Origin: Dokdonia sp. Hel_I_53
GTDB lineage: Bacteria; Bacteroidota; Bacteroidia; Flavobacteriales; Flavobacteriaceae
NCBI RefSeq assembly: GCF_007827465.1
Contig: NZ_VISL01000001.1
Location: 377,001 to 441,000, forward strand
DNA length: 64,000 bases
Reading direction: 5' to 3'
Under the pieces are notes generated by a model that saw only the letters and a list, made by a program, of their open reading frames with translations, was not told the origin of the DNA and did no database searches. Made by a program: the position numbers and the translations under genes. Each line of letters opens with the position of its first letter. The first letter of the stretch is position 1. Of this stretch, positions 1-64,000 are shown piece after piece.

Positions 1-531
1 GCCGCTTACTCGGAAGGAGAATTACAATTTTCAGACTCAGTAGAGAGTTTTGTTGAAAAGATATTTGCAGAAACAACCTCCTACAATGAGAAGATAAAAT
101 TTTCAGACCTATTAGACCCAAAAACTTATTTCGATTTAAGTACCAGATTATTAGACAAAGACGGCATTGACCAGACAGGAAGTACAGGACAAAGCTATAC
201 AGCGATTGTATTATTAGGTATTGGCAGACTTTCAATTGTGCAAAAAGAAGATAGAAAAGGTGTCAAATTTTTAATACTTGAAGAAGTCTCTAATATGGAT
301 AAGGGTAACTTTAACACCTTTCCAAATATTGCAAAAGAGTTTGGATATCAAATGTTGACAATGACACCAGAACCTTATGGCTCTAACGAAGACGAAGGCT
401 GGTATTTACATCACTTAATTGAAGGTTACGAAGATGTTAATATCAATTATGCACCGCCAAGTAGCTATTTTAAAACTAATGAAGCCAGACAAGATCTGTC
501 AGATTACTTAAATAATGTAAATGACCAATGA
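1..531 (+). CDS. SMC/condensin-like ATPase, C-terminal part (Wadjet JetC-like)
   Basis: The window opens inside this gene, and 176 C-terminal codons are in frame from base 1. The fragment carries an ABC-type signature (GSTGQSYT, visible residues 60-67) and then a Walker B / D-loop stretch (LILEEVSNMD, residues 91-100), as in the C-terminal half of SMC-like ATPase heads. It overlaps the next gene by 4 bases (ATGA), so the two are co-translated. With the Toprim protein downstream, the pair resembles the last two genes of Wadjet (JetC and JetD), which restricts circular plasmids. The JetA and JetB genes would lie before the window. Other coiled-coil ATPase systems remain possible. Confidence 0.6.
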   Translation, partial: AAYSEGELQFSDSVESFVEKIFAETTSYNEKIKFSDLLDPKTYFDLSTRLLDKDGIDQTGSTGQSYTAIVLLGIGRLSIVQKEDRKGVKFLILEEVSNMDKGNFNTFPNIAKEFGYQMLTMTPEPYGSNEDEGWYLHHLIEGYEDVNINYAPPSSYFKTNEARQDLSDYLNNVNDQ

Positions 532-1463
532 ATTGGGTAACATTAAAATCATTAAATGAACTTTACAGATATAAAGAAACCAAGATTAAGGAAACTTTAA
601 TCAAAGATTCATTATTTCAACACTTGCTGAATGATACCCAAGAAATCAAAGAAGGCTATAAGGTTTATTATTCTGATGATGAAGATTTTTTTGAGATGTA
701 TGAAGAAGAGTATCTAGAGAAGTTTAATCAGTACTACGCATTTTTAGAAAACAATCAACTTTTAAAACCTCAAACCAGATTTGAAGAAGCAGATATCATA
801 GAGCTAATGGATATGAAACGTCGTATGGACAGCGGCGAACTTTTGCCAATTAGAAATCAAATAATGCAAAATGAGGAAACCGTCAGGAATGTGTCTTCTA
901 TGTTTTTCAAAAATGAAAAATATTTAATTGGTAAGAAAGCTTTAATTGATGCCGTTAAACAGATGCTTCAAATTGATGAGCTTGCTGATGATAGAGATCA
1001 GCAATATATGTATCGTTTAGAATGTGAAGATCCTAAGTTAATTATTCTCTGTGAAAATTTAGACTTTTTAAAGAGACCTTCATTACCTAGAAAATACGGT
1101 TATGAACTTTGGTATGCTGGAGGGAAAAACATTGAAAAACTAAAATATTCCTATGACAGGAACTTGCCTATCTACTATTCCGGCGATTGGGATTATGATG
1201 GTCTACTTATTTTCAATATGGTTTGTAAACTTATTCCACAAATTAAGCTTCTTTATCCAACAGCTAGTTCTAAAAGCATCCTGAAATCAGAACACAAAAG
1301 TCTTTGGATGGACAGGGATAACCCTTCTAAATACTCCAATCTTAGTGTGAAGAATTTAGATAATAGGCACAAAGATATTCTAGTTAATTTAATAAAGAAA
1401 AATCACTGGATAACTGAAGAGGACAATCATCTTAAAGAAATGGTTACTTTGATTCAAGATTAG
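528..1463 (+). CDS. Toprim-domain nuclease, Wadjet JetD-like
   Basis: This 311-residue protein has a Toprim-like C-terminal half: a glutamate in LIILCENLDFL (about 171-181) followed by YYSGDWDYDGL (217-227) with three acidic residues. That is the layout of the topoisomerase VI-type Toprim fold in JetD/DUF2220 proteins, which cut DNA extruded by the SMC complex. The N-terminal half is acidic and helical and I do not recognise it. It is translationally coupled to the SMC-like gene and runs convergent to the structural operon starting at 1508. The Wadjet assignment rests on the two-gene context and the motifs. Confidence 0.6.
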   Translation: MNWVTLKSLNELYRYKETKIKETLIKDSLFQHLLNDTQEIKEGYKVYYSDDEDFFEMYEEEYLEKFNQYYAFLENNQLLKPQTRFEEADIIELMDMKRRMDSGELLPIRNQIMQNEETVRNVSSMFFKNEKYLIGKKALIDAVKQMLQIDELADDRDQQYMYRLECEDPKLIILCENLDFLKRPSLPRKYGYELWYAGGKNIEKLKYSYDRNLPIYYSGDWDYDGLLIFNMVCKLIPQIKLLYPTASSKSILKSEHKSLWMDRDNPSKYSNLSVKNLDNRHKDILVNLIKKNHWITEEDNHLKEMVTLIQD

Positions 1464-1507
1464 AATGATGTCACTTTACCAAAGTCATCAATAAGCTCTT
1501 CTGGCTA

Positions 1508-2035
1508 TTACACAAAAGGATTAACCGCCGCAGCAGTTCCACTAGGATAACCCCAAGCCACATATTGTGATTTACCTTCATCTACATCAAGATGAACAAA
1601 TGTATTGCCTACACCTATGCGTTTAAAACCCACATCACGCGCGGCCATAACCAGATTGTTGCGAATTGTTCTAGAAGAAGCTCTTATATCTACAGCTTTA
1701 CAAGTAGGCATTTTATGAGAAGAGTTGCGCACGCCACCTACTTTACGATTGTGAGCGTCACTACGTGCTCCAGAGTTTATCCAACTGAAGATAGGATAAC
1801 CGGTCTTTACCGAGAGATTGTGCAGCATCGCTATAAGACGTCTATCCATACAATTTCCAGAACCAGGTAAATCTGGACTGTCAAAGACTGAGAAATCCAC
1901 AGCGATTCCGTTTGGCTTATATAGTCTAGATTTTGAACGCGACTTGCTAAATTTATAAGCCAAAAAAGCGCCACCCATAAGTAGCGCCATTGTGCCTAAT
2001 CCTATATAAATATGGCGGTTGTCTTTAATTGCCAT
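1508..2035 (-). CDS. Membrane-anchored M15-type peptidoglycan peptidase
   Basis: A single membrane segment lies at residues 9-27, followed by a basic stretch. The C-terminal domain has the M15 (VanY/DacA-like) metal pattern: H..DVR-type motif SSHKMPTCKAVDIRAS (about 104-119) and a second ligand pair in FVHLDVDE (about 146-153). M15_3 enzymes cleave peptidoglycan cross-links; an N-terminal anchor fits a virion or envelope protein. It is the last gene of the long minus-strand operon, and its ATG overlaps the stop of the gene before it (TTAATG). It is one of three cell-wall hydrolase-type genes in the block. Confidence 0.75.
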   Translation of the reverse strand: MAIKDNRHIYIGLGTMALLMGGAFLAYKFSKSRSKSRLYKPNGIAVDFSVFDSPDLPGSGNCMDRRLIAMLHNLSVKTGYPIFSWINSGARSDAHNRKVGGVRNSSHKMPTCKAVDIRASSRTIRNNLVMAARDVGFKRIGVGNTFVHLDVDEGKSQYVAWGYPSGTAAAVNPFV

Positions 2036-2184
2036 TAAGCCTTGTCTTTACAGTTGCAGGGCTTCTTTGTCTGCTGACTTTCTTTATATCTCAAATAAAG
2101 ATCAGAACCTATTTTAATAGCACTTAGCAAGGTAAATGCGGCAAAAATGTAATTGAGTGTATTACTTCCTTTATCTACATTCAT
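2035..2184 (-). CDS. Small membrane protein, 49 aa
   Basis: This short reading frame fills the space between 2181 and 2035 and overlaps its neighbours at both ends (ATGA before it, TTAATG after it), the same coupling as in the rest of the operon. It has one hydrophobic span (about residues 11-27, NYIFAAFTLLSAI) and a charged tail with a CNC motif. Function is unknown; size and topology match the other small membrane proteins of this block. Confidence 0.6.
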   Translation of the reverse strand: MNVDKGSNTLNYIFAAFTLLSAIKIGSDLYLRYKESQQTKKPCNCKDKA

Positions 2185-2504
2185 AAAATCTTCTTTTTAT
2201 TGTAAATCTGAATTTCGGCTTCCAGCTGTTCGATGTATTTTTCTAGCTCCGTGATACGATCACGCTGTTTAGTAATCGTGCGTGACATTGCGGTATTCTT
2301 ATTCTCGAGCTGGCTGATGCGTTTTTCCATTTTTTCAGACCATTGCACCCAGTTGGTCACAATGCTGTCGTTAGCCTGAGCATTAATGTGCCGTATCTCA
2401 GCATTTTTCAGTTTGCGCTGGATATTATAGTGCATCAATAACTCTATGAGCTTCCAGAAGCCCGTAGCACCTAATACAATCGCAACAATTTCATAAACAT
2501 TCAT
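2181..2504 (-). CDS. Membrane protein with coiled coil, 107 aa
   Basis: An N-terminal membrane segment (about residues 3-24) is followed by a long charged helix with heptad spacing from about 55 to 105 (SQLENKNTAMSRTI, ELEKYIEQLEAEI), predicted to be a coiled coil. Such short anchored coiled coils occur as phage lysis accessory or virion membrane proteins. It overlaps the next small gene by ATGA. The palindrome CTTTCGCGAAAG lies just upstream at 2521-2532. I do not recognise a family. Confidence 0.55.
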   Translation of the reverse strand: MNVYEIVAIVLGATGFWKLIELLMHYNIQRKLKNAEIRHINAQANDSIVTNWVQWSEKMEKRISQLENKNTAMSRTITKQRDRITELEKYIEQLEAEIQIYNKKKIL

Positions 2505-2520
2505 AATTTGGTTTTTTACG

Positions 2521-2532
2521 CTTTCGCGAAAG
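2521..2532. repeat. Dispersed 12-bp palindrome CTTTCGCGAAAG (14 exact copies in window)
   Basis: Exact copies start at 2521, 5681, 8980, 11712, 14634, 22673, 34629, 34852, 45258, 47028, 52366, 56029, 60414 and 61619. They are usually extended to GCTTTCGCGAAAGC and sometimes to TACGCTTTCGCGAAAGCGTA. Most lie inside genes, often coding FAKA or LSRKR, and a few are intergenic. Near-copies with one change lie at about 17855, 20840, 42573, 49844 and 58465. Copies occur in both element and chromosome, so the element shares a host-wide repeat. Confidence 0.9.
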
Positions 2533-2542
2533 CGTACTCTAA

Positions 2543-3019
2543 TTAAAATTCATCCCTTGGTCTTGGCTCGTCTGGTGGTAAAATCAACTCTCCACCACGA
2601 ATTCCAAAATCCACATAGCGTAATGGAAGCTCCGCTAAATAAGGGTTCACATTGAGTATCACGTGATCTTCACTATCTACAAAAGTCCCGTAGAGAAACA
2701 ATCTACCATCTGCATCTATCGCGTAGTTAAAGGTGTTTCCCTTTTCGGTCTGGCAGAGTCCGTAGTAATCAGATTGATCTGTTACTAAGGGTGCTGGTAA
2801 ACTTACCTGCCAGCCTGCTATCTCAAGTTGTTTGGCATCTCTAGCACGTAGGCGAATATCCTTCCCGACAACTAGATTTGCATTAATAACCGAGTACCGA
2901 TTGCGTACTGGCGAGTGTAGCAAACTTGGCCCTAAATGCTCTGGCTTTACTTCTAAAATCTCTTGTGTATTTTCTATCGATTTTGTCTCTTTTGAAACAC
3001 TATCACTTTGATATCCCAT
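2543..3019 (-). CDS. Hypothetical protein, 158 aa
   Basis: This soluble protein has no clear signal peptide or membrane span. The first 45 residues are polar; from about 60 on, alternating short hydrophobic strands suggest a beta-rich domain (for example RLFLYGTFVDSEDHVILNVN), and the end is proline-rich and acidic. It lies inside the structural/lysis operon, 3 bases from the next start. I do not recognise it; a virion component is an inference from position only. Confidence 0.5.
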   Translation of the reverse strand: MGYQSDSVSKETKSIENTQEILEVKPEHLGPSLLHSPVRNRYSVINANLVVGKDIRLRARDAKQLEIAGWQVSLPAPLVTDQSDYYGLCQTEKGNTFNYAIDADGRLFLYGTFVDSEDHVILNVNPYLAELPLRYVDFGIRGGELILPPDEPRPRDEF

Positions 3020-3021
3020 AA

Positions 3022-3441
3022 TTAGTTGGCTATTAATATTCCTGAAAGGATCAACAAGCCACCACCCAAAAGGATCTTGTGCAACTTGCCTTGTTTCAGT
3101 TTTTGATTTTTAAATTTTAGTTGGTTTTCTAAATACAGAATTTGCTCATTGCTATTCTCGGAAACTGCTGTCAGATTGAAATTTTGCAATCTCAATCTCG
3201 AGACCACAGAGTCTTTCTTTACGAGTAAACTGTCCTTGAGCCTAATCGAAAAATCCAATCGTCTCACGATGGAATCCTGATACCTGCCACGCTCTAATCG
3301 CAATGCAATCTCACGAGACTGTTCCAAGTTAAAACAGAAGTATTTCTCATTTTTTATAAGCTGTACTATCGGTTTTAAATCTTGAGAAATACAGCAATAG
3401 CTCTGCATCGCTATAACTAGAAATAGTAGTAATTTTTTCAT
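3022..3441 (-). CDS. Exported coiled-coil protein with C-terminal membrane span (spanin-like candidate)
   Basis: Residues 1-19 look like a signal peptide (MKKLLLFLVIAMQSYC), the middle is a charged helix, and the last 15 residues form a hydrophobic span (LLGGGLLILSGILIAN). A secretion signal plus C-terminal span is the layout of unimolecular spanins of tailed phages, although no good lipobox is present because the residue before Cys is Tyr. Its first 95 bases overlap the end of the gene before it in another reading frame, also as in spanin pairs. A start 33 bases downstream would reduce the overlap but lose the signal. Confidence 0.5.
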   Translation of the reverse strand: MKKLLLFLVIAMQSYCCISQDLKPIVQLIKNEKYFCFNLEQSREIALRLERGRYQDSIVRRLDFSIRLKDSLLVKKDSVVSRLRLQNFNLTAVSENSNEQILYLENQLKFKNQKLKQGKLHKILLGGGLLILSGILIAN

Positions 3442-3697
3442 TGAGACTCGTTTTTAGATGGCCGATTGTGACGGTATTCTTACTTACCAAAGCCGTAAGG
3501 CTATCCACCTGCTTTTCCAGATCTTCAATCTCCAGGTCTAGCGATTGATTTTTTATAAGCAGATTTTGATTTTGTTCTTTCCAGTCGCTAGGCGTTCTTA
3601 GCTCATATCCATTCTCTTGTGGAATGATGATCTGCGTAAGCACAAGGACGACCACCGCAAAAAAGAAAATGGCGAAAATGACTTTCCACTTATTCAC
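3347..3697 (-). CDS. Membrane-anchored coiled-coil protein (inner-spanin-like candidate)
   Basis: This 116-residue protein has an N-terminal span (about 6-25, VIFAIFFFAVVVLVLTQIII) and a coiled-coil segment (about 40-75, LEIEDLEKQVDSLTALV). The layout is that of inner-membrane spanins. It directly follows a small multi-span protein resembling a holin and overlaps the next gene by 95 bases in another frame. Sequence family not recognised. Confidence 0.5.
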   Translation of the reverse strand: MNKWKVIFAIFFFAVVVLVLTQIIIPQENGYELRTPSDWKEQNQNLLIKNQSLDLEIEDLEKQVDSLTALVSKNTVTIGHLKTSLNEKITTISSYSDAELLLYFSRFKTDSTAYKK

Positions 3698-4022
3698 GTT
3701 TATCTTCGTTTTCAGGTTTAAAAAGTCTGTTCAACACACTTTCTAAAATCAGCTTGTGGAAGACGAGCGCAAACACAAATGACTGCAACAGCATTTCTAT
3801 CTTGTGCAGCATCGTATCTCTTATAAAATAGACGATGATACCGTAAAGAATTCCTACGATAAGCACGCGATAGCGTGTCTTGATCTTTATGCCAGTAAAA
3901 TCTGCTAACCAATCTGTGACTGGTTTTTGATTAAGACCGAAGGCAATAATGATGAACGTAAAAATATATGCCCAATCTAGGCTAGATAAGTAGTGAACTA
4001 AGTGTTTTAGGATGTCTGTCAT
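3690..4022 (-). CDS. Small multi-span membrane protein (holin-like candidate)
   Basis: This 110-residue protein has three predicted membrane segments (about 18-32, 50-67 and 76-94) and a charged C-terminus, the topology of class I holins. It is coupled by overlaps of 4-8 bases to its neighbours and precedes the two spanin-like genes, so a lysis cassette is plausible. It could equally be a virion membrane protein. No family recognised with certainty. Confidence 0.5.
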   Translation of the reverse strand: MTDILKHLVHYLSSLDWAYIFTFIIIAFGLNQKPVTDWLADFTGIKIKTRYRVLIVGILYGIIVYFIRDTMLHKIEMLLQSFVFALVFHKLILESVLNRLFKPENEDKRE

Positions 4023-4261
4023 TTCAATTGATTTTTAAGGGTTTCTTTTATGATTTTGATGTCTGCGGTAAGCAGGGATATTTGATGATTTGGGAACATA
4101 TTTTTGGTCAAATGTGCAACCAGAACAATCGTTGCTCCAGATGCCAATAGAGCGATGATGATCTTTGTAAGCGTCTGGTTAGTCATTGTGAGCGTGACTT
4201 CGGTTTTAATGCCGTCATCATCTACAAGGCTTGACACGATATCTTTAATGCTTTTACCCAT
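4019..4261 (-). CDS. Small membrane protein, 80 aa
   Basis: A central membrane segment (about residues 31-48, KIIIALLASGATIVLVAHL) separates a polar N-terminus from a short charged tail. It is coupled to the next gene by ATGA. Likely one of the virion or lysis membrane proteins; not recognised. Confidence 0.55.
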   Translation of the reverse strand: MGKSIKDIVSSLVDDDGIKTEVTLTMTNQTLTKIIIALLASGATIVLVAHLTKNMFPNHQISLLTADIKIIKETLKNQLK

Positions 4262-4263
4262 AA

Positions 4264-4746
4264 TTAGTTGGATTGGTTTTTAATGGATTCGTTCATTTCT
4301 AAGGCATTGAATAGTGATTCTGTTACCGTCTCAACTTTTAGATATTTCTCTACACGCTCTTGTACTTTTTCGTCAAAAACGCCAGTCACGATTCCAGCCC
4401 AACCGTAATTTCTTAGCAAATACACTTGCAAACGTTCCACATTTTTTCCCTTGCTTCCCAGTTGCAAAGGGAATTCATCAGCGACAGGTTTTTTAGGTAC
4501 TGTTTTGGGTTTTGGTGCGCTGGACTTTTCTTCAGGTGCAGGTGGTTTTGACTTGACCACTTGCATTGAAGGTTTAAAGTCTTTCTGTTTTGGTCTTAAA
4601 ATCTCCTTTTTCAAGACCGCCGCTACAGCTTGCTTTTGCTCTTCAGTATCTTCTCTTTTGCTTTTCAGCAATTGATGGGCAATGATCCCGACACCGAGTA
4701 AACCGCCAGTAATACAAACTACTTTTACGATGTTTTCTCGTTTCAT
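4264..4746 (-). CDS. Membrane-anchored peptidoglycan-binding-like protein
   Basis: The order is an N-terminal span (about 7-26), a Lys/Pro-rich linker (about 45-92), then a C-terminal domain starting FPLQLGSKGKNVERLQ and continuing VTGVFDEKVQERV. This is the PG_binding_1 pattern of a tandem-helix domain that binds cell wall. The next gene has the same architecture, so the two are paralogous neighbours. They may hold a virion protein to, or guide a hydrolase into, the peptidoglycan. Confidence 0.6.
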   Translation of the reverse strand: MKRENIVKVVCITGGLLGVGIIAHQLLKSKREDTEEQKQAVAAVLKKEILRPKQKDFKPSMQVVKSKPPAPEEKSSAPKPKTVPKKPVADEFPLQLGSKGKNVERLQVYLLRNYGWAGIVTGVFDEKVQERVEKYLKVETVTESLFNALEMNESIKNQSN

Positions 4747-5240
4747 TTCCCTACCATTTTTAGCGCTTTCCGCATTCCTGCGATGTCCTTTTCTGTAAAT
4801 TCAGCTTTGCCCAATCGCTTTTTGGCAGCCTTTAACGTGAGCGGTCCAAAAACGCCATCAACTCCATCACGCTTTGAACCAGACTTACCTAGATTCTCTT
4901 TGTAAATCTTTAGATAGGCCTGTAAAATTTTTACATCTTGATGACGTGTTCTATATTTTAGCGGATAGCCAGTCTTCACGTATTTAATGCGTGGTGTAGA
5001 TGAAGAGCTGGACGATGATCCTGAACTACTTGAAACAGGAATGGTCGTGTTTATAGGAATTATCTGTGGTGTGTTCTCCTGGTTTTGAGCCAGGTCGACT
5101 TCTTTTTGATCCTTCTTTTTCTTGTAGTACATATAGGCAACTGCGCCACCTGCGAGTACAACGATCACACTACCCACAACAATGAGATCTTTGTTTTGTT
5201 CAAAAAAGGTTTTCTTAGGTTTGGTTACGATTTTCTTCAT
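4743..5240 (-). CDS. Membrane-anchored peptidoglycan-binding-like protein with Ser-rich linker
   Basis: An N-terminal span (about 18-38) is followed by a basic stretch, a low-complexity linker with more than ten serines (about 70-85) and a PG_binding_1-like domain (YPLKYRTRHQDVKILQAY, then DGVFGPLTLKAAKKRL). It has the same plan as the gene after it. ATG/stop overlaps by 4 bases with that gene. Confidence 0.6.
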   Translation of the reverse strand: MKKIVTKPKKTFFEQNKDLIVVGSVIVVLAGGAVAYMYYKKKKDQKEVDLAQNQENTPQIIPINTTIPVSSSSGSSSSSSSTPRIKYVKTGYPLKYRTRHQDVKILQAYLKIYKENLGKSGSKRDGVDGVFGPLTLKAAKKRLGKAEFTEKDIAGMRKALKMVGK

Positions 5241-5242
5241 AG

Positions 5243-5770
5243 TTATTGGGTTTGATAATTAGGTAATTGGCGCACAGGATTATGCACGTATTGTTTCATC
5301 TCCGATGCACTTAAAAAGCTGGACAAGTGTTTCCACAAATCCTGCTTGTACAGTTGCCAGTACGATTTTGAGAGACTTGCTACTTGGGTTTTATCTCGTA
5401 AGCGTTTCGCAAAAACGTCCTTGACTGCATCTTCATCATCGTTAAAAGTGCCTTTGGCATTCTTGAGCTTTTTTGCCAAATTTCTGGCTGTAGCATCATC
5501 GAGTATTTTAATCTTTCGTGGTGCGATCCATTGCTGCACATTGGTCAGATAATTCATATCAAAAGGCTTGTCCCAGTTGGGTTCTCGTTTAATCGTGCCT
5601 TGATTTCCTGTGGACACTTGGATTCCAGATCCTATATCTTTGCCGATGACCTGTTGGGCTTGTTGTTTTTCCTTTTTACGCTTTCGCGAAAGCGTAACAA
5701 ACACACCTACTGTAACTGCCGCCATTGTAGCGCCACCTATCATCCACCATCCTGTTTTTGTTATTTTCAT
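5243..5770 (-). CDS. Membrane-anchored protein with annexin-like repeat (paralogue 1)
   Basis: An N-terminal span (about 9-27) is followed by basic residues and a C-terminal helical domain containing FNDDEDAVKDVFAKRL, then TQVASLSKSYWQLYKQDL and LSSFLSASEMKQYV. This matches the annexin repeat pattern (G-T-D-E-x-A, R-x-Q-I, Y-x-x-x-Y-x-x-x-L, L-x-x-x-L-S). It is clearly related to the product of 5781-6275, including the shared NYLT and QLPNYQT ends. The annexin relation is my reading of the pattern. Confidence 0.55.
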   Translation of the reverse strand: MKITKTGWWMIGGATMAAVTVGVFVTLSRKRKKEKQQAQQVIGKDIGSGIQVSTGNQGTIKREPNWDKPFDMNYLTNVQQWIAPRKIKILDDATARNLAKKLKNAKGTFNDDEDAVKDVFAKRLRDKTQVASLSKSYWQLYKQDLWKHLSSFLSASEMKQYVHNPVRQLPNYQTQ

Positions 5771-5780
5771 TCTCTCTTTT

Positions 5781-6275
5781 TTAAGCTGTTCTATAGTTGG
5801 GTATTTGTCCTATGATGCTCAGAATGATCTTGATTTCATCCTCCGAAAGTCGATTCTTAATGGTATCGATCAAGTTCTTGTTGTAAGTGCTTTGATACGC
5901 CTTAGCCACTTGCGAGACCTGGACTTTATCCTTTAATTTTCTAAACACGGCATACACCGCATCTTCATCATCTCCACCTTCATACCACGCGCCCCAAGAC
6001 TTATGGATCTGCTTTGCAAAACTGGTTGCGCTGCTCTCACTCATTGCGATCACTTGACCATTTACATTCTGCAAAACTTTTGTGAGATAGTAAATGTCAA
6101 AGGCATTTTCCGCATCGAGATTATTTGCCGTGGTTGCCAGTTGTTTCTTTATATGCGTCAATAGTTCGCTTGTTTTTTTATCGCGTTTACGCTGGCGTAT
6201 AGATAGAAATGAGCTTCCAACAATGAGAATTCCCACAGCACCGCCACTTACTTTATAGATGAGCTGTCTGTTCAT
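5781..6275 (-). CDS. Membrane-anchored protein with annexin-like repeat (paralogue 2)
   Basis: Residues 8-25 form a membrane span followed by RQRKRDKK. The C-terminal domain reads GGDDEDAVYAVFRKL, VQVSQVAKAYQSTYNKNL and LSEDEIKIILSIIGQIPNYR, which aligns along its length with the neighbouring gene and with the annexin repeat consensus. The tandem copy indicates a duplication inside the structural operon. Role unknown; membrane-surface binding is a guess from the annexin pattern. Confidence 0.55.
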   Translation of the reverse strand: MNRQLIYKVSGGAVGILIVGSSFLSIRQRKRDKKTSELLTHIKKQLATTANNLDAENAFDIYYLTKVLQNVNGQVIAMSESSATSFAKQIHKSWGAWYEGGDDEDAVYAVFRKLKDKVQVSQVAKAYQSTYNKNLIDTIKNRLSEDEIKIILSIIGQIPNYRTA

Positions 6276-6718
6276 TTGCCTAATAATTTAGTAGCACGTC
6301 CTGCTGGCGTGAGCATCGCCAGGTCTGTAATGTCTGCATCTTTTGCAGAGTTGCGTAAAACCACCACAATAAGAATGAGTGTGATCGTGAGAATTACCGG
6401 AACTCCGATAGCTAAGATCTTCGTAAGGCTCTTGCCCAAACCAAAAATATTACCGCCTATTTCCGAAATATCTGCAATAGTTCTGGTTGCCATATTGCTA
6501 ACATCCAGCTCGTTCTTGAGTAACCATTTGTTAAATGATGGACTTGTGGTGCATATCGCAGACCCATTGGTTTTCCAAGTGACCAGCCACAGCATTTTTG
6601 CGTTATCCTGTCCCACTTCTTTTTTTAATTTGGCATAATAGCTCGTCCAGAAGTCGCAAGGGTCGTCGGCTTCTGGAATGAGAAAGGATGTGTTCTTTAT
6701 AGTTACTTGCTGTGCCAT
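6272..6718 (-). CDS. Single-span membrane protein, 148 aa
   Basis: The N-terminal 80 residues are soluble, with two tryptophan-rich segments (DFWTSYYAKLKKEV, MLWLVTWKTNGSAICTT). A long hydrophobic span follows at about 102-122 (LAIGVPVILTITLILIVVVL), then a short tail. It overlaps the next gene by 4 bases. It fits the membrane-protein theme of the operon but I do not recognise it. Confidence 0.55.
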   Translation of the reverse strand: MAQQVTIKNTSFLIPEADDPCDFWTSYYAKLKKEVGQDNAKMLWLVTWKTNGSAICTTSPSFNKWLLKNELDVSNMATRTIADISEIGGNIFGLGKSLTKILAIGVPVILTITLILIVVVLRNSAKDADITDLAMLTPAGRATKLLGK

Positions 6719-6904
6719 TTAATTGCCTAAAAGTTGATTGGCTTGTTTTTCAATTTGGGTTTGATTGGGATCTTTCTCTTTAAGAAAAGCTATTAGGCGT
6801 TGCTTTAGTTTTGCTTCTCTGGCTCTCGCAACTCGCTTATCGTGATTGATGTATAGCTGTCGTCCCATCCAGAATCCTATGCCCAATGTGATGATGGTTC
6901 TCAT
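6719..6904 (-). CDS. Small membrane protein, 61 aa
   Basis: I chose the start at 6904 (MRTIITLGIGF) over a longer frame because it falls just after the stop of the amidase-like gene at 6906 and gives an N-terminal hydrophobic segment. The rest is a basic helix (KRVARAREAKLKQRL). It ends next to the gene at 6718. Function unknown. Confidence 0.5.
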   Translation of the reverse strand: MRTIITLGIGFWMGRQLYINHDKRVARAREAKLKQRLIAFLKEKDPNQTQIEKQANQLLGN

Positions 6905-6905
6905 A

Positions 6906-7400
6906 TCAAAATCCTTGATAAATATTACACTTGGGAATCTCCAGTTCTTCCAGCCATTTCTTGACACTAAAACCAGGTTTATCACTATCCTGTTTTGTGG
7001 CGATCTCATTAAAACCCACAATGATGATTTCTGGAAACCTAATAGTATAAAATCGTATCACGGCTTCTAGTGTGGCGGTTTGTTCTTCGGTACGTGTGTC
7101 TTTCCACCACGCTTCTTTGAGTGTTCTGCCACCTACATAAGCAAGGTTTTTCACATTGCCAGTAATACCATATCTGCCTTGTGAGATGCCCCAAAGATCT
7201 ACTTCGGTCGGGCTGTTTTCAGGGATAATGGTTTCCAAAGTGCCATCCTGCAATACGAGATAATCAAATCCAGGACGGTTCCAACCAAAACCACCATTGC
7301 GTTTGTCGTTGGTGTGTTTTTCGATGATCGTTCTTGCATCAAGATCTAAGGCTTCGCTGGTATCGGTACTGTGTATGACTAAAAAATCTACGTCTTTCAT
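6906..7400 (-). CDS. N-acetylmuramoyl-L-alanine amidase-like protein, probably lacking zinc ligands
   Basis: The fold markers of amidase_2 / T7-lysozyme type amidases are present: FLVIHSTDTSE at the N-terminus with the first zinc histidine, FGWNRPGFDYLV, and a C-terminal IVGFNEIATKQDSDKPGFSV. In active members the last segment carries a histidine after the first Gly and a cysteine before PGF or PSF. Here they are Phe and Lys, so two of the three metal ligands appear lost. It may bind rather than cut peptidoglycan. It is coupled to the CHAP-type gene by 4 bases. Confidence 0.7.
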   Translation of the reverse strand: MKDVDFLVIHSTDTSEALDLDARTIIEKHTNDKRNGGFGWNRPGFDYLVLQDGTLETIIPENSPTEVDLWGISQGRYGITGNVKNLAYVGGRTLKEAWWKDTRTEEQTATLEAVIRFYTIRFPEIIIVGFNEIATKQDSDKPGFSVKKWLEELEIPKCNIYQGF

Positions 7401-7849
7401 TTTGTTGAATTTTGAGTGATGGAATTATTGAGTTTTCTAAAGCCGAGTAATCGGTAAACTGGATATGCCTTGATATTTACTTGATTGTTCTGGTTGCCAC
7501 CCAGACAGTAGATGTATTTCTTGTCTTCAGAATAGCCGATGAAGAATGCCACGTGACCTTTCCAGCTGTTTTTCTTGCTACGCCAGAAGACTACTATGTC
7601 GCCAATAGCTGGTTGCTTTGTTTCTGTTCCCACTCTCAGCCAAGAGCGTGCTGTGAGTTGATTGCTCATTTCCTTTCCACATTCTAGGGCAACCCAGTTT
7701 GTGAAAGCAGAGCACCAAGCGGTTTCATCGGTAGTGACCCAAGTATGACCTATCTTTTCAAAATAATCTAGTATTACAGGATTATGCTGTTGACCTACCA
7801 ATTCCGTAACTCCATATTGGCTCAAAGCCGTGTTGATGATTGACTTCAT
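7397..7849 (-). CDS. CHAP/NlpC-type peptidoglycan hydrolase (TIGR02594-like)
   Basis: This 150-residue protein has the cysteine-protease pattern of this hydrolase family: TAWCSAFTNWV with the nucleophilic Cys (about residue 46), GDIVVFWR, then GHVAFFIG with the His (about 98), and GGNQNNQVNI near the end. These enzymes act as amidases or endopeptidases on peptidoglycan in phage entry or lysis. There is no signal peptide, so export would need a holin or virion packaging. It lies between the degenerate amidase and the beta-propeller protein, with 4-base overlaps on both sides. Confidence 0.75.
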   Translation of the reverse strand: MKSIINTALSQYGVTELVGQQHNPVILDYFEKIGHTWVTTDETAWCSAFTNWVALECGKEMSNQLTARSWLRVGTETKQPAIGDIVVFWRSKKNSWKGHVAFFIGYSEDKKYIYCLGGNQNNQVNIKAYPVYRLLGFRKLNNSITQNSTK

Positions 7850-9324
7850 AAAATGGATTTGAAGGGATTCTTAGGAACTCGTTTGGGAACGCCTTTACTC
7901 ATTTGCACGCCATAGGCAAGCGACGCCTTTTCTGGAAGTAGATTGTACATTTCCAGCTTTTTGTAATACAAAATGAATGTGATGGTCTGCAAACCACCAA
8001 TCTTAAAGCACCAACTGTTCTGGCCATCGAGCATCACACCATCGACACCAAAAACTTCTGATACATTCTGAAAACTCTGCGGACTTTGGTAATTACCAAG
8101 CGAAAGTGTTTTGCAGATCTCTTTTCCTGCAATGCTCTTTTGTAGCAGTTGCAAGGCATTTACACAACGTTCTCCAGAGGCGACGATTTTAAGGTGCTTC
8201 AACATTCCTGGACTAAACTTAAAATCTTCGCGCTCTTCGTGATATTCATCATTGATGGTTACCGTTGGACTTTTGGAAGAATTAAAAATGCTCAAAAGAT
8301 TGAGTTGTGTAGTGACTTTAGCAATTTTAGATGTTGATTCACTATCCACCAATCGAAACTGGTCTTGTATATCCCAAGGTGTTTCCGTTTGGGCCTGCGT
8401 TTCGGCATTGATGCGCGTCGTACTTTTAGAAACTATGTTTTTGATTATAAGTTCATTTGTCTCGTTATCAAAGCGTATTTCCGTAGGTCGTTTTCCAGTC
8501 CTATTAGCATCTACCACTTTGTGATTTAAACCGATGTGATACATCATATTATTTACTGAACCTATGACATACACCATTCCGTAGAAATAGCCAGAATTTG
8601 TATTTATGGCCAGCGCTACTGGCGAAACCGTTCCAGGCATCGCATTCTCCGTCAATGGAATTGTAGCAATTACAGTCCCATCACGAGCAACTACCGAAAC
8701 AGAATCCGAAAGCTGATTGGCCACATACAATAAATCATTTGCAGGGTTAAGCACTACTTGCTGTGGATGCGTACCTACCAAAACATCTATTTTTTCGGCG
8801 TTCTCAATAAATAAAGGGTCTGTGATAGGCTTATCGCTATTACCACCCCAAAGACAAACATTTCTGGTGTCTGGCGTGTGATTTTTGACAGTTACCTGCA
8901 TTACATCAAACTCATCGTGCAGGTATTTTTGATACTGTTTAAAACCTTCCTTTTGTTTTTGGTCTTTTATGAGATTACGCTTTCGCGAAAGCGGACTTCT
9001 ACCAGAACCACAATCAGAAATTTCCATAACACCTTCATCGGTCGCATAGAAAACAGCATCTCTTGAAGGGTCGCAATTTCTCTTTCTTGTTTCTGGAAAA
9101 GCAACGTGCATCACGCCAGATCGTGTACCCCATTTTTTTAAATCGGTTGTGTATTTTGCAGAATTATCTTTCATATAAGCATCTTCGTTAGAATGGATTG
9201 TCCTTTTAATAACCGCAGGATCTTCGCAACTTTCACAGGCGAAAGTTTCTGTGTTTTTGGACGTTAATTTTATCGTTGCGCCCATTGTAAATACTGCCAT
9301 TGTGATAAGAAATAGTTTATGCAT
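7846..9324 (-). CDS. Beta-propeller-bearing virion-like protein, 492 aa
   Basis: Residues 1-17 form a hydrophobic N-terminus (signal or anchor), followed by a Cys-rich stretch. At about 142-162 the protein reads VTVKNHTPDTRNVCLWGGN. Next come YVTN-type propeller repeats (about 186-310, for example HPQQVVLNPANDLLYVANQL). At about 365-455 a second beta segment contains FSPGMLKHLKI and YQSPQSFQN. The two outer segments resemble, in order, the core of the candidate capsid protein encoded at 12664, as if the propeller were inserted into that fold. This suggests a capsid-related turret or receptor-binding protein; homology is inferred by eye. Confidence 0.5.
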   Translation of the reverse strand: MHKLFLITMAVFTMGATIKLTSKNTETFACESCEDPAVIKRTIHSNEDAYMKDNSAKYTTDLKKWGTRSGVMHVAFPETRKRNCDPSRDAVFYATDEGVMEISDCGSGRSPLSRKRNLIKDQKQKEGFKQYQKYLHDEFDVMQVTVKNHTPDTRNVCLWGGNSDKPITDPLFIENAEKIDVLVGTHPQQVVLNPANDLLYVANQLSDSVSVVARDGTVIATIPLTENAMPGTVSPVALAINTNSGYFYGMVYVIGSVNNMMYHIGLNHKVVDANRTGKRPTEIRFDNETNELIIKNIVSKSTTRINAETQAQTETPWDIQDQFRLVDSESTSKIAKVTTQLNLLSIFNSSKSPTVTINDEYHEEREDFKFSPGMLKHLKIVASGERCVNALQLLQKSIAGKEICKTLSLGNYQSPQSFQNVSEVFGVDGVMLDGQNSWCFKIGGLQTITFILYYKKLEMYNLLPEKASLAYGVQMSKGVPKRVPKNPFKSIL

Positions 9325-10075
9325 TTGCTCTATAATTTTCTATGAAGGCAACCACGTCCTTGGTGCGCTGTACCTGTGATGCGCCCACGTGATGTGGATT
9401 ATTGCCAAAAACCTTGGTCACGGCATAAATGGCTTCAATCGTCGGGAAACCGTAGTCCAGATATTTCTTAATGCCACAGAGATCTGCTGTTTTTTGACTT
9501 CTAGTATTAAGGAACCAATGGCATCCTTCGTGGGCAAGAATTGCCACGCGGATAGGAATGGTATAGCCAATGAATAAGCGCTGTGAGATCTGTACACGTG
9601 GCATCTTGCGATGTGTGCGCGCCGGTGTGATTAATTCCTTTCCAAAAGCATCTGTTATCGTAGGTAAGTATTGAAATAGAAACTCGTGGTTTTTGGAATC
9701 GTAAAAGCCTGTAGGCGTGTGTCCCGCTTTTTGGGCAAAGTCTATGGCAAAATCCATAAAGCGATGTTGCTCGGTAGTTGCCCAGACTTCGGCAGGTTTC
9801 ATTTTTTCTACCTTGAAGTAGCTCATATCAAACTGATAGTCTTCTCCAGAAACTTTGTCAAACAGCTCCATTTCCAGTACTTCTGGCGTTACGGGAAGCG
9901 AGATCACAAATTCTCGTTTCTCATCGCCTTCATAGAACTGCGCTTTTCTCCTGAAATAATACGTATTAGGATATCGCGGATCGTACACGCGTATGCCCAA
10001 CTGCACTGGCATTTTGGACTTGATACCCAGTCGTATTTTGAAACGCTCTTTATTTGATGGAATCGGGATAATCAT
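9317..10075 (-). CDS. HExxH zinc-metalloprotease-like protein
   Basis: The N-terminal ~90 residues are beta-rich (PVQLGIRVYDPRYPNTYYF). The C-terminal half holds AILAHEGCHWFLN (about 183-195), an HExxH zinc motif, followed by ADLCG, which could give the third ligand. There is no signal peptide. In the structural operon it could be a maturation protease or a virion protein used at entry. Its start and stop overlap neighbours by 4-8 bases. Confidence 0.6.
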   Translation of the reverse strand: MIIPIPSNKERFKIRLGIKSKMPVQLGIRVYDPRYPNTYYFRRKAQFYEGDEKREFVISLPVTPEVLEMELFDKVSGEDYQFDMSYFKVEKMKPAEVWATTEQHRFMDFAIDFAQKAGHTPTGFYDSKNHEFLFQYLPTITDAFGKELITPARTHRKMPRVQISQRLFIGYTIPIRVAILAHEGCHWFLNTRSQKTADLCGIKKYLDYGFPTIEAIYAVTKVFGNNPHHVGASQVQRTKDVVAFIENYRANA

Positions 10076-10512
10076 TGGCTATACAGTTGCTTGTTCTTTC
10101 TATTCTTAATAACCACTAATCCCACAACGCCAACTACGACCACGCCACCTAGAACAAAAACTATGGTGGGAATACCTTTCTTTTCTTCTTCAGGAACATC
10201 TGCCGTACCGATTGAAAAATCAAAATCTGATGCAGGTTCATTAGCACCGCCAAATCCTGTGGGAGATGTTGGTTTTGTAATCGTATCGATAGCAGCACCT
10301 ATAGCCGTTGCTCCGCCCATATCCTGAACGGCGTTACCCAGTTTAGAAAAGAAGGCTTTGCTTTTAGCGCGTCGTGCAATGCGCTTCGGTGCGCTGCGTC
10401 TTGCCGCTCTTCGCGCTTTTCGTTTGGCACGACGCGCACGACGTTTCTTTTTGTTGCCAAAGAAATCGTCATAATTATCGTCTAGAATGTATTCTGTTTC
10501 TCCTGTAATCAT
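10072..10512 (-). CDS. Arg-rich protein with C-terminal membrane span
   Basis: A short acidic N-terminus (ILDDNYDDFF) is followed by a strongly basic stretch (about 20-50, KKKRRARRAKRKARRAARRS), a polar linker and a membrane span (about 113-133, IPTIVFVLGGVVVVGVVGLVV). The acid, then Arg-rich, then span plan recurs in the gene at 10712. Such proteins suit a link between packaged nucleic acid or capsid and an internal membrane. Family not recognised. Confidence 0.55.
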   Translation of the reverse strand: MITGETEYILDDNYDDFFGNKKKRRARRAKRKARRAARRSAPKRIARRAKSKAFFSKLGNAVQDMGGATAIGAAIDTITKPTSPTGFGGANEPASDFDFSIGTADVPEEEKKGIPTIVFVLGGVVVVGVVGLVVIKNRKNKQLYSQ

Positions 10513-10515
10513 ACG

Positions 10516-10743
10516 TTATAGTACTTCCAGAACACGCAAGGTGCTTCCGTTGGGTTCGTAGTTTATTTTGTGGTAACCTTTACCTACAAATGGATAGCTT
10601 TTGGCTTCGCCTGGAAGAAGGGAAACGCCATTTACTTGAGCCGTTTTTTCTCCTATATTCTTGACAGACCCATACAGAAATCCTTCCTGGAAACTTCCAT
10701 CGTCAGATACTTCACTTTCCTTTATTTGCGCCAGTATGTCCAT
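10516..10743 (-). CDS. Small beta-rich protein, 75 aa
   Basis: I prefer the start MDILAQIKESEV at 10743 because it leaves only a short overlap with the gene ending at 10712; an in-frame ATG at 10782 is also possible. The protein has alternating strands (GFLYGSVKNIGEKTAQVNGVS, then STLRVLEVL) and no membrane span. It may be a small virion protein. Not recognised. Confidence 0.5.
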   Translation of the reverse strand: MDILAQIKESEVSDDGSFQEGFLYGSVKNIGEKTAQVNGVSLLPGEAKSYPFVGKGYHKINYEPNGSTLRVLEVL

Positions 10744-11287
10744 TGCTTTTCTTTTTGATTTGAATGTATTTATAGATGCCAAAACCTACAGCGCCAGTAA
10801 CTCCGACGATAGCAATGATCTTAACCACCTTCGCTGTTTTACCGTCCGACTTCATTGCCTTTTCTGCTGCTGCTTTCTCCACTGTTGCAGGAACTTGAAG
10901 GCTTGCTATTTGCGCTTTTGTAACCTTTTGATCTTTACTGATAGGCTTGCCCTTTTTTATCAAGGTGGGCTTGAATATAGGTTTGCTAGGTAGCTTGGTT
11001 TTTATAGGTGTTCCTTTGGGAATTAAGATGCTTACTGGGACTTTAGATGGCAGCTTTTTACGAACTACTTTCTTTTTCCTAATAGGTCTTGGTCTTCCTT
11101 TTACAATAGGTGGTCGTCGCAAGATTTTCCGTCTAGGTGCGATTTTGATACGTCTATTTGGGGCACGTCTTGCGATTCTTCTTGCCTTTCTGCGCTGTCT
11201 ATGTATTTTCCTGCGACCACGTCTAAAGTTGTCGTAATCTCCATCGTCGTACACGTCATAATCTGTTAATCCGAATGTGTTTGTCAT
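10712..11287 (-). CDS. Arg/Lys-rich protein with C-terminal membrane span, 191 aa
   Basis: An acidic, tyrosine-rich start (LTDYDVYDDGDYDNF) is followed by about 60 residues dominated by Arg, Lys and Pro, a second basic Lys/Pro region, and a span near residues 152-170 (VVKIIAIVGVTGAVGFGIY). The plan matches the gene at 10072 and, for the acidic and basic parts, the candidate capsid at 12664. I infer a membrane-bound virion protein that contacts DNA; no family recognised. Confidence 0.55.
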   Translation of the reverse strand: MTNTFGLTDYDVYDDGDYDNFRRGRRKIHRQRRKARRIARRAPNRRIKIAPRRKILRRPPIVKGRPRPIRKKKVVRKKLPSKVPVSILIPKGTPIKTKLPSKPIFKPTLIKKGKPISKDQKVTKAQIASLQVPATVEKAAAEKAMKSDGKTAKVVKIIAIVGVTGAVGFGIYKYIQIKKKSNGHTGANKGK

Positions 11288-11907
11288 AGCTGTTGTGGCA
11301 TTTGCGCACGTTGACCGCCATACGGCATCGGTGGCTGTTTGGACTTCATTAATATCGCTGCACCTATGCCCAGAACCACCACACCGCCGCCTATCATCAG
11401 CATCATATTGGTTTTCTTTTTTGCTTCGGCTTCCTTGCGTTTTTGTTCTTCTCGACGGCGTTCTTCTGCCTGTCGTCGCTCTTCATCACGGCGGCGTTGT
11501 TCTTCACGCATCTGTTGCATACGGCGCTCCATATCTCTTTTGGCCGCAGCTGCCTGAGCTGCCGCTGCGGCTGCTGCATTAGTATTGCCACCAGAACTAC
11601 GGCGTTTTTTCTTTTTGAAGAGACCGCCCAGGATTCCCACGGCACCTTTGGCCACGGCTCCCCAAAACTCGTCCTCGCGACCTGCAAGTCTGGATATGAG
11701 TTCTGCAAGCGCTTTCGCGAAAGCGGAATTATCATCCTTCATCAGTTCTACAGTCTCATTAATGAGTGCCTTGTGTGATGGCCTGTCACGGAAAGTGATC
11801 CCATAGACACGCAAGAGCTGTTGCAGTTCTAAGGGATAGTGCAGGATCAGGTATGAGATATCATCTATCGCCTGATTGTATTTCAATTGTTTGGTTTTAT
11901 TTGCCAT
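11284..11907 (-). CDS. Coiled-coil protein with C-terminal membrane span, 207 aa
   Basis: A helical N-terminal domain (1-85) is followed by a Gly/basic patch (GGLFKKKKRRSSGG), an alanine run (about 110-120), and a long Arg/Glu-rich single helix or coiled coil (about 122-165). A span at about 168-186 (MMLMIGGGVVVLGIGAAIL) and a Pro/Gln-rich tail complete it. It overlaps the next gene by 4 bases. Likely a virion membrane protein; function unknown. Confidence 0.55.
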   Translation of the reverse strand: MANKTKQLKYNQAIDDISYLILHYPLELQQLLRVYGITFRDRPSHKALINETVELMKDDNSAFAKALAELISRLAGREDEFWGAVAKGAVGILGGLFKKKKRRSSGGNTNAAAAAAAQAAAAKRDMERRMQQMREEQRRRDEERRQAEERRREEQKRKEAEAKKKTNMMLMIGGGVVVLGIGAAILMKSKQPPMPYGGQRAQMPQQL

Positions 11908-12562
11908 TTTTTAAGTCAAATTTTATGCTCGCACCTACCAGAACACCTGCGATAAATACGACGCCAAAAAGCAACATCTCATCTTTTGTGATATGGATGC
12001 CTTTGGGTTTCTCGGCAGCTACTTCTGGTTTGGATTCTGGTTTGCTTTCCTTGCGTTTGCGCAGTTCGTTCCAGACCATTTGAACTTCCTGTGCTAGGTT
12101 TTTGTCTTCCAGATCTTCATTGGATCGCTTTACGATGTCCTGATAATACTTCTCTAGGGCTTTATCATCATAGGAATTGAACTGATCCAGAAAACTGTCT
12201 TCATCTCCAGAACCTGCATAGTTGGAATGACCGCAGGATTTACAATAGTTTTCCGCTTTCGTACTTCGGCTACGCTCAGTATGAACTACAGCGTTTTCAC
12301 CACAGGCAGCACATTTGGAATTTTCAACAGTATTTACCTGAAGTATCGCTGCCTTGTCTGGATGAATTTCTAAAAGATCCTTGATGACCTTTCTCCCTTT
12401 GTTCTTTACAAGTTCTTTGACCGCCTGGGACAGATGTTGCTGGTTATCAATTTTTTCAAAACCGTAATCAAACAAGATGTCATTTGCGGCATCTGTGTTA
12501 TGAAAGACGATATAGTCTATCCTGTTCTGTGCGAGATTTTTGGGGTTATTGTTGCGTTTCAT
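11897..12562 (-). CDS. Zinc-ribbon-like protein with C-terminal membrane span, 221 aa
   Basis: Two CxxC motifs (CAACGE about 84-89 and CKSCGH about 107-112) suggest a zinc ribbon, and a span lies at about 195-212 (MLLFGVVFIAGVLVGASI). Between the CxxC pairs sits VVHTERSRSTKAE, which is encoded by a flavobacterial dispersed repeat (about 12261-12287) inserted in frame. It is the first gene after the candidate capsid terminator and overlaps the next gene by 11 bases. Role unknown. Confidence 0.55.
   Translation of the reverse strand: MKRNNNPKNLAQNRIDYIVFHNTDAANDILFDYGFEKIDNQQHLSQAVKELVKNKGRKVIKDLLEIHPDKAAILQVNTVENSKCAACGENAVVHTERSRSTKAENYCKSCGHSNYAGSGDEDSFLDQFNSYDDKALEKYYQDIVKRSNEDLEDKNLAQEVQMVWNELRKRKESKPESKPEVAAEKPKGIHITKDEMLLFGVVFIAGVLVGASIKFDLKNGK
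12261..12287. repeat. Flavobacterial dispersed short repeat inserted in a coding region
   Basis: The segment contains CTTCGGCTACGCTCAGTATG, the 'HTERSRS'-coding form of a short dispersed repeat that I recall as common in flavobacterial chromosomes. It lies in frame between the two CxxC pairs of the zinc-ribbon-like protein. Only this copy is visible in the window. Confidence 0.55.
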
Positions 12563-12573
12563 AGGGTGTCGTT

Positions 12574-12622
12574 AAAAAAGAACAGCCAGAGCTAGGTTTG
12601 GGGAAACCGTGACTCTGGCTGT
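12574..12622 (-). terminator. Strong stem-loop terminator after candidate capsid gene
   Basis: On the minus strand the arms ACAGCCAGAG (12622-12613) and CTCTGGCTGT (12591-12582) pair perfectly. An inner GGTTT/AAACC stem closes a CCCC loop, and a TTCTTTTTT run follows (down to 12574). It sits 42 bases after the stop at 12664, the only strong terminator inside the structural block, as expected behind a very highly expressed gene. Confidence 0.75.
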
Positions 12623-12663
12623 CTCAATTAGGGAAAGAGTCAAGACTCAAGTCGGAGCTCCAA

Positions 12664-13602
12664 CTATCGTCTCTTACGTCTTACAAGGCGTGACTTAGAC
12701 CGTCTTGCCACCGGTTTTCTGACATATCGACGACGGCTTACAGGTCTCCTGCGAGAACGTCTCACTCTACGTCTGGGACGCCCTAATGGTCTGGGTTTTC
12801 TACGACTGCGTATCAGGTCCAGTTGTGGAAGTCCAGTCGTACGTGGTGCACGAGAGAGTTCTGCAACGTTCTGACCTTTAAGCAAGTTGCCCAGATTTGC
12901 TCTTGCTTTAATGGTAAATGTGAATACGGCTGTAACGCCATCCTCTACCATAATCTGTAGGGAATCCTGTCCCGTCACGTCCATCTCGAAGTTGTCATCG
13001 TCAATGAGCGTTTGGGTAAAGTTTTGTGGCGAAGTCGCATTACGCGGTTGATACACTCTGGTCGTTTTTGAACCTGAAGCTGTTCTACGCTCCACGCGCA
13101 GTACATTATCAAACTGTAGCGGATTGCTCACAGAGTACTTCATTCCCGATATTTTAAAAGGGTTTGCCTTACTCTCTTCACGTACTTCCTTGTGACTGGA
13201 TTCTTCTATCTCTACGGTCACACCATTAGGCTGTGCTGCCTCACGGTTACCGCCAAAAACATTTGCCTCTGCCGCTGCGCCAGATTTGTTTGTGATCACT
13301 ACCGTTAGGGTACGGTCGTTAGGATCAATCTTGCCTACTGTGGCTGCGGTGTAATCGTCATAATCATCTTCGTACTCAACTTCATCTGCATAATCGTCAT
13401 AGTCGTCGTACTCGTCTTCAAACTCATCATCATAACCATCTTCTAGGCCTTCAAAGCCTGTATCGAAGTCGTCCTCATCGTCATAGTCATCGTAGTCTTC
13501 TTCGTGGTCGTAATCGTCGTATTGGTTTTCTGCGTCTTCTTCGTAGCGCATTAACTCGTCGTTATAATCTTTCATTAGTCTGGGATTTGTCCATTGAAAC
13601 AA
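12664..13602 (-). CDS. Candidate major capsid protein: acidic head, beta core, Arg-rich tail
   Basis: This 312-residue protein has three parts: residues 11-85 almost entirely Asp/Glu/Tyr; a beta-rich core 95-235 (DRTLTVVITNKSG, FGGNRE, YSVSNPLQFDNVLRV, ATSPQNFTQ); and a tail 266-312 in which roughly half of the residues are Arg or Lys. The beta core resembles two segments of the 7846-9324 product. Its own terminator, size and place at the head of the operon suggest the main coat protein. The start could be nine codons downstream (13575, MKDYNDEL). A perfect 7-bp inverted repeat (TCCATTG/CAATGGA) overlaps the upstream ATG. The capsid role is an inference. Confidence 0.5.
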   Translation of the reverse strand: MFQWTNPRLMKDYNDELMRYEEDAENQYDDYDHEEDYDDYDDEDDFDTGFEGLEDGYDDEFEDEYDDYDDYADEVEYEDDYDDYTAATVGKIDPNDRTLTVVITNKSGAAAEANVFGGNREAAQPNGVTVEIEESSHKEVREESKANPFKISGMKYSVSNPLQFDNVLRVERRTASGSKTTRVYQPRNATSPQNFTQTLIDDDNFEMDVTGQDSLQIMVEDGVTAVFTFTIKARANLGNLLKGQNVAELSRAPRTTGLPQLDLIRSRRKPRPLGRPRRRVRRSRRRPVSRRRYVRKPVARRSKSRLVRRKRR

Positions 13603-13654
13603 TGGAGTTTTTCATCTCAAGAATATGTTGTCCCTTATGGCGCATCTCTAAATG

Positions 13655-13828
13655 CTATGCCTTTTTGGTAGGGACAGCCGCAGTCTTCTTGTTTTTTTCT
13701 GCGAGCTTTTTTGCCTTCATCTTTTGAACCATAGGTGCTACCAGTAAGGTTCCTATTGCGATGCCGGCGATTCCTGCTCCTACGCAATACATTATAGGTT
13801 GCCAGGCGATGTCATTTTTCTGTGCCAT
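13655..13828 (-). CDS. Small membrane protein, 57 aa
   Basis: I chose the start at 13828 (MAQKNDIAW), which removes 21 unlikely N-terminal residues. One span lies at about 12-31 (PIMYCVGAGIAGIAIGTLLV), followed by a Lys-rich tail. It is the first gene of the structural block, 52 bases before the candidate capsid gene. Function unknown. The 255 bases upstream to 14084 hold the AbiE promoter region and no other gene that I can see. Confidence 0.5.
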   Translation of the reverse strand: MAQKNDIAWQPIMYCVGAGIAGIAIGTLLVAPMVQKMKAKKLAEKNKKTAAVPTKKA

Positions 13829-14015
13829 TTTGGGTTGTTTTTGTAAAACTGTTTGTAATAATGGGCAGGTCTCTAAACCTTGTGAGCACAAAGATGAAGG
13901 GAAGAAGAAGGTTTACCGTGGTAGGGTTTGGGACTTTGGGACGGAGATAGAGATGCTGGAGCTATAGAACGAGCTATAAATAAAGAAACTGATAAAGGAA
14001 TAGATATTGCTATAT

Positions 14016-14047
14016 ATGTCAAGTAAATAGATGTAAAAACTTGACAT
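14016..14047. promoter_or_regulatory. Inverted repeat, candidate AbiEi operator
   Basis: ATGTCAAG (14016-14023) and CTTGACAT (14040-14047) form a perfect 8-bp inverted repeat with a 16-base spacer. The right arm covers the TTG promoter element of the downstream operon. AbiEi antitoxins repress their own promoter by binding inverted repeats, so this is a good operator candidate. Confidence 0.6.
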
Positions 14048-14070
14048 TATAAAGAATTAAACTATCTTTG
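14041..14070 (+). promoter_or_regulatory. Bacteroidota-type promoter of the AbiE operon
   Basis: TTG (14041-14043), a 19-base gap and TATCTTTG (14063-14070) match the flavobacterial consensus TTG-N17-23-TAnnTTTG. The start codon follows at 14084, so the leader is very short. Confidence 0.65.
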
Positions 14071-14083
14071 TAATGCTTAAACT

Positions 14084-14809
14084 ATGAATATAACAGCATA
14101 CATAAAAGATAAGATAGCTCGTATAGATGCAGGAGATGCATTTACATACGATGATCTGGCTATACCTCAAGGTGAGTTTACAGCTGCTTCTAAGTCTTTA
14201 AGTAGACTAGTTACTGCTGGTACTATAAAGAGATATAGAAAAGGTGTTTATTATAAGCCTAAACAAACAGACTTTGGCGAATTAAGACCTAGTGATACAG
14301 AACTGCTCAATATCTATCTTTTTGAAGATAACAAACAGGTGGCCTACATTACTGGAGTGCGATTGTACAATCAATTCAGGCTGACCACTCAGGTTCCTAA
14401 CGTGGTAAGAGTTGCGAGTTCTTCAAAGCAAGTACGTGGTAAGGTAGGAAACACAATGGTGCGGCCTGCAAAGAGCTATGTTACCGTTTCTAAAAAGAAT
14501 ATTCCATTACTACAGGTGCTCGATGTTGCAAAAGACTTTAAAAATATTCCTGATGGCGACAGCTCCCAGATTCTTTCGTTTCTTAAAAACAGAATAGCTC
14601 AATTTTCGGCAAAAGATCTGGAACGTTTTACCGCTTTCGCGAAAGCGTACCCACCTAAAGTTGCTGCCTTAATAGGTGCCATCTACGAGTTTATGGGATT
14701 AGAAAAACAGAGCAACGCATTGCGTGAGAACATCAATGCCTTAAGTACCTACACCTTTGGGATTTCCAAGGATATACTACCAACTATTAACAACTGGAAC
14801 ATCGCTTAA
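14084..14809 (+). CDS. AbiEi-type antitoxin / repressor
   Basis: This 241-residue protein starts with a winged-helix region (AYIKDKIARIDAGDAFTYDD, then LSRLVTAGTIKRYRKGVYY), typical of AbiEi/DUF6088 antitoxins that repress their promoter. It directly precedes, with a TAATG overlap, an AbiEii nucleotidyltransferase toxin. The operon is on the plus strand, inserted between two minus-strand core blocks. The operator and promoter lie 14-68 bases upstream. Confidence 0.75.
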   Translation: MNITAYIKDKIARIDAGDAFTYDDLAIPQGEFTAASKSLSRLVTAGTIKRYRKGVYYKPKQTDFGELRPSDTELLNIYLFEDNKQVAYITGVRLYNQFRLTTQVPNVVRVASSSKQVRGKVGNTMVRPAKSYVTVSKKNIPLLQVLDVAKDFKNIPDGDSSQILSFLKNRIAQFSAKDLERFTAFAKAYPPKVAALIGAIYEFMGLEKQSNALRENINALSTYTFGISKDILPTINNWNIA

Positions 14810-15789
14810 TGAGATTACACGAATATCAAGAACCCTTCAGAAATGCGATACGTGCTGCCGCAGATCATTTCGGCATTGCCGAAATATTTATTGAAAAAGA
14901 TTACTGGGTCACTTTTGCGCTCAAGCAAATATTTACAAATCCTGCATCAAAGGATATTACTGTGTTTAAAGGTGGAACGTCTTTATCAAAATGTCATAAG
15001 ATTATCGAGCGCTTTTCGGAAGATATAGATCTCGTCATCATCACTGACGAAGAAGAAGGAAGTAACGCCATCAAGAAGAAACTTAAGCTTGTCACAGAAG
15101 CTGTGGCTGAACCCTTGACTTATGTACCTGGTCACTTAATCGAGAACAAAAAGGGTAAGATCAGAAAACTGGTATATAGCTACGATAAAAGCGGAATGGA
15201 TGGAGCCTTTGGCCACGTGCGTGATGAGATAGTGGTAGAAGTGTCCAGCTATGGAAGCCCGCATCCCAGCAGTGCGGTTGAAATACACTCGATGATTACC
15301 GGTTTAATTGCCAGTACAGGAAATGTGGATCTGATAACCAAATACGAGCTCGAACCTTTTAAAGTTGTTGCGCTAGATATTGAGCGTACCTTTTGTGAGA
15401 AAGTGATAAGCCTCGTGCGATTTTCATATACCGAAACCCCTTTGAAAGACTTGGCAGATAAAGTAAGGCACACCTATGATTTGCACCAATTACTAAAGTT
15501 AGAGCGAATACAAGATTTTCTAGCAAGTGAAGACTTTTCTGCAATGCTCAATCAGGTAGGTAAAGATGATGACAAAGCGATTCCCAATGACAAGGAATGG
15601 CTCTCACAACACCCAAACAAAGCACTCATATTTGAAGATATTGAAGGCGTTTGGAGCAAAATAAAATTAACCTACAACAGCTCTTTCAAAGAGTTGCTTA
15701 CTGGGGATTTACCTAATGACGAAGAAGTCTTGAAATCTCTTAAAGCTATTAAGAATCGTTTGGGAGAAATTAAATGGGAGATGTCATAA
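14809..15789 (+). CDS. abiEii: AbiEii/AbiGii nucleotidyltransferase toxin
   Basis: The nucleotidyltransferase signature VFKGGTSLSK (about 44-53) followed by ERFSEDIDLVI (about 59-69) gives the GS motif and paired aspartates of DNA polymerase beta-like enzymes in AbiEii. In AbiE these toxins block growth during phage infection by modifying tRNA or nucleotides. Length (326 aa) fits the family. Co-transcribed with the antitoxin, and the next gene starts within its 3' end. Confidence 0.8.
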   Translation: MRLHEYQEPFRNAIRAAADHFGIAEIFIEKDYWVTFALKQIFTNPASKDITVFKGGTSLSKCHKIIERFSEDIDLVIITDEEEGSNAIKKKLKLVTEAVAEPLTYVPGHLIENKKGKIRKLVYSYDKSGMDGAFGHVRDEIVVEVSSYGSPHPSSAVEIHSMITGLIASTGNVDLITKYELEPFKVVALDIERTFCEKVISLVRFSYTETPLKDLADKVRHTYDLHQLLKLERIQDFLASEDFSAMLNQVGKDDDKAIPNDKEWLSQHPNKALIFEDIEGVWSKIKLTYNSSFKELLTGDLPNDEEVLKSLKAIKNRLGEIKWEMS

Positions 15790-16811
15790 GTAACAACAAA
15801 CTTAATATCAATATGAACCCATTAGATCAATTTAAAAATATAAATGCAAGCCAAAAAGCAATAGAAGCAGCGATGGGTAGTATTGCGAAATTAGATTGGG
15901 TAAATGAAATGACTAAACGCATTCAGTATCCTACAAATATTGCAGCATTTGGTGGTGCTTTAGATATCCTTAAATCAATGCACCAACATCCTGGAATTGA
16001 ATCGATGAATTCTATTTCTAAAGTGACATCTGGAATCGTACCGCTATTAGATTGGTATAAAGACAATCCACTTAAAAATCAGATGGATGGCATTATAACC
16101 AATCACGCCTTGCTCAATCAGCGCTTGTCATCTTTATCATCTTTATCATCAATGTATGCTGAAAATTATGTGAAGCCATTGAATGCTATAGAAGTTGCAC
16201 TGAGAGGTATTTCTACAGATTTTTTGAAGAATATATCATTTGATGATCTTGATGTAGCTGAAGAGGAATATGATCTTGTTGAGGAGGCTACCGAAGCAAT
16301 AGTGACTCAAGCAGAATCGCTACAAACTTTCTCAGATAAGTATGTGACTCAGGAAAGTTTTGAAAAATTTCAGATACAGTTATTTGATGAATTGCAACTG
16401 ATAAGTTCAAAGTCTAAATCAGAAAAAGCTAAAGCCTTTATTTTTCAAATAATGCAAATCATTTCATTTGTTGTGATGATTTTTTCATTACACAGCGATT
16501 CCCATAAAATGACAAACAAAGAGCTTTCTGAAATCATAGACGATAAATTTAAATCGCATCAAGAGCACACTAATATAAAGTTAGATAGCATTTTAAGTCA
16601 AATCACGAAACAAAGGCTTGCAACTACTGACGTAAATCTGAGAGTGAACAATAAGAAAAGAGCTGCAATAAAGGGTATCGTTAAAAAAGGACAGTTGATA
16701 AGCGTTATTGAGACTCGACATAAGTACTTATTAATCTATTATATTGATCAAGAAACTGGTGAGCCTAAATCCGGTTTTGTTTTCAAAAAAAACTTTGAAA
16801 AGATTGATTAA
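15774..16811 (+). CDS. Membrane protein with C-terminal SH3-like domain, 345 aa
   Basis: It overlaps the end of the toxin gene by 16 bases; a later start at 15813 (MNPLDQFKN) is possible. It has a helical N-terminal region with an LSSLSSLSS repeat (about 117-125), a span at about 222-240 (AFIFQIMQIISFVVMIFSLH), a helical segment, and a C-terminal bacterial SH3-like domain (VNLRVNNKKRAAIKGIVKKG). It is part of the AbiE transcript but not a normal AbiE component. It could be a third defence gene or an independent abortive-infection membrane protein. Confidence 0.5.
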   Translation: MGDVISNNKLNINMNPLDQFKNINASQKAIEAAMGSIAKLDWVNEMTKRIQYPTNIAAFGGALDILKSMHQHPGIESMNSISKVTSGIVPLLDWYKDNPLKNQMDGIITNHALLNQRLSSLSSLSSMYAENYVKPLNAIEVALRGISTDFLKNISFDDLDVAEEEYDLVEEATEAIVTQAESLQTFSDKYVTQESFEKFQIQLFDELQLISSKSKSEKAKAFIFQIMQIISFVVMIFSLHSDSHKMTNKELSEIIDDKFKSHQEHTNIKLDSILSQITKQRLATTDVNLRVNNKKRAAIKGIVKKGQLISVIETRHKYLLIYYIDQETGEPKSGFVFKKNFEKID

Positions 16812-16813
16812 AA

Positions 16814-17740
16814 TCACATAGGCCCAACCATCCCATCTTCGTGATACCGTAACTTATCTGAAATCAATTTTACGATGGCATCGTTCTTTGTTTTGTAGGT
16901 GTTGTTGCCGTCAAAATCTTCTTCATTCAGTAGCATTTTCACTTTACGGCTTTCTTCCTGGTCAATAAATTTTTTACAGGCACGTATAAACGCTGCACGG
17001 CTACATCCACGGATGCGTTGCTCTCGCATATTGATATAAACAAAGAAACTTTTCTGGATTTTATATTCTTGTTCTGTGATCTTGCCCATAGCAAAGGCAT
17101 TGGAACATAATTCATATTGTTCATCGACAATAAGCTGACCGATACGAACCATTTGATATTTTGGGATGCGCTCGCGATAGCGCGTCACATCATCCACCTG
17201 ATGATGCAAACGTAACCACGTACAGTTTTGCCATTCTGATGTAGTAATTTTTGCTACAGACTGGTGCGTGAGTACTATATCGATTCCTTTATGGCGCACG
17301 GTACAGAGTGCACCGATCATCGACTGCCCTTTGGCGCCAGTCATATAGTGATCAATATCGTCCAGAACCACCAAGCCATTTTTAAAGTGCTTCATTATTT
17401 TGGTAATGACTTCTTTCTTTTCGTCATTATCCATAGGTGATCCATCTGGGTTAAAAGGTCTAATTCTACGTGAGGTTACTTTGGTCAGTGCCTTTAGATG
17501 ATTTGGACTTACCGTACGAAATTGCGGATAATCATCATCGTTAGTATCAAAAGCAAGTACCTTACGACCTTTCTTGCCTACCGCAAGATGATCCATCATA
17601 TAGCGTTTGATCTCTTGCTTGTTCCTGTATGTCTTCCCGACACCAGTCTCGCCACAGACCAGTAAGATCATTGGCTGGCGTTCTAAGTCTTCTTTGAGAT
17701 AGCTTATGGGTTTTCTTCCGCGATTAGAATTTACAGACAT
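16814..17740 (-). CDS. P-loop ATPase, candidate genome-packaging ATPase
   Basis: Walker A lies at about 29-37 (CGETGVGKT), Walker B at about 124-131 (LVVLDDID), and a sensor-like DIVLTHQSVAKI follows. The size (308 aa), the paired Asp in Walker B and the lack of helicase motifs match FtsK/HerA-superfamily packaging ATPases of tailless membrane viruses, and also Zot-like proteins of filamentous phages. It heads the next core block and would lie directly upstream of the structural operon if the AbiE insert were removed. The family assignment is moderate. Confidence 0.55.
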   Translation of the reverse strand: MSVNSNRGRKPISYLKEDLERQPMILLVCGETGVGKTYRNKQEIKRYMMDHLAVGKKGRKVLAFDTNDDDYPQFRTVSPNHLKALTKVTSRRIRPFNPDGSPMDNDEKKEVITKIMKHFKNGLVVLDDIDHYMTGAKGQSMIGALCTVRHKGIDIVLTHQSVAKITTSEWQNCTWLRLHHQVDDVTRYRERIPKYQMVRIGQLIVDEQYELCSNAFAMGKITEQEYKIQKSFFVYINMREQRIRGCSRAAFIRACKKFIDQEESRKVKMLLNEEDFDGNNTYKTKNDAIVKLISDKLRYHEDGMVGPM

Positions 17741-17742
17741 AG

Positions 17743-18738
17743 CTATTCTGTTTTGGGTTCATCCTCGGCTACTTCAAGTATAGTAGCTTCTGGAATATCA
17801 TTATCTATATCTTCAAAATCGACTTCTTCAGTTTGTTGAGATGCTTTTTTTTCCGCTTTTGCGAAAGCAAAATCCTGAACATTTTCTTCCTCTTCAAAAT
17901 CTAACTCTTCCTGGAAATCTTGAGTAGCATAATCTTCTTCTTGCGCTGAAAAATCTTCTTGTTCTTCTTCGAGAGCTGAAGCTTTTTCATTACGGATGAT
18001 ATCAAGAATGCGCTCTTCCAGAATATTATTTTCTGCGCGGACTTCCATAACGACCTGTGCTTTCTTCATTAAGATGGACAGGACTGCACCCATCAATTGC
18101 TGTTCGGGCGTAAGTTTCTTAGCTTTCTTACGCAGGATCTGGGCGAGCAATGGTCTCAACAACGCCTTGTCTTCCTTGTCTAGCTTTACGCGTGCAACAT
18201 TCTTATCGTTTTGCTGATCGATGACGGAAATGATCTCATCAAACTCATAGAATTCCTTGTGCTTGCTGATTTTTACAAAGTAACCGCCACCTACTTCAAG
18301 AACGTTGTTAGACATTCCCAACAGAGCATCAGCCGCTTGGTTGGCTTGGCTCAGAGGCAATTCAAAATCTTCGTCTGTAGGTTGTGGCTCATCATCATCT
18401 TCATAGCCACCACCATTTATTTCCTGTTCTGGTGCATCTAGTGGTTGCTCGCTTTTTTCTTGTGCTACATTTTCTTCTACAGTTTTGCGGAATTCTGGCT
18501 GCTCGCTAGATGGCGCTTCAGGTTCTTCTGGCATCTGGTGTGGTCGGTCTGGTTTCCACACGTTCCAGCTTTTTTGCTTTTCGGGATCACTTTCTATTGG
18601 ACGCTCGCCACCGATGTCTTTTTCAATCACTGGTTGATTGAGCGGACTGCTGTCTTCGCCCTGAATACTTTCAAACGTGATTTCTTCTGGTGCTGTGGTA
18701 AGGACGTCCTTTACTTCTTGAGCTATTTCTTCTTTCAT
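17743..18738 (-). CDS. Acidic, Glu/Pro-rich protein, 331 aa
   Basis: The N-terminal third is disordered-looking and rich in Glu, Pro and Asp. The middle (about 130-240) is helical with a structured segment (LGMSNNVLEVGGGYFVKISKHKEF kept short here), and the C-terminal 80 residues are again acidic, with repeated EEE/DFE motifs. It is adjacent to the ATPase with 2 bases between them. A scaffold or ATPase partner is conceivable, but I do not recognise it. Confidence 0.5.
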   Translation of the reverse strand: MKEEIAQEVKDVLTTAPEEITFESIQGEDSSPLNQPVIEKDIGGERPIESDPEKQKSWNVWKPDRPHQMPEEPEAPSSEQPEFRKTVEENVAQEKSEQPLDAPEQEINGGGYEDDDEPQPTDEDFELPLSQANQAADALLGMSNNVLEVGGGYFVKISKHKEFYEFDEIISVIDQQNDKNVARVKLDKEDKALLRPLLAQILRKKAKKLTPEQQLMGAVLSILMKKAQVVMEVRAENNILEERILDIIRNEKASALEEEQEDFSAQEEDYATQDFQEELDFEEEENVQDFAFAKAEKKASQQTEEVDFEDIDNDIPEATILEVAEDEPKTE

Positions 18739-18743
18739 AAATT

Positions 18744-19196
18744 CTAATTGAGTTTTGCGATAAAGTTGACCACGTTGTTTTCCAAAACTTGAAATTTGGC
18801 TACAAAAGGCTTGTAAAAGCTTGGAATACTCAGGATTTCATCGCACTTATGGTAGTTGTACATCACAGCTCGCTTGGACTGCTTAAAACTCTCGCCTATC
18901 TTGGCATAACTGGTATCTGTGTATTTCTTGAGCAGGAAATAACACGCCATCCTAGCATCACGGTATTCTTGAATGTTACTGGTGTAAAATTTGGGTTCTT
19001 GAAGATCAAAAATTTGGATGCTCTGCGAGATAAAATAGACAACGAGCAGTTTTACCTTTTGGGTGTCGCTCGATTTAAGTTGTGCGTTTCCAGAAAGATT
19101 ATTGATGACTTCTATGGTCTTAGCGAGTCCAAATTTCCCTATGAGCGTATCTACACTCTGCTGTAAGTCGCTATAATCGGGCTGTTCTTTTTTCAT
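18744..19196 (-). CDS. DnaA domain IV-like DNA-binding protein
   Basis: The C-terminal half reads ARMACYFLLKKYTDTSYAKI then GESFKQSKRAVMYNYHKCDEIL, which follows the DnaA DNA-binding domain pattern (helix, S/T-x-x-x-I-G-x-x-F, K/R-x-H/A-x-V-x-Y). There is no AAA domain. A free domain IV could bind DnaA boxes to steer host DnaA or regulate genes. The upstream neighbour is now the defence island; the next core gene upstream is at 33059. Confidence 0.55.
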   Translation of the reverse strand: MKKEQPDYSDLQQSVDTLIGKFGLAKTIEVINNLSGNAQLKSSDTQKVKLLVVYFISQSIQIFDLQEPKFYTSNIQEYRDARMACYFLLKKYTDTSYAKIGESFKQSKRAVMYNYHKCDEILSIPSFYKPFVAKFQVLENNVVNFIAKLN

Positions 19197-19292
19197 CTGG
19201 CTGTGAATTGATTCTCACGTGCCAAACTACTAAAAGAGAGTTTTCAGAAGATTGTTAATTGTATCCTAGTAAATTATGGAGATTTTACTATA

Positions 19293-20756
19293 ATGTTGTT
19301 GATTGACAAACCTACTCAATTAAATCGCCAAAAAATGAAGTTAGAAACCATTGAAGAACTTAAACGAGAAATAAACTCATACGAAATGGTTGCTTTATTA
19401 AAGGCTTGTTACAACTATTTTGATATTGAAATCGAAAAACCCAAAGCTTTATGGGTTACACTCACGATAATGAAATGGACTTATTTGTACGGTACGAGAA
19501 CCAAACCGGTAAAACCATTAACTGTCAAAGCTTTTCAAACACTTTTTGAAGCTATAATGGAATTTGATCCCGATCATATTTCAAACTATATGAAATCTCA
19601 AGGAATTCATCGAGCCTTTGCGATACTACATTATCAGCAGTTTTATCTTCAAACTGCCGTACATAAAGAGCGTTTTAGCACACAATTAAAGTTTTATGAA
19701 ATTCTAGAATCGCGGTATGACATTTCAGCCTCTTTTAAAAAGAAAACTGGTCTGTCTATTACTGAATTTTTAAGAATACTACAATGTATGTGGTTGTACG
19801 CTCAAATGAAACAATCAGAATTTCCCAACACAAAAATTACGGGCTACGTAAGTCAACCTATACTTGATAGTATGTCTGAAATCTTTGGGAAGATACAAAC
19901 CGAACGGTTTATCAACCTCTTAATGATAACGCCACTGACCGCAGCAAAAGAAGCTAAAAAATGGAAAGGAACTAATGCTACAAAATATGAGATGATGGAA
20001 CACTCATTTCTCACTTTATTTCCCTTTCAATGGTTTGAAAATTCTGTGCGCATCGTGCATCCATCGGTTTTCAATTATACTGCAAACTATTACATCTACG
20101 ATTATATGAAGATCAACGATCCAAAGTTTACAACAGAATTTGGAGCAAGATTTGAAAAATATATTCAGTTAGGATTAGACGAAATAAATATTAATTACAA
20201 AATTGAGAGTGAGGTAAAACGATCTCTTCCCGCGAAGCACAAAGTCGTAGATTTTGTGATTGACGATAATATTCTACTTGAATGCAAAGCTATTGAGCCT
20301 AAGCCATTAGCATCGATCAACCCAACAGACGATTACGTGTACTCATCTTATAAAGACTCACTTTTGAAGGCTTATTATGATCAAATGCTACCTGTATCAA
20401 AATTTTTAAATCCCAATCAAGAGAATTGGGGAATAGTAATCACGCATAAGAATATCTTCTGGTCAGATTACAGAGAACTTTATCAGTTTACAAAAGACAG
20501 GTACGCAAATAGCGCTGACAACAGCCAGCTACCACCAGAGAATGTATTCATAATGGATATTCATACCTGGGACTTGGTCATAAATGTTATTGTGACTGGT
20601 CAAACAACATTGCCAGATCTACTGAAAAAAGCTCGAAATGCAAACGCAAACCATCTCACAAGAAAAGCCCAATTTGATATGCAACTGGACGATTTTGATC
20701 TTAGACAATTTCAACTCTCATATTTAGCTAAAGAGACAGAATTATTAAAATTATAG
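19293..20756 (+). CDS. Putative PD-(D/E)xK nuclease-fold protein, 487 aa
   Basis: This large, mostly helical protein contains the nuclease-like motif VVDFVIDDNILLECKA (about 317-332): D, a turn, then E-x-K, as in PD-(D/E)xK enzymes. It is the first gene of the plus-strand defence block and lies 178 bases before the restriction-modification gene. I do not recognise a named family. A later start at 19335 (MKLETIEEL) is possible. It may be an accessory restriction component. Confidence 0.5.
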   Translation: MLLIDKPTQLNRQKMKLETIEELKREINSYEMVALLKACYNYFDIEIEKPKALWVTLTIMKWTYLYGTRTKPVKPLTVKAFQTLFEAIMEFDPDHISNYMKSQGIHRAFAILHYQQFYLQTAVHKERFSTQLKFYEILESRYDISASFKKKTGLSITEFLRILQCMWLYAQMKQSEFPNTKITGYVSQPILDSMSEIFGKIQTERFINLLMITPLTAAKEAKKWKGTNATKYEMMEHSFLTLFPFQWFENSVRIVHPSVFNYTANYYIYDYMKINDPKFTTEFGARFEKYIQLGLDEININYKIESEVKRSLPAKHKVVDFVIDDNILLECKAIEPKPLASINPTDDYVYSSYKDSLLKAYYDQMLPVSKFLNPNQENWGIVITHKNIFWSDYRELYQFTKDRYANSADNSQLPPENVFIMDIHTWDLVINVIVTGQTTLPDLLKKARNANANHLTRKAQFDMQLDDFDLRQFQLSYLAKETELLKL

Positions 20757-20934
20757 TGTTTCAAATGAGCAATCGATTCAGTATAATTCCACTTTAACGC
20801 TACGCTCTTCCTTTGGTCGTGAATCTCGCAAGCTCGATTTCGCGAAAGCATACTGAAAACAAAATGAGAAATAAAGATGAATAGCTTGTAAACTTTGTTA
20901 ATTTTAGGAGCTGAACAACTTTGTAAAGCACTAA

Positions 20935-23900
20935 ATGGCATTATTCCAGACATCTGTACTCAAAAAATATCTCGCACAACAGGACACTAACGCAGTAGAT
21001 AAGGCATATCGCAAGTACACAAAATTCTTTCTCAACCTTGAGATACAGCAAAATATAGACAAGAGTAACGAGGAGCAAATACAGGCTACTTTTCTTACAG
21101 AACTCTTTGTAAACGTGCTCGATTATACCATTAATCCTAAGCCCAAATACAACCTAACCACAGAATATAAAAACGAGAAAAACAATCGCAAGGCAGACGG
21201 TGCGATTATCACAGAAGAAAAGACAGTAGCCGTTGTAGAACTTAAGGGCACAAATACAAAGGATCTGGAAAGCATACGACGCCAGGCTTTTGATTATAAA
21301 GTAAATCATAAAGGATGTAGGTTTGTCATTACGTCAAATTTTGAAAAACTACGCTTTTATATTGACGATACTACAGAGTTACTGGACTTTGACCTGTTTA
21401 ATCTTACGCGCGACGACTTTGGATTGTTGTATTTGTGTTTGTACAAAGACAATTTACTCAAGGAATTACCGCTTCAGATAAAGCAGGATTCACTCATTGT
21501 AGAGGAACAAATTACCAAAGAGTTTTACAAAGATTATTCGCTTTTTAAACGTGAGCTGTATCGTGATCTGGTCAAGAAAAATGGTAAGGTCTTAAAGGTC
21601 GCGATTCAGGAAGAGACTGGTATTACAGATAATGCAGAGCATCAGTCTGATCTTGAACGCCTAGAGAAAAATGTAAAACTCACGCTTTTTAAAAAGTCGC
21701 AGAAACTTATAGATCGTTTTCTCTTTATCTTTTTTGCAGAAGATCGCGGACTCTTACAACCCAATTATACCATTAAACGTCTGGCAGAATGGGACACCAT
21801 TCGCAAGCTGGATGTGGAAGAACCATTATACGATCGTTTTAAAAAGCATTTTAACTATCTGGATAAAGGCCGTAAGGGCGATGCGGAAAATAAAGAGATT
21901 TTTGCCTACAATGGTGGTCTCTTTAAACCAGATTCTATACTGGATCGTGTGATAATAGATGATGATTTACTTTATCATCATACTAAAAAATTGGCAACTT
22001 ATGATTTTGAAAGCCAAGTAGACGTCAACATCCTTGGTCATATTTTTGAAAACTCTCTCAACGAGATTGAAAGTATTAATGCCGAAATAGAAGGTGGCAA
22101 CTTTGACAAACAGAAAAGCAAGCGTAAGAAAGATGGCGTTTTTTACACGCCTAAGTATATCACAAAATACATTGTAGAAAATACAGTAGGTAAACTATGT
22201 GATGAGAAAAAAGCCGTACTCGGTTTTAAAGAAGAAGAGTATTTTAAAGGACGTGGTACTGGTAGAAAGAAGCGAAACGACAAGACTATACAAAAGCTAG
22301 TTGAAACGCTAGACACCTACCGCAACTGGTTATTACAGATCACTATTTGCGATCCTGCCTGTGGCTCTGGTGCATTTCTTAACCAGGCACTGGATTTTCT
22401 CATTAAAGAACATCAGTACATAGACGAGCTTAAGACCAAAATTTTAGGTGGTGGCTTACAGTTTCCAGATATAGAAAACACCATACTGGAGAACAATATT
22501 TATGGTGTAGATCTTAATGAGGAGTCTGTAGAGATTGCAAAGCTATCACTCTGGTTACGCACGGCACAGCCACGCCGTAAGCTCAACGATTTGAGCAGTA
22601 ATATAAAATGTGGTAACAGTTTAATAGACAGTAAAACCATAGCAGGAGATAAAGCCTTTAACTGGGAGACCGCTTTCGCGAAAGTGTTTGCTAACGGAGG
22701 TTTTGATGTTGTGATTGGGAATCCGCCTTGGGGAGCAAAACTGCCTACTAATGATCTAAAATATGTCAAGTCTAAACATCAAGACATAATTGTTAGAATG
22801 GTTGATTCTTTTATGTTTTTTATGGATAAATCTATTGACTTAACCAATGATATTGGAGTTATTGGTATGATTATACCAGACGTAATTTTATATCAAAAAG
22901 ACAACTCTAAACTTAGAGAAAAAATACTCAAAGAAACCCAATTGCAGATTGCACTAAATGTTGGGGATGGAATCTTTGAAGAGGTTGCTCGACCATCGGC
23001 AATTGTCGTTTATTCCAAAAAGAAAAGTAAAAATCCTTCTATTGTAGGGAATTTCAACAAGTACAAAGATGTCGATATTAATAGTATTGACACTTACGAA
23101 GTTGAAAGTGAGTTATTTTATTCAATACCAAATACCGTGTTTGCCACTCAAAATTTGAGCGGATATGAAATACTGAAAAGACACAATACTAAAACTCTTA
23201 ATGATTTTATAGATACTGACGGAATACAAAGAGGAGTTAGTCCGGATTTGAAAGATGCTTTTATCGTGGATGCAGATACTATCAAAACTGAAAATTTAGA
23301 AGAACAATATATTAGACCTACAGTTACAGGAGGAGTTGACGTAAAAAGGTACTATACCATAGATGCAGATAAAAACCTTTTCTACATTACAAAAAATGAC
23401 AATCCTCAAGATTTTCCTAATATTCACGACTATATCGAGAAATACCTTCCAAGGATAACTTGTAAAGAAGTTGCCCAAGGAAAGCATCCCTTTTATGCGT
23501 TGCATCGTGCTAGGAATCCACAAATATTTGAAAAGGAGAATAAGGTGTTGGGTGTAATTACGGGAGACAGTATTATAACATCGATAGATAAAAATGAATT
23601 ATTTCCTACAGATGGTCTTTACGTGTTTAGTGCAAATGATAAGATTTCTAATAAATATTTGTCGGCAATTTTAAATTCAAGATTATCCACCTACCTATAT
23701 CGGTTATTGTCTTCCGAAACGGGCAGAACTATGGCACAAGTGAAACCTGTTTTATTATCGCAACTTCCCTTTATAGAGCCCGATAAAACTACCGTTCAAA
23801 AGATTGAAAGCCTTTATGATTTAATTTCTAAGGAAATAAAATCATTCACAACCATTCAAGATAAATTCTTAAAATATTTATATCATCAATTCAGGATTGA

Positions 23901-24195
23901 AAAATTCTCTCGCAAACTCGAAAACTGGCAAGATTTAGATTTTGGCGAGTTTATCAAAGAACTGAATAAAGCGATTAAAGCCAATAACAAATTGCGAGAA
24001 AAGGAAGGTCAAGCACCTGTTGCCGTGCTTACCAAAACAGATGAGTTTGAATGGTTAGACCTCTTTGAGCAAAACAAGAAAAAAGCACAAGACCTACAAC
24101 TACAAATCAACACCCTAGAGCAACAAATAGATACAATGGTGTATGAGCTGTATGGATTGAGTGATGAGGAGATAAGGATTGTGGAGAACGGGTAA
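20935..24195 (+). CDS. Type IIG restriction-modification enzyme (Eco57I/TaqI-like)
   Basis: A single 1086-residue chain has an N-terminal PD-(D/E)xK nuclease (ADGAI, then VAVVELKG, about 84-103), a gamma-class N6-adenine methylase (DPACGSGAF about 471-479; GNPPWGAKL about 594-602) and a C-terminal target-recognition region (LFYITKNDNPQD, LSSETGRTMAQVKP). Such enzymes cut and methylate DNA in one protein. Its stop/start overlaps the next gene (GGTAATGG). One CTTTCGCGAAAG copy lies inside it. Confidence 0.85.
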   Translation: MALFQTSVLKKYLAQQDTNAVDKAYRKYTKFFLNLEIQQNIDKSNEEQIQATFLTELFVNVLDYTINPKPKYNLTTEYKNEKNNRKADGAIITEEKTVAVVELKGTNTKDLESIRRQAFDYKVNHKGCRFVITSNFEKLRFYIDDTTELLDFDLFNLTRDDFGLLYLCLYKDNLLKELPLQIKQDSLIVEEQITKEFYKDYSLFKRELYRDLVKKNGKVLKVAIQEETGITDNAEHQSDLERLEKNVKLTLFKKSQKLIDRFLFIFFAEDRGLLQPNYTIKRLAEWDTIRKLDVEEPLYDRFKKHFNYLDKGRKGDAENKEIFAYNGGLFKPDSILDRVIIDDDLLYHHTKKLATYDFESQVDVNILGHIFENSLNEIESINAEIEGGNFDKQKSKRKKDGVFYTPKYITKYIVENTVGKLCDEKKAVLGFKEEEYFKGRGTGRKKRNDKTIQKLVETLDTYRNWLLQITICDPACGSGAFLNQALDFLIKEHQYIDELKTKILGGGLQFPDIENTILENNIYGVDLNEESVEIAKLSLWLRTAQPRRKLNDLSSNIKCGNSLIDSKTIAGDKAFNWETAFAKVFANGGFDVVIGNPPWGAKLPTNDLKYVKSKHQDIIVRMVDSFMFFMDKSIDLTNDIGVIGMIIPDVILYQKDNSKLREKILKETQLQIALNVGDGIFEEVARPSAIVVYSKKKSKNPSIVGNFNKYKDVDINSIDTYEVESELFYSIPNTVFATQNLSGYEILKRHNTKTLNDFIDTDGIQRGVSPDLKDAFIVDADTIKTENLEEQYIRPTVTGGVDVKRYYTIDADKNLFYITKNDNPQDFPNIHDYIEKYLPRITCKEVAQGKHPFYALHRARNPQIFEKENKVLGVITGDSIITSIDKNELFPTDGLYVFSANDKISNKYLSAILNSRLSTYLYRLLSSETGRTMAQVKPVLLSQLPFIEPDKTTVQKIESLYDLISKEIKSFTTIQDKFLKYLYHQFRIEKFSRKLENWQDLDFGEFIKELNKAIKANNKLREKEGQAPVAVLTKTDEFEWLDLFEQNKKKAQDLQLQINTLEQQIDTMVYELYGLSDEEIRIVENG

Positions 24196-25898
24196 TGGAG
24201 CAAATGAAGGAAGTCGATATAGAACAGAAATCAATTGAAATTCAAAAAATAATTTCAAGATATACCAAAGAAAGCTTTGTATGCTTCTTTGCAGACTTCG
24301 TGCGTCATCATCCAGAACGAAATCAATTTAGCTTTTCTGAAAAATTCAAGTCTAAGTACAAAGATTCAATTTATCTTATTATGCTGAGACTTTCCTCTGA
24401 TGAAGTAGGATCTGAGGACTTCTATTATTCCGAAGAGAATGATAAAATACTTCAAAAAGTTGGAGATATTTTGCTCGAAATAGTTAGTTTCTATTTGGGG
24501 AATTATTCAAGGTTTGATACGACTACATCAAAAAAAGATAGGTCAGAAATGCTGATCCACGAACTTGCTTTTAAAGATTATTTTCAAAATGGGGTACTTA
24601 ATTATAGAGAACAAGAACTTAATAAAGTAATTCGATTATTTAAACCCTATCAGAATAAAATAAAAGAAAGACTAGGAATTGACTTAAAAACATTGATGGC
24701 ACTCTGTGAGTTTTCAGAAGATGATTATCAAAGAAAAGCCATTACATCAAAAAGTTTTCTCTTTGATCCAAGAATGAAAGATTTTGTGCATAGCGTTCAA
24801 GCTGGAAAATTTGAAGAAGGCCTGTCTCAACTTCCTATAGAATTACAAGATAATTTTCTAGATTTCTTTGAGAGTCCGCACAGCTGTTTATTATTTACAA
24901 AAAATGACTACTACAAGTCTTTCAATAAGAAGGATGTAGATGTTTTCTGTAATCTACTATCAATAGATATTAATGATTCATTTAATAATTTATTTTACTC
25001 ACAACCCAACCCATTAGAGCTTAAACCAATCGTAAAAATTAATGATAAAACATTTTTGAATGTATTTCAAAAGCAATTACCTAATGCGGTTTACAAACTG
25101 CTCTATCAAGTTCTTACTGAAACAGAAAAGGAAAAAGAACAACTTAATTTAAGAAGAGGAAAGGTTATTTTAGAGTCTCAAACTCAAAACATATTTGACA
25201 GATTTTTCAGTAAAGCAAAAAATGTCACTTCATACAATAACTACTATATTAATAGCAATCCCGCCGAAAAGGATTTGCTATACATAGTAAACAGAATAGC
25301 ATTTGTAATTGAGTGTAAAGCCTCTCGTAGTAGAGAACCGTGGAGAAATACTAAAAAAGCTACGGAAAGAATAAGGTCAGACTTTGATTATTGTATTCAA
25401 AAAGGGTATGAACAATGTTTTGAGGTAGAACAAGCAATTCTAAATGATGAGGCTATAACTATAAAAAGTAAAAATAACAGCGAAGTTTTAAATACGTCGC
25501 AAATCATTGATGTCTTTACAATAGTTGTTACTTCTGAGAGGTTTGCTTCATTGCAAATAGATTTAGGTCTTTTACTTAACAAAAAAAGCAGTGAAGACTT
25601 TTACCCTTGGTCTGTTTGCATAGATGATTTAGAAACATTTCTGAAGACGTTGGGCGCAGTATATAATAACAGATTCAAGAAATTTATTGACTATTTAGAA
25701 TTTAGAGAACTCCTTCACAGTCGTCTTTTATCTAGAGATGAACTTGATGTTTGCGCAATGTTCCTAAAAAATCCACAAAAGTTCAAAGAGCTGTGTGAAA
25801 GTGACGCCTATTTGGTTCCAGATCCTTATTTACAAGGTTATTTCGACGAACTCTATTTTTCTAAAAAACTCAACTTCAAAATCTTAGATATAACTTAA
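24195..25898 (+). CDS. Putative nuclease, partner of the type IIG enzyme, 567 aa
   Basis: It starts on the last base of the restriction enzyme gene, so it is translationally coupled. It is helical for most of its length, then has KDLLYIVNRIAFVIECKASR (about 357-376), a D..ExK nuclease-like motif. I do not recognise the family. The coupling suggests a joint role in the restriction system or a separate nuclease-based defence. Confidence 0.5.
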   Translation: MEQMKEVDIEQKSIEIQKIISRYTKESFVCFFADFVRHHPERNQFSFSEKFKSKYKDSIYLIMLRLSSDEVGSEDFYYSEENDKILQKVGDILLEIVSFYLGNYSRFDTTTSKKDRSEMLIHELAFKDYFQNGVLNYREQELNKVIRLFKPYQNKIKERLGIDLKTLMALCEFSEDDYQRKAITSKSFLFDPRMKDFVHSVQAGKFEEGLSQLPIELQDNFLDFFESPHSCLLFTKNDYYKSFNKKDVDVFCNLLSIDINDSFNNLFYSQPNPLELKPIVKINDKTFLNVFQKQLPNAVYKLLYQVLTETEKEKEQLNLRRGKVILESQTQNIFDRFFSKAKNVTSYNNYYINSNPAEKDLLYIVNRIAFVIECKASRSREPWRNTKKATERIRSDFDYCIQKGYEQCFEVEQAILNDEAITIKSKNNSEVLNTSQIIDVFTIVVTSERFASLQIDLGLLLNKKSSEDFYPWSVCIDDLETFLKTLGAVYNNRFKKFIDYLEFRELLHSRLLSRDELDVCAMFLKNPQKFKELCESDAYLVPDPYLQGYFDELYFSKKLNFKILDIT

Positions 25899-25900
25899 AT

Positions 25901-26272
25901 ATGGAAACAAGAGCAATTAAAAGCGAACTAACCAAGTTTGTAAAAAAAACTATGGGCAGTAAAAACCCACGGTTTAATGGTTGGTACGCAGGCATTACAA
26001 ATAACGAAAAACGTCGCAAAGCAGAACATTCGGTCAGAAATGGAAAAATACTTCATTGGAAATGTATCAATGCAGGAACGATGATGAAAGCTAATGAAGT
26101 TGAAGCTTTCTTTTCTACTAGAGGGACACTTAATATGAAACAGCCACAAGGAGCAAATATTGCTTCTAAATGGGTTTACATTTTTAAACTAGCGCCGAAA
26201 CCTAGAGGTATGAATGGTCTTGCTGGTCCATTGGACAGCAAATCTGTTTATGATTACATTTTTGGAGAGTAA
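25901..26272 (+). CDS. GIY-YIG-like small protein, 123 aa
   Basis: The segment NGWYAGITNNEKRRKAEH (about 26-43) resembles the YVGIT..RR..H part of GIY-YIG nucleases, and EVEAFFSTRG (about 67-76) fits the conserved glutamate helix. The protein is about the size of a lone catalytic domain. It sits 2 bases after the previous gene and 10 before the Gabija-like pair, so it is co-transcribed. The nuclease assignment is from motif only. Confidence 0.5.
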   Translation: METRAIKSELTKFVKKTMGSKNPRFNGWYAGITNNEKRRKAEHSVRNGKILHWKCINAGTMMKANEVEAFFSTRGTLNMKQPQGANIASKWVYIFKLAPKPRGMNGLAGPLDSKSVYDYIFGE

Positions 26273-26282
26273 ATTATAACAT

Positions 26283-28103
26283 ATGTATTTAAAAAATTTA
26301 AAGCTTTGGAATTTCAGAAAATTTGGTAGCACAGGTGCTTTCGATTTATTAAAGCCTGATTTAGATTTAATATTTTCCAAAGGAGTTAATGTTTTAATAG
26401 GTCAAAATGATTCAGGTAAAACAGCTATTATTGATGCCATAAAACTGGTACTTAAAACTCATAGTTATGAGTGGCTAAAAGTTATCAATGATGACTTTTA
26501 TATGGAGTCAAACAGGCTTAGGATTGAACTAATCTTCGATGATTTAGACCCAGAAGAGGCTAAACACTTTACTGAATGGTTAGGCTGGACAGAGGAAAAT
26601 GGTGGGCAACCCAAATCTTATCTACGATTAATATACGATGTAACACGTAATCTGGTGGACAATAAAATAGCACCAACAGATGTAAAGGCAGGTGTAGATC
26701 CAATAGGCTACCAATTAACAGCAGAAGCAAGAGAGCTTCTAAAAACAACGTATTTAAAACCTCTTAGAAACGCACAGGCAGAGCTTGTTCCTCGAAAAAA
26801 CTCAAGGCTTACACAAATTCTTCAAGAGCACGAGGCTTTTAAAGGTCGAAATACAGATCATTTATTAGTTGGCTTATTTAACGAGTTTAACACATCAGTA
26901 GAAAAGTATTTCTTAGGGGTTGCAAATAATGGTGTGCCGTTACCACCAGATGAACAAAAAGGAAACGAATTAAAGGTTGAAATTGACGGTTATATTAAAG
27001 CATTTTACAATAAGTCTAAAGAATCTGTTTTTGGAGTAAAAGGGAATAATCTCAAAAACATATTAGAGAAACTGGAACTCTCTATCAAGGATGAAATAAA
27101 TCCAGGCTTAGGTACAATGAATAGACTATTTATGGCGTCCGAGCTATTACATTTAAAAAAGAAAGACTGGACAGGCATTAGGCTTGGATTAATTGAAGAG
27201 TTAGAAGCGCACTTACATCCACAAGCACAAATGCAAATTATTGAGGCCTTGCAAAAAGAAAAAGAGATTCAACTTATATTATCAACTCATAGCCCCAATC
27301 TTGGATCTAAAATAAAACTTGAAAACCTTATTGTTTGTTGTGACAATTATGCCTTTCCTATGGGTAAGAATTTTACAGAACTGGCTGACAATGACTATAA
27401 ATTTTTAGAAAGATTTTTAGATACTACTAAAGCTAATTTATTTTTTGCGAAAGGTATAATAATGGTTGAAGGTTGGTCTGAAGAGATACTGCTACCTGCA
27501 ATTGCTCAAAGGCTAAAAGAACAAGATGTTATTCAGAGAAATCTAACTGAAGCTGGAGTTTCTATTGTTAATGTTGCAAGTACTGCATTTCAACGCTATT
27601 CGCGGATTTATTTGAGAAAAAATGAAAGTTTAAAAAAGATGACTATTCCGGTAGCTATTATAACTGATGTAGATATTTGCGCGTATGAAAAAACGACATT
27701 ACCAAATGGGGCTGGAGGTTTTGATAATATATACAACCAGAAAAACGAGCAAGTTGTATCGGCAGATTCTATTCTAAGAACAACGCAACTTGAAACTAAA
27801 TACGACAGGGATAATATAAAGTCCTTCATAGCTAAAGATTGGACTTTGGAATATGCTCTTTTCAAATCAACTTCTTTAAATGTATCATTCAAAGAAGCAC
27901 TTTTAGAAATCCATCCTCAAATGGACAGTGACCATTTACAAATGGAGTTAGGAAAAAAACTAATAAACAAGACTTTAAACAAGACAGAATTAGCTTACAA
28001 TCTGGCAAACAAAATAGAGCAAAATCCTACCTTGGTAATAGATGAAAATGACGCAGGAATTAAATATTTAATTGGTGCTTTAAAATACGTCTGCAATGAT
28101 TAA
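26283..28103 (+). CDS. gajA: OLD-family ATPase-Toprim nuclease, Gabija GajA-like
   Basis: Walker A is GQNDSGKT (40-47), the ABC-type Walker B is LIEELEAHLHP (about 302-312) with LSTHSPNLGS after it, and a Toprim domain follows with MVEGWSEEILLPA (about 393-405) and ITDVDICAYE (about 458-467). This is the order in GajA, a DNA-nicking nuclease that is released from ATP inhibition when nucleotides fall during phage infection. Length (606 aa) is near the family norm. It overlaps the helicase gene by 8 bases. Confidence 0.75.
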   Translation: MYLKNLKLWNFRKFGSTGAFDLLKPDLDLIFSKGVNVLIGQNDSGKTAIIDAIKLVLKTHSYEWLKVINDDFYMESNRLRIELIFDDLDPEEAKHFTEWLGWTEENGGQPKSYLRLIYDVTRNLVDNKIAPTDVKAGVDPIGYQLTAEARELLKTTYLKPLRNAQAELVPRKNSRLTQILQEHEAFKGRNTDHLLVGLFNEFNTSVEKYFLGVANNGVPLPPDEQKGNELKVEIDGYIKAFYNKSKESVFGVKGNNLKNILEKLELSIKDEINPGLGTMNRLFMASELLHLKKKDWTGIRLGLIEELEAHLHPQAQMQIIEALQKEKEIQLILSTHSPNLGSKIKLENLIVCCDNYAFPMGKNFTELADNDYKFLERFLDTTKANLFFAKGIIMVEGWSEEILLPAIAQRLKEQDVIQRNLTEAGVSIVNVASTAFQRYSRIYLRKNESLKKMTIPVAIITDVDICAYEKTTLPNGAGGFDNIYNQKNEQVVSADSILRTTQLETKYDRDNIKSFIAKDWTLEYALFKSTSLNVSFKEALLEIHPQMDSDHLQMELGKKLINKTLNKTELAYNLANKIEQNPTLVIDENDAGIKYLIGALKYVCND

Positions 28104-30126
28104 AGTATGTCCTGCCGACATTGCGTATGCAGAATCGATTTTGTTAAAACCAGGTCATACTTTTGACGAGGAAAGATTAGCGTTTATTTATAATTTTAAA
28201 ACGTTGGATTTACAAGCGGTACCAGGAAGTGGTAAGACCACAGTTTTACTGGCAAAACTTCTAATCTTAGAAAAGCATCTACCTCTCAAGAAAAACAAAG
28301 GCGTTCTCGTTCTATCACATACCAATGCCGCAGTTGATGAAATTAAAGAACGTATAGGACAATATTGTCCTAAACTGTTTTCTCACCCTAATTTTGTAGG
28401 AACCATTCAAAGTTTTGTAGATAATTTTTTAGCCATACCGGCTTATCTCAATGAATATAAAAAGAAGCCTATCCGGATTGATGATGAAATCTATGAGGAA
28501 ACCATCAAAAGGATATTTCATTTCAATAGAAAAGATTTCGGCTCACAAGAAAAGACTGATGCGATTTACTACGAGAAAAATTTTAACGTTCTCTTTTCTT
28601 TTCGATTAAAATTTCAGAATGGTGAATTTGTAATGATAGATTCGATCGGTGGTGAATTGATAACTATCAAAACTCCTAAACACAAAAAAGAAAAATATAC
28701 TGATCATCAATTGAAAAGAATTTCTGAATGGTTTATTAAAACTAAATTGAAAGTTTTAGAAGCTGGTATATTATGTTATGATGATGCATACTTATTAGCA
28801 GAAGTCCTTTTAAAAAAAATCCCAACCTATTCGAGCTTATTACAGAGCCGATTTAAGTATGTATTTGTAGATGAAATGCAAGATATGGGAAAGCATCAAT
28901 TTGAACTTTTAGAAAAAATTTTTGCTGGATGGCAAAGCAATTCATTTTATCAAAGATTAGGTGATATTAATCAATCAATTTATTCAAAAACTATTTCATC
29001 GAATGAAGTATGGAACCAGCGCTCTGAGAAGTTGTTTATAAGCGGAAGTCACAGATTAAGCAAGCCGAATGCCAAAATCGTCGAGAGACTCTCTATTACA
29101 GGCTCAGCGGTAGAAGGAAGAATGAAAGATGACAATGATGACTATTTAAACATAAAGCCAAAATTAATCTGTTATGATGTTGAAAAAATTACAGAAGTCA
29201 TTCCTTTGTTTTCAGACATAGTAAAACAATTAATTGATGACAAAGCTATAACTCACACATCAAAAAACAAATATGAAGCAGTTGGTTGGCGAAAGCATCA
29301 CGATCACGTCGATAAGATATGCATATCTGATTATTGGCCAAGTTATAAGTCAACTGCAAAAACTAAGAAAATTGATTATGAAACTTTAGAAGACTACTTA
29401 CTTTTTGTAGAAACTAAAAGCACCATTTTTAATAGTCACCGAAAAGCTCTTCTTAATGCTTTAAATAAAATTTTATATATAGAAAAAGTTCGGGACGAAT
29501 ATTTACGAGTATTTACGGTTTCAAAATTAATAAGACATTTTAAAAATCTAAACGAGAAGGAATATTCCACACTTAAACTTAATCTCTATAATTGGAGTGT
29601 TGGTTTAAATAAAAATGAATCTGAAAAAGTTTTGTTAGAGCTACGAGAATACATTCCAAAATTCTTAAAATGTTTTAATAGCAAAGTACGCTTGTCTCAA
29701 AAATTCATCAATGAGGCGTCTTCAAACAAAGCCGAAATTGAAGTGAATAGTAGCTTACGGTATTTAGACAAAAATGGAATACGCGTTGGCATTAAGTCTA
29801 TACATTCAGTAAAAGGTCAAACGCATACCGCTACATTATATCTTGAAACTTTTTATGATAGAGGTGCTGGAAACTACGAGTCACAAAGATTATCTAACCA
29901 AATTATAGGTACACCTATAAAAGAATATCTTGATAACTACAAAGGTGGAAGTATAGAAAAAATAATTCAATCTGCAAGAATGGCTTATGTGGGTTTTTCA
30001 AGACCAACACACTTGTTATGCTTTGCTATAAATAACGTCAGAGCAAAAAATTTAATTGATAAAATAGATAAAACTGAATGGGACGTCATTGAAATAAAAA
30101 AAAATGACAAGGTTGAAGATAGTTAG
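28096..30126 (+). CDS. gajB: UvrD-like helicase, Gabija GajB-like
   Basis: Superfamily 1 motifs are visible: AVPGSGKTT (41-49, Walker A), FVDEMQDMG (about 256-264, motif II, with Met in place of the usual residue), IKSIHSVKGQTH (motif V) and MAYVGFSRPTHLL (motif VI). The protein (676 aa) is longer than the typical GajB of about 500. Coupling to the OLD-type nuclease gene makes this a Gabija-like pair; GajB senses and unwinds DNA to activate GajA. Confidence 0.75.
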   Translation: MIKVCPADIAYAESILLKPGHTFDEERLAFIYNFKTLDLQAVPGSGKTTVLLAKLLILEKHLPLKKNKGVLVLSHTNAAVDEIKERIGQYCPKLFSHPNFVGTIQSFVDNFLAIPAYLNEYKKKPIRIDDEIYEETIKRIFHFNRKDFGSQEKTDAIYYEKNFNVLFSFRLKFQNGEFVMIDSIGGELITIKTPKHKKEKYTDHQLKRISEWFIKTKLKVLEAGILCYDDAYLLAEVLLKKIPTYSSLLQSRFKYVFVDEMQDMGKHQFELLEKIFAGWQSNSFYQRLGDINQSIYSKTISSNEVWNQRSEKLFISGSHRLSKPNAKIVERLSITGSAVEGRMKDDNDDYLNIKPKLICYDVEKITEVIPLFSDIVKQLIDDKAITHTSKNKYEAVGWRKHHDHVDKICISDYWPSYKSTAKTKKIDYETLEDYLLFVETKSTIFNSHRKALLNALNKILYIEKVRDEYLRVFTVSKLIRHFKNLNEKEYSTLKLNLYNWSVGLNKNESEKVLLELREYIPKFLKCFNSKVRLSQKFINEASSNKAEIEVNSSLRYLDKNGIRVGIKSIHSVKGQTHTATLYLETFYDRGAGNYESQRLSNQIIGTPIKEYLDNYKGGSIEKIIQSARMAYVGFSRPTHLLCFAINNVRAKNLIDKIDKTEWDVIEIKKNDKVEDS

Positions 30127-30146
30127 TATTATATAAATAGCGTGGT

Positions 30147-31607
30147 GTGACAAAAATAGTAACACATATTAGAAAAAATGGCGGAATATTATCGGGAGAT
30201 TTATCTCGTATAATGTCAAAAAAGTACGGTATTACTGAGGAAGCGGCTAGAAAGAGAATCGAACGTTTTAAAAGTCCAATTCATAAATTGAAAGGCATTT
30301 TTAGTGATAAAAAGTCTTTCATTTATCACTCAGATGACTATCAGACCGAAGAATATTACGATGGTTTACTAGCAGCTATAATGTCTGATGCTAAAAGAAT
30401 AGGTGCTATAATCACGGCGATAAAATTTCATCACGGGCTTGTAAATATAAAGGAATTAGCAAATTATTCTATAAGTCCAATAAGTCGCATTGATGGTCAT
30501 ATGAAATTTGACACTCTCATTGAGCTTCTCTTGAAAAATGATTTTGTTAGAAAATATGATGACGAAACTTTAGGCTTAAATGCGATGCTTGGTGGAAAAC
30601 CTAATCCTAATTTAAGTCATATAAAAGCAATTGAACTTTCTAAAGCTATTGTTTTACAGAGATTTGAAATATGGAGTAAAAACATAGGCTTGACATCCTT
30701 TAAAAAGGGTAAAAATAATAATGTTGTTGGTGGTTTTCAATTTGCATTTTCGGCACCAACATATATTGATGGACTAACCAGATACAAGGGTAATGTCAAA
30801 AACCCAGGCTTTTTAATTGCAGACATTTTGTTAGGTAATGATACCAATGAAGAAACGGTTAGTTTCTTTCTAAGAAAAATAGCAGCTATAAAAGCTTCAA
30901 ATCCAGTTCTAGATCTTTTTCCTGTGATAATTGTTGATGGTATAAAGACCAAGGCTCTTAATAAGCTAAAAAGTAATGGTGTGCTGATAGCTTCCGTAAA
31001 GGAACTGTTTGGAAATGAATATAGCGAATTATTAAAATCTCTAATCAATACAGTAACTAATGCTGGAGCTATTCTAAAAAAAGATCCAGAACAATACATC
31101 AATTTGATGGAGAAATTGACCAAACTAGTAGATGGAAAAACCAACAATTTAAGAGGAGATCTTTTTGAACTTGCTGTTGGATATTACTATAGTAAGTATT
31201 GCCGTAATTTAGATATAAGCAAAAGAGTGACATTACAAGAAACCAACCAATCAAAGGAAATAGATGTATTGGCAGTTTTTGAAAATGAAGTAAAAATCGT
31301 TGAATGTAAAGGCTATAATTACCCAGTTGATATAGATTATATCGAACACTATATTTCTAATAAAATTGTGATTATAAGAAAATGGGCTTTGAATGTTTAT
31401 CCAGAAAAATCACTCACGTTTGAGATCTGGAGTACTGGTGGTTTTACAGAAGCCGCCGAAAAAAAACTTGCAACTGCTAAGGTCAAAACGAAAAAGTATG
31501 ACATAGAATATTTTAATAAACAGAAAATATTGGAGAAAGCGAATGGTATAAACTCTCCAAAATTTAAGGAAATTTTGAGAGATTATTTTTTAAAGGAAAT
31601 AGCATAA
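30147..31607 (+). CDS. Restriction-endonuclease-like protein with N-terminal HTH, 486 aa
   Basis: The start is GTG at 30147. The N-terminus has a winged-helix look (GDLSRIMSKKYGITEEAARK). The C-terminal part has KEIDVLAVFENEVKIVECKG (about 370-389), a clear PD-(D/E)xK pattern like Mrr-type or Holliday-junction-resolvase-like nucleases. It follows Gabija by 20 bases and may be a third component or an independent defence gene. Not assigned to a family. Confidence 0.55.
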   Translation: MTKIVTHIRKNGGILSGDLSRIMSKKYGITEEAARKRIERFKSPIHKLKGIFSDKKSFIYHSDDYQTEEYYDGLLAAIMSDAKRIGAIITAIKFHHGLVNIKELANYSISPISRIDGHMKFDTLIELLLKNDFVRKYDDETLGLNAMLGGKPNPNLSHIKAIELSKAIVLQRFEIWSKNIGLTSFKKGKNNNVVGGFQFAFSAPTYIDGLTRYKGNVKNPGFLIADILLGNDTNEETVSFFLRKIAAIKASNPVLDLFPVIIVDGIKTKALNKLKSNGVLIASVKELFGNEYSELLKSLINTVTNAGAILKKDPEQYINLMEKLTKLVDGKTNNLRGDLFELAVGYYYSKYCRNLDISKRVTLQETNQSKEIDVLAVFENEVKIVECKGYNYPVDIDYIEHYISNKIVIIRKWALNVYPEKSLTFEIWSTGGFTEAAEKKLATAKVKTKKYDIEYFNKQKILEKANGINSPKFKEILRDYFLKEIA

Positions 31608-31651
31608 AACCCTATCGTCCAAAGTTTACAATCCACTAAAAACATCCCGTA

Positions 31652-31659
31652 TATCTTTG
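31652..31659 (+). promoter_or_regulatory. Candidate -7 box of the 43-aa peptide gene
   Basis: TATCTTTG matches TAnnTTTG 30 bases before the ATG at 31689. No clear TTG lies at the right distance, so the match is partial. Confidence 0.4.
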
Positions 31660-31688
31660 AGCCATTATTAATATAAAAACCCAAAATT

Positions 31689-31820
31689 ATGGCAAAGTCA
31701 AACACACCAGTAAATGGACCAAGTAAAACAGGAAACGCATCCGGAAAAGGTAGAGGAAACAATCCACCTCGAACAAGTTCAGGTAACTCTGGGAATTCAG
31801 GATCTAAAGGAAAAAAGTAA
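31689..31820 (+). CDS. Small Gly/Asn/Lys-rich peptide, 43 aa
   Basis: The frame encodes a 43-residue basic, disordered peptide (start MAKSNTPVNGPSKTGN, end NSGSKGKK). A TAnnTTTG box precedes it and a perfect 13-bp hairpin follows at 31830, so it looks like a complete, independently transcribed gene. A peptide of the same length and similar character is encoded at 47266. Function unknown. Confidence 0.5.
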   Translation: MAKSNTPVNGPSKTGNASGKGRGNNPPRTSSGNSGNSGSKGKK

Positions 31821-31829
31821 TGTAAATAA

Positions 31830-31862
31830 AATGGTCGCAATGACTAAAACATTGCGACCATT
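31830..31862. terminator. Perfect 13-bp hairpin, probable bidirectional terminator
   Basis: AATGGTCGCAATG (31830-31842) and CATTGCGACCATT (31850-31862) pair perfectly around a 7-base loop. It lies just after the 43-aa peptide gene and 8 bases before the next start codon. The T run is short on the plus strand and better on the minus strand. Confidence 0.6.
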
Positions 31863-31870
31863 CTTAAGTT

Positions 31871-32602
31871 ATGACAGAAGAAGATTTTAAAATAGATAGA
31901 TTTCACGAAAGGTACAACGGTATCTTACCTTGGTGGTTTATTGCAGCTTGTTTGATAAGCTATAATTTTAAATCGTTCAGGCGTTTTATGATCTACATTT
32001 CTCATTATAGCTCAATTATTGACTTATGGGAAACACCTTCTAAAGAAGTTAAAAACGAGCAAATTATTGCTGGTTTCCAACCATTATTTCCTGAGCGTAT
32101 TCCTAAAAAAATACTTTATCAGATTACTGGACTTCACTCGCGTACTACTTTCAATGAACGTTTCTCTACATACTTCATTGAAAATGATTTGGTGGGACGT
32201 AGAAGTTTCACACTTTTAGAAACCTATAAAATTTTAGAGTACTGGCAAGGAGAAGGCAAATGGGGCCGAATGCAAGCAGCGAAAAAAGAGATGCTCGCGG
32301 AAGTACTTCATAACAAAAATTATGAACGAACCGCCGAAGAGTTTAAAATGGCTCTGGGAAAAGAAGGGTATCAGCCCAACTTGATTAGTCCTAAAAAGAT
32401 TAAGAAACTCATAAAACATATAGACCTAACTGAAGAAAACCAGATTGAAGATCTTATAGGTTATCAAGAGCTTCAAACTGGTCTTTTATGGATGTTTGGA
32501 ATACTAATGGTTCATCAGTTTTTAAAACAAACCAAGCAGTCCATCTCAATACCAAAAGATCCTCGCAAACCTATATCCTTTCAATCTCATACCGATACCT
32601 AA
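31871..32602 (+). CDS. Hypothetical protein, 243 aa
   Basis: A hydrophobic segment near the N-terminus (about 19-32, LPWWFIAACLISYN) and another near the C-terminus (about 198-213, LLWMFGILMVHQFL) flank a charged helical middle (KKEMLAEVLHNKNYERTAEE). It is the last plus-strand gene of the defence block and its 3' end overlaps the end of the convergent core gene at 32571 by 32 bases. I do not recognise it. Confidence 0.5.
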   Translation: MTEEDFKIDRFHERYNGILPWWFIAACLISYNFKSFRRFMIYISHYSSIIDLWETPSKEVKNEQIIAGFQPLFPERIPKKILYQITGLHSRTTFNERFSTYFIENDLVGRRSFTLLETYKILEYWQGEGKWGRMQAAKKEMLAEVLHNKNYERTAEEFKMALGKEGYQPNLISPKKIKKLIKHIDLTEENQIEDLIGYQELQTGLLWMFGILMVHQFLKQTKQSISIPKDPRKPISFQSHTDT

Positions 32603-33059
32603 ATACACTCGTCCTGGTCACGCGATACTTTCCGATAATCGTCTCCCAACCTAACGCCACTTTCACGCCTAGATCACGAAAGGTAGATCGACCAATGTTT
32701 TCTGTGCGACCCATTTTTACCAGTTCGTTGATGATGTCCTCATCGGTGGGCTTTTTCTTGGGTTCTGGTGTTGGCACGTCTTCCATTACTTTTTCAAATG
32801 CAACTTGTTTCTCTTTAAGTTCTTCAGTAATCTCGTTGTGTTCTAGCTGATCTGCATATTCTTCATCGATGTCTTCTAGGATTTCTAGGTCTAGGGCTTC
32901 CAACTCATCAATAAGCGCATCTTTATCACAGACAGATACCTTGTCGAGTAAGGCGTGCATACGGTCGAAGATTTCTATTTTCTCTTGGATGGGCTGTAGC
33001 AACAGCTTTGTAGCAAGTCCGTTGCGTTTCAGGAAAATTTGGTGTTCTATCGTTTTCAT
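32571..33059 (-). CDS. Hypothetical core protein, 162 aa
   Basis: This soluble acidic helical protein has a basic C-terminus (YRVTRTSVFRYRYEIERI). The region about 103-125 (PTDEDIINELVKMGRTENIG) could be a small DNA-binding helix pair. It is the last gene of this core sub-block; before the defence island was inserted it would have preceded the DnaA-IV-like gene at 19196. Function unknown. Confidence 0.45.
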   Translation of the reverse strand: MKTIEHQIFLKRNGLATKLLLQPIQEKIEIFDRMHALLDKVSVCDKDALIDELEALDLEILEDIDEEYADQLEHNEITEELKEKQVAFEKVMEDVPTPEPKKKPTDEDIINELVKMGRTENIGRSTFRDLGVKVALGWETIIGKYRVTRTSVFRYRYEIERI

Positions 33060-33061
33060 AA

Positions 33062-33307
33062 TTAGGCAGGTATTGGGATGAGTTCTTGTTTTTCGGTAAG
33101 CGCACCTTCTATAATGTTAGAAAGCGCTGCGGTGGCGAGCGATGTGGCGATGATGATGCCGGTAGTTTTAAGCAGTTCTGCTCCTTTGGGAACTTGTAGC
33201 TTAAACTTCTCATTTTCCGAGTTCTTTCCCAGATTGTAGTAAATGAGTGCTTCGGCAAAACCTATGGCCAGGCCTGCACCTGTGATGATCAGTACTTTTT
33301 TATTCAT
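33062..33307 (-). CDS. Two-span small membrane protein, 81 aa
   Basis: Two hydrophobic segments (about 4-26, VLIITGAGLAIGFAEALIYY, and 49-67, GIIIATSLATAALSNIIEGA) give a hairpin topology. It sits 2 bases from each neighbour in a tight minus-strand operon. It resembles virion membrane or holin-like proteins in size only. Confidence 0.5.
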   Translation of the reverse strand: MNKKVLIITGAGLAIGFAEALIYYNLGKNSENEKFKLQVPKGAELLKTTGIIIATSLATAALSNIIEGALTEKQELIPIPA

Positions 33308-33309
33308 AA

Positions 33310-33870
33310 TTAGTTTTTAGCTTTTTCTTCCATCTTGTCAAACTTCTCTTTGATGGCATCGAGACCTTTTTCGGTGGTGACCGTATTCATTTTATAGGCA
33401 TTCATAATACCACGATGCGCACGCAGTAACACACGTTCTGCCTCCTTTTGCACCGCAACATTCTCTTTGAGTTTTGTTGGAATCAAATTGGCTATAGAAA
33501 TAAAATGACCTTTGATTTTAGTGTGACGCATCGGTTTGGGTTTCTTAGGCTCGTTCTTGCGTTTCTCCTCATTAAACTTGCGGATTTTTGCCCGACACAG
33601 CTTAATGTCACTCGTCATTTTGTCTAGCTCCTTTTTGACCGTTTTAGATGGTGCTTTCTTTTTGGCAGGCTTTGGTTCTTTTACGATAGCGTCTGGCGCA
33701 AGGCGCTCTACCATTGAAAATACCTTTTCTATATTCTCCTTGGCGATTTCTTCAAAGGCATTTTTATCTGAAGTCTCCTCGTAATCAGCAAGTAATTCTT
33801 TGACTGCGGTTTGTAAGGCGTCTGGTTGTACGGCGCTCAGCTTGAGCTTTTGTAATTTTTCTATGGTCAT
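33310..33870 (-). CDS. Lys-rich helical protein, 186 aa
   Basis: The middle is strongly basic (KEPKPAKKKAPSKTVKKEL and NEPKKPKPMRHTKIKGH), with helices on both sides. No catalytic motif or span is visible. It may bind nucleic acid; placement among core genes suggests a virion or replication accessory role. Not recognised. Confidence 0.45.
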   Translation of the reverse strand: MTIEKLQKLKLSAVQPDALQTAVKELLADYEETSDKNAFEEIAKENIEKVFSMVERLAPDAIVKEPKPAKKKAPSKTVKKELDKMTSDIKLCRAKIRKFNEEKRKNEPKKPKPMRHTKIKGHFISIANLIPTKLKENVAVQKEAERVLLRAHRGIMNAYKMNTVTTEKGLDAIKEKFDKMEEKAKN

Positions 33871-33879
33871 AGTGTATGT

Positions 33880-34416
33880 TTAAGCAGCTATTAATAATTC
33901 GAGTTCCAGTAACGATAAGGCTCTGGCACGTTCTTTTTCCTGTATGCGTATGGTTTCTTTAGAAGATGCGGTCTTTTTGTTGGCAGCTTTCTTTGGCTTT
34001 CGTTTTACATCATTGTTTTTATGCTCCACGCCAAATTCTTCAAAACGACCCAAATCTTCTTTACTCTCAATAAGCGCTTCGGTTTCTGTGTCTCGGTCTA
34101 TGCCGTACACTTCCTTATCGGCAATAAAGCGTTTTTTTGCTTCAGCTTTTGATAATAATTTCCATTGAAAACCATCACTCATCGTGTAGATCTCTCCGGT
34201 ATTTGATTTTTCATCGGGATGTAGCATCTCAAATAAAAGCTCGTCTGCTTCCTGCGCTTTTAGATCACTTTTTGTAAAGTTATCTGAAGCCTGTTTTATG
34301 ACTTCCCAGGCTTGTACGGGATCTAGCTCGCTGCCCGTAAGTGCTACGATTTCATCCTGATTCTTTATGGCCAGCGCCTTCAGTTCGGCTTTGGAAATAT
34401 CTTTGGTTTTATACAT
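33880..34416 (-). CDS. Hypothetical protein, 178 aa
   Basis: This soluble, charged protein has helices at the N-terminus (SKAELKALAIKNQDEIVALT), an aromatic GFQWKLLSKAEAKKRF segment and a basic stretch (DVKRKPKKAANKKTA) before an acidic C-terminal helix. It lies in the minus-strand operon with the vWA-like gene. Function unknown. Confidence 0.45.
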   Translation of the reverse strand: MYKTKDISKAELKALAIKNQDEIVALTGSELDPVQAWEVIKQASDNFTKSDLKAQEADELLFEMLHPDEKSNTGEIYTMSDGFQWKLLSKAEAKKRFIADKEVYGIDRDTETEALIESKEDLGRFEEFGVEHKNNDVKRKPKKAANKKTASSKETIRIQEKERARALSLLELELLIAA

Positions 34417-34418
34417 AT

Positions 34419-34745
34419 CTATAATTTATGATCTATGGCATATAATTGATGGTACAGCGGTTCTAGCGACCAGACAAATTCGTTTGCTTCCTCTTGATCT
34501 GCATAATGCACAGAGCACAGTTGCGGTGTCCCATCCGTTTGGAAACACTCATAGCGATACTGCTGCACGGGATTATCTTCATTTGAAATATTAATACTCG
34601 TCCATCGCAGTATTAATGTGTTTTTACGCTTTCGCGAAAGCATAATTTCAAAATCTCTACATTGCTCAGCACAGGCTTTATTAATGGCAATGGCTCTGTC
34701 CATTATGGAATCAATCACAGTCTGTTTGAGCACCTTTTTATCCAT
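34419..34745 (-). CDS. Hypothetical protein, 108 aa
   Basis: This small soluble protein has a helical N-terminus and a possible beta sheet (RKNTLILRWTSINISN, QYRYECFQTDG). It overlaps the vWA-like gene by 1 base, so it is co-translated with it and may be its partner. A CTTTCGCGAAAG copy codes LSRKR inside it. Confidence 0.45.
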   Translation of the reverse strand: MDKKVLKQTVIDSIMDRAIAINKACAEQCRDFEIMLSRKRKNTLILRWTSINISNEDNPVQQYRYECFQTDGTPQLCSVHYADQEEANEFVWSLEPLYHQLYAIDHKL

Positions 34746-35752
34746 TATACAGCGAGTTGCGTTTTATAACTTTCTATGATTTGCGTCACTTCGTTTACGG
34801 CGGTTTCCATCGCGTAGCTTTGTTCAAAAACGAAGCCTTTTGAGTTGATCGCTTTCGCGAAAGCGGCTCCCATTTGTGCAGTAATACTGCCGAGACCAGA
34901 TGGAATGGTCAAACCAAAATAGTTGCTCAACGCCACCAAACTCTTGAACCCACGAAACCGAAAATAACGCGGATCACTACTGATCAATAACAGCTGATTC
35001 TTATCCAGTTTATCCTGAAATCGTTTGACGCGCACACAAGCCATCGCCACCTGATTGCTAAATGAAGTGCCGATCATCACGTTAACTTCTACCGAAATGC
35101 CACGCAACTCCAGAAACTCCACAAGCTCGGCACAGGCAAGGCCTACGTAAAGCAGCTGATCGCCCTGCACATTTGCATTTGCGCCAGCCATAATGTAGAG
35201 TTGCATCGCAGGATAGGACATCTGTTTGTCCTGAAAATAAGCATACACCGTTTTGACCGATGTGTTGATACTGTGGTTGTTGAGCTCAATATTCATCTGG
35301 CTCACGGCAGTATCCACAGGTGTTCTGGTATCTACGGGAAAGTTTTTAAACATCGCCATCGCCGCACGCTCAAAAGAAAACACGCCCAGACCACGATCGT
35401 TGTAAGCCATCTTAGGCTTGGGCAATACGGCATCCTCTAAATAGTCCAGATACTTCGCAAGCTTGTCCTTAATTTGTGGCTGAATCTTGCGCACCAGCTC
35501 CATCCCAGAAAAGGTGCGGTGCTCATTAAGTTCTTCAATATCCTTGGGCGTAGGATTGCCATACCATTCGGTACCAGAATTTAAGTTTTGGATAGTGCTT
35601 TGCACCACATTATTCCACCGTGAGGCGTTTGTCTTGCTAAGTTGCTGTATCTCGTGATCTACAAACGCATTAAAGGCAAACACACTATCAAACAAGAGAT
35701 AGTTGTATTTGCCATTGGTACTTTGGGCTGTATGTTTTTGCGGTCGACTCAC
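34745..35752 (-). CDS. vWA-like protein with degenerate metal site, 335 aa
   Basis: The C-terminal half shows the von Willebrand A layout: strand MQLYIMAGANANVQGDQ, helix YVGLACAELVEFLELRG, strand ISVEVNVMIG, later QLLLISSDPRY. At the MIDAS position (normally DxSxS) the sequence is GANAN, so metal binding is probably lost. vWA proteins commonly pair with MoxR-type AAA ATPases, and the nearest core gene upstream (38447) is exactly that, now separated by the mercury operon. The pair may remodel a protein complex. Confidence 0.5.
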   Translation of the reverse strand: MSRPQKHTAQSTNGKYNYLLFDSVFAFNAFVDHEIQQLSKTNASRWNNVVQSTIQNLNSGTEWYGNPTPKDIEELNEHRTFSGMELVRKIQPQIKDKLAKYLDYLEDAVLPKPKMAYNDRGLGVFSFERAAMAMFKNFPVDTRTPVDTAVSQMNIELNNHSINTSVKTVYAYFQDKQMSYPAMQLYIMAGANANVQGDQLLYVGLACAELVEFLELRGISVEVNVMIGTSFSNQVAMACVRVKRFQDKLDKNQLLLISSDPRYFRFRGFKSLVALSNYFGLTIPSGLGSITAQMGAAFAKAINSKGFVFEQSYAMETAVNEVTQIIESYKTQLAV

Positions 35753-35827
35753 TTAATTCTTTTAAAAATAGAATTAGTGGCGTGAGTTGTTTGGGGATGG
35801 GATTGTAGTTTGGGACAATTGTTTATT

Positions 35828-35849
35828 TATTTAAGTATTTGCTTAAATA
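35828..35849. promoter_or_regulatory. Candidate ArsR-type operator
   Basis: TATTTAAG (35828-35835) and CTTAAATA (35842-35849) form a perfect inverted repeat with a 6-base spacer, the geometry of ArsR/SmtB operators. The spacer and right arm cover the TTG promoter element, so regulator binding would block polymerase until metal is bound. Confidence 0.65.
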
Positions 35850-35869
35850 CGTAATTAATTATATATTTG
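35839..35869 (+). promoter_or_regulatory. Promoter of the mercury operon
   Basis: TTG (35839-35841), a 20-base gap and TATATTTG (35862-35869) fit TTG-N17-23-TAnnTTTG. The ATG of the regulator gene is at 35888. Confidence 0.65.
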
Positions 35870-35887
35870 CCCGTCTAAAGCAATAAT

Positions 35888-36259
35888 ATGAAACTAGAAA
35901 TATCTTGCACACGAGCTGAAGCTGACCACAAGCAGCTGCAAAACTGTAGAACTACTATTGATGGTATGGCTAATGGTTTTGATAAAATTTCAAAACTACT
36001 AGCCATTTCAGGTAATGAGGTTCGTTTAAAAATTCTATTCCTCTTAAACATGGAAAAAGAACTGTGCCCTTGTGATTTATCCGACATTTTAGGTATGAGT
36101 GTTCCCGCGGTTTCACAGCATATACGAAAAATGAAAGATGCAGATATTATAAGCTCAAGGCGAGAAGGGCAAACCTTGTACTATTCATTGAACGAAGATG
36201 AGACGGATATTCTGGATAGTATTTTTAAGTCAATTAAATTAAAAAGAAAAACAGCATAA
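35888..36259 (+). CDS. ArsR/SmtB-family metal-responsive repressor
   Basis: This 123-residue winged-helix protein has SGNEVRLKILFLL (dimer and first helix), LCPCDLSDILGMSVPAVSQH with a CxC metal site at the start of the recognition region, and the wing SSRREGQTLYYSL. Extra cysteines lie at the N-terminus (SCTRAEADHKQLQNC). It is the first gene of an operon with mercury transport and reductase-like genes. ArsR proteins leave DNA when thiols bind metal, here likely Hg(II). It occupies the place that MerR has in proteobacteria. Confidence 0.8.
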   Translation: MKLEISCTRAEADHKQLQNCRTTIDGMANGFDKISKLLAISGNEVRLKILFLLNMEKELCPCDLSDILGMSVPAVSQHIRKMKDADIISSRREGQTLYYSLNEDETDILDSIFKSIKLKRKTA

Positions 36260-36269
36260 ATTTTTAATA

Positions 36270-36878
36270 ATGAGTACCGTAAAAACATCAAAAAATGCAG
36301 CTTATACAGGTTTGTTTGCTGCTGTAGCCGCATCATCTTGTTGCATACCACCAGTGATTGCATTAATTGCCGGCGTTGGGGGAAGTGCATCCGCTTTATC
36401 TTGGATGGAACCCTTTAGACCCTATTTAATTGGTATCGCTGTCGTAGCAATTGGTTATGCGTGGTATGATTATCTAAAACCGAAAAAAGCAGAGGATTGT
36501 TGTGAAGTGGATGCGAAGCCAAAGTGGTTTCAAACTAAAGGTTTTTTAATAGGTATTACGCTTTTTGCGGCTATATCAATAAGTTTTCCATATTACGCTC
36601 ACATCTTTTATCCGGATAATAAAAAAGAAGTGGTTGTAGTCAATCAATCCAATATCCATACGGTAAATTTTGATATAAAAGGGATGACCTGTGCAAGTTG
36701 CGAAGAGCACGTCAACCACGAAGTAAACAAGCTCAACGGAATTATAAACTCAAAAGCATCCTACGAAAATGGGAATGCCATCATTGAATTTGACCAAACC
36801 AAAACAAATGATACGGAAATTGAGAAGGCAATTAACTCCACAGGCTATAAGGTAACCGACAAAAAACAAATCAATTAG
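36270..36878 (+). CDS. MerT-MerP fusion (mercuric ion transporter)
   Basis: The N-terminal half is MerT-like, with three membrane segments and the vicinal cysteines SSCCIPP (about 22-28) plus a cytosolic CC (77-78). After the third span comes a heavy-metal-associated domain with GMTCASC (138-144) as in periplasmic MerP. The fusion would bind Hg(II) outside and pass it inward. It lies 10 bases after the regulator and 1 before the reductase-like gene. Confidence 0.8.
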   Translation: MSTVKTSKNAAYTGLFAAVAASSCCIPPVIALIAGVGGSASALSWMEPFRPYLIGIAVVAIGYAWYDYLKPKKAEDCCEVDAKPKWFQTKGFLIGITLFAAISISFPYYAHIFYPDNKKEVVVVNQSNIHTVNFDIKGMTCASCEEHVNHEVNKLNGIINSKASYENGNAIIEFDQTKTNDTEIEKAINSTGYKVTDKKQIN

Positions 36879-36879
36879 T

Positions 36880-38226
36880 ATGAAAGAATACGATGTATTC
36901 ATCATTGGTTCGGGAATGGCAGGAATGACCATCGCCAATAAGTGCGCCTTAAAAGGCCTGAAAGTCGGAATCACAGATGATCTACCGTATGGTGGCACTT
37001 GTGCTTTGAGAGGTTGTGACCCAAAAAAAGTAATTATTGGCGCTACGGAAGTACGAGATTTTGCCAAAAGACTCAAAGGTAATGGCATCGATACCATACC
37101 TAAAATAAATTGGAAGGACATAATGGCCTTTAAACAAACCTTTGTGGATGAAATGCCACCAAAAATTGAAAAAGGATATAAAAAGAACGGAATAGATACC
37201 TTTCATAATTCAGCAAAGTTTCTGTCAGAAAACACATTAGAAGTTGGAAGCTACAAAGTAAAGGCTAACAAAATTGTAATCGCATCGGGTTCCAAGCCAC
37301 GAGTTTTAGATTTTGAAGGTGGTCATTATGCCAAATCCAGTACCGATTTCTTGAATTTAGAAAAATTGCCAAAATCTTTATTGTTTATCGGTGGTGGCTA
37401 TATCGCTTTTGAGTTCGCACATATAGCAGCTCGATGTGGAGCAGAAGTTACTATTGTTCATCGTGGAGAAAATCCCTTGGAAAATTTTGAACAGGATATT
37501 GTAAAATATCTTGTTTCAGCCACAGAAGAGTTGGGCATAAAACTTATTCTTAATACAGATGTTACCGCTATTGAGAAAATTGATGACCAGTATCGCGTAG
37601 AGGGTAAATACGCAGAGAAAACAGAATATTATGAAGCTGAAGCTGTTTTTAATTCAGCCGGACGACCACCTGCAATATTTGATCTGGATTTGGACAAAGC
37701 CAATATAACTTATACTAAAAAAGGTGTTACCGTTAACGAATATCTTCAAAGTACTTCAAACCCTCATATTTATGCATCGGGCGATGCGGCAGATTCGGAA
37801 GGTTTGCCATTAACGCCGGTTGCAGTCCTGGAAGGTCATACGGTTGCTTCAAATATAATTAAAGGCAATTCTAAAGAAGTACGTTATCCACCTATGCCAA
37901 CGGTAGTTTTTACTTTGCCTACTATGGCATCTGTTGGCTATACTGAATCGAAAGCGAAAGAGCTAAATTACAATATTCGCGTAAATTTTAAGGAAGTTGG
38001 CAGTTGGTTTAATGCCAAAAGGTTGAATGTAAAAGAATATGCATTCAAAACTATCATTGACGAAGAAACTCAAACAATTTTGGGTGCGCATCTAATCGGA
38101 CCACATACAGAAGAAACAATCAATCTTTTTGTAATGGCCATAAAAACAAAGATGAAAGTCAATGAGATTAGAACAATGATTTTCTCATATCCAACATTAG
38201 CTTCTGACATACCACATATGCTTTAA
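36880..38226 (+). CDS. FAD-dependent disulfide reductase, MerA-like without C-terminal Cys pair
   Basis: It has the dinucleotide-binding motif GSGMAG (10-15), the redox pair GGTCALRGCDPKK (Cys41/Cys46), a second NAD(P) Rossmann motif IGGGYIAFEFA and the ASGDAAD flavin motif. The C-terminal YPTLASDIP has Tyr where glutathione reductases have the catalytic His, as in mercuric reductase. The C-terminal vicinal cysteines of classical MerA are absent, and there is no N-terminal metal domain. Context says mercuric reductase variant; a general thiol reductase is the alternative. Confidence 0.65.
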   Translation: MKEYDVFIIGSGMAGMTIANKCALKGLKVGITDDLPYGGTCALRGCDPKKVIIGATEVRDFAKRLKGNGIDTIPKINWKDIMAFKQTFVDEMPPKIEKGYKKNGIDTFHNSAKFLSENTLEVGSYKVKANKIVIASGSKPRVLDFEGGHYAKSSTDFLNLEKLPKSLLFIGGGYIAFEFAHIAARCGAEVTIVHRGENPLENFEQDIVKYLVSATEELGIKLILNTDVTAIEKIDDQYRVEGKYAEKTEYYEAEAVFNSAGRPPAIFDLDLDKANITYTKKGVTVNEYLQSTSNPHIYASGDAADSEGLPLTPVAVLEGHTVASNIIKGNSKEVRYPPMPTVVFTLPTMASVGYTESKAKELNYNIRVNFKEVGSWFNAKRLNVKEYAFKTIIDEETQTILGAHLIGPHTEETINLFVMAIKTKMKVNEIRTMIFSYPTLASDIPHML

Positions 38227-38237
38227 TCAAAAATTGA

Positions 38238-38444
38238 ATGGAAACTATATTAAAATCTGAAATTACCTGCCCGAACTGCGGACATAAAAAAGTAGAAGAT
38301 ATGCCAACAAACGCCTGTCAATTCTTTTACGAATGCGAGAACTGTAAAGAGGTTCTAAAACCAAATAAAGGGGATTGTTGCGTTTATTGCTCTTATGGGT
38401 CTGTACCTTGTCCACCGATACAGGAAAATAAAAGTTGTTGCTAA
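38238..38444 (+). CDS. Small Cys-rich mercury-operon protein, 68 aa
   Basis: It has four CxxC-type groups: ITCPNCGH, YECENCKE, GDCCVYCSYGSVPCPP and a final KSCC. The GDCCVYCSYG...CPPIQ pattern is one I associate with small proteins in mer and other metal operons. It may carry or buffer Hg(II). It ends 2 bases before the convergent AAA ATPase gene, marking the right edge of this cargo. Confidence 0.65.
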   Translation: METILKSEITCPNCGHKKVEDMPTNACQFFYECENCKEVLKPNKGDCCVYCSYGSVPCPPIQENKSCC

Positions 38445-38446
38445 AC

Positions 38447-39397
38447 TTACCCAATACGCCTCTTAAACTCCTTAATAAACTCCGCCTTCATCACGCTGCC
38501 TTTATACGAATTCAGAAATCCTTCCAGATTGACCTCAGTTTTGATATGCTCAGCTTTCTCACGGTTCATTGCGATAAAGTAGCTTTCTAGGGCATCTTTT
38601 AAAGTTTTTCCATTTGGCATCTTGCGGTAGGTTTTGCCAAATTCGTCCTTCATCCCTGTTTCTCGCTTCATTTCGAGTTCGTAAGCACGTTCTAAATTGA
38701 GCATTGTACGCAAAGTCATTATGTCTTCAGTATCATCATCGCCGGCTTCTTTTCCTTCATAGCGCAGTATTGCTTTACGAATATCGATACACATATTTAC
38801 GACTGGCGCATACACCAGTTGTCGCTCTAAGGTCTCGTTAAAACCGATGCGGTAAATCGATCCACTAAAACGGTCTAGCAAAGACGCATCTTGTTTGTTA
38901 TTCCCTACATAGTTTCCGCTTGCACCTTTTCCTATAACATTTCCTGTGGCAATACAACCAAAACCTCTATGCTTCACGATGGGCTCATTCTGTCCATTAA
39001 AAATAATGGCATCTTCACGGGCACTTTTGGCTAACGCATCATTAAGCAATCCTGCGGTATTGGCATCGAGCTTGGGCATTTCATCCAGAATCAAAATCTT
39101 TCCATCACGCCAGGCTTCAATGAGTGCTCCTTCTTTGTAACCAGAAATTGTCTGTCCACCTTTAATGTCAATTGGCGAAGTCCATTGATTACAATTCACA
39201 ATGGTAAAAGGCAGTTCCTTCCCATCATTTTCTGATCTGCCATTAATAGCATAAGCTACTTTTTCGCCCAATGTTGTTTTTCCTGTTCCTGCACTACCTA
39301 CCAAGTAAGGATTATTGCCTACACTCAAATCGTCCATAATTTTCATAAACTGCGGGATCTGCTGTACTTCTGGTATATCTAATTTTCTTTGGGTCAT
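38447..39397 (-). CDS. MoxR-type AAA+ ATPase
   Basis: Walker A is VGSAGTGKTTLG (about 35-46), Walker B is ILILDEMPKL (about 97-106) and a sensor-like GFGCIATGNVIGK follows. The arrangement matches AAA_5/MoxR ATPases (316 aa), which usually act with a vWA-domain partner; the vWA-like gene at 35752 is the next core gene downstream once the mercury operon is set aside. It overlaps the small gene before it by 4 bases. Confidence 0.75.
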   Translation of the reverse strand: MTQRKLDIPEVQQIPQFMKIMDDLSVGNNPYLVGSAGTGKTTLGEKVAYAINGRSENDGKELPFTIVNCNQWTSPIDIKGGQTISGYKEGALIEAWRDGKILILDEMPKLDANTAGLLNDALAKSAREDAIIFNGQNEPIVKHRGFGCIATGNVIGKGASGNYVGNNKQDASLLDRFSGSIYRIGFNETLERQLVYAPVVNMCIDIRKAILRYEGKEAGDDDTEDIMTLRTMLNLERAYELEMKRETGMKDEFGKTYRKMPNGKTLKDALESYFIAMNREKAEHIKTEVNLEGFLNSYKGSVMKAEFIKEFKRRIG

Positions 39398-39606
39398 TTG
39401 TTTTTGCTCTTTTTAAAAAGTTGATCTGCGGCGGCGTTAGCTTCCTTTTTGGTAGAATAAATCGCTATGATAACTGTCGCATCCAAGCCACGCCTGAATT
39501 TGTTCTTAAGCTCTTGCATCGTCGTGGGCTTTCCACTAAAAATTCCTTTACGGGAATTGTAATACGGGCTATAGACGATGTACATCTTGTTGGGATTTAT
39601 TTTCAT
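39394..39606 (-). CDS. Small basic protein, 70 aa
   Basis: This soluble Lys/Arg-rich protein (NKMYIVYSPYYNSRKGIF, then LKNKFRRGLDATVIIAIYST) has no span. It sits directly after the helicase stop and overlaps the ATPase gene by 4 bases. Unknown function. Confidence 0.5.
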   Translation of the reverse strand: MKINPNKMYIVYSPYYNSRKGIFSGKPTTMQELKNKFRRGLDATVIIAIYSTKKEANAAADQLFKKSKNK

Positions 39607-42600
39607 CTATGCCTGTGCGATTTGTAATTGGTTAATCATTTCATCAATAGCTGAAATCTGGGCAATCGTATCTTCAAAAAACATACGTCCCAAGTCTTGA
39701 TACGTATAATCTCCAAACACAAACTCGGCATTTCCATCTTCGTGTGGATGATTGAGAATAAAGTAACCCAAGCTTTCAATAGCATCGTGCAATGGCAGTC
39801 TGCGAGCATCGCTTACAATGTTGTTGAAGTCATCTTTTAATCCAGAGGCAAGCGTTTCCGTTTTCCAGATTTGGTACGGCTCTTCCACATTCTTAAACAC
39901 GGGAATAAGCGAGTAATTGAATTTCTCTTTATCTGATAATGGGCGGTTGTAAATGACCAGTCCGTATTCATATTGCGAACTCGGTTCTTCATAGCTCACA
40001 AATCCAGTCGTAGGATTACTGCCCTGGCCATAAGCACGTCCTAATCGATATTTATAACTGCCAGAAGTAGATTTGGTCTTTGATTTCCACTCGGCTTCAT
40101 TTTCAATTTCCCAATCTTCCAGTTCACGTGCGTGACCTAGAAACTGCACGCCAAATGCATCCAGCCGATTCAAAAACAATTGCAGCTTTTCCAGATGCAG
40201 GGCTGCGGTCATATCTCCAGCATTTTGCACAAAATCTGGCAACTCATCCTGTGATTGACCATCTGCTCGTTTCAAGAACGACCGTAGTTTCTCATCAATA
40301 ATCGCAGGATAGAGATCTCTTTTATCCAGGTACAATTGAAAATAGTTTTCACTAATACGCTTTACGCGAAAGTTGAGCTTGTGATCTGCAAAAAAGTCAT
40401 CTATGTCCAGTTTTCTAATAATGTTGAACGCTTCAGAAATAGGTAATACTGCCGAATTTGCTTCGCCATCCTTACCAAAATCTCGATGCAACAAGATGCC
40501 GTTCTTGATGGTTCCTTCTTTTGTATTGTACTTAATGAGCTTGTTTTGAGTACCTATCTGATTAGAAGCACCTACAATATTCTCCGTAAGGATATGACGA
40601 CGTTCTCGTTTTGAAGATGCTTTTTTGATGAGTTCATTCCATTCCAGATTAACCATTTGCACATCAGCTTCAGAGATATCTCGACTTTCTGTAAAAATCT
40701 GTGAGATAAAACTCTGTTCTGCTGGTTGTAAGCTGTAGGTCAAAATCTTTCTTGAATCTGTCACTCCAAACTTGAGACTGATGTTACTTAAGGTGTATGG
40801 GTTCTTTCCAGATTTACCGATGCTCACACCTAAAAAGATGCCCCAAGATGGTGTGATAGTAGTTCCGATAAAAGGAACTCGTACCACATCGCCTATATTC
40901 CACATCGTGATGTATCTGATGATAGAGCGCTTAGTATTTTCCAAACCAGCAACATAGGTCGCAAGCTGTGATGTTTTTGCGTGGACGATCTCTTCTAGCT
41001 TCGTCCAGTCGGACTGTATGCGCTCGTTTTCTTTTTCGGTCTTGCCACTACCACGTTGCGGTAAATTGTCCCGATCTTCTTTCAGTCTATTGATGACATC
41101 CAGCTTTTTCGCTTTGCGTTCTTCAATAAGCAATGGATATTTTTCATTGATGGCATCTACCATTTTCATACGCACCTGAACAGGTTTTTGACCATCCAGT
41201 GCATCTGTGATGCGCTTGTCAATATCTTGTTTGGTAAATGGTCGTTTCAGATTATTGACGATGGTAATATCACGCACGGTATCTTTCCCGAAAGGTGTAG
41301 CGCCACCTTGACCTTTCTGGAACAAAAAACGCTTTTTAGTTTCTGCATCGAGTGGCAAGAATTCGGTTTCAAGATCATAGGTACCTTGCTGTTTTTCCAG
41401 TTTTATCTGATGGTCATATCGTTCTAACAAATCATCATACAAGGCATCTTGCTCTTCTACCTTGAGTAAGCCCGCACGTCCAGTCAGTTGTCGCACCGCA
41501 CCATCTTTAAACCCATTGCGCTCATATCGTATGTTTCCGGTTTTATCAGTTTTCTTTTGATAAGTAGGATAACCGAGCTGCTCCATCATTTCCTGATTCT
41601 CATCTACCCAATTCCACGCTGCGATATCGCCATATTTATTTAGAAAATCTGCGCTCTTTAGAGTTTCATCATTGGTTTTCTGTGAGCCTGTGGTATTAGC
41701 ATCCAGCGATTTCAATTTTGCCTTGAGCATAGTCATCAGTCGTTTTTCCGTAGGAATGTCACTTGTGATGTAATAGTATTCGGGCAACACCACTTGACCA
41801 GTACGATTGATACGACCACGTTTCTGAACTTCGGTATTGATATCCAATTCAAACTGATGCACAATCATCGCTCGCTGGCGTTGATCCTTAAAATCTTTAC
41901 TGGCGTGAGCAGAAGATCCTGTACTACCACTTTGGTTAATGAGCAGCACATCATAATCGCCACTATTGAACATTCTGAAAGAACGTTCGGTATTACTACG
42001 AAAAGCCTGTACAACCGCTTCATCACCATCCATCGCAATACGCTGATTACGGCCTGTAACTTCGGCAACTTTAAAGTACATATCGGTGTGACCGCCTAAA
42101 TGTTTTGGTTTTTTCTGGGTTTCAATCAAGTGTATTAATTCATCAATGGGCGAAATGGATAATCCAGAACTCTCAAGAACCATTCGGCTCTTGATATCTT
42201 TATATCGCTCAATACCTTTCTGTGGTAATTCTTCGAGTTCTATACGTTCTCTGGTTTTTGAGCCATCGATTGCGGTATAATTGTAGTTGAAAATACCGTC
42301 GAGACCACGTACTAGCGTACGTACAAAATCCATTTGCTCGTTAGGGATTACATCACCACTAACCAGATTCATTTCCTTTAAAAAAGCACCCATCGTGGAT
42401 TTGAATGCGATGACCACTTTCTTGTCTTCCTTCAGTAATTTGACGGTGTGATTTACCACATCCTTTACTTTCAAGGCAAATAACATCTGATCAACGATAT
42501 TGAAGACTCTTGAGAAGTAAGGCGATTGCTTTACGCCAAGACTTCTGGGTTTAGATGACATATGCTCGCCCTGCGCTTTCGCGGAAGCGTGAATATCTGC

Positions 42601-43866
42601 CAGCAATGGTGCCACAAATTCCTGTTCAAATTGTACCACTTCATTCATCAACGATATGATACTGTTCACACTCGCACGGCTTTTACTGCGTTGTGGCTCT
42701 GCATCCAGCGTGATGTAATCTACGTTGATGCCTTCATTAGACCGCTGTCTCCTGATGAGTTGCCCACTTTCTGAAAGATTAGACGCTACGATTTCCTGAA
42801 GCGCCAAACCGCCACTTGTCATCGAGCGTACAAAACTTGCATCGGTAAGACCAGTCTCAGCTATGGCAGTTTTCTTTGCGTAAAACGGCATTACTTCTGG
42901 ATATTTGGCAAAGGTGGCGCTCAAAAAACAGCACGCCTTTGTCTGCGGAAGTACTTCGCGCATCCAGGTACCAATGATGGAATCAAAGCCACCGGCCATA
43001 TGCGACTCGTCAAGAATGAAAATGACTTTCCTGTATTTCTTGCTGCCTTCCAGACCGTTGTTGACCATACTTTCAAGCCACAATCGTTTGTAAGGATGCG
43101 CCGACTGAACCTGTGAATAGGTACAGAAAATCATATCGTAGCCTACTGGTAAATGGTCGAGTGTTTCTGTGATTGTTATAAACGGTACTTTATCTGGATC
43201 TGGTAGATTCTTGCCTATCTTTTTGTGCCACTCAATAGACTCTGGACTTTCTGTGGGAAACTCTTTTTCGGTAGTGATAAGTTCGTATTGCGCCTTGCTG
43301 TTCATTGGGCTAAAAACCACTTTTCCGTCTGCATCCTTCACTTTGGCATCGGTATCTGTGTTGACAATAAAAGGTCGGATATTGTCAAAACCGATGGCTT
43401 TGAGATCCCGATACATATCTGTAAACAGATCGGGCTTTTTTGTAAAAAAAACGGGAAGAAAGCCCTGCATAACTGCGTGTCGTATCACCGCAGCAGCTTG
43501 CCTGCCTTTCCCAATTCCCGTTTGATCTGCGATGATAATACCTTGCTCATTTTCAAATTGCTTGAGATAGAGGCCTACGGCATCTACTTGTTCTGCACCC
43601 AAGCCTTTCCACATTGCTTTGGTAGATTCATACTTGAGCTGGTTGCGCACGTAATTGTCAATGTTTCCTTTATCCTTCACAATACGATTTAGGGACTTCT
43701 GAACTTCAAAAGCCATATTGCGCGGTATGAGCGTGTTCATTTTATACGGTGCCTGTGACTTAGACACGTAAGGAACCAAAGCTGCCTCCTGCGTAGCAAG
43801 TTTTGCAACTTCATCAGCATTCTGACTGAATTCTGCTTCTTTGATATCGAGTTCTTCGTTATTCAT
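39607..43866 (-). CDS. Strawberry-notch-family helicase, DarB-like helicase part
   Basis: This 1419-residue superfamily 2 helicase has Walker A ADQTGIGKGRQ (113-123), motif II ILDESHMAGG (about 284-293), motif III FLSATFAK and a C-terminal helicase region ending VQKRGRINRTGQVVLPEYYY, the strawberry-notch pattern. With the N6 methylase encoded 415 bases upstream it gives a combined length of about 2,300 residues, close to phage P1 DarB, which joins a methylase and such a helicase and protects incoming DNA from type I restriction. Here the two parts are separate genes. Confidence 0.75.
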   Translation of the reverse strand: MNNEELDIKEAEFSQNADEVAKLATQEAALVPYVSKSQAPYKMNTLIPRNMAFEVQKSLNRIVKDKGNIDNYVRNQLKYESTKAMWKGLGAEQVDAVGLYLKQFENEQGIIIADQTGIGKGRQAAAVIRHAVMQGFLPVFFTKKPDLFTDMYRDLKAIGFDNIRPFIVNTDTDAKVKDADGKVVFSPMNSKAQYELITTEKEFPTESPESIEWHKKIGKNLPDPDKVPFITITETLDHLPVGYDMIFCTYSQVQSAHPYKRLWLESMVNNGLEGSKKYRKVIFILDESHMAGGFDSIIGTWMREVLPQTKACCFLSATFAKYPEVMPFYAKKTAIAETGLTDASFVRSMTSGGLALQEIVASNLSESGQLIRRQRSNEGINVDYITLDAEPQRSKSRASVNSIISLMNEVVQFEQEFVAPLLADIHASAKAQGEHMSSKPRSLGVKQSPYFSRVFNIVDQMLFALKVKDVVNHTVKLLKEDKKVVIAFKSTMGAFLKEMNLVSGDVIPNEQMDFVRTLVRGLDGIFNYNYTAIDGSKTRERIELEELPQKGIERYKDIKSRMVLESSGLSISPIDELIHLIETQKKPKHLGGHTDMYFKVAEVTGRNQRIAMDGDEAVVQAFRSNTERSFRMFNSGDYDVLLINQSGSTGSSAHASKDFKDQRQRAMIVHQFELDINTEVQKRGRINRTGQVVLPEYYYITSDIPTEKRLMTMLKAKLKSLDANTTGSQKTNDETLKSADFLNKYGDIAAWNWVDENQEMMEQLGYPTYQKKTDKTGNIRYERNGFKDGAVRQLTGRAGLLKVEEQDALYDDLLERYDHQIKLEKQQGTYDLETEFLPLDAETKKRFLFQKGQGGATPFGKDTVRDITIVNNLKRPFTKQDIDKRITDALDGQKPVQVRMKMVDAINEKYPLLIEERKAKKLDVINRLKEDRDNLPQRGSGKTEKENERIQSDWTKLEEIVHAKTSQLATYVAGLENTKRSIIRYITMWNIGDVVRVPFIGTTITPSWGIFLGVSIGKSGKNPYTLSNISLKFGVTDSRKILTYSLQPAEQSFISQIFTESRDISEADVQMVNLEWNELIKKASSKRERRHILTENIVGASNQIGTQNKLIKYNTKEGTIKNGILLHRDFGKDGEANSAVLPISEAFNIIRKLDIDDFFADHKLNFRVKRISENYFQLYLDKRDLYPAIIDEKLRSFLKRADGQSQDELPDFVQNAGDMTAALHLEKLQLFLNRLDAFGVQFLGHARELEDWEIENEAEWKSKTKSTSGSYKYRLGRAYGQGSNPTTGFVSYEEPSSQYEYGLVIYNRPLSDKEKFNYSLIPVFKNVEEPYQIWKTETLASGLKDDFNNIVSDARRLPLHDAIESLGYFILNHPHEDGNAEFVFGDYTYQDLGRMFFEDTIAQISAIDEMINQLQIAQA

Positions 43867-44281
43867 TTTTGAAAAAGGCTAATGCTTCCAAATAGCTGCG
43901 AAGCGTGGTTTCTGAATACAATTGCACGGCTTCTTCCTTATCCATACCACCATACATTATAGAACTGGTCGGCAGGCTATCATCCATCTTGTCCCAACTT
44001 TCCTTGAGCGTCCAGAGTGCGGTCTGCATCTTGTCGGTTTTCAATAGAAAACTGGCGATTTCATCGGTAGTGTTTCCTTCGTTGTAAACCACTTCCAGAT
44101 ATTCTTCTATGAGTGCGATGGGATTTTCGCCCACTGCTCTTGCTTGCTCGATGAGTTCGTGCAATTGAATAAAAATGCCAGCTTCGTGATCTTCAAAACG
44201 CTCAAATTTTGATGGATTTGAGACCATAAAAAGTCGTGCTTTGATATCTCCAGACATTAATTGGTTATTGTAAAATATCAT
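43859..44281 (-). CDS. Hypothetical protein between methylase and helicase genes, 140 aa
   Basis: This acidic, helical, soluble protein (for example LIEQARAVGENPIALIEEYL) has no catalytic motif that I can see. It overlaps both large neighbours (8 bases with the helicase, 1 base with the methylase), so all three are made together. A bridging or regulatory subunit of the DarB-like pair is a reasonable guess. Confidence 0.5.
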   Translation of the reverse strand: MIFYNNQLMSGDIKARLFMVSNPSKFERFEDHEAGIFIQLHELIEQARAVGENPIALIEEYLEVVYNEGNTTDEIASFLLKTDKMQTALWTLKESWDKMDDSLPTSSIMYGGMDKEEAVQLYSETTLRSYLEALAFFKNE

Positions 44282-46968
44282 TAGGTTCTTGCTTTTTTGA
44301 GTTGGGATATGAGTGTATTTAGATTGGGTTTGATGTGTGACTTCACACGTTTCCAGAGATCAAAGAAACTCTCAACCATCGTGTTCAGTTCTGGTGCTTT
44401 GGAACGATCTGGTGCTACTCCAAATGGTTTTGACTTTCTGCCACCTATGAGTATGAGCATTGTTTTGGTCACAGCGCCTTGTTTATTGTAGAGCTTATAA
44501 CTGTTCATATTGATGATATCATCCACCTGATAATGGCGGTACAACCAGTTAAAGAAAGGTCGGTACTTAGCAAAGAGTCCATCTTCGCCAAAATAGACGT
44601 GACCCATTATGATAATAGCTGCTTTGCCATCATCTTTCATCGTGTGCAAAGCGAGTCCTGCCATCAAATGTTCCAGACGAATATGGTTGGCAATCCCACG
44701 ATGTTTATTAAAGTATTTATTGGCAATACGTTCTTTATCAAACTTTGATGCTTCCCATTTTGCAAAAGGTGGATTGGTTACAATCACGTCGTGAACCTTG
44801 GTCATTACTTCTGGAAAAGGCTCGGCGGCGTTGTTATTGGTAATGCGCCCAAAACCTTGATATTCCAGCGATTTCTTTCGGCTGTTGTCAATCTCGTTGA
44901 CGTGCGTAATTCGCGGATTTGCACCTACCAGCAATAAGCCATTACCTGCGCTTGGTTCAAAAATGAACTCGGCATCTTTCATCTGTGTGTATTCTGCCAC
45001 GATTGCACCTATGGGACAAGGCGTTGAGTATTGCTTGTAGAGTTCCTTACTACTGTCTGAATACGCATACGTAGGTTGTATCTGACTCCAAAAAAAGTCC
45101 ATTTTTCGCAATCGGCTTTCAAATGGAATCGGTTCTTTATAGAGCATTTTGTACCACAAGAGCCAACTCAATTCTACTGCTTCCCAGAGCGCACCGATGT
45201 TTGGCGCACCTGTTTCATCCTTTAAGGCTTCGACTTTCTTTTTTGATAGACGTTCCGCTTTCGCGAAAGCGATATGCATCACAGCCACAACACGATCTAT
45301 GTAATCGTTTTTGGACTTCGATTTTGTAGAACTTTGTTTTTTAGGAAGTGATTTAGGCGCAGGATTAGGTTTGTTCTGATCATCTAAATAAGCCTGAAGA
45401 GTAGCTTTTGAACGTTCTAAACGGTTCATCTGCCATTGCATTTCGCTGAAAGCTTCCTTCGAATTTTTGTCCGTTTTGGGTTTGCCCGTTTTGGGATTTA
45501 CGTAGTCCAAATGATCTTCTACCAACTGCAAAAGCATATCATTTATGATTTCAATGCCTTTTTGAGGATCTGCCACGGGACGAGAATGCTCCACCACAGA
45601 CCACCATTTATGACTGTCGTTTTCAATGTCGATTTCTGCGCCCAAAGGCGAGACACTTCTATATCCCGTATGGATATTTACATAGGGATAATCCAAGTCT
45701 GTTGGGTAACCGATGGCTGAGAAAGCTTCCGGACCACGATTTTCCCACTCCTGTAACAGTGCTGAACGATTCACTTTTACGCCATAATCTTTAGGATGTG
45801 GCATTTGCGAAAGCTGAAAAAGCTCCAGACCAGAAACTTGATTGAGATTCTCGTCTGTGATTTTATAAAGTTGGGGAAACTTAAATTTTAAGAAATTGCC
45901 ATCGCCTATGGTCAAACTTCCAGATTGAAAAGGTTCACCAGCGTGCACGGGCACAAGCACATTAGGAACTATATGATCCCGACTAAAAATATCTTTTGAT
46001 ACCGCCAGCGCTTCGATCTTGATTTTTTTTAAGGGAATGAGTTCCAACTTCAGTGACTGATATAACCGATTGACTTGCATCAACGCCATCGCTCGGTCGC
46101 CAATTTCCAGGTCGTACACCCAATCCTTAAAGTTTTGCAAGGCTTTTAAGAGATGGTTTCTAAAATGAATCTCGCTCCACTGCTCTGAGGCATCTTCGAG
46201 GTCGCTTATAGTTGTAGAGATAATCGTTTCTGGTTCGTCGTTCACTTCTTCGGTCTGCTCGTTGAGTTTTTCAATAACTTCTTTTAAAATCGACCGTGTA
46301 GAAAGGTTACGTTCTGCATCCGTTTGATAACCAGAATCATCTTCTTCTTTTGGTGCTATTTCTTTAGGAACTTCCTTATTTTCTATTTCTCCTTTCTTAG
46401 CAACTAGCTCATCTTTTGAAGGTACTTCCTTAGCGACTTCCAATTCTGTACGTTCACTTTCTAAAGCGACCATACCATCTATCACGTTCCCATCTCTAAA
46501 CAGGACGCGCGACTTTCTCTTATAGTTGCGAGGATGTACTTCTATATGCTTGAGTGCATCGCCATATTTACGCATCGCAAAGCGACTTGCAATCTCATAG
46601 GCTACTTTCTTGTAGGAATCAAATACAACGAAATGTTCCTGCTCAGCTTTTTGCTGTCCCTTAAGGAAGATCGTTACATAGGAAAACTGACCAGAGTCGA
46701 TGTTTTCTAAGGACGACTCAAAAGATGGATGGATTAACACCTGTTTCCAATCGCCATCTCTGCCAAATTCCTTTTCCAGCTCTTCCGTATAGCGACAGTA
46801 GGCAGGATGATTGTCCACATACCATTTGGTAGGATCTGACAGCGTTTCCTTAAAACCAAGCTCCTTCAAATGAAATGCTAGTTCTTTAGGAAGCACTTCG
46901 CTAAAATGAAGCTCAATGCCTTTTTTCTGTTTGTTGAGTGTACTGGTTAACTGCATTTGCGATCCCAA
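44281..46968 (-). CDS. N6-adenine DNA methylase, DarB-like methylase part
   Basis: The C-terminal third carries the methylase motifs IFEPSAGNGLLLVGA (motif I, about 666-680), VNEIDNSRKKSLEYQG (motif II) and DVIVTNPPFAKWEAS (motif IV, about 721-735). The first 630 residues contain a Lys/Glu-rich linker and an unrecognised domain. Upstream of the two small coupled genes it heads the DarB-like set. The start may be 12 bases further in (MQLTSTLN). It may mark packaged DNA against host restriction. Confidence 0.7.
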   Translation of the reverse strand: MGSQMQLTSTLNKQKKGIELHFSEVLPKELAFHLKELGFKETLSDPTKWYVDNHPAYCRYTEELEKEFGRDGDWKQVLIHPSFESSLENIDSGQFSYVTIFLKGQQKAEQEHFVVFDSYKKVAYEIASRFAMRKYGDALKHIEVHPRNYKRKSRVLFRDGNVIDGMVALESERTELEVAKEVPSKDELVAKKGEIENKEVPKEIAPKEEDDSGYQTDAERNLSTRSILKEVIEKLNEQTEEVNDEPETIISTTISDLEDASEQWSEIHFRNHLLKALQNFKDWVYDLEIGDRAMALMQVNRLYQSLKLELIPLKKIKIEALAVSKDIFSRDHIVPNVLVPVHAGEPFQSGSLTIGDGNFLKFKFPQLYKITDENLNQVSGLELFQLSQMPHPKDYGVKVNRSALLQEWENRGPEAFSAIGYPTDLDYPYVNIHTGYRSVSPLGAEIDIENDSHKWWSVVEHSRPVADPQKGIEIINDMLLQLVEDHLDYVNPKTGKPKTDKNSKEAFSEMQWQMNRLERSKATLQAYLDDQNKPNPAPKSLPKKQSSTKSKSKNDYIDRVVAVMHIAFAKAERLSKKKVEALKDETGAPNIGALWEAVELSWLLWYKMLYKEPIPFESRLRKMDFFWSQIQPTYAYSDSSKELYKQYSTPCPIGAIVAEYTQMKDAEFIFEPSAGNGLLLVGANPRITHVNEIDNSRKKSLEYQGFGRITNNNAAEPFPEVMTKVHDVIVTNPPFAKWEASKFDKERIANKYFNKHRGIANHIRLEHLMAGLALHTMKDDGKAAIIIMGHVYFGEDGLFAKYRPFFNWLYRHYQVDDIINMNSYKLYNKQGAVTKTMLILIGGRKSKPFGVAPDRSKAPELNTMVESFFDLWKRVKSHIKPNLNTLISQLKKART

Positions 46969-46974
46969 AATTTG

Positions 46975-46993
46975 CTAGTCGCTTAGGGACTAG
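46975..46993. repeat. Imperfect palindrome CTAGTCGCTTAGGGACTAG
   Basis: A 19-base near-palindrome lies just upstream of the methylase gene. A related 19-mer, CTAGTTCCTTAAGGACTAG, lies at 47892-47910 inside the glycosyltransferase gene, with weaker TTCCTTAAG(G/A)ACT copies at 47863 and 47593. This may be a second dispersed repeat type. Confidence 0.45.
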
Positions 46994-47027
46994 TTTGTGG
47001 TGTGACTTGGGATAAATATAGATTTCG

Positions 47028-47039
47028 CTTTCGCGAAAG
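47028..47039. repeat. Intergenic copy of CTTTCGCGAAAG palindrome
   Basis: Exact copy between the methylase start and the terminator at 47101; not in a gene. Confidence 0.9.
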
Positions 47040-47100
47040 TGGCGTCACGCAAAGGGATTGCGGTACGTCGAAGCGTGATGCTTATAGGTCAATAGACATT

Positions 47101-47124
47101 AAACCCTAGCGAGAGCTAGGGTTT
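47101..47124. terminator. Hairpin terminator
   Basis: AAACCCTAGC, a GAGA loop and GCTAGGGTTT form a perfect 10-bp stem followed by a short T run on the plus strand. It lies between two divergent starts and probably stops transcripts running leftward from the glycosyltransferase operon. Confidence 0.65.
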
Positions 47125-47169
47125 TGAATTTATAGGTTGTATAAATTAATATTGGCTTGTTCGGTACGC

Positions 47170-47200
47170 AACATCATCTTAATAAAATCAAGATGATGTT
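47170..47200. repeat. 11-bp inverted repeat upstream of small peptide gene
   Basis: AACATCATCTT (47170-47180) and AAGATGATGTT (47190-47200) pair perfectly around 9 bases, 65 bases before the ATG at 47266. It could be an operator or a leader hairpin. Confidence 0.55.
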
Positions 47201-47265
47201 GAAAACTTAAATCTTCAAACAGCTTGTAAATGATTAAATTAGTACAACATTTTAAATACAATATT

Positions 47266-47397
47266 ATGGGAATCAAGACAGGTCCAAAAAGAATTGCAAA
47301 GTCAACTGGCAAACCAGATAGACGTCAGCGAGATAATAAAAAGACCGGTGGGAACACACCGTCATTAAAACCGCATAAGCATAAGAAAGGAGATTAA
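47266..47397 (+). CDS. Small basic peptide, 43 aa
   Basis: The frame encodes a 43-residue Lys/Arg/Gly-rich peptide (start MGIKTGPKRIAKSTGKP, end KPHKHKKGD). It is the only plus-strand gene in this part of the core and has an inverted repeat upstream. The peptide at 31689 has the same length and a similar KSTGK/SKTGN stretch. Function unknown. Confidence 0.45.
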   Translation: MGIKTGPKRIAKSTGKPDRRQRDNKKTGGNTPSLKPHKHKKGD

Positions 47398-47418
47398 ATT
47401 CTTCCAAAATAAACTTGC

Positions 47419-48603
47419 CTAAATAAACAAATCCTGAAACAACTGTAACTGCCTACTGGTAAAGTGCTGTTCCATCCAGATGGACTTGAGCGCGTTTTTG
47501 CCCATCTGCTCACGAAGAGCTTTATCCTTTACTAATCGTAAGATGGACTTTACCCAATCGTCAGAAGTTTCGGCAAGCAGTCCTGTTTCTCCTTCCTTAA
47601 GAACTTGCTTAGCCGGATGATAAACAGAGGCTATTGCCGGAATACCATAAACTGCGCACTCTAATAGCGTAGTGTAAGGTTCGCATTGAGAAAAGCGGTT
47701 CTTTTCACTTGGTAATAGAACTATATCTAGTGCCAAATCATTCAATGTTTTAAAGTGATTTTCAAAAGCGACGGGCTTATGATATTCTACGGCTAATCCT
47801 TTAAGAACCAGCTCGCCTTGAATGTCTTGTCCGTTCCAACCGTAGCATACAAATTGAACTCCTTCCTTAAGGACTTCTTTCGTTTTTGCAACTAGTTCCT
47901 TAAGGACTAGCAAATCTGACAACTGACTTTTACTACCTAAAATACCAATCCGAATGATTTGAGAGTCATTCCTTTTCAACGGTGGTATCTCTTCATAACC
48001 CAGTCGTGACACTAAAGATGGCAATTGCACTACGTGTGTGGTGTGATTGGGAAAGTTTTGTAACAACAATTTTTTGTAAAAGTTGGATAGTGGTTTTGTT
48101 GCAGTTGTTACAATATCCATTGAAATCATATTAGATAACAACTGCTCTTTATCTCGAGTACCAATCTTGCGTGACATTGTGTGACTTTGTGGAATAGCGG
48201 TGTAATTCTTATCCACATCCATTACCAATTGCACATCTGGACGCAAGACGCGTATAGCTTTGATAAAAAAATCCACATCTGAGAATATAACTGGAAAGAT
48301 GATGTAATCTGCCCAATATAAAAGTTGTTCATCAATCAAGTTTTCATAATCTTCAAAACGTTTATTAAAGTCAAAAGTCTCAATCTTAGTGATTATGGCG
48401 GTATGTGACGCAGTTTTGTTCAACTCTAATGCTGGTGTTATTGCTCGATAATATCCTGTGGCATCCAAGCAGGGTGAAACATAAAGTAAATGAATGGTAT
48501 CATCATTTTCTTTACAATTTGGATATTTCCGACGGAAAGAAGTTTCGGTCTTTAATCGTTTCTGAAGTTCTAAAATGGTTCTCATATCAGTTGATTTCGG
48601 CAT
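47419..48603 (-). CDS. Glycosyltransferase, GT4-like
   Basis: This 394-residue, two-Rossmann-fold protein has a C-terminal part that reads YEEIPPL...IRIGILGSKSQLSDL, then the donor-site stretch CEPYTTLLECAVYGIPAIAS (about 307-326) and VLKEGETGLLAE, as in group 1 glycosyltransferases. On a virus-like element it might modify the virion, the host surface or DNA. An alternative start lies at 48585. The next gene starts within its 5' end. Confidence 0.7.
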   Translation of the reverse strand: MPKSTDMRTILELQKRLKTETSFRRKYPNCKENDDTIHLLYVSPCLDATGYYRAITPALELNKTASHTAIITKIETFDFNKRFEDYENLIDEQLLYWADYIIFPVIFSDVDFFIKAIRVLRPDVQLVMDVDKNYTAIPQSHTMSRKIGTRDKEQLLSNMISMDIVTTATKPLSNFYKKLLLQNFPNHTTHVVQLPSLVSRLGYEEIPPLKRNDSQIIRIGILGSKSQLSDLLVLKELVAKTKEVLKEGVQFVCYGWNGQDIQGELVLKGLAVEYHKPVAFENHFKTLNDLALDIVLLPSEKNRFSQCEPYTTLLECAVYGIPAIASVYHPAKQVLKEGETGLLAETSDDWVKSILRLVKDKALREQMGKNALKSIWMEQHFTSRQLQLFQDLFI

Positions 48604-48868
48604 TAATATTCATCTCGTTTCCTTCGTAAAATTTGGCAATGCGTTGTCCTGTCGCTTTATCGTAAATCTCAATAGTACCGGCTAAGGGACCGTATTCTTT
48701 TATCTTTTTGCGAAAGCGAATTAAACCTGTTTCCCGGCTTTTCGTTTTAGACAGTTTATGTCTCCAATCTATAGAGTACATTGTGCGTACGTTACCGTCT
48801 TTAAACCAGACGATCATCTTGGTTTCTGAGTCCTGGCCTAGTTTCCAGCCTTTTTTCTTTTGTTGCAT
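48587..48868 (-). CDS. Hypothetical basic protein, 93 aa
   Basis: This soluble Lys-rich protein has probable strands (KMIVWFKDGNVRTMYSID, GTIEIYDKATGQRIAKFY). Its stop overlaps the start of the glycosyltransferase gene and its start overlaps the stop of the gene before it by 1 base. Not recognised. Confidence 0.5.
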   Translation of the reverse strand: MQQKKKGWKLGQDSETKMIVWFKDGNVRTMYSIDWRHKLSKTKSRETGLIRFRKKIKEYGPLAGTIEIYDKATGQRIAKFYEGNEMNINAEIN

Positions 48869-49356
48869 TATTTGAAATATTTAATGAGTGATAAGAGTGA
48901 TATTTCCTTGATATAGTTTTCTTTATGAAAAGCCTTGACCGTGACGACACCTTGCTTGACGTTGAGCCAAATCTGTACATCTTGGTCACAGATATGATTT
49001 GCCGTAGCAAATTCCTTGAGATACTTTTTGATACTGAAGGCAATTTTGTTACGCACATTGGGCAACGCTGCAATGCTGTCTTCTAAGAAGAAATAAGCGA
49101 GTTCGTCTGTTGGTATTTCTTTCATCAGCACATCTTGATCATACAGATAAGAAAGTACTTTGTGCTGTTCTTGATAAATACGCAGGTACAAGCGCTCGAC
49201 AGGGATCTGTTGCCAGGTTGCAATATGCTCGGTGTAGCTTATGATGTTTAGAGAAATTTTCTTCTCATAACCAAAGACATCGATAGATATCTCGGCAATC
49301 GCTCCCTTGAGTTTATTGGTCAAGGCAACGTTTTTCTTTTTGAAAATACGTTTCAT
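48868..49356 (-). CDS. Hypothetical protein, 162 aa
   Basis: It has a basic N-terminus (MKRIFKKKNVAL) followed by mixed strands and helices (IAEISIDVFGYEKKISLNII, VRNKIAFSIKKYLKEFA). There is no membrane span. It sits 3 bases after the replication-type gene and is probably part of the same early operon. Function unknown. Confidence 0.45.
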   Translation of the reverse strand: MKRIFKKKNVALTNKLKGAIAEISIDVFGYEKKISLNIISYTEHIATWQQIPVERLYLRIYQEQHKVLSYLYDQDVLMKEIPTDELAYFFLEDSIAALPNVRNKIAFSIKKYLKEFATANHICDQDVQIWLNVKQGVVTVKAFHKENYIKEISLLSLIKYFK

Positions 49357-49359
49357 TCG

Positions 49360-50616
49360 TTAAGTATTGGTGTATAAAAATCGTTGTGTAGATGGGTTGA
49401 GTACACTTGCGTGAAAGTGTTGCAAGAGTTCAGGTTGACCGAGTTTGCCTATTCTCGTCTCACATTGCCTGAAAAGTGCCAATCTAGGTTTTTGCTTTGC
49501 AGTATCCTTTTTCTCATTGTTCAAAAACCTGCGGATCTGTGAAGCGACAATGAGTTTTAACTGCACTTCAAGCTGTCTCTTCTTGTGATCCTGCCACCAT
49601 TTTTTGGTGCCAGCAAACCCTGTTTTGTTTTTGGAATCAAAATATTGATGTGGCAATTGTACAAATCTGTTTTGAGGATCTTTGGCAAGATATTTCCGCA
49701 CGAGTTCGATGCGATCTACATAGCATTGATGAACGTTTGCCAGATGTTTGTCAGGTACTGGATCGTACCATTTCCAGAGCAGTTCTTTTCCGATTTTGAC
49801 CTGGGATTCAGTGAGATAGGTGTCTTGGTAGAGCACATTTCGCGAAAGCGTCCAAAGCGCATTCACATACACAGAAAGGGAAGCGGAACGAGCCGAATCT
49901 CGTGGCAAATTTTCGGCGCCAGTTTGATTTGTGGCTCGCATCCGCGCATTTTCCCCTGCATCATTGGAATTTTTGGGGCATTTTTTCCCTGTGTATCCTG
50001 TAAAAGTGTTGCTAGAAGCGTTGCGTGACGTTGTTTCTTTTGTGAGCGGTAGCGAATTCCTTTTATTCCCGAATAGCTTGGCTCGACTTGAGTTATCAAC
50101 GCCTATTATTAAATTATTTATGTAACCATTGTTACTAGAGTCTGTATGACGACAAGTTGTCGTAGGAATATTTTTAACCGATTGATTGTGTGTAGATTGT
50201 AATTTCTGTGAATCCTGCTGGATTTTAGGCTTATCCACAGGTTTTAAACCAGTTGCTAACAGGATTTTTGGCTCGACCCAAAGGTCATATCCTGAGTTGG
50301 TACCGTGCCATTTTTTATTGATAATGATGCCTGCATCTATGAGTCGTTTTAAGTGACGCTGGATGGTTCTGGGACTGGCGTTGCCCATTTTAGCCAACTG
50401 TAGATTGTTGGTTTTTAAGGGTGGTAAATTTTTAAGATCAAGTGTTGTGACATTGCTCGCTTTCAGTAAAGAAAGTCCGTAAATCTTAATGATGTCCTTT
50501 GCAGTTGAGGCTATTGCCTGTCGTATGCGGTTAGAAAGTTGTTCTGTATTCTGGTTGTGTTCTTTAATGTGATAATCCAATGCTTTAAAGGCGATGGAAT
50601 AATTAACTATGCTCAT
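49360..50616 (-). CDS. Winged-helix protein, replication-initiator-like
   Basis: This 418-residue protein has an N-terminal helical domain and a winged helix at about 70-105 (LQLAKMGNASPRTIQRHLKR, then LIDAGIIINKKWHG). A polar linker (about 130-215) and a basic helical C-terminus follow. The layout resembles phage and plasmid replication proteins (lambda O type, with the origin inside the gene). A perfect DnaA box lies in its linker-coding part at 50231. It is the first long gene of the early leftward operon. No enzymatic motif is visible. Confidence 0.5.
   Translation of the reverse strand: MSIVNYSIAFKALDYHIKEHNQNTEQLSNRIRQAIASTAKDIIKIYGLSLLKASNVTTLDLKNLPPLKTNNLQLAKMGNASPRTIQRHLKRLIDAGIIINKKWHGTNSGYDLWVEPKILLATGLKPVDKPKIQQDSQKLQSTHNQSVKNIPTTTCRHTDSSNNGYINNLIIGVDNSSRAKLFGNKRNSLPLTKETTSRNASSNTFTGYTGKKCPKNSNDAGENARMRATNQTGAENLPRDSARSASLSVYVNALWTLSRNVLYQDTYLTESQVKIGKELLWKWYDPVPDKHLANVHQCYVDRIELVRKYLAKDPQNRFVQLPHQYFDSKNKTGFAGTKKWWQDHKKRQLEVQLKLIVASQIRRFLNNEKKDTAKQKPRLALFRQCETRIGKLGQPELLQHFHASVLNPSTQRFLYTNT
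50231..50239. promoter_or_regulatory. DnaA box TTATCCACA inside replication-type gene
   Basis: Exact match to the DnaA consensus. A near-match (TTATCAACG) lies at 50093 in AT-rich sequence of the same gene, and another exact box lies at 48210. The cluster is sparse, so an origin is only suggested. Confidence 0.4.
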
Positions 50617-50764
50617 TTTTAGGACTGTTATGAAACAGCAAAGTGTGTGCTTTGTCTATCTCACTAGTCGGATTGTGGTGCTTTTTTAGCATCTCTATTT
50701 CTTCCTTGATTTTTTTTATAAGGTTCAGGAAACCTTCATCTGGGCTATTTTCGGCAAATTTCAT
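50603..50764 (-). CDS. Small helical protein, 53 aa
   Basis: The frame starts ATG at 50764 and ends inside the start of the replication-type gene, overlapping by 14 bases. The product (MKFAENSPDEGFLNLIKKIK, then EEIEMLKKHHNP) is a charged helix. It lies between the Cro-like gene and the replication-type gene in the early leftward operon. Unknown function. Confidence 0.5.
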   Translation of the reverse strand: MKFAENSPDEGFLNLIKKIKEEIEMLKKHHNPTSEIDKAHTLLFHNSPKNEHS

Positions 50765-50779
50765 AAGATGAGATCTGCA

Positions 50780-51058
50780 TTATAACTTCATCGATGTTTG
50801 CGACTTTAAAGGCAGGTTCTCTGTGAGGACTTTTCCCTTTTTACTATTGCGCAATGTTTTCTCGTGCTTAGATTCTAAAAGTGTGAGACAGGCTTCATAA
50901 ATGAGCTCTTCGCTGGACGGCCTGATCTCTTTCCTATTAAAAAATTTAGATACCGTAGGTCTGGATTTTCCAGATTCTTGAGCTACAAGCGCAATGGGGT
51001 TATCAAAGTACTTGTGCATTTTTTTCGTAATGGCCTTAATTTCATCGGGTTGATACAT
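50780..51058 (-). CDS. Cro-like small HTH regulator
   Basis: I chose the start at 51058 (MYQPDEIKAITKKM); the longer frame has an unlikely Cys-rich extension. The helix-turn-helix is ALVAQESGKSRPTVSKFFNR (about 23-42). It is divergent from the repressor-like gene at 51220, with 161 bases between them, as in phage lysogeny switches, and it leads the leftward early operon. Confidence 0.6.
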   Translation of the reverse strand: MYQPDEIKAITKKMHKYFDNPIALVAQESGKSRPTVSKFFNRKEIRPSSEELIYEACLTLLESKHEKTLRNSKKGKVLTENLPLKSQTSMKL

Positions 51059-51107
51059 TCTTATAAAGTTTATGTGATTCGTTTGACAATTCAGTGTAAA
51101 AGTTTTG

Positions 51108-51158
51108 TAAATTTGGCAACAATTTAACGTCATTTTTACATTTATATCGCCAAATATA
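51108..51158. promoter_or_regulatory. Candidate lysogeny-switch promoters, face to face
   Basis: TAAATTTGGC (plus, 51108-51117) and TATATTTGGC (minus, 51158-51149) are two TAnnTTTG boxes pointing at each other and sharing the inverted repeat ATTTGGC/GCCAAAT. TTG at 51083-51085 is 22 bases from the plus-strand box. TGTAAAA (51095-51101) and a TTTTACA copy near 51134 form a further inverted pair that could be operators. Confidence 0.5.
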
Positions 51159-51219
51159 TGTATAAACGTTGCTTAATAAACTACAAAAAGAGATAATAAT
51201 TTTATCACCCCTGAATTGA

Positions 51220-51984
51220 ATGAATGAGAAAAAAGAGCGCAAACGACAAGAAGTAATTGATAATGAAAGACATAATATGAAGCAGAATCCAGATTACGAT
51301 ACTATAGATTTAAAATTTATCGAGGCCATAGACGAGGTATTGGAAAAGAATGATGAGCTCGGATTAAAACCAAGCAATGATAGTAGCCTCGGGAAACTGA
51401 TTTATCCTTCTAACCGAAGCATCATCTCTTCAGTAAGAAGTAGGGCAAAACATATTCCGCATCTTGCGTTGATCAATTTTGCAAAGCTCTTTGACGTAGA
51501 TATGAACTATTTCTATTCTGATAGATCCTTGAGTTACATTCCACGAGTGACTACTGTAAACAACAATCAAGATTATTCCATCAAGAAAACTGGTAAGGGC
51601 TCATTTGTTGCGCACGCTGGAAATGGCACAATAGGCGACATTAAAAACGTGGCAAAGGAAATTGTAACAAATAACAACACGAGCTTAAACCCATCGGCCG
51701 AAACTGTTATCAATAACTTCATACAGCAAATAGATGAAGCCTGCATTCCGGATTTTTATAGAATACTCAATGCCATACGTGATGAAACGGGAAGTACAAT
51801 AGAAGAACTAAAGTTTCATCTGAAGAAGAAATCCAAAAGGCTTGACAAGCTAAATAAGCGCCACCACAAAGAACTCAAGGCTGTCAATCTGAAGCTTGTA
51901 GAAACCAATGAAAGGTTGATTAAAGCACAAGAAAATGAAAAAGCGACTATGGAGAAATACATATCAGTTCTTGAAAAGAAATAA
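51220..51984 (+). CDS. Repressor-like regulator with C-terminal coiled coil
   Basis: This 254-residue protein has an N-terminal domain (about 25-105) containing SLGKLIYPSNRSIISSVRSR and FAKLFDVDMNYFYSD, which looks like an XRE-type HTH domain. The C-terminal ~65 residues form a charged coiled coil (KKSKRLDKLNKRHHKELKAV). It is divergent from the Cro-like gene. It could be the element's CI-type repressor, with dimerisation by the coiled coil rather than a LexA-type peptidase, since no Ser/Lys protease motif is visible. Confidence 0.6.
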   Translation: MNEKKERKRQEVIDNERHNMKQNPDYDTIDLKFIEAIDEVLEKNDELGLKPSNDSSLGKLIYPSNRSIISSVRSRAKHIPHLALINFAKLFDVDMNYFYSDRSLSYIPRVTTVNNNQDYSIKKTGKGSFVAHAGNGTIGDIKNVAKEIVTNNNTSLNPSAETVINNFIQQIDEACIPDFYRILNAIRDETGSTIEELKFHLKKKSKRLDKLNKRHHKELKAVNLKLVETNERLIKAQENEKATMEKYISVLEKK

Positions 51985-52040
51985 AACGTCCTTGTTTCGT
52001 AACGTTTATAAGTTTATGTTTGTATTGTAAAAATTAAATC

Positions 52041-52787
52041 TTGAAAAAAGAACACACAGATTATTCAAATTTATTGCGACTTCTCAATGAGAAGGAATAT
52101 GCAAATAAGTACATCGTAAATGCTGAGAGGCGTATGATTACACACTGGCAGGATATTGGACTTTTTCAGGACAAACGCAATACTTCGGCAGGATGGAACA
52201 AGTTTAGCCTCATCGATATCCTTTGGATGGGCATCATCATCGAGTATCGCAATCTGGGCTTTCCCAACGAAAAGATCAAACCTGTTAGGCAATTTCTGTT
52301 TGAAGAAACTAAGATTGATAATTTGAAAGTCAGTAAGCTGGAATATGCGACTATTCAGGTACTCGCTTTCGCGAAAGCGTTATATCTCATAACCGATATA
52401 GCAGGTAACATTTATCTGGCAGATGATTATGAATATGTTAAGCTTTTGCAACAAGGTAAAGTAACCAATCATATCGTATTAAACCTTAATCAAGTCGTCA
52501 AAGAAAATATATCTGTACTCTTTTCTGAACCAAATTTTAATGCCTTTGCTGGTCTTAATAAAGACGAAATTCAAGTGATGCTCATCTTGAGAAGTGAGTC
52601 GTACCAATCTGTCCAAGTGACCAAAAAGAATGGCGAGATAGATATGATTGAAGGTACGGAGCGCATTAGTGAGAAAGACAGAATTATTGATATTTTGAAA
52701 CAGCACGAGTACCAGAATATCGAAATAAAACAAGCAAACGGAAAAGTGGTTTTGATAAGCCGTACCGTGAAACAAAAAGCAAAATAG
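52041..52787 (+). CDS. MerR-like regulator, candidate excision factor
   Basis: The start is TTG at 52041. The segment IVNAERRMITHWQDIGLFQD, then GWNKFSLIDILWMGIIIEYR, follows the MerR winged-helix pattern, with later NEKIKPVRQFL. A C-terminal region of 150 residues is not recognised. It sits between the repressor and the serine recombinase. MerR-like proteins next to integrases sometimes act as recombination directionality factors, so that role is possible here. Confidence 0.55.
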   Translation: MKKEHTDYSNLLRLLNEKEYANKYIVNAERRMITHWQDIGLFQDKRNTSAGWNKFSLIDILWMGIIIEYRNLGFPNEKIKPVRQFLFEETKIDNLKVSKLEYATIQVLAFAKALYLITDIAGNIYLADDYEYVKLLQQGKVTNHIVLNLNQVVKENISVLFSEPNFNAFAGLNKDEIQVMLILRSESYQSVQVTKKNGEIDMIEGTERISEKDRIIDILKQHEYQNIEIKQANGKVVLISRTVKQKAK

Positions 52788-52962
52788 ATACCCTATTTGC
52801 CATTCAAATGTACTTGTAATCCCATAACGGAAGCTAGTTTGAACAAATTAATATGAAAACGTGATAAGCATCGATTGAACTAAATGCAATGAGCTCAGAG
52901 AGCCATCTCAAATCCCACCAATGCTATGACTATAAGATAGAATAGCATTCACGGAATGAACA

Positions 52963-53148
52963 ATGCAATCGATAAATGTAAAAAAAGAAGACAATAAGGA
53001 AGTATCTAAAAGTAAAATGTCTGTAGAAAGGCTCAAGTCATTTAAAGGCTTTGAGAATGTGAGCGAAGATGAGGCAGATAAAATAATTAAGAATCTTGAA
53101 CAATTTGCAGAAATATTGTGCAAGCAAGTTCAACAAAACGTATCCTAA
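52963..53148 (+). CDS. Small charged protein upstream of integrase, 61 aa
   Basis: The product is a Lys/Glu-rich helix (VSEDEADKIIKNLEQFAEIL). Its stop overlaps the integrase start (TAATG), so the two are co-translated. It may be an integrase accessory or excision factor. The 175 bases before it contain no other gene that I can see. Confidence 0.5.
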   Translation: MQSINVKKEDNKEVSKSKMSVERLKSFKGFENVSEDEADKIIKNLEQFAEILCKQVQQNVS

Positions 53149-54752
53149 TGAAAGACCTATCCATCTTTAATCAATTTGCCAGAACAGACGACAGCAAGTC
53201 TCTAAGACAAGCAGGAAACGCCGTCATATACACCAGAGTTTCTACAAAAGAACAGGCAGATAACAATGCTAGTTTAGACACACAATTAAAATACTGCGAG
53301 CAACTAGCTCAGAAGAAAGGACTTGATGTGGTTGAGTATTTTGGTGGGACGTATGAGTCGGCAAAAAGTGATGAACGCAAGCACTTCCAGAAGATGCTCA
53401 ACTTTGTTAAACGCAGGAAAGACATAGGCTATATCATCGTCTATTCTTATGATCGCTTTTCGAGAACTGGAGCCAATGGAGCGTATATAAGTGATCAACT
53501 CAAGAGGCAGGGAATCGTCACAATTTCTGCGACACAAGAGGTAGATACTTCTACGAGTGCAGGATCTTTTCAGCAGAACCTTTATTATATGTTCTCTCAA
53601 TTTGATAATGAGTTGAGAAGGGATAAGTCCGTTTCTGGAATGCAAGAAAAATTACGTAGAGGAGATTGGACAGGCGCTTGGCCATACGGCTACACAAATA
53701 CCAATCCGGGCAAGGGTAAAAAACCCAATTTTGTAATCAACGACAAAGGGAAACTTCTCAAAAAAGCTTTTGAGTGGAAAGCAATGTCAAACACCTCACA
53801 CGTTGAGATATCTAAAAAACTCAAAAGAAAAGGATTAGAGCTATCTGCCAAAAAGCTTAGCGACTATTTTAGAAATCCCTTTTACTGCGGATTGATGGTA
53901 AATAAATTGATACCTGGAGAAGTGATACAAGGCAATCACGAACCTATGATTAGTCGTGAGATGTTCTTAAAAATCCACAATCTTCTCAACTCTCGCGAAG
54001 AAGGAAGAAAGTACAACCTAGATGATGAAAACCTACCACTAAAAATGTTTATCAAATCAACAGAATGTGGAACACCCTATACTGGATATGTAGTTAAGAA
54101 GAAAGGACTGTATTATTATAAAAATAGAAGATCAGGTAGTAGAGAAAACAGAAGTGCGAAAAAGCTACACAGCTCGTTTATGGCACTCTTAGAAAACTAC
54201 ACACTGGCTGATCCAAAATACATCGAACCTCTCAAAGAGATCATCGAGCAAACCTTTATCGATTTAAACAAGGAACAAATTGACGAAGCAAAGGTGCTAA
54301 ACACGCAAGCTACAGAACTGGATGTTAAACTGGATAGATTAGAAGAGCGTTACGTATTTGAAGAAATAACAAAAGTGCAATACGATAAGTTCAAGTCCAA
54401 ACTAGAGTCAGAAAAGAACAAAATAACCGAGTTAGTTTCAAACTCAGGATTTAATAGTTCGAACCTTAAAAAATCGATAGACAAAGCATTAAATTTAGCC
54501 TTGAACCTCCCGTCATTGTGGCAATCTGGTAATATCGAAGTCAAGCGTTCTTTGCAATTTATGCTCTTTCCAGAAGGAATAGGGTATGACTTCAAAAACG
54601 ACCGACTTCGAACTTTTAGAGTAAACTCGATATTCAGCGCAATCGCCTCTATTTCAGATAACTTAGAAGGAAATAAAAACGGGACTTTTCAAAATAATTT
54701 TGAAAAATCCCGTTTAGTGACCTCGACAGGATTCAAACCTGTAACCTCTTGA
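53148..54752 (+). CDS. Large serine recombinase (site-specific integrase)
   Basis: I chose the start at 53148 because of its TAATG link to the gene before it. The catalytic domain has VIYTRVSTKEQ with nucleophile Ser32 and YSYDRFSRTG. The recombinase domain includes GAWPYGYTNTNPGKGKKPNF. The zinc ribbon is degenerate, with one Cys left in TECGTPYTGY, and a coiled coil follows (about 385-440). The last 11 codons are antisense to the 3' end of the tRNA-Arg gene, and the preceding codons form the tRNA terminator hairpin. Integration at this tRNA therefore also sets the integrase C-terminus. Confidence 0.85.
   Translation: MKDLSIFNQFARTDDSKSLRQAGNAVIYTRVSTKEQADNNASLDTQLKYCEQLAQKKGLDVVEYFGGTYESAKSDERKHFQKMLNFVKRRKDIGYIIVYSYDRFSRTGANGAYISDQLKRQGIVTISATQEVDTSTSAGSFQQNLYYMFSQFDNELRRDKSVSGMQEKLRRGDWTGAWPYGYTNTNPGKGKKPNFVINDKGKLLKKAFEWKAMSNTSHVEISKKLKRKGLELSAKKLSDYFRNPFYCGLMVNKLIPGEVIQGNHEPMISREMFLKIHNLLNSREEGRKYNLDDENLPLKMFIKSTECGTPYTGYVVKKKGLYYYKNRRSGSRENRSAKKLHSSFMALLENYTLADPKYIEPLKEIIEQTFIDLNKEQIDEAKVLNTQATELDVKLDRLEERYVFEEITKVQYDKFKSKLESEKNKITELVSNSGFNSSNLKKSIDKALNLALNLPSLWQSGNIEVKRSLQFMLFPEGIGYDFKNDRLRTFRVNSIFSAIASISDNLEGNKNGTFQNNFEKSRLVTSTGFKPVTS
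54671..54715 (-). terminator. Terminator of tRNA-Arg, lying inside the integrase gene
   Basis: Arms of 19 bases (54677-54695 and 54697-54715) pair with one mismatch. On the minus strand they are followed by TTTTTATTT. The hairpin starts 3 bases after the tRNA end and is also coding sequence for the integrase on the other strand. Confidence 0.75.
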
Positions 54753-54791
54753 GCCGTAATCAAGTGCGCTATTCAGTTGCGCCACGAGGCC
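54718..54791 (-). tRNA. tRNA-Arg (ACG)
   Basis: The minus strand folds as a 74-nt tRNA: acceptor GGCCTCG/CGAGGTC (one G-U), D stem GCGC/GCGC, anticodon stem CTTGA/TCAAG with loop TTACGGC (anticodon ACG), T stem ACAGG/CCTGT with TTTGAAT loop, and discriminator A. CCA is not encoded. The element joins at its 3' end, and the integrase gene stops inside it. Confidence 0.95.
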
Positions 54792-55015
54792 TCTTAAATT
54801 GCTTTGAGAGCTGTTGAGCTTTCTTTGCGGGTGCAAATATATTGCTTTTTTTAAAGTCTCAAAAATATAAATGAAAAATTATTTAGAAAAAATGTAGCTA
54901 GGTTTTTTAAAACTTTAAGAGGTTGCGTTAAACTATTGCTAAAGTGATAGTTAGGTTTTGTCTAAAATATTGGCTTATCTGTATCTTGAAATACTACTAA
55001 TATAATAAAGAATCT

Positions 55016-55849
55016 ATGCCTTTTTTTACGACAACCAATTCAGAAAAATCAAACCCAATTGACATATACTATGAAGATTTTGGTACTGGTAAACCTATCA
55101 TTTTAATCCATGGATGGCCATTGAGTCATGCCATGTGGGAATACCAAGTACCCGCATTAGTAGAGAACGGATATAGAGTAATATCCTACGATAGACGTGG
55201 TTTTGGAACCAGCTCAAGACCTTATAATGGATATGATTATAATACCATGTCAACAGATCTAAAAAATCTAATTGATCATCTTAGTCTTAAGGATGTTATA
55301 TTAGTTGGGTTTTCAATGGGTGGGGGAGAACTAGCTCGATATGTAGGGCAATATGGAACAGCAAACATTGAAAAATTAGTATTCTTAAGTTCAATTGCTC
55401 CATTTATGATGAAAACAGAAAGCAATAAAGATGGTGTTCCAGAAAAAGTATTTGAAGAATTTAAAAAAAATATTAAGGAAGACCGTCTTGGCTTCTTAAA
55501 AGAGTTTGGGAATAACTTCGTGAACTATGATCAAAATGAAGATAAGGTGAGTGATGCTCAGTTGCATTATAATTTTGCACTAGCAGCAAGTGCACTCCCA
55601 AAAGCAACATTAGATTGTATTGATGCATTTGGAAAGACAGACATGCGTGACGATCTTAAGAAAATTGATGTACCTACTATGTTTATTCATGGAACAGCAG
55701 ATGAAGTAGTACCTCCTACGCCCACTGCAAAGCAAGGTCATGAAATTGTAAATGGAAGCCGTTTAGAAATGATTGAAGGAGCACCTCATGGCTGTGTGTT
55801 TACGCATACAGAAAAAGTAAATAGTTTACTTCTCGATTTTTTAAAATAG
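55016..55849 (+). CDS. Alpha/beta hydrolase (cofactor-free haloperoxidase/esterase type)
   Basis: This 277-residue protein has the oxyanion motif LIHGWPLSHAMW (about 34-45), nucleophile elbow VGFSMGGGE (about 97-105), HGTADEVVPP (acid) and GAPHGCVF (His). The pattern matches arylesterases and non-haem chloroperoxidases. No signal peptide, so cytoplasmic. It is the first chromosomal gene past the tRNA; the 224 bases before it hold no gene that I can see. A terminator follows at 55875. Confidence 0.85.
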   Translation: MPFFTTTNSEKSNPIDIYYEDFGTGKPIILIHGWPLSHAMWEYQVPALVENGYRVISYDRRGFGTSSRPYNGYDYNTMSTDLKNLIDHLSLKDVILVGFSMGGGELARYVGQYGTANIEKLVFLSSIAPFMMKTESNKDGVPEKVFEEFKKNIKEDRLGFLKEFGNNFVNYDQNEDKVSDAQLHYNFALAASALPKATLDCIDAFGKTDMRDDLKKIDVPTMFIHGTADEVVPPTPTAKQGHEIVNGSRLEMIEGAPHGCVFTHTEKVNSLLLDFLK

Positions 55850-55874
55850 TCTGTAATTGTCCTTAAAATATTGG

Positions 55875-55910
55875 GTCCTACTTGAAACATTTTCAAATAG
55901 GACTTTTTTA
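55875..55910 (+). terminator. Rho-independent terminator after hydrolase gene
   Basis: GTCCTA..TTGAA pairs with TTCAA..TAGGAC, followed by TTTTTT. Confidence 0.75.
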
Positions 55911-55934
55911 TACAGTTATTAATATCTTTATAAA

Positions 55935-56447
55935 ATGCAATTAACAGACTTCGTTAGGGATATTAAAGATTTTCCTCGTAAAGGTATTATTTTCAAAGAT
56001 ATTACGCCTCTTCTAAAAGATTTTCACGCTTTCGCGAAAGCGGAAGAAACACTATATAACTTGATACCACATATAAATATTGATGTTGTCGTCGGCATGG
56101 AGTCTAGAGGTTTTTTCTTTGGACCATTATTAGCTAAAAAGTTAGAAGCAGGATTTGTCCCTGTACGTAAACCAAATAAGCTCCCATCTGAGAAATTATC
56201 TCAAGAATATGCACTAGAATATGGTACAGATGTTCTTGAAATACATAAAGATGCTATTGCAACTGGGGATAGCGTACTTATACACGATGATATTCTTGCT
56301 ACTGGCGGTACTGCAGAAGCTGTCGTAAAACTTGTTAATTCTTTAGGTGGCAATGTAATTCAATGCAATTTCTTAATTGAGCTAGAATTTTTAAAAGGTA
56401 GATACTTATTAGAAGGAATTCCTGTAGCTGCGGCTATTAAATATTAG
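55935..56447 (+). CDS. apt: Adenine phosphoribosyltransferase
   Basis: The 170-residue product has DFPRKGIIFKDITPLL at the N-terminus, GMESRGFFFG and the PRPP loop VLIHDDILATGGTAEA, diagnostic of Apt, which converts adenine and PRPP to AMP. Length is normal. A CTTTCGCGAAAG copy codes AFAKAE inside the gene. It stands alone between two terminator-like regions. Confidence 0.95.
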   Translation: MQLTDFVRDIKDFPRKGIIFKDITPLLKDFHAFAKAEETLYNLIPHINIDVVVGMESRGFFFGPLLAKKLEAGFVPVRKPNKLPSEKLSQEYALEYGTDVLEIHKDAIATGDSVLIHDDILATGGTAEAVVKLVNSLGGNVIQCNFLIELEFLKGRYLLEGIPVAAAIKY

Positions 56448-56522
56448 TCCAAAAAAAATCCCAAATGCACAATTTTTATTTTTAATTGCACATTTGAGAT
56501 AATTTGAAGGCTTATTGAGATT

Positions 56523-57815
56523 TTATTTTGTTTTTGGTTCAAAAACAGGAAGTAATTTAGTAGATACTTCTCCAAAACCTATTCTTGGGTAGTCCTTAGA
56601 TTTTGAATATCCTCTAATGATAACCGTATCGTTATCTTCAATAAATTTGCGGTCACCTCCCTCTTTTAATTTAACAGGTTTTTCACCTCTCCAAGAAAGC
56701 TCTAACATAGAACCGTAGGAGTCTTTAGTTTTACCAGATAGTGTACCACTTCCCATCATATCACCTGCATTAACAGGACATCCATTCACTGTATGGTGTG
56801 CTAGTTGCTGACTCATGTTCCAATACATATACTTGAAGTTTGATTTACAAACAACAGTTTCTTTTTTACTTTCTGGTTGAATGGCAACTTCAAGATTAAT
56901 ATCAAAACTCTTTTTACCTGTAAACTGTAAATATGGGAGTAGCTCTTTTTTTGCTTCTGGACTTTCAGTTCTAAAAGGTTCTAGAGCATCAAGGGTAACA
57001 ATCCAAGGAGATATAGAGGAAGCAAAGTTTTTTGCAAGAAATGGTCCTAAAGGAACGTATTCCCATTTTTGAATGTCACGAGCGCTCCAATCATTAAATA
57101 ACACTAAGCCAAAAATATTTTCTTCTGCTTTTTCAGTAGAAATAGATTCTCCAAGATTATTTGCATCTGTAGTAATAAATGCCATTTCTAGTTCAAAATC
57201 TACTAACCTTGAAGGTCCAAAAATGGGCTCTGTTGCTCCATTAGGAAGTTTTTGACCATTAGGTCTATGCACCGGAATTCCAGATGGTATTACAGAAGAA
57301 CTTCTACCATGGTAAGCAACCGGTAAGTGTAACCAGTTAGGCATCAAAGCATTTTCTTCACCCCGGAACATCGTTCCCACATTTGTAGCGTGTTCTATAC
57401 TAGAGTAGAAATCTGTGTAATCTCCTATTTGAACAGGTAATTGCATTTCTACTTCCTCAATTTTAAAGATAACTGTATCACGATCTTTAGAATTGTCTTT
57501 TAATGATGTGTTACTTTTTTCAAAAATCTCTGAAATTCGATTACGTACTAAACGCCATGTCTTGCGCCCGTCTGCGATAAAGTCATTAAGGGTGTCTTGT
57601 AAAAAAATATCATCCGTAAGTGGGATGTCTTTAAAATACCCCAGTTGATGTAATGCACCAAGGTCAATAGCATAATTACCAATACGCGTTCCAATTGTAA
57701 TCACATCGTCACGAGTTAAGAATACTCCGAAAGGAATATTTTGAATTGGGAAGTCTGAGTCCTTTGGTACATCAAGCCAAGTTTTTTTTGATGGATCGTT
57801 TGCAGCTAGAGACAT
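56523..57815 (-). CDS. fahA: Fumarylacetoacetase (tyrosine degradation)
   Basis: The 430-residue product has HLPVAYHGRSSSVIPSG, GPSRLVDFELEMAF (metal-binding acidic residues), FNDWSARDIQKWEYVPLGPF and MGSGTLSGKTKDSYGSMLEL, the standard motifs of FahA. It performs the last step of tyrosine and homogentisate degradation, giving fumarate and acetoacetate. A TAnnTTTG box on the minus strand (57866-57859) lies 44 bases upstream. Confidence 0.93.
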   Translation of the reverse strand: MSLAANDPSKKTWLDVPKDSDFPIQNIPFGVFLTRDDVITIGTRIGNYAIDLGALHQLGYFKDIPLTDDIFLQDTLNDFIADGRKTWRLVRNRISEIFEKSNTSLKDNSKDRDTVIFKIEEVEMQLPVQIGDYTDFYSSIEHATNVGTMFRGEENALMPNWLHLPVAYHGRSSSVIPSGIPVHRPNGQKLPNGATEPIFGPSRLVDFELEMAFITTDANNLGESISTEKAEENIFGLVLFNDWSARDIQKWEYVPLGPFLAKNFASSISPWIVTLDALEPFRTESPEAKKELLPYLQFTGKKSFDINLEVAIQPESKKETVVCKSNFKYMYWNMSQQLAHHTVNGCPVNAGDMMGSGTLSGKTKDSYGSMLELSWRGEKPVKLKEGGDRKFIEDNDTVIIRGYSKSKDYPRIGFGEVSTKLLPVFEPKTK

Positions 57816-57932
57816 TATTTTATATGTTTTTGATAAGTTGTTTGTAAATTCTCTCAGTCAAATATAGGATTTATAGCAACGCTACAGGGAGATTGTATTA
57901 TTTTTACACATCTTTAACAAACACAATTTCAT

Positions 57933-59207
57933 ATGCAACGCGATACCGCAATATTTAATCTCATTAATGATGAATTTGAAAGACAACGTAATGGTCTCGA
58001 GCTCATTGCCTCAGAAAATTTTGTAAGCGACCAAGTAATGGAAGCGGCTGGGTCTGTGCTTACCAATAAATATGCAGAAGGATACCCAGGTAAAAGGTAT
58101 TACGGTGGTTGTGAAGTAGTAGATGAGGTTGAGAAAATTGCAATAGATCGTGCAAAAGAACTATTCGGTGCGGCATATGCAAACGTTCAGCCACACTCAG
58201 GATCTCAAGCAAATACAGCTGTTTTTCACGCCTGCTTGCAGCCTGGAGATAAATTCTTAGGTTTTGACCTTGCACATGGTGGTCACCTCACGCATGGGTC
58301 CCCAGTAAATTTTTCTGGACGTTTGTATAATCCTGTATTTTATGGGGTAGATCAAGAAACTGGTCTTCTCAATTATGATAAGATTCAAGAAATAGCAGAG
58401 AAAGAGCAACCTAAGATGATTATTGCAGGAGCATCTGCTTACTCAAGAGAGATCGATTATGAACGCTTTCGCGAAATAGCAGATTCAGTAGGAGCTATAT
58501 TACTTGCAGATATTGCACACCCAGCTGGACTTATAGCAAAGGGAATTGTCGCAGACCCACTACCACACTGTCATATCGTAACGACAACAACGCATAAAAC
58601 ATTACGAGGACCACGTGGGGGAATGATCTTAATGGGTGAAGATTTTGAAAACCCATTTGGTATCAAGTTAAAAAGTGGCAAATTACGTATGATGTCGTCG
58701 TTGGTTGATAGTGGGATTTTCCCAGGGAACCAAGGAGGGCCATTAATGCATATCATTGGAGCAAAAGCAATAGCCTTTGGTGAAGCACTTACTGACGATT
58801 TTTTACACTATATGGTTCAAACTAAGAAAAATGCTGAGGCATTAGCCGCAGCATTAGTACTCAAGGGGTATGATATTATTTCTGGAGGGACAGATAACCA
58901 TATGATGCTTATTGATTTGCGTAACAAAAATGTAACAGGAAAAGCAGCAGAAGAGGCGTTAGGTCTAGCAGATATTACTGTAAATAAGAATATGGTACCT
59001 TTTGATGATAAATCTCCATTTGTCACTTCAGGTATTCGGATAGGTACTGCAGCGGTAACCACTCGTGGTCTTATAGAAGAAGATATGCATACAATTGCAA
59101 ATTTCATCGATAAAGTAATAGAGCATCACGATAATGAAGAGGTGTTATCAAATGTGGCAAAAAGTGTAAATGAAATGATGGGAGATAAGCCCCTTTTCAA
59201 ATCTTAG
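57933..59207 (+). CDS. glyA: Serine hydroxymethyltransferase
   Basis: The 424-residue product has [34 protein letters not shown] and the PLP-lysine motif [15 protein letters not shown]. It interconverts serine and glycine with tetrahydrofolate. It is divergent from fahA and followed by a strong terminator. Confidence 0.96.
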
Positions 59208-59220
59208 ACCCCACAGATAA

Positions 59221-59269
59221 ATCACTACTAAAAAACTCCTGTCAATAACAGGAGTTTTTTAGTAGTGAT
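59221..59269. terminator. Bidirectional terminator after glyA
   Basis: Perfect 22-bp arms (59221-59242 and 59248-59269) with a CAATA loop and A/T runs on both sides (core ACTCCTGT/ACAGGAGT). It lies between convergent glyA and the response regulator gene. Confidence 0.85.
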
Positions 59270-59361
59270 TCTTCATTCAGTTTAAAACATTGTGAGGTTT
59301 ATTACACTGTTTTTGTTGACTGGCAGAAATTCTTAGTCTCTTTAATAAAACGAAAACAGTT

Positions 59362-59988
59362 TTAAAAATCGTATTTTGTTTCTAAAGCATAGCGTAAAAG
59401 CTCCCCTTTACCAGAAAGATTGAGTTTACGCATCATATTTTTACGATGTTTATCTACTGTAGATACTGCTGTAAACCTAATAGAAGCGATTTCTGAGCTT
59501 GTCATATTCTGAGCGATAAGCTTTAATATTTCTCGTTCACTTTTAGAGAGCACAGAGCTAGATTTATAATTTTTTACGCTTGCGTTAGGAGTGTTGGGAA
59601 CGAGTGTTGCATCGTAAAATTCTTGTCCATTTAGAACGGTATGTATTGCTGTTTCAAGAGTGTCTAGGGGGCTTGTTTTTAAAACATATCCAGACGCTCC
59701 AGCGTCTCTCATTTGTTCAATAGCTGCGTCTTGATCAAACATTGAAAACGCAATAGTTCGTATATGAGGAAATTCGTTAGATATAATTTTTGTCATTGTG
59801 ATTCCATCCATTCTAGGCATTCTAATGTCAGTAATAATTATTTTAGGTTGTTTTTTTCGAACAATATCTAAAAGTTCTTCGCCATCATTTGCCATTCCTA
59901 TGATCGAAATGTCTTGATTATATTTAAATAATAATTGTATGCCATCTAAGAGAGCTTGATGGTCTTCTGCTATTGCTATAGGTATCAT
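59362..59988 (-). CDS. NarL/LuxR-type response regulator
   Basis: The receiver domain has the phosphorylated Asp in IIITDIRMPRMDG (about 53-65), with a C-terminal LuxR HTH (LSKSEREILKLIAQN, EIASIRFTAVSTVDKHRKNM). There is no histidine kinase gene beside it, so it is an orphan locally. The 196 bases upstream to 60185 hold no gene that I can see. Confidence 0.9.
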   Translation of the reverse strand: MIPIAIAEDHQALLDGIQLLFKYNQDISIIGMANDGEELLDIVRKKQPKIIITDIRMPRMDGITMTKIISNEFPHIRTIAFSMFDQDAAIEQMRDAGASGYVLKTSPLDTLETAIHTVLNGQEFYDATLVPNTPNASVKNYKSSSVLSKSEREILKLIAQNMTSSEIASIRFTAVSTVDKHRKNMMRKLNLSGKGELLRYALETKYDF

Positions 59989-60184
59989 ATGTGATTATTA
60001 ATTAAGAGTAGCTTTAACCAATTATTCTTGTAATCACCTTAAAAATAATACTTTAATAATAACTAGTTATTACTAATTGACTTAAAAATCGCCCATATCA
60101 AGTGTTTTAATTTATGGTATTGGTCTGAAATACAGTTAAAATTTCTTTTTACTTATTTACTATGGGAGGTAATGGCATTTTAAT

Positions 60185-60373
60185 TTAAGGCTTCAGAAGG
60201 ATTTTAATCAGAAATAATAGGATTATAAATCCTATAAAACCTAAGAGTACCCATTTACTCCCTTTGTACTGTTTTTTGTGTATTCCTAAATCTTTGCGAT
60301 AACTCCACACTATAGCGACAATGAAAACAATCACAAAAAAAACGATAAAGGCAATCTTACCAGGAGTAAACAT
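60185..60373 (-). CDS. Small two-span membrane protein, 62 aa
   Basis: Two hydrophobic segments (about 6-24 and 41-60) are separated by a charged loop (YRKDLGIHKKQYKGSKW). It resembles small flavobacterial inner-membrane proteins of unknown function. It is divergent from the MazG-like gene. Confidence 0.65.
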   Translation of the reverse strand: MFTPGKIAFIVFFVIVFIVAIVWSYRKDLGIHKKQYKGSKWVLLGFIGFIILLFLIKILLKP

Positions 60374-60413
60374 TTAATTAAATTTAGAGATTGTAAAAAT
60401 ACGTATGCTTACG

Positions 60414-60425
60414 CTTTCGCGAAAG
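60414..60425. repeat. Intergenic copy of CTTTCGCGAAAG palindrome
   Basis: Exact copy between the small membrane protein and the MazG-like gene, 22 bases before the chosen ATG at 60447. Its presence in the chromosome shows that the repeat is not element-specific. Confidence 0.85.
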
Positions 60426-60446
60426 CGTGCACCTAACTATATACTT

Positions 60447-60833
60447 ATGAAAAATAAATTAGCAGCAGTCACCTTATTTCACGATACCTATGGCCTTGAT
60501 AAAGAACTCAAACCAACAGCATCGCTACCAAAATCAAAAAATGAACTTCGCTACCAGCTCATGAAAGAAGAAAATGAAGAATATCTTGAAGCTGCAAATG
60601 CAGGTGATCTAGTGGAAGTGGCAGATGCGCTAGGGGATATGCTATACATTTTATGTGGGACAATTATAGAACACGGAATGCAAGAAAAGATAGAAGAGAT
60701 CTTTAATGAGATACAACGAAGCAATATGAGTAAATTAGGTAAAGATGGCAAACCCATATATCGTGAAGATGGTAAGGTACTTAAAGGTCCTAATTACTTT
60801 AAACCAGACCTAGAATCTATTTTAAACAAGTAA
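60447..60833 (+). CDS. MazG-like nucleotide pyrophosphohydrolase
   Basis: I chose the start at 60447 (MKNKLAAVTLFHDTYG); an upstream ATG would read through the palindrome. The product (128 aa) has MKEENEEYLEAANAGD, then DLVEVADALGDMLYI, which is the EExxE...ExxD Mg-binding pattern of all-alpha NTP pyrophosphohydrolases. It probably hydrolyses non-canonical NTPs. A terminator overlaps the stop codon. Confidence 0.85.
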   Translation: MKNKLAAVTLFHDTYGLDKELKPTASLPKSKNELRYQLMKEENEEYLEAANAGDLVEVADALGDMLYILCGTIIEHGMQEKIEEIFNEIQRSNMSKLGKDGKPIYREDGKVLKGPNYFKPDLESILNK

Positions 60834-60870
60834 CATAAAAAACCGCCAATGGCGGTTTTTTATGTTACTT
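60828..60870. terminator. Bidirectional terminator after MazG-like gene
   Basis: Perfect 20-bp arms (60828-60847 and 60851-60870, core AACCGCC/GGCGGTT) around AAT. The stop codon lies in the left arm. It also faces the convergent OmpH-like gene. Confidence 0.85.
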
Positions 60871-60882
60871 GTTGAGACTGTT

Positions 60883-61401
60883 TTAATTTTCTTTTACTGT
60901 AATTCCCATTTGTTTTAATACCACGAGTGTAATATCGTAAGCAGGGTCAAGATAAGCTAGTGTATTATTAGTACCAGTAGTATTAATGATTTGAGTATAT
61001 CCATTAGCTTTTGCATACACGTTAACCTGCTCACCTATTTTTTGATAAAGAGGTCTTAATAAGTCATTTTGTTTGATCTGAACTAATTGTGATCCATTAG
61101 TTCTAAATTTATTGATATCGTTTTCTAGCCCAACTACTTCTTCTTGTTTTGCAGTTTTTTCAGCATCTGTCATTGTGCTGAAGTTTGCTTCTGCGGCTTT
61201 AACCACAGTTTCATAATTGGTCATTTTTGTTTTGAGTTGCTCTTCAAGATCTAAGTTGTAGGCTTTTAATGCTTCTTGAGCTTTTGCAAGCTCAGGCATT
61301 TGGGATAAAATATAATCTGCATCTACAGTACCCACTTTTGTTTGTGCAAAACTTACTGCTGTAAAAAGTACAACTAATGTACTAAGGACTAATTTTTTCA
61401 T
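60883..61401 (-). CDS. OmpH/Skp-like periplasmic chaperone
   Basis: A signal peptide (MKKLVLSTLVVLFTAVSFAQ) is followed by KVGTVDADYILSQMPELAKA and a long coiled coil (about 40-110), then RPLYQKIGEQVNVYAKANGY, the OmpH family layout. Such proteins hold outer-membrane proteins in the periplasm. 172 residues is normal. A TAnnTTTG box on the minus strand (61447-61440) lies upstream. Confidence 0.9.
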   Translation of the reverse strand: MKKLVLSTLVVLFTAVSFAQTKVGTVDADYILSQMPELAKAQEALKAYNLDLEEQLKTKMTNYETVVKAAEANFSTMTDAEKTAKQEEVVGLENDINKFRTNGSQLVQIKQNDLLRPLYQKIGEQVNVYAKANGYTQIINTTGTNNTLAYLDPAYDITLVVLKQMGITVKEN

Positions 61402-61478
61402 TATATCAATTAATTTTAAAGGATTATCATTTGCGCGTGCAAATATATGTGATAGAAGACAATATCTATGCCACAGGT

Positions 61479-61718
61479 TTATTTTTCGTTAAAATGCTGT
61501 CCTCGATGTGGTTTAAGATCATCTCTCACGGGCTTCATGGCTTCTTTGTCAACCACTAGAAATGCCATAGAATGATTCTCACTTATGTCATTAACACCTG
61601 TAATGGGTCTTGATAGGTCTTTCGCGAAAGCGTATTCCTTTAAATGTATGACATGGTGTGTCGCAATTTTGTGTGCATCAGGGCCTCTAAAATCCCAAAT
61701 TAATTTTAAACGATCCAA
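61479..61718 (-). CDS. Conserved hypothetical protein, 79 aa
   Basis: This small soluble protein is His-rich (AHKIATHHVIHLKEYAFAK, PHRGQHFNEK). I recall similar short proteins in flavobacterial chromosomes but no function. A CTTTCGCGAAAG copy codes AFAKD inside it. Confidence 0.65.
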   Translation of the reverse strand: MDRLKLIWDFRGPDAHKIATHHVIHLKEYAFAKDLSRPITGVNDISENHSMAFLVVDKEAMKPVRDDLKPHRGQHFNEK

Positions 61719-61843
61719 AATATTTCTAATAGAATTTAGTTACAAACACAAAGGTACCAATAGCGATAGTTTTATTGCAGTAAGGAAAGACATTTGTACT
61801 CCATTTGATTATTCTTATTTTTGCACAATTTTTGTATTTACAT

Positions 61844-63493
61844 ATGTATAGAGTTATAGTATTATTTCTTTTATTTTCGGGTATATGTTTTGGTCAAGAC
61901 CAAGATATTTTACTGACAATCAATGAAGAAGGAATTAGTACAACAGAATTTCTCAATAGCTTTAAAAAAAATAGAGAGATCATTACCGCATCTCAGAAAA
62001 CTTCTCCAGCAACATATCTTGAAGTCTTTATAGATTATAAGCTTAAAATTCAAGAGGCAGTCGCACAGGGATATGCTGATGACAGTAAGTATAAAGAGGA
62101 GTTGAAAAAATACCGTAACCAGTTAGCTGAAAAATTTATTAAGGATACAAAAGTGACAGATGACTTGATAAAAGAGGCATATGATAGGATTGTATATGAG
62201 GTGAATGCAAGGCACATTCTCGTAAAAATAGGTAATGAGAGTGACACACTTAGCGCTTACAATCGTATTTTCAATGCAAGACAACGTATTATTGATGGTG
62301 AAGAATTTAATAAGGTTGCTAGAGAAATGAGTGAAGATCCTTCTGTAAAAAAAAATGGAGGGGAATTAGGTTGGTTTTCTGCTTTTAAAATGGTTTATCC
62401 TTTTGAAACTGCTGCTTACAATACAGAGATTAATGATATATCTCTGCCTTTTAAAACAACGTTTGGATATCATATTGTAGAACCTACTGCAATTAGAAAA
62501 TCTTTAGGATCGATTACAGTAGCTCATATCATGATTGCTCATGACCAACCTGACTCAGCAATTGCAGCTGATCAACAAATCCTACAAATTTATAGTCAAT
62601 TAAAAAACGGTGGCGATTTTTCTGATTTGGCCAAGCTTTATAGTGATGATAAGAGTTCTTCTAAAAAAGGGGGGAAGCTTTCGGCTTTTGAACAAGGTCA
62701 ATTAAGAAGTAAAAAATTTGAGAAAGAAGCCTTTAAACTCAAAAGAAAAAACGAATATAGTAAACCTTTTAGAACAGATTTTGGATGGCATGTTATTCAA
62801 CTTTTAAAGAGAAGCCCAGTTAAATCATTTGAAGAATCAAAAAAAGAGCTTGTAGAAAGGGTAACACGCGATACAAGATCTCGAGTTATAGATCAAACTT
62901 TATTTAATAAATTACGTCAAAGGTATAATGTAAAAGGTAATGAGGAGTTAGTTTCATTTTTACATCAATTTGTTAAGAATAAGAAGTTACATTTAAGTAA
63001 TGAAGAAGTAGACAGAACCGCCTTTATAATTAAAGATAGAAAATATTCTTACGGGGAAGTATTTGATTATTTACGTAGTAGATATGAAGCAATAGATGAC
63101 CTTCATAAGGATAATAAAATGGTTTTAAAAAGAGAAATAAATCGCTTTGTAAATAGCTCTTTAAAAAAATATTATTTAGAAAATTTAGAAAATGAACATT
63201 CAGATTTTAAAATGATTTTAAAGGAATACGAAGAGGGATTGCTATTATTTGAATTTTTAGAACATCAAATTTGGGATAAGGCAGTAAAAGATTCAACTGG
63301 ATTACAAAAGTATTTTGAAAATCATTTAGATCAGTATACGTCCAAAGATTTAAATGAAGTAAAAGGAAAAGTGGTAAGTGATTATCAAAAAGATCTAGAA
63401 CAAAACATGGTTAAACGTCTTAGAGCTAATGCAAATATTAAGATAGAGAATGAAATTTTGTCTCAAATTTCTACACCCTATGAAAATAAATAA
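61844..63493 (+). CDS. Periplasmic peptidyl-prolyl isomerase with two parvulin domains
   Basis: I chose the start at 61844 (MYRVIVLFLLFSGICFG), which gives a clean signal peptide. The first parvulin domain begins VNARHILVKIG and ends FGYHIVEP. The second begins TVAHIMIAHD and ends FGWHVIQLLKR. The C-terminal 180 residues are helical, as in SurA-like chaperones. It probably helps fold outer-membrane proteins. It overlaps the next gene by 14 bases. Confidence 0.9.
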   Translation: MYRVIVLFLLFSGICFGQDQDILLTINEEGISTTEFLNSFKKNREIITASQKTSPATYLEVFIDYKLKIQEAVAQGYADDSKYKEELKKYRNQLAEKFIKDTKVTDDLIKEAYDRIVYEVNARHILVKIGNESDTLSAYNRIFNARQRIIDGEEFNKVAREMSEDPSVKKNGGELGWFSAFKMVYPFETAAYNTEINDISLPFKTTFGYHIVEPTAIRKSLGSITVAHIMIAHDQPDSAIAADQQILQIYSQLKNGGDFSDLAKLYSDDKSSSKKGGKLSAFEQGQLRSKKFEKEAFKLKRKNEYSKPFRTDFGWHVIQLLKRSPVKSFEESKKELVERVTRDTRSRVIDQTLFNKLRQRYNVKGNEELVSFLHQFVKNKKLHLSNEEVDRTAFIIKDRKYSYGEVFDYLRSRYEAIDDLHKDNKMVLKREINRFVNSSLKKYYLENLENEHSDFKMILKEYEEGLLLFEFLEHQIWDKAVKDSTGLQKYFENHLDQYTSKDLNEVKGKVVSDYQKDLEQNMVKRLRANANIKIENEILSQISTPYENK

Positions 63494-64000
63494 GAATATA
63501 CTCTTAGTAATATTGACTGTATCTTTTCTATTGACGAGTTGTAAACTTATTAATAAAGATGATTCTGGTGATTATGTCGCCAGAGTTAATGATCATTACC
63601 TGACGCAAGAAGACCTTAATGACGTAATGAATGATGCCGTGATTGCAGACACTGCAAGTTTTGTGCAAAATTATATTAATAATTGGGCTACAAGTCAATT
63701 GTTACTAGATGGCGCTATGCGCAATGTAGGAAAGCCAGTTCAGGAGGATTTTGAAAAACTAGTAGCAAACTATAGAAGAGACTTATATACTAAATATTAC
63801 TCAGATGTTTTAATTGATTCTAATCTGGATAGTTTAGTAAGTGATGATGAAGCTTTACAGTTTTATGAAAATAACAAAGAAAATTTTAAACTTAATGAGC
63901 AACTGCTTCAGTTTAAATTTATCCATGTAGATGAAGATTATGAAGCGAAAGAGATTGAGAAATATTTAGTAGGGGAAGAAAAAGAAGATGAAGCAGCTCT
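63480..64000 (+). CDS. Lipoprotein, SurA/parvulin-family relative (partial)
   Basis: It starts at 63480, overlapping the previous stop, and runs off the window. A lipoprotein signal is visible (ILLVILTVSFLLTSCKLI, lipobox LTSC), followed by ARVNDHYLTQEDLNDVM, the N-terminal motif seen in periplasmic peptidyl-prolyl isomerases. It is operonic with the two-domain isomerase. Confidence 0.75.
   Translation, partial: MKINKNILLVILTVSFLLTSCKLINKDDSGDYVARVNDHYLTQEDLNDVMNDAVIADTASFVQNYINNWATSQLLLDGAMRNVGKPVQEDFEKLVANYRRDLYTKYYSDVLIDSNLDSLVSDDEALQFYENNKENFKLNEQLLQFKFIHVDEDYEAKEIEKYLVGEEKEDEAA

Follow-up and report, generated by a model that had tools for sequence, protein, structure and literature searches.

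A candidate tailless, membrane-containing provirus inserted at a tRNA-Arg gene of a marine flavobacterium

Introduction

What is the mobile element that occupies a tRNA-Arg gene in the marine flavobacterium Dokdonia sp. Hel_I_53, and does its block of small membrane-protein genes build a virion? The window, the whole stretch of 64,000 nucleotides analysed here (positions 377,001 to 441,000 of contig NZ_VISL01000001.1), had been read from its letters alone as carrying a temperate tailless membrane virus of an undescribed lineage. The predicted jelly-roll fold, the PM2-like ATPase and the varied insertion sites sustain that reading in part; its holin and spanin calls lack support. We conclude that the element is probably the provirus of a tailless, likely membrane-containing dsDNA virus whose lineage has no match in the virus collections searched.

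Results

Extent, ends and insertion site

The element is 86.6 kb long (contig 345110 to 431717), larger than the 54 kb proposed earlier. Both ends share a core GTGA and a T-arm-like stretch, which marks the real left end; no long direct repeat of the tRNA occurs within 40 kb left of the window. The features at this scale are:

1..54716, no strand, in-window part of the 86.6-kb element (the remaining 31.9 kb lie left of the window)
53118..54752, plus strand, large serine recombinase (PF00239 6e-27, PF07508 5.9e-9)
54717..54791, minus strand, tRNA-Arg(acg) with the attachment site at its 3' end (ARAGORN and junctions)

The 3' end of the recombinase extends into the tRNA-Arg gene, and the recombinase is retained in all ten elements that we mapped. 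The left end was located in five of these ten (G000, G062, G068, G060 and G067) and is absent from the examined stretches of the other five. Element sizes range from 57.5 to 90.8 kb (five elements).

Distribution and mobility

We collected 53 loci, one of which (L001) is the locus of the window. Four others, L004-L007, apparently duplicate L035, L049, L038 and L039, so about four repeats are contained in any count out of 53, 37 or 35. The tree includes 38 of the 46 genome-contig loci and leaves out L038, L041, L045, L046, L048 and L050-L052, mostly short or partial.

The ten mapped elements have a common gene order and occupy four kinds of insertion site. A survey for the block at other sites, as the sequence-only reading had proposed, found it in several genera, where the tRNA or tmRNA gene used differs, and not only as a fixed chromosomal locus. 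Isolates that bear the element include Croceibacter atlanticus and Patiriisocius marinus KCTC 32322 (L009). The distribution is patchy, with the element in 6 of 59 relatives and 10 of 397 family genomes, and the one positive among 395 genomes of a phylum-wide draw is the window's own genome, which is included in the genome counts. The elements of an Ulvibacter assembly and a Winogradskyella MAG show 91.7-100% identity in segments spanning most of their length, and the tRNA-Arg genes that they occupy differ. The empty-site evidence is partial: in 2 of 17 other genomes of the genus (G009 and G017) the flank genes lie 2.7-3.0 kb from the same tRNA, with other genes in between, and in several complete genomes of the genus the flanks are more than 100 kb apart. 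The core genes are intact in the ten mapped elements, bar a few undetected. For the G062/G068 pair, dN/dS is 0.02-0.11 for nine genes, and the jelly-roll protein shows zero amino-acid changes despite a 24% synonymous difference.

The structural gene block

The block and the genes next to it are:

1508..3697, minus strand, M15 peptidase with N-terminal span, coiled-coil span protein, 158-aa protein, overlapping small span ORFs
3690..6718, minus strand, small proteins, mostly with predicted span (paralogous pairs 164/175 and 165/160, the latter with sub-threshold PG_binding_1)
6906..7849, minus strand, amidase and CHAP peptidoglycan hydrolases
7846..9324, minus strand, paralogous jelly-roll protein with inserted beta-propeller, shortened here (hhalign probability 94.5-95.2 and model of a relative)
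9317..10075, minus strand, conserved 252-aa protein with HExCH motif (invariant residues)
10072..12562, minus strand, five ORFs of 146, 88, 191, 207 and 221 aa, four C-terminally anchored
12664..13602, minus strand, single jelly-roll protein with acidic N-tail and Arg-rich C-tail (predicted model and fold searches)
13655..13891, minus strand, 78-aa one-span protein between ATPase and jelly-roll gene
16814..17740, minus strand, packaging-type P-loop ATPase, no membrane span (Zot 1.6e-6; Pox_A32; PM2 P9)
17743..19196, minus strand, acidic 331-aa protein and DnaA-C-type HTH protein

The run of contiguous minus-strand genes noticed earlier amounts to 24 consecutive ORFs at 1508-13891. The ATPase assigned to it is present nearby, but the plus-strand AbiE genes and one ORF (14084-16811) separate it from the block. 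About half of the block was said to encode small one-span proteins, and 13 of the 24 indeed combine a length of less than 200 aa with a predicted span (three spans in one case). Judged by hydropathy only, a span is predicted in 15 of the 24 block ORFs vs 1 of the 21 core genes elsewhere in the element (Fisher p 4.6e-5).

All three proposed peptidoglycan-hydrolase types occur in the block: an M15 peptidase (1508-2035; PF08291 1.7e-11), a CHAP protein (7397-7849; PF05257 2.9e-8) and an amidase (6906-7400; phrog_822 2.1e-20, Pfam Amidase_2 only 0.013). The two anchored wall-binding proteins are found as proteins with a predicted anchor and a PG_binding_1 match below its curated cutoff. The Arg-rich membrane proteins are found as Lys/Arg-rich one-span proteins at 10712-11287 (29%) and 10072-10512 (19%). 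The holin/spanin set is without support: the three-span ORF 3690-4022 has no match, the overlapping ORFs 3347-3697 and 3022-3441 give only weak matches, to unknown families, and weak holin/spanin labels land on other proteins (phrog_689 0.0025 on 11284-11907, phrog_89 0.092 on 2181-2504). The five ORFs at 10072..12562 include two paralogous pairs, 191/146 and 221/207. The 252-aa family has no Pfam and no PDB match in sequence searches, and its HExCH motif suggests that it may be a protease. To judge by its position, the acidic 331-aa protein is a possible assembly factor.

Two jelly-roll proteins

The structure check suggested for two gene products gave a predicted jelly roll for 12664-13602 and its paralogue for 7846-9324. 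We regard the former as the candidate major capsid protein, and the latter as a candidate second capsid, vertex or receptor-binding protein. The two families match at hhalign probability 94-95, vs at most 1.4 for 20 column shuffles. The model of a relative of the 7846-9324 product shows a jelly roll split by the propeller. Each of the two modelled proteins is predicted to have one jelly roll. The top Foldseek hits of the 12664-13602 model are nucleoplasmin cores, and in the fold search capsid proteins of icosahedral viruses rank alongside nucleoplasmins at the same Z; the predicted folds are not unrelated to those of all capsids. Against a viral library, Foldseek matches of the jelly-roll model are mostly tail-spike and uncharacterised proteins with some capsid proteins, none below E 0.001. 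A PDB sequence search with the jelly-roll profile gives a best E of 0.86, and comparison of both families with 13 known capsid, spike and receptor proteins finds no sequence match (best probability 4.7). For the propeller model, the matches listed in a structure search (VIA) are taken up by propellers and concern that domain.

The ATPase

The P-loop ATPase was to be checked against A32-type profiles. Pox_A32 matches 6 of 21 members, while Zot matches all 21 and is the best Pfam match in each. Against the packaging ATPase P9 of PM2 the probability is 87.6, vs at most 28 for 12 other compared sequences, and Walker A, a D-rich stretch, Walker B and the sensor align in register; the ATPase does not group with non-viral families. 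A PDB sequence search with its profile gives a best E of 0.2. An FtsK/HerA-type packaging ATPase lies beside the jelly-roll gene, with Zot as a competing label. The order ATPase, one-span protein, jelly roll is found in 35 of 37 loci (about four repeats included), and a span is predicted for the 78-aa protein in 35 of 35, counted likewise. One ATPase relative (L004, L006) carries an in-frame stop.

Other core modules and cargo

The rest of the element in the window consists of:

32571..35752, minus strand, conserved six-ORF module, the last a DUF7192 protein
38447..51133, minus strand, AAA_5/MoxR ATPase, Strawberry-notch helicase, N6 methyltransferase, glycosyltransferase, HTH protein and small ORFs (a module with a predicted role in replication and modification)
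238..1463, plus strand, cargo: end of a Wadjet-type operon starting left of the window (JetD_C just above cutoff, MksE-like JetB)
14084..16811, plus strand, cargo: AbiE pair and one ORF
19293..32602, plus strand, cargo: type IIG restriction enzyme, Gabija and further ORFs
35888..38226, plus strand, cargo: mercury-type cassette

Much of the element is cargo, which sits mostly in four slots, with AbiE, type IIG restriction, Gabija, Wadjet, and mercury and copper-type resistance. The ORF 238-531 lies inside the long SMC-like gene of the Wadjet-type operon, and PADLOC gives no match for the two Wadjet-type proteins tested.

Searches for known transfer and virion families

As first reported, no terminase, portal or tail family explains any core gene (45 of 45 scanned in Pfam, 29 of 45 in PHROGs), and the same holds for Caudoviricetes capsid genes. 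The labels that do appear are phrog_2666 'terminase' (3.6e-6, on the P-loop part of the ATPase), phrog_1259 'baseplate hub/tail lysozyme' (3.7e-33, CHAP domain only), phrog_1162 'tail fiber' (4.6e-4, on a 107-aa coiled coil) and, for the 207-aa protein, phrog_2854 'tape measure' (0.0019) with Pfam T7_gp14 at 0.0013, below cutoff. We rejected a tailed prophage (Caudoviricetes) because the tail-labelled PHROG matches cover only the CHAP domain and coiled coils. Pfam scans of the 45 core genes find no relaxase, coupling protein or type IV secretion family, and no inovirus family. No relative was found in the viral collections searched, and no description of the element in the literature searchable, that is, open-licence PMC papers.

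Discussion

The jelly-roll proteins admit a different use. The block could make DNA-filled membrane vesicles or another non-icosahedral transfer particle, in which jelly rolls coat or condense DNA as nucleoplasmins do and the ATPase loads it. The absence of a fixed capsid would explain the wide size range of the five elements, and the nucleoplasmin cores heading the Foldseek list, the acidic and Arg-rich tails, the many span proteins and the lack of relatives in viral collections all agree with it. We consider it unlikely, given that the gene order matches those of PM2, PRD1 and P23-77, that icosahedral capsid proteins rank with nucleoplasmins at the same Z, and that wall hydrolases fit lysis or entry. 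Slightly less likely in our judgement is a degraded or domesticated provirus, whose former virion block now belongs to a fixed island or to a carrier of defence and resistance genes moved by other phages. The share of cargo, the shortened propeller of the window's copy and the in-frame stop in the ATPase relative point that way, against the strong purifying selection in G062/G068, the core genes kept intact in ten elements (a few undetected), the variety of sites, and the near-identical copies that two genera share.

Cargo content, size and tRNA site are typical of conjugative elements, and an unknown transfer apparatus could account for the many span proteins; with the 45 core genes including neither a relaxase nor a coupling-protein or type IV secretion family, and having jelly-roll and packaging-type genes in their place, we find a conjugative element very improbable. 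The 21 of 21 Zot matches speak for a filamentous phage of inovirus type, or for an element that a Zot-type ATPase exports, a reading that we hold the least probable of all. Inoviridae have a membrane-anchored Zot/pI ATPase, whereas the element's ATPase has the Zot domain and no span; Pf1 proteins score 0.1-0.2 vs 87.6 for PM2 P9, the element measures 57-91 kb, and the Pfam scans find no inovirus family.

For the tailless provirus that we favour, the parts suggest a life cycle. The serine recombinase, encoded at the end abutting tRNA-Arg or tmRNA genes, would perform integration. On induction, replication or protection of the DNA would fall to the module with Strawberry-notch helicase and methyltransferase. 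A membrane vesicle would start from the small span proteins, and the 12664-13602 protein would form the shell, in which the propeller-bearing paralogue would be a second capsid subunit or serve at the vertex or in receptor binding. DNA would be pumped in by the PM2-P9-like ATPase, and the three wall hydrolases (M15, CHAP and amidase) would open the wall at entry or lysis. The cargo would travel with the virus and repay the host for keeping the element.

A wider claim seems to us about evenly balanced: that these are a whole undescribed lineage of Bacteroidota viruses, the largest tailless temperate viruses of bacteria, with a two-jelly-roll shell of common origin, a seven-bladed propeller in the C-D loop as a variable host-recognition crown, and set cargo slots that make the virus a shuttle for anti-phage defence islands and metal-resistance genes, from one genus, class or tRNA site to another, missed by current virus-finding tools. 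If the virus reading holds, the virus collections scanned lack a group of large tailless temperate viruses that live in marine Bacteroidota and carry genes for Wadjet, Gabija, AbiE, restriction and metal resistance from genus to genus. Two jelly-roll proteins whose sequence kinship is still detectable would permit direct study of capsid gene duplication and of how a capsid fold gained an inserted receptor-type domain, and a range of 57.5-90.8 kb with one jelly-roll family would pose a testable packaging question.

Several known systems share parts of this design. To our knowledge, no member of Singelaviria / Helvetiavirae has a propeller inside a jelly roll. According to PMC8812541, PMC8328091 and PMC12642351, these viruses (Thermus phage P23-77, SH1, SNJ1) have two single-jelly-roll capsid proteins and a packaging ATPase, and the two capsid proteins are thought to derive from an old gene duplication (PMC8812541). 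P23-77 resembles the element in having its ATPase just upstream of the capsid genes; the group differs in genome size, 16-31 kb (partly from PMC12642351). The element has two jelly-roll paralogues, both candidates as major capsid proteins, with no sequence kinship to VP16, VP17, SH1 VP4 or VP7 (hhalign probability at most 0.6), and its ATPase reaches 7.1 and 4.1 against theirs. The corticovirus PM2 has the like order of ATPase P9, tiny protein P7 and capsid P2, and differs in its 10 kb genome and in capsid proteins without sequence similarity to the element's; its capsid is described as double jelly-roll in PMC8328091. The tectiviruses PRD1 and PR772 have the order P9, P20, P3 and a virion peptidoglycan enzyme, and differ in their 15 kb and double jelly roll; their receptor-binding protein P2 has a beta-propeller motif (PMC6750898); the propeller is in a separate protein there and inside a jelly roll in the element.

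The host of SSIP-1 belongs to the wider Bacteroidota group. Like the element, SSIP-1 encodes an integrase and an N6-type methyltransferase, on a large circular genome; it differs in a KaiC/AAA_25-like ATPase, no Strawberry-notch helicase match seen, and half the size. Comparison of 22 element families with 22 of the 57 SSIP-1 proteins finds no sequence kinship (best hhalign probability 17.5), and hmmsearch of 18 families against 40 of the 57 gives a best E of 0.0078, a short low-scoring match. The review PMC6356626 describes SSIP-1 as tailless and membrane-containing with two major capsid protein types. FLiP and PhiCjT23, lipid-containing Flavobacterium phages of which PhiCjT23 is temperate (PMC9719478), differ in being ssDNA, and the capsid of FLiP is of double jelly-roll type, with a packaging ATPase lacking (PMC5894146); the two phages share Bacteroidota hosts with the element.

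Element ends and insertion sites

The Dokdonia element is mobile, inserts at specific sites and bears cargo around a conserved core. The genome is a single contig of 2.93 Mb, of which the window covers 377001-441000, and the right end of the element lies at

53118-54752: recombinase, reading into the tRNA gene
54717-54791: tRNA-Arg(acg), right end

The left end, at contig 345110, has a GTGA core and then a T-arm-like stretch, a type found in four further elements; a terminator-like hairpin sits just outside it in three elements inspected at sequence level. These two ends give an element of 86.6 kb, larger than the 54 kb of the sequence-only reading. Related elements, named by genome, measure 90.8 (G062), 79.3 (G068), 84.4 (G060) and 57.5 kb (G067). 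The survey for the block at other tRNA sites, suggested earlier, puts the right junctions of the elements at tRNA-Arg acg (Dokdonia, G062, G068 and, by sequence, G059a), tcg (G060) and tct (G063, G067 and G059b, the second element in G059), and at tmRNA genes (G080, G064). In two of 17 other genomes of the genus, 2.7-3.0 kb separate the left-flank genes from the same tRNA and the apt gene; in several complete ones the distance exceeds 100 kb. A 14-18-base repeat, present at 52363-52380, recurs in both orientations at numerous points of the 65 kb on the left; another short stretch (56021-56050) has many matches in same-genus genomes.

In the ten elements mapped (Dokdonia, G062, G063, G068, G060, two in G059, G067, G080 and G064) the core genes come in a common order; a few go undetected in individual elements, such as the 191-aa gene in G063 and G067 and the 88- and 158-aa genes in G059b. 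Most cargo occupies the gap that separates the ATPase from the 78-aa gene, the two sides of the DUF7192 module, or the space to the left of the M15 gene. A DUF7192 protein (34745-35752) and an AAA_5/MoxR-like ATPase (38447-39397), kept in all ten, flank a cargo slot.

Distribution and selection

A GTDB genome scan found 46 loci, spread over many Flavobacteriaceae and present as well in Owenweeksia, Fulvivirga, Splendidivirga (Cytophagales) and Flavilitoribacter (Saprospirales); Kordia algicida OT-1 has three. The ATPase turned up in 6 of 59 relatives, and 10 of 397 family genomes have the jelly-roll protein; both counts include the Dokdonia genome itself. A Nonlabens MAG encodes an ATPase that shares 99% identity with the one in the window. 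In the ATPase tree (38 rows) Aquimarina and Dokdonia are each split by supported branches, Nonlabens is divided without support, and Kordia is one clade. The elements of G068 (a Winogradskyella MAG) and G060 (an Ulvibacter assembly) are 91.7-100% identical in segments covering most of G068 29457-100703, with the leftmost 8 kb only 68-79% alike, and they occupy different tRNA-Arg genes; since both derive from uncultured material, mis-binning may be involved. Between G062 and G068, dN/dS is 0.02-0.11 in nine genes, and the jelly-roll protein has no amino-acid change although 24% of synonymous positions differ. Three further pairs, partly saturated, give 0.03-0.27 where obtainable.

Gene block and ATPase

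1508-13891, minus strand: block, including M15, CHAP and amidase proteins
16814-17740, minus strand: P-loop ATPase, predicted to be of packaging type

The run of at least 20 contiguous minus-strand genes noticed from sequence proves to be 24 consecutive ORFs, and its three peptidoglycan-hydrolase-type proteins are the M15, CHAP and amidase proteins. The ATPase is also present, but plus-strand AbiE cargo separates it from the block, and 1508-17740 is not one contiguous run. Membrane spans are predicted in 15 of the 24 block ORFs versus one of 21 other core genes; jelly rolls and a propeller are likewise predicted. The 7846-9324 propeller is shorter than in most relatives, and Nonlabens copies (L008, L050) have scores like its own. 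A conserved 252-aa protein (9317-10075), in whose HExCH motif the H, E, C and H are invariant and which has no match in Pfam or PDB searches, is possibly a protease.

The expected A32-type affinity of the ATPase appears in part: Pox_A32 matches 6 of 21 family members and HerA one, whereas Zot and AAA_22 match all 21. Against single sequences the probabilities were 87.6 for PM2 P9, 28 for PRD1 P9, 7.1 for P23-77, 4.1 for SH1 and 2.1 for STIV; since six controls gave 0.1-4.8 and two Pf1 proteins 0.1-0.2, only PM2 P9, perhaps with PRD1, stands out. The PM2 P9 alignment keeps in register Walker A, a VLAxD stretch ending DDY/EDY, Walker B and a THQS/ATQS sensor. At 35 of 37 loci (about four counted twice) the ATPase and jelly-roll genes have a 78-aa one-span protein between them, with a gap below 1 kb at 12 of the 35; PM2, PRD1 and P23-77 have the same order.

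The element is probably the provirus of a tailless, likely membrane-containing virus, which would form a virion with a membrane, lyse its host and be transferred in particles. Among known viruses SSIP-1 comes closest in kind, being a membrane phage of 43.8 kb that has two types of capsid protein; sequence comparison with the element's protein families (22 of its 57 proteins by hhalign, 40 by hmmsearch) found no kinship. The size range of the elements, the modest structural scores and the lack of relatives in the viral collections scanned (for IMG/VR by exact peptide patterns, of limited reach) argue most strongly against a provirus; the dependence of virus finders on known hallmark genes is a possible reason for the last. 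Zot-type ATPases served one Vibrio study as the sign of filamentous phages (PMC11630473).

Cargo

1-1463 and L054:15410-20000 (L054, a contig stretch left of the window): Wadjet-type operon, left of the M15 gene
14084-15789: AbiE
20935-24195: type IIG restriction enzyme
26283-30126: Gabija (GajA, GajB)

One element carries three defence systems: Gabija, the type IIG enzyme and AbiE. The Wadjet-type assignment comes from an MksE-like JetB and a JetD_C match just above cutoff; PADLOC matched neither of the two proteins tested. Such an operon fills the same slot in G068, G060 and G080, a four-gene set of similar look does so in G062, and other multi-gene sets in G064 and G059a. A mercury-type cassette (35888-38226) comprises an ArsR-family regulator, a MerTP fusion and a MerA/lipoamide-dehydrogenase-like reductase scoring below the curated MerA cutoff. 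Genes for CusA-type efflux pumps, for P-type ATPases and for a multicopper oxidase, named by eye from translations, are clustered in the left arm (L055 and L054, contig about 345200-372200); this cluster resembles stretches in G068, G060, G067 and G059a. Unassigned ORFs interspersed with the known defence genes (19293-20756, 24195-25898 and 30147-31607), for which PADLOC gave no match or a weak CARF-PDDEXK one, are candidates for undescribed defence genes.
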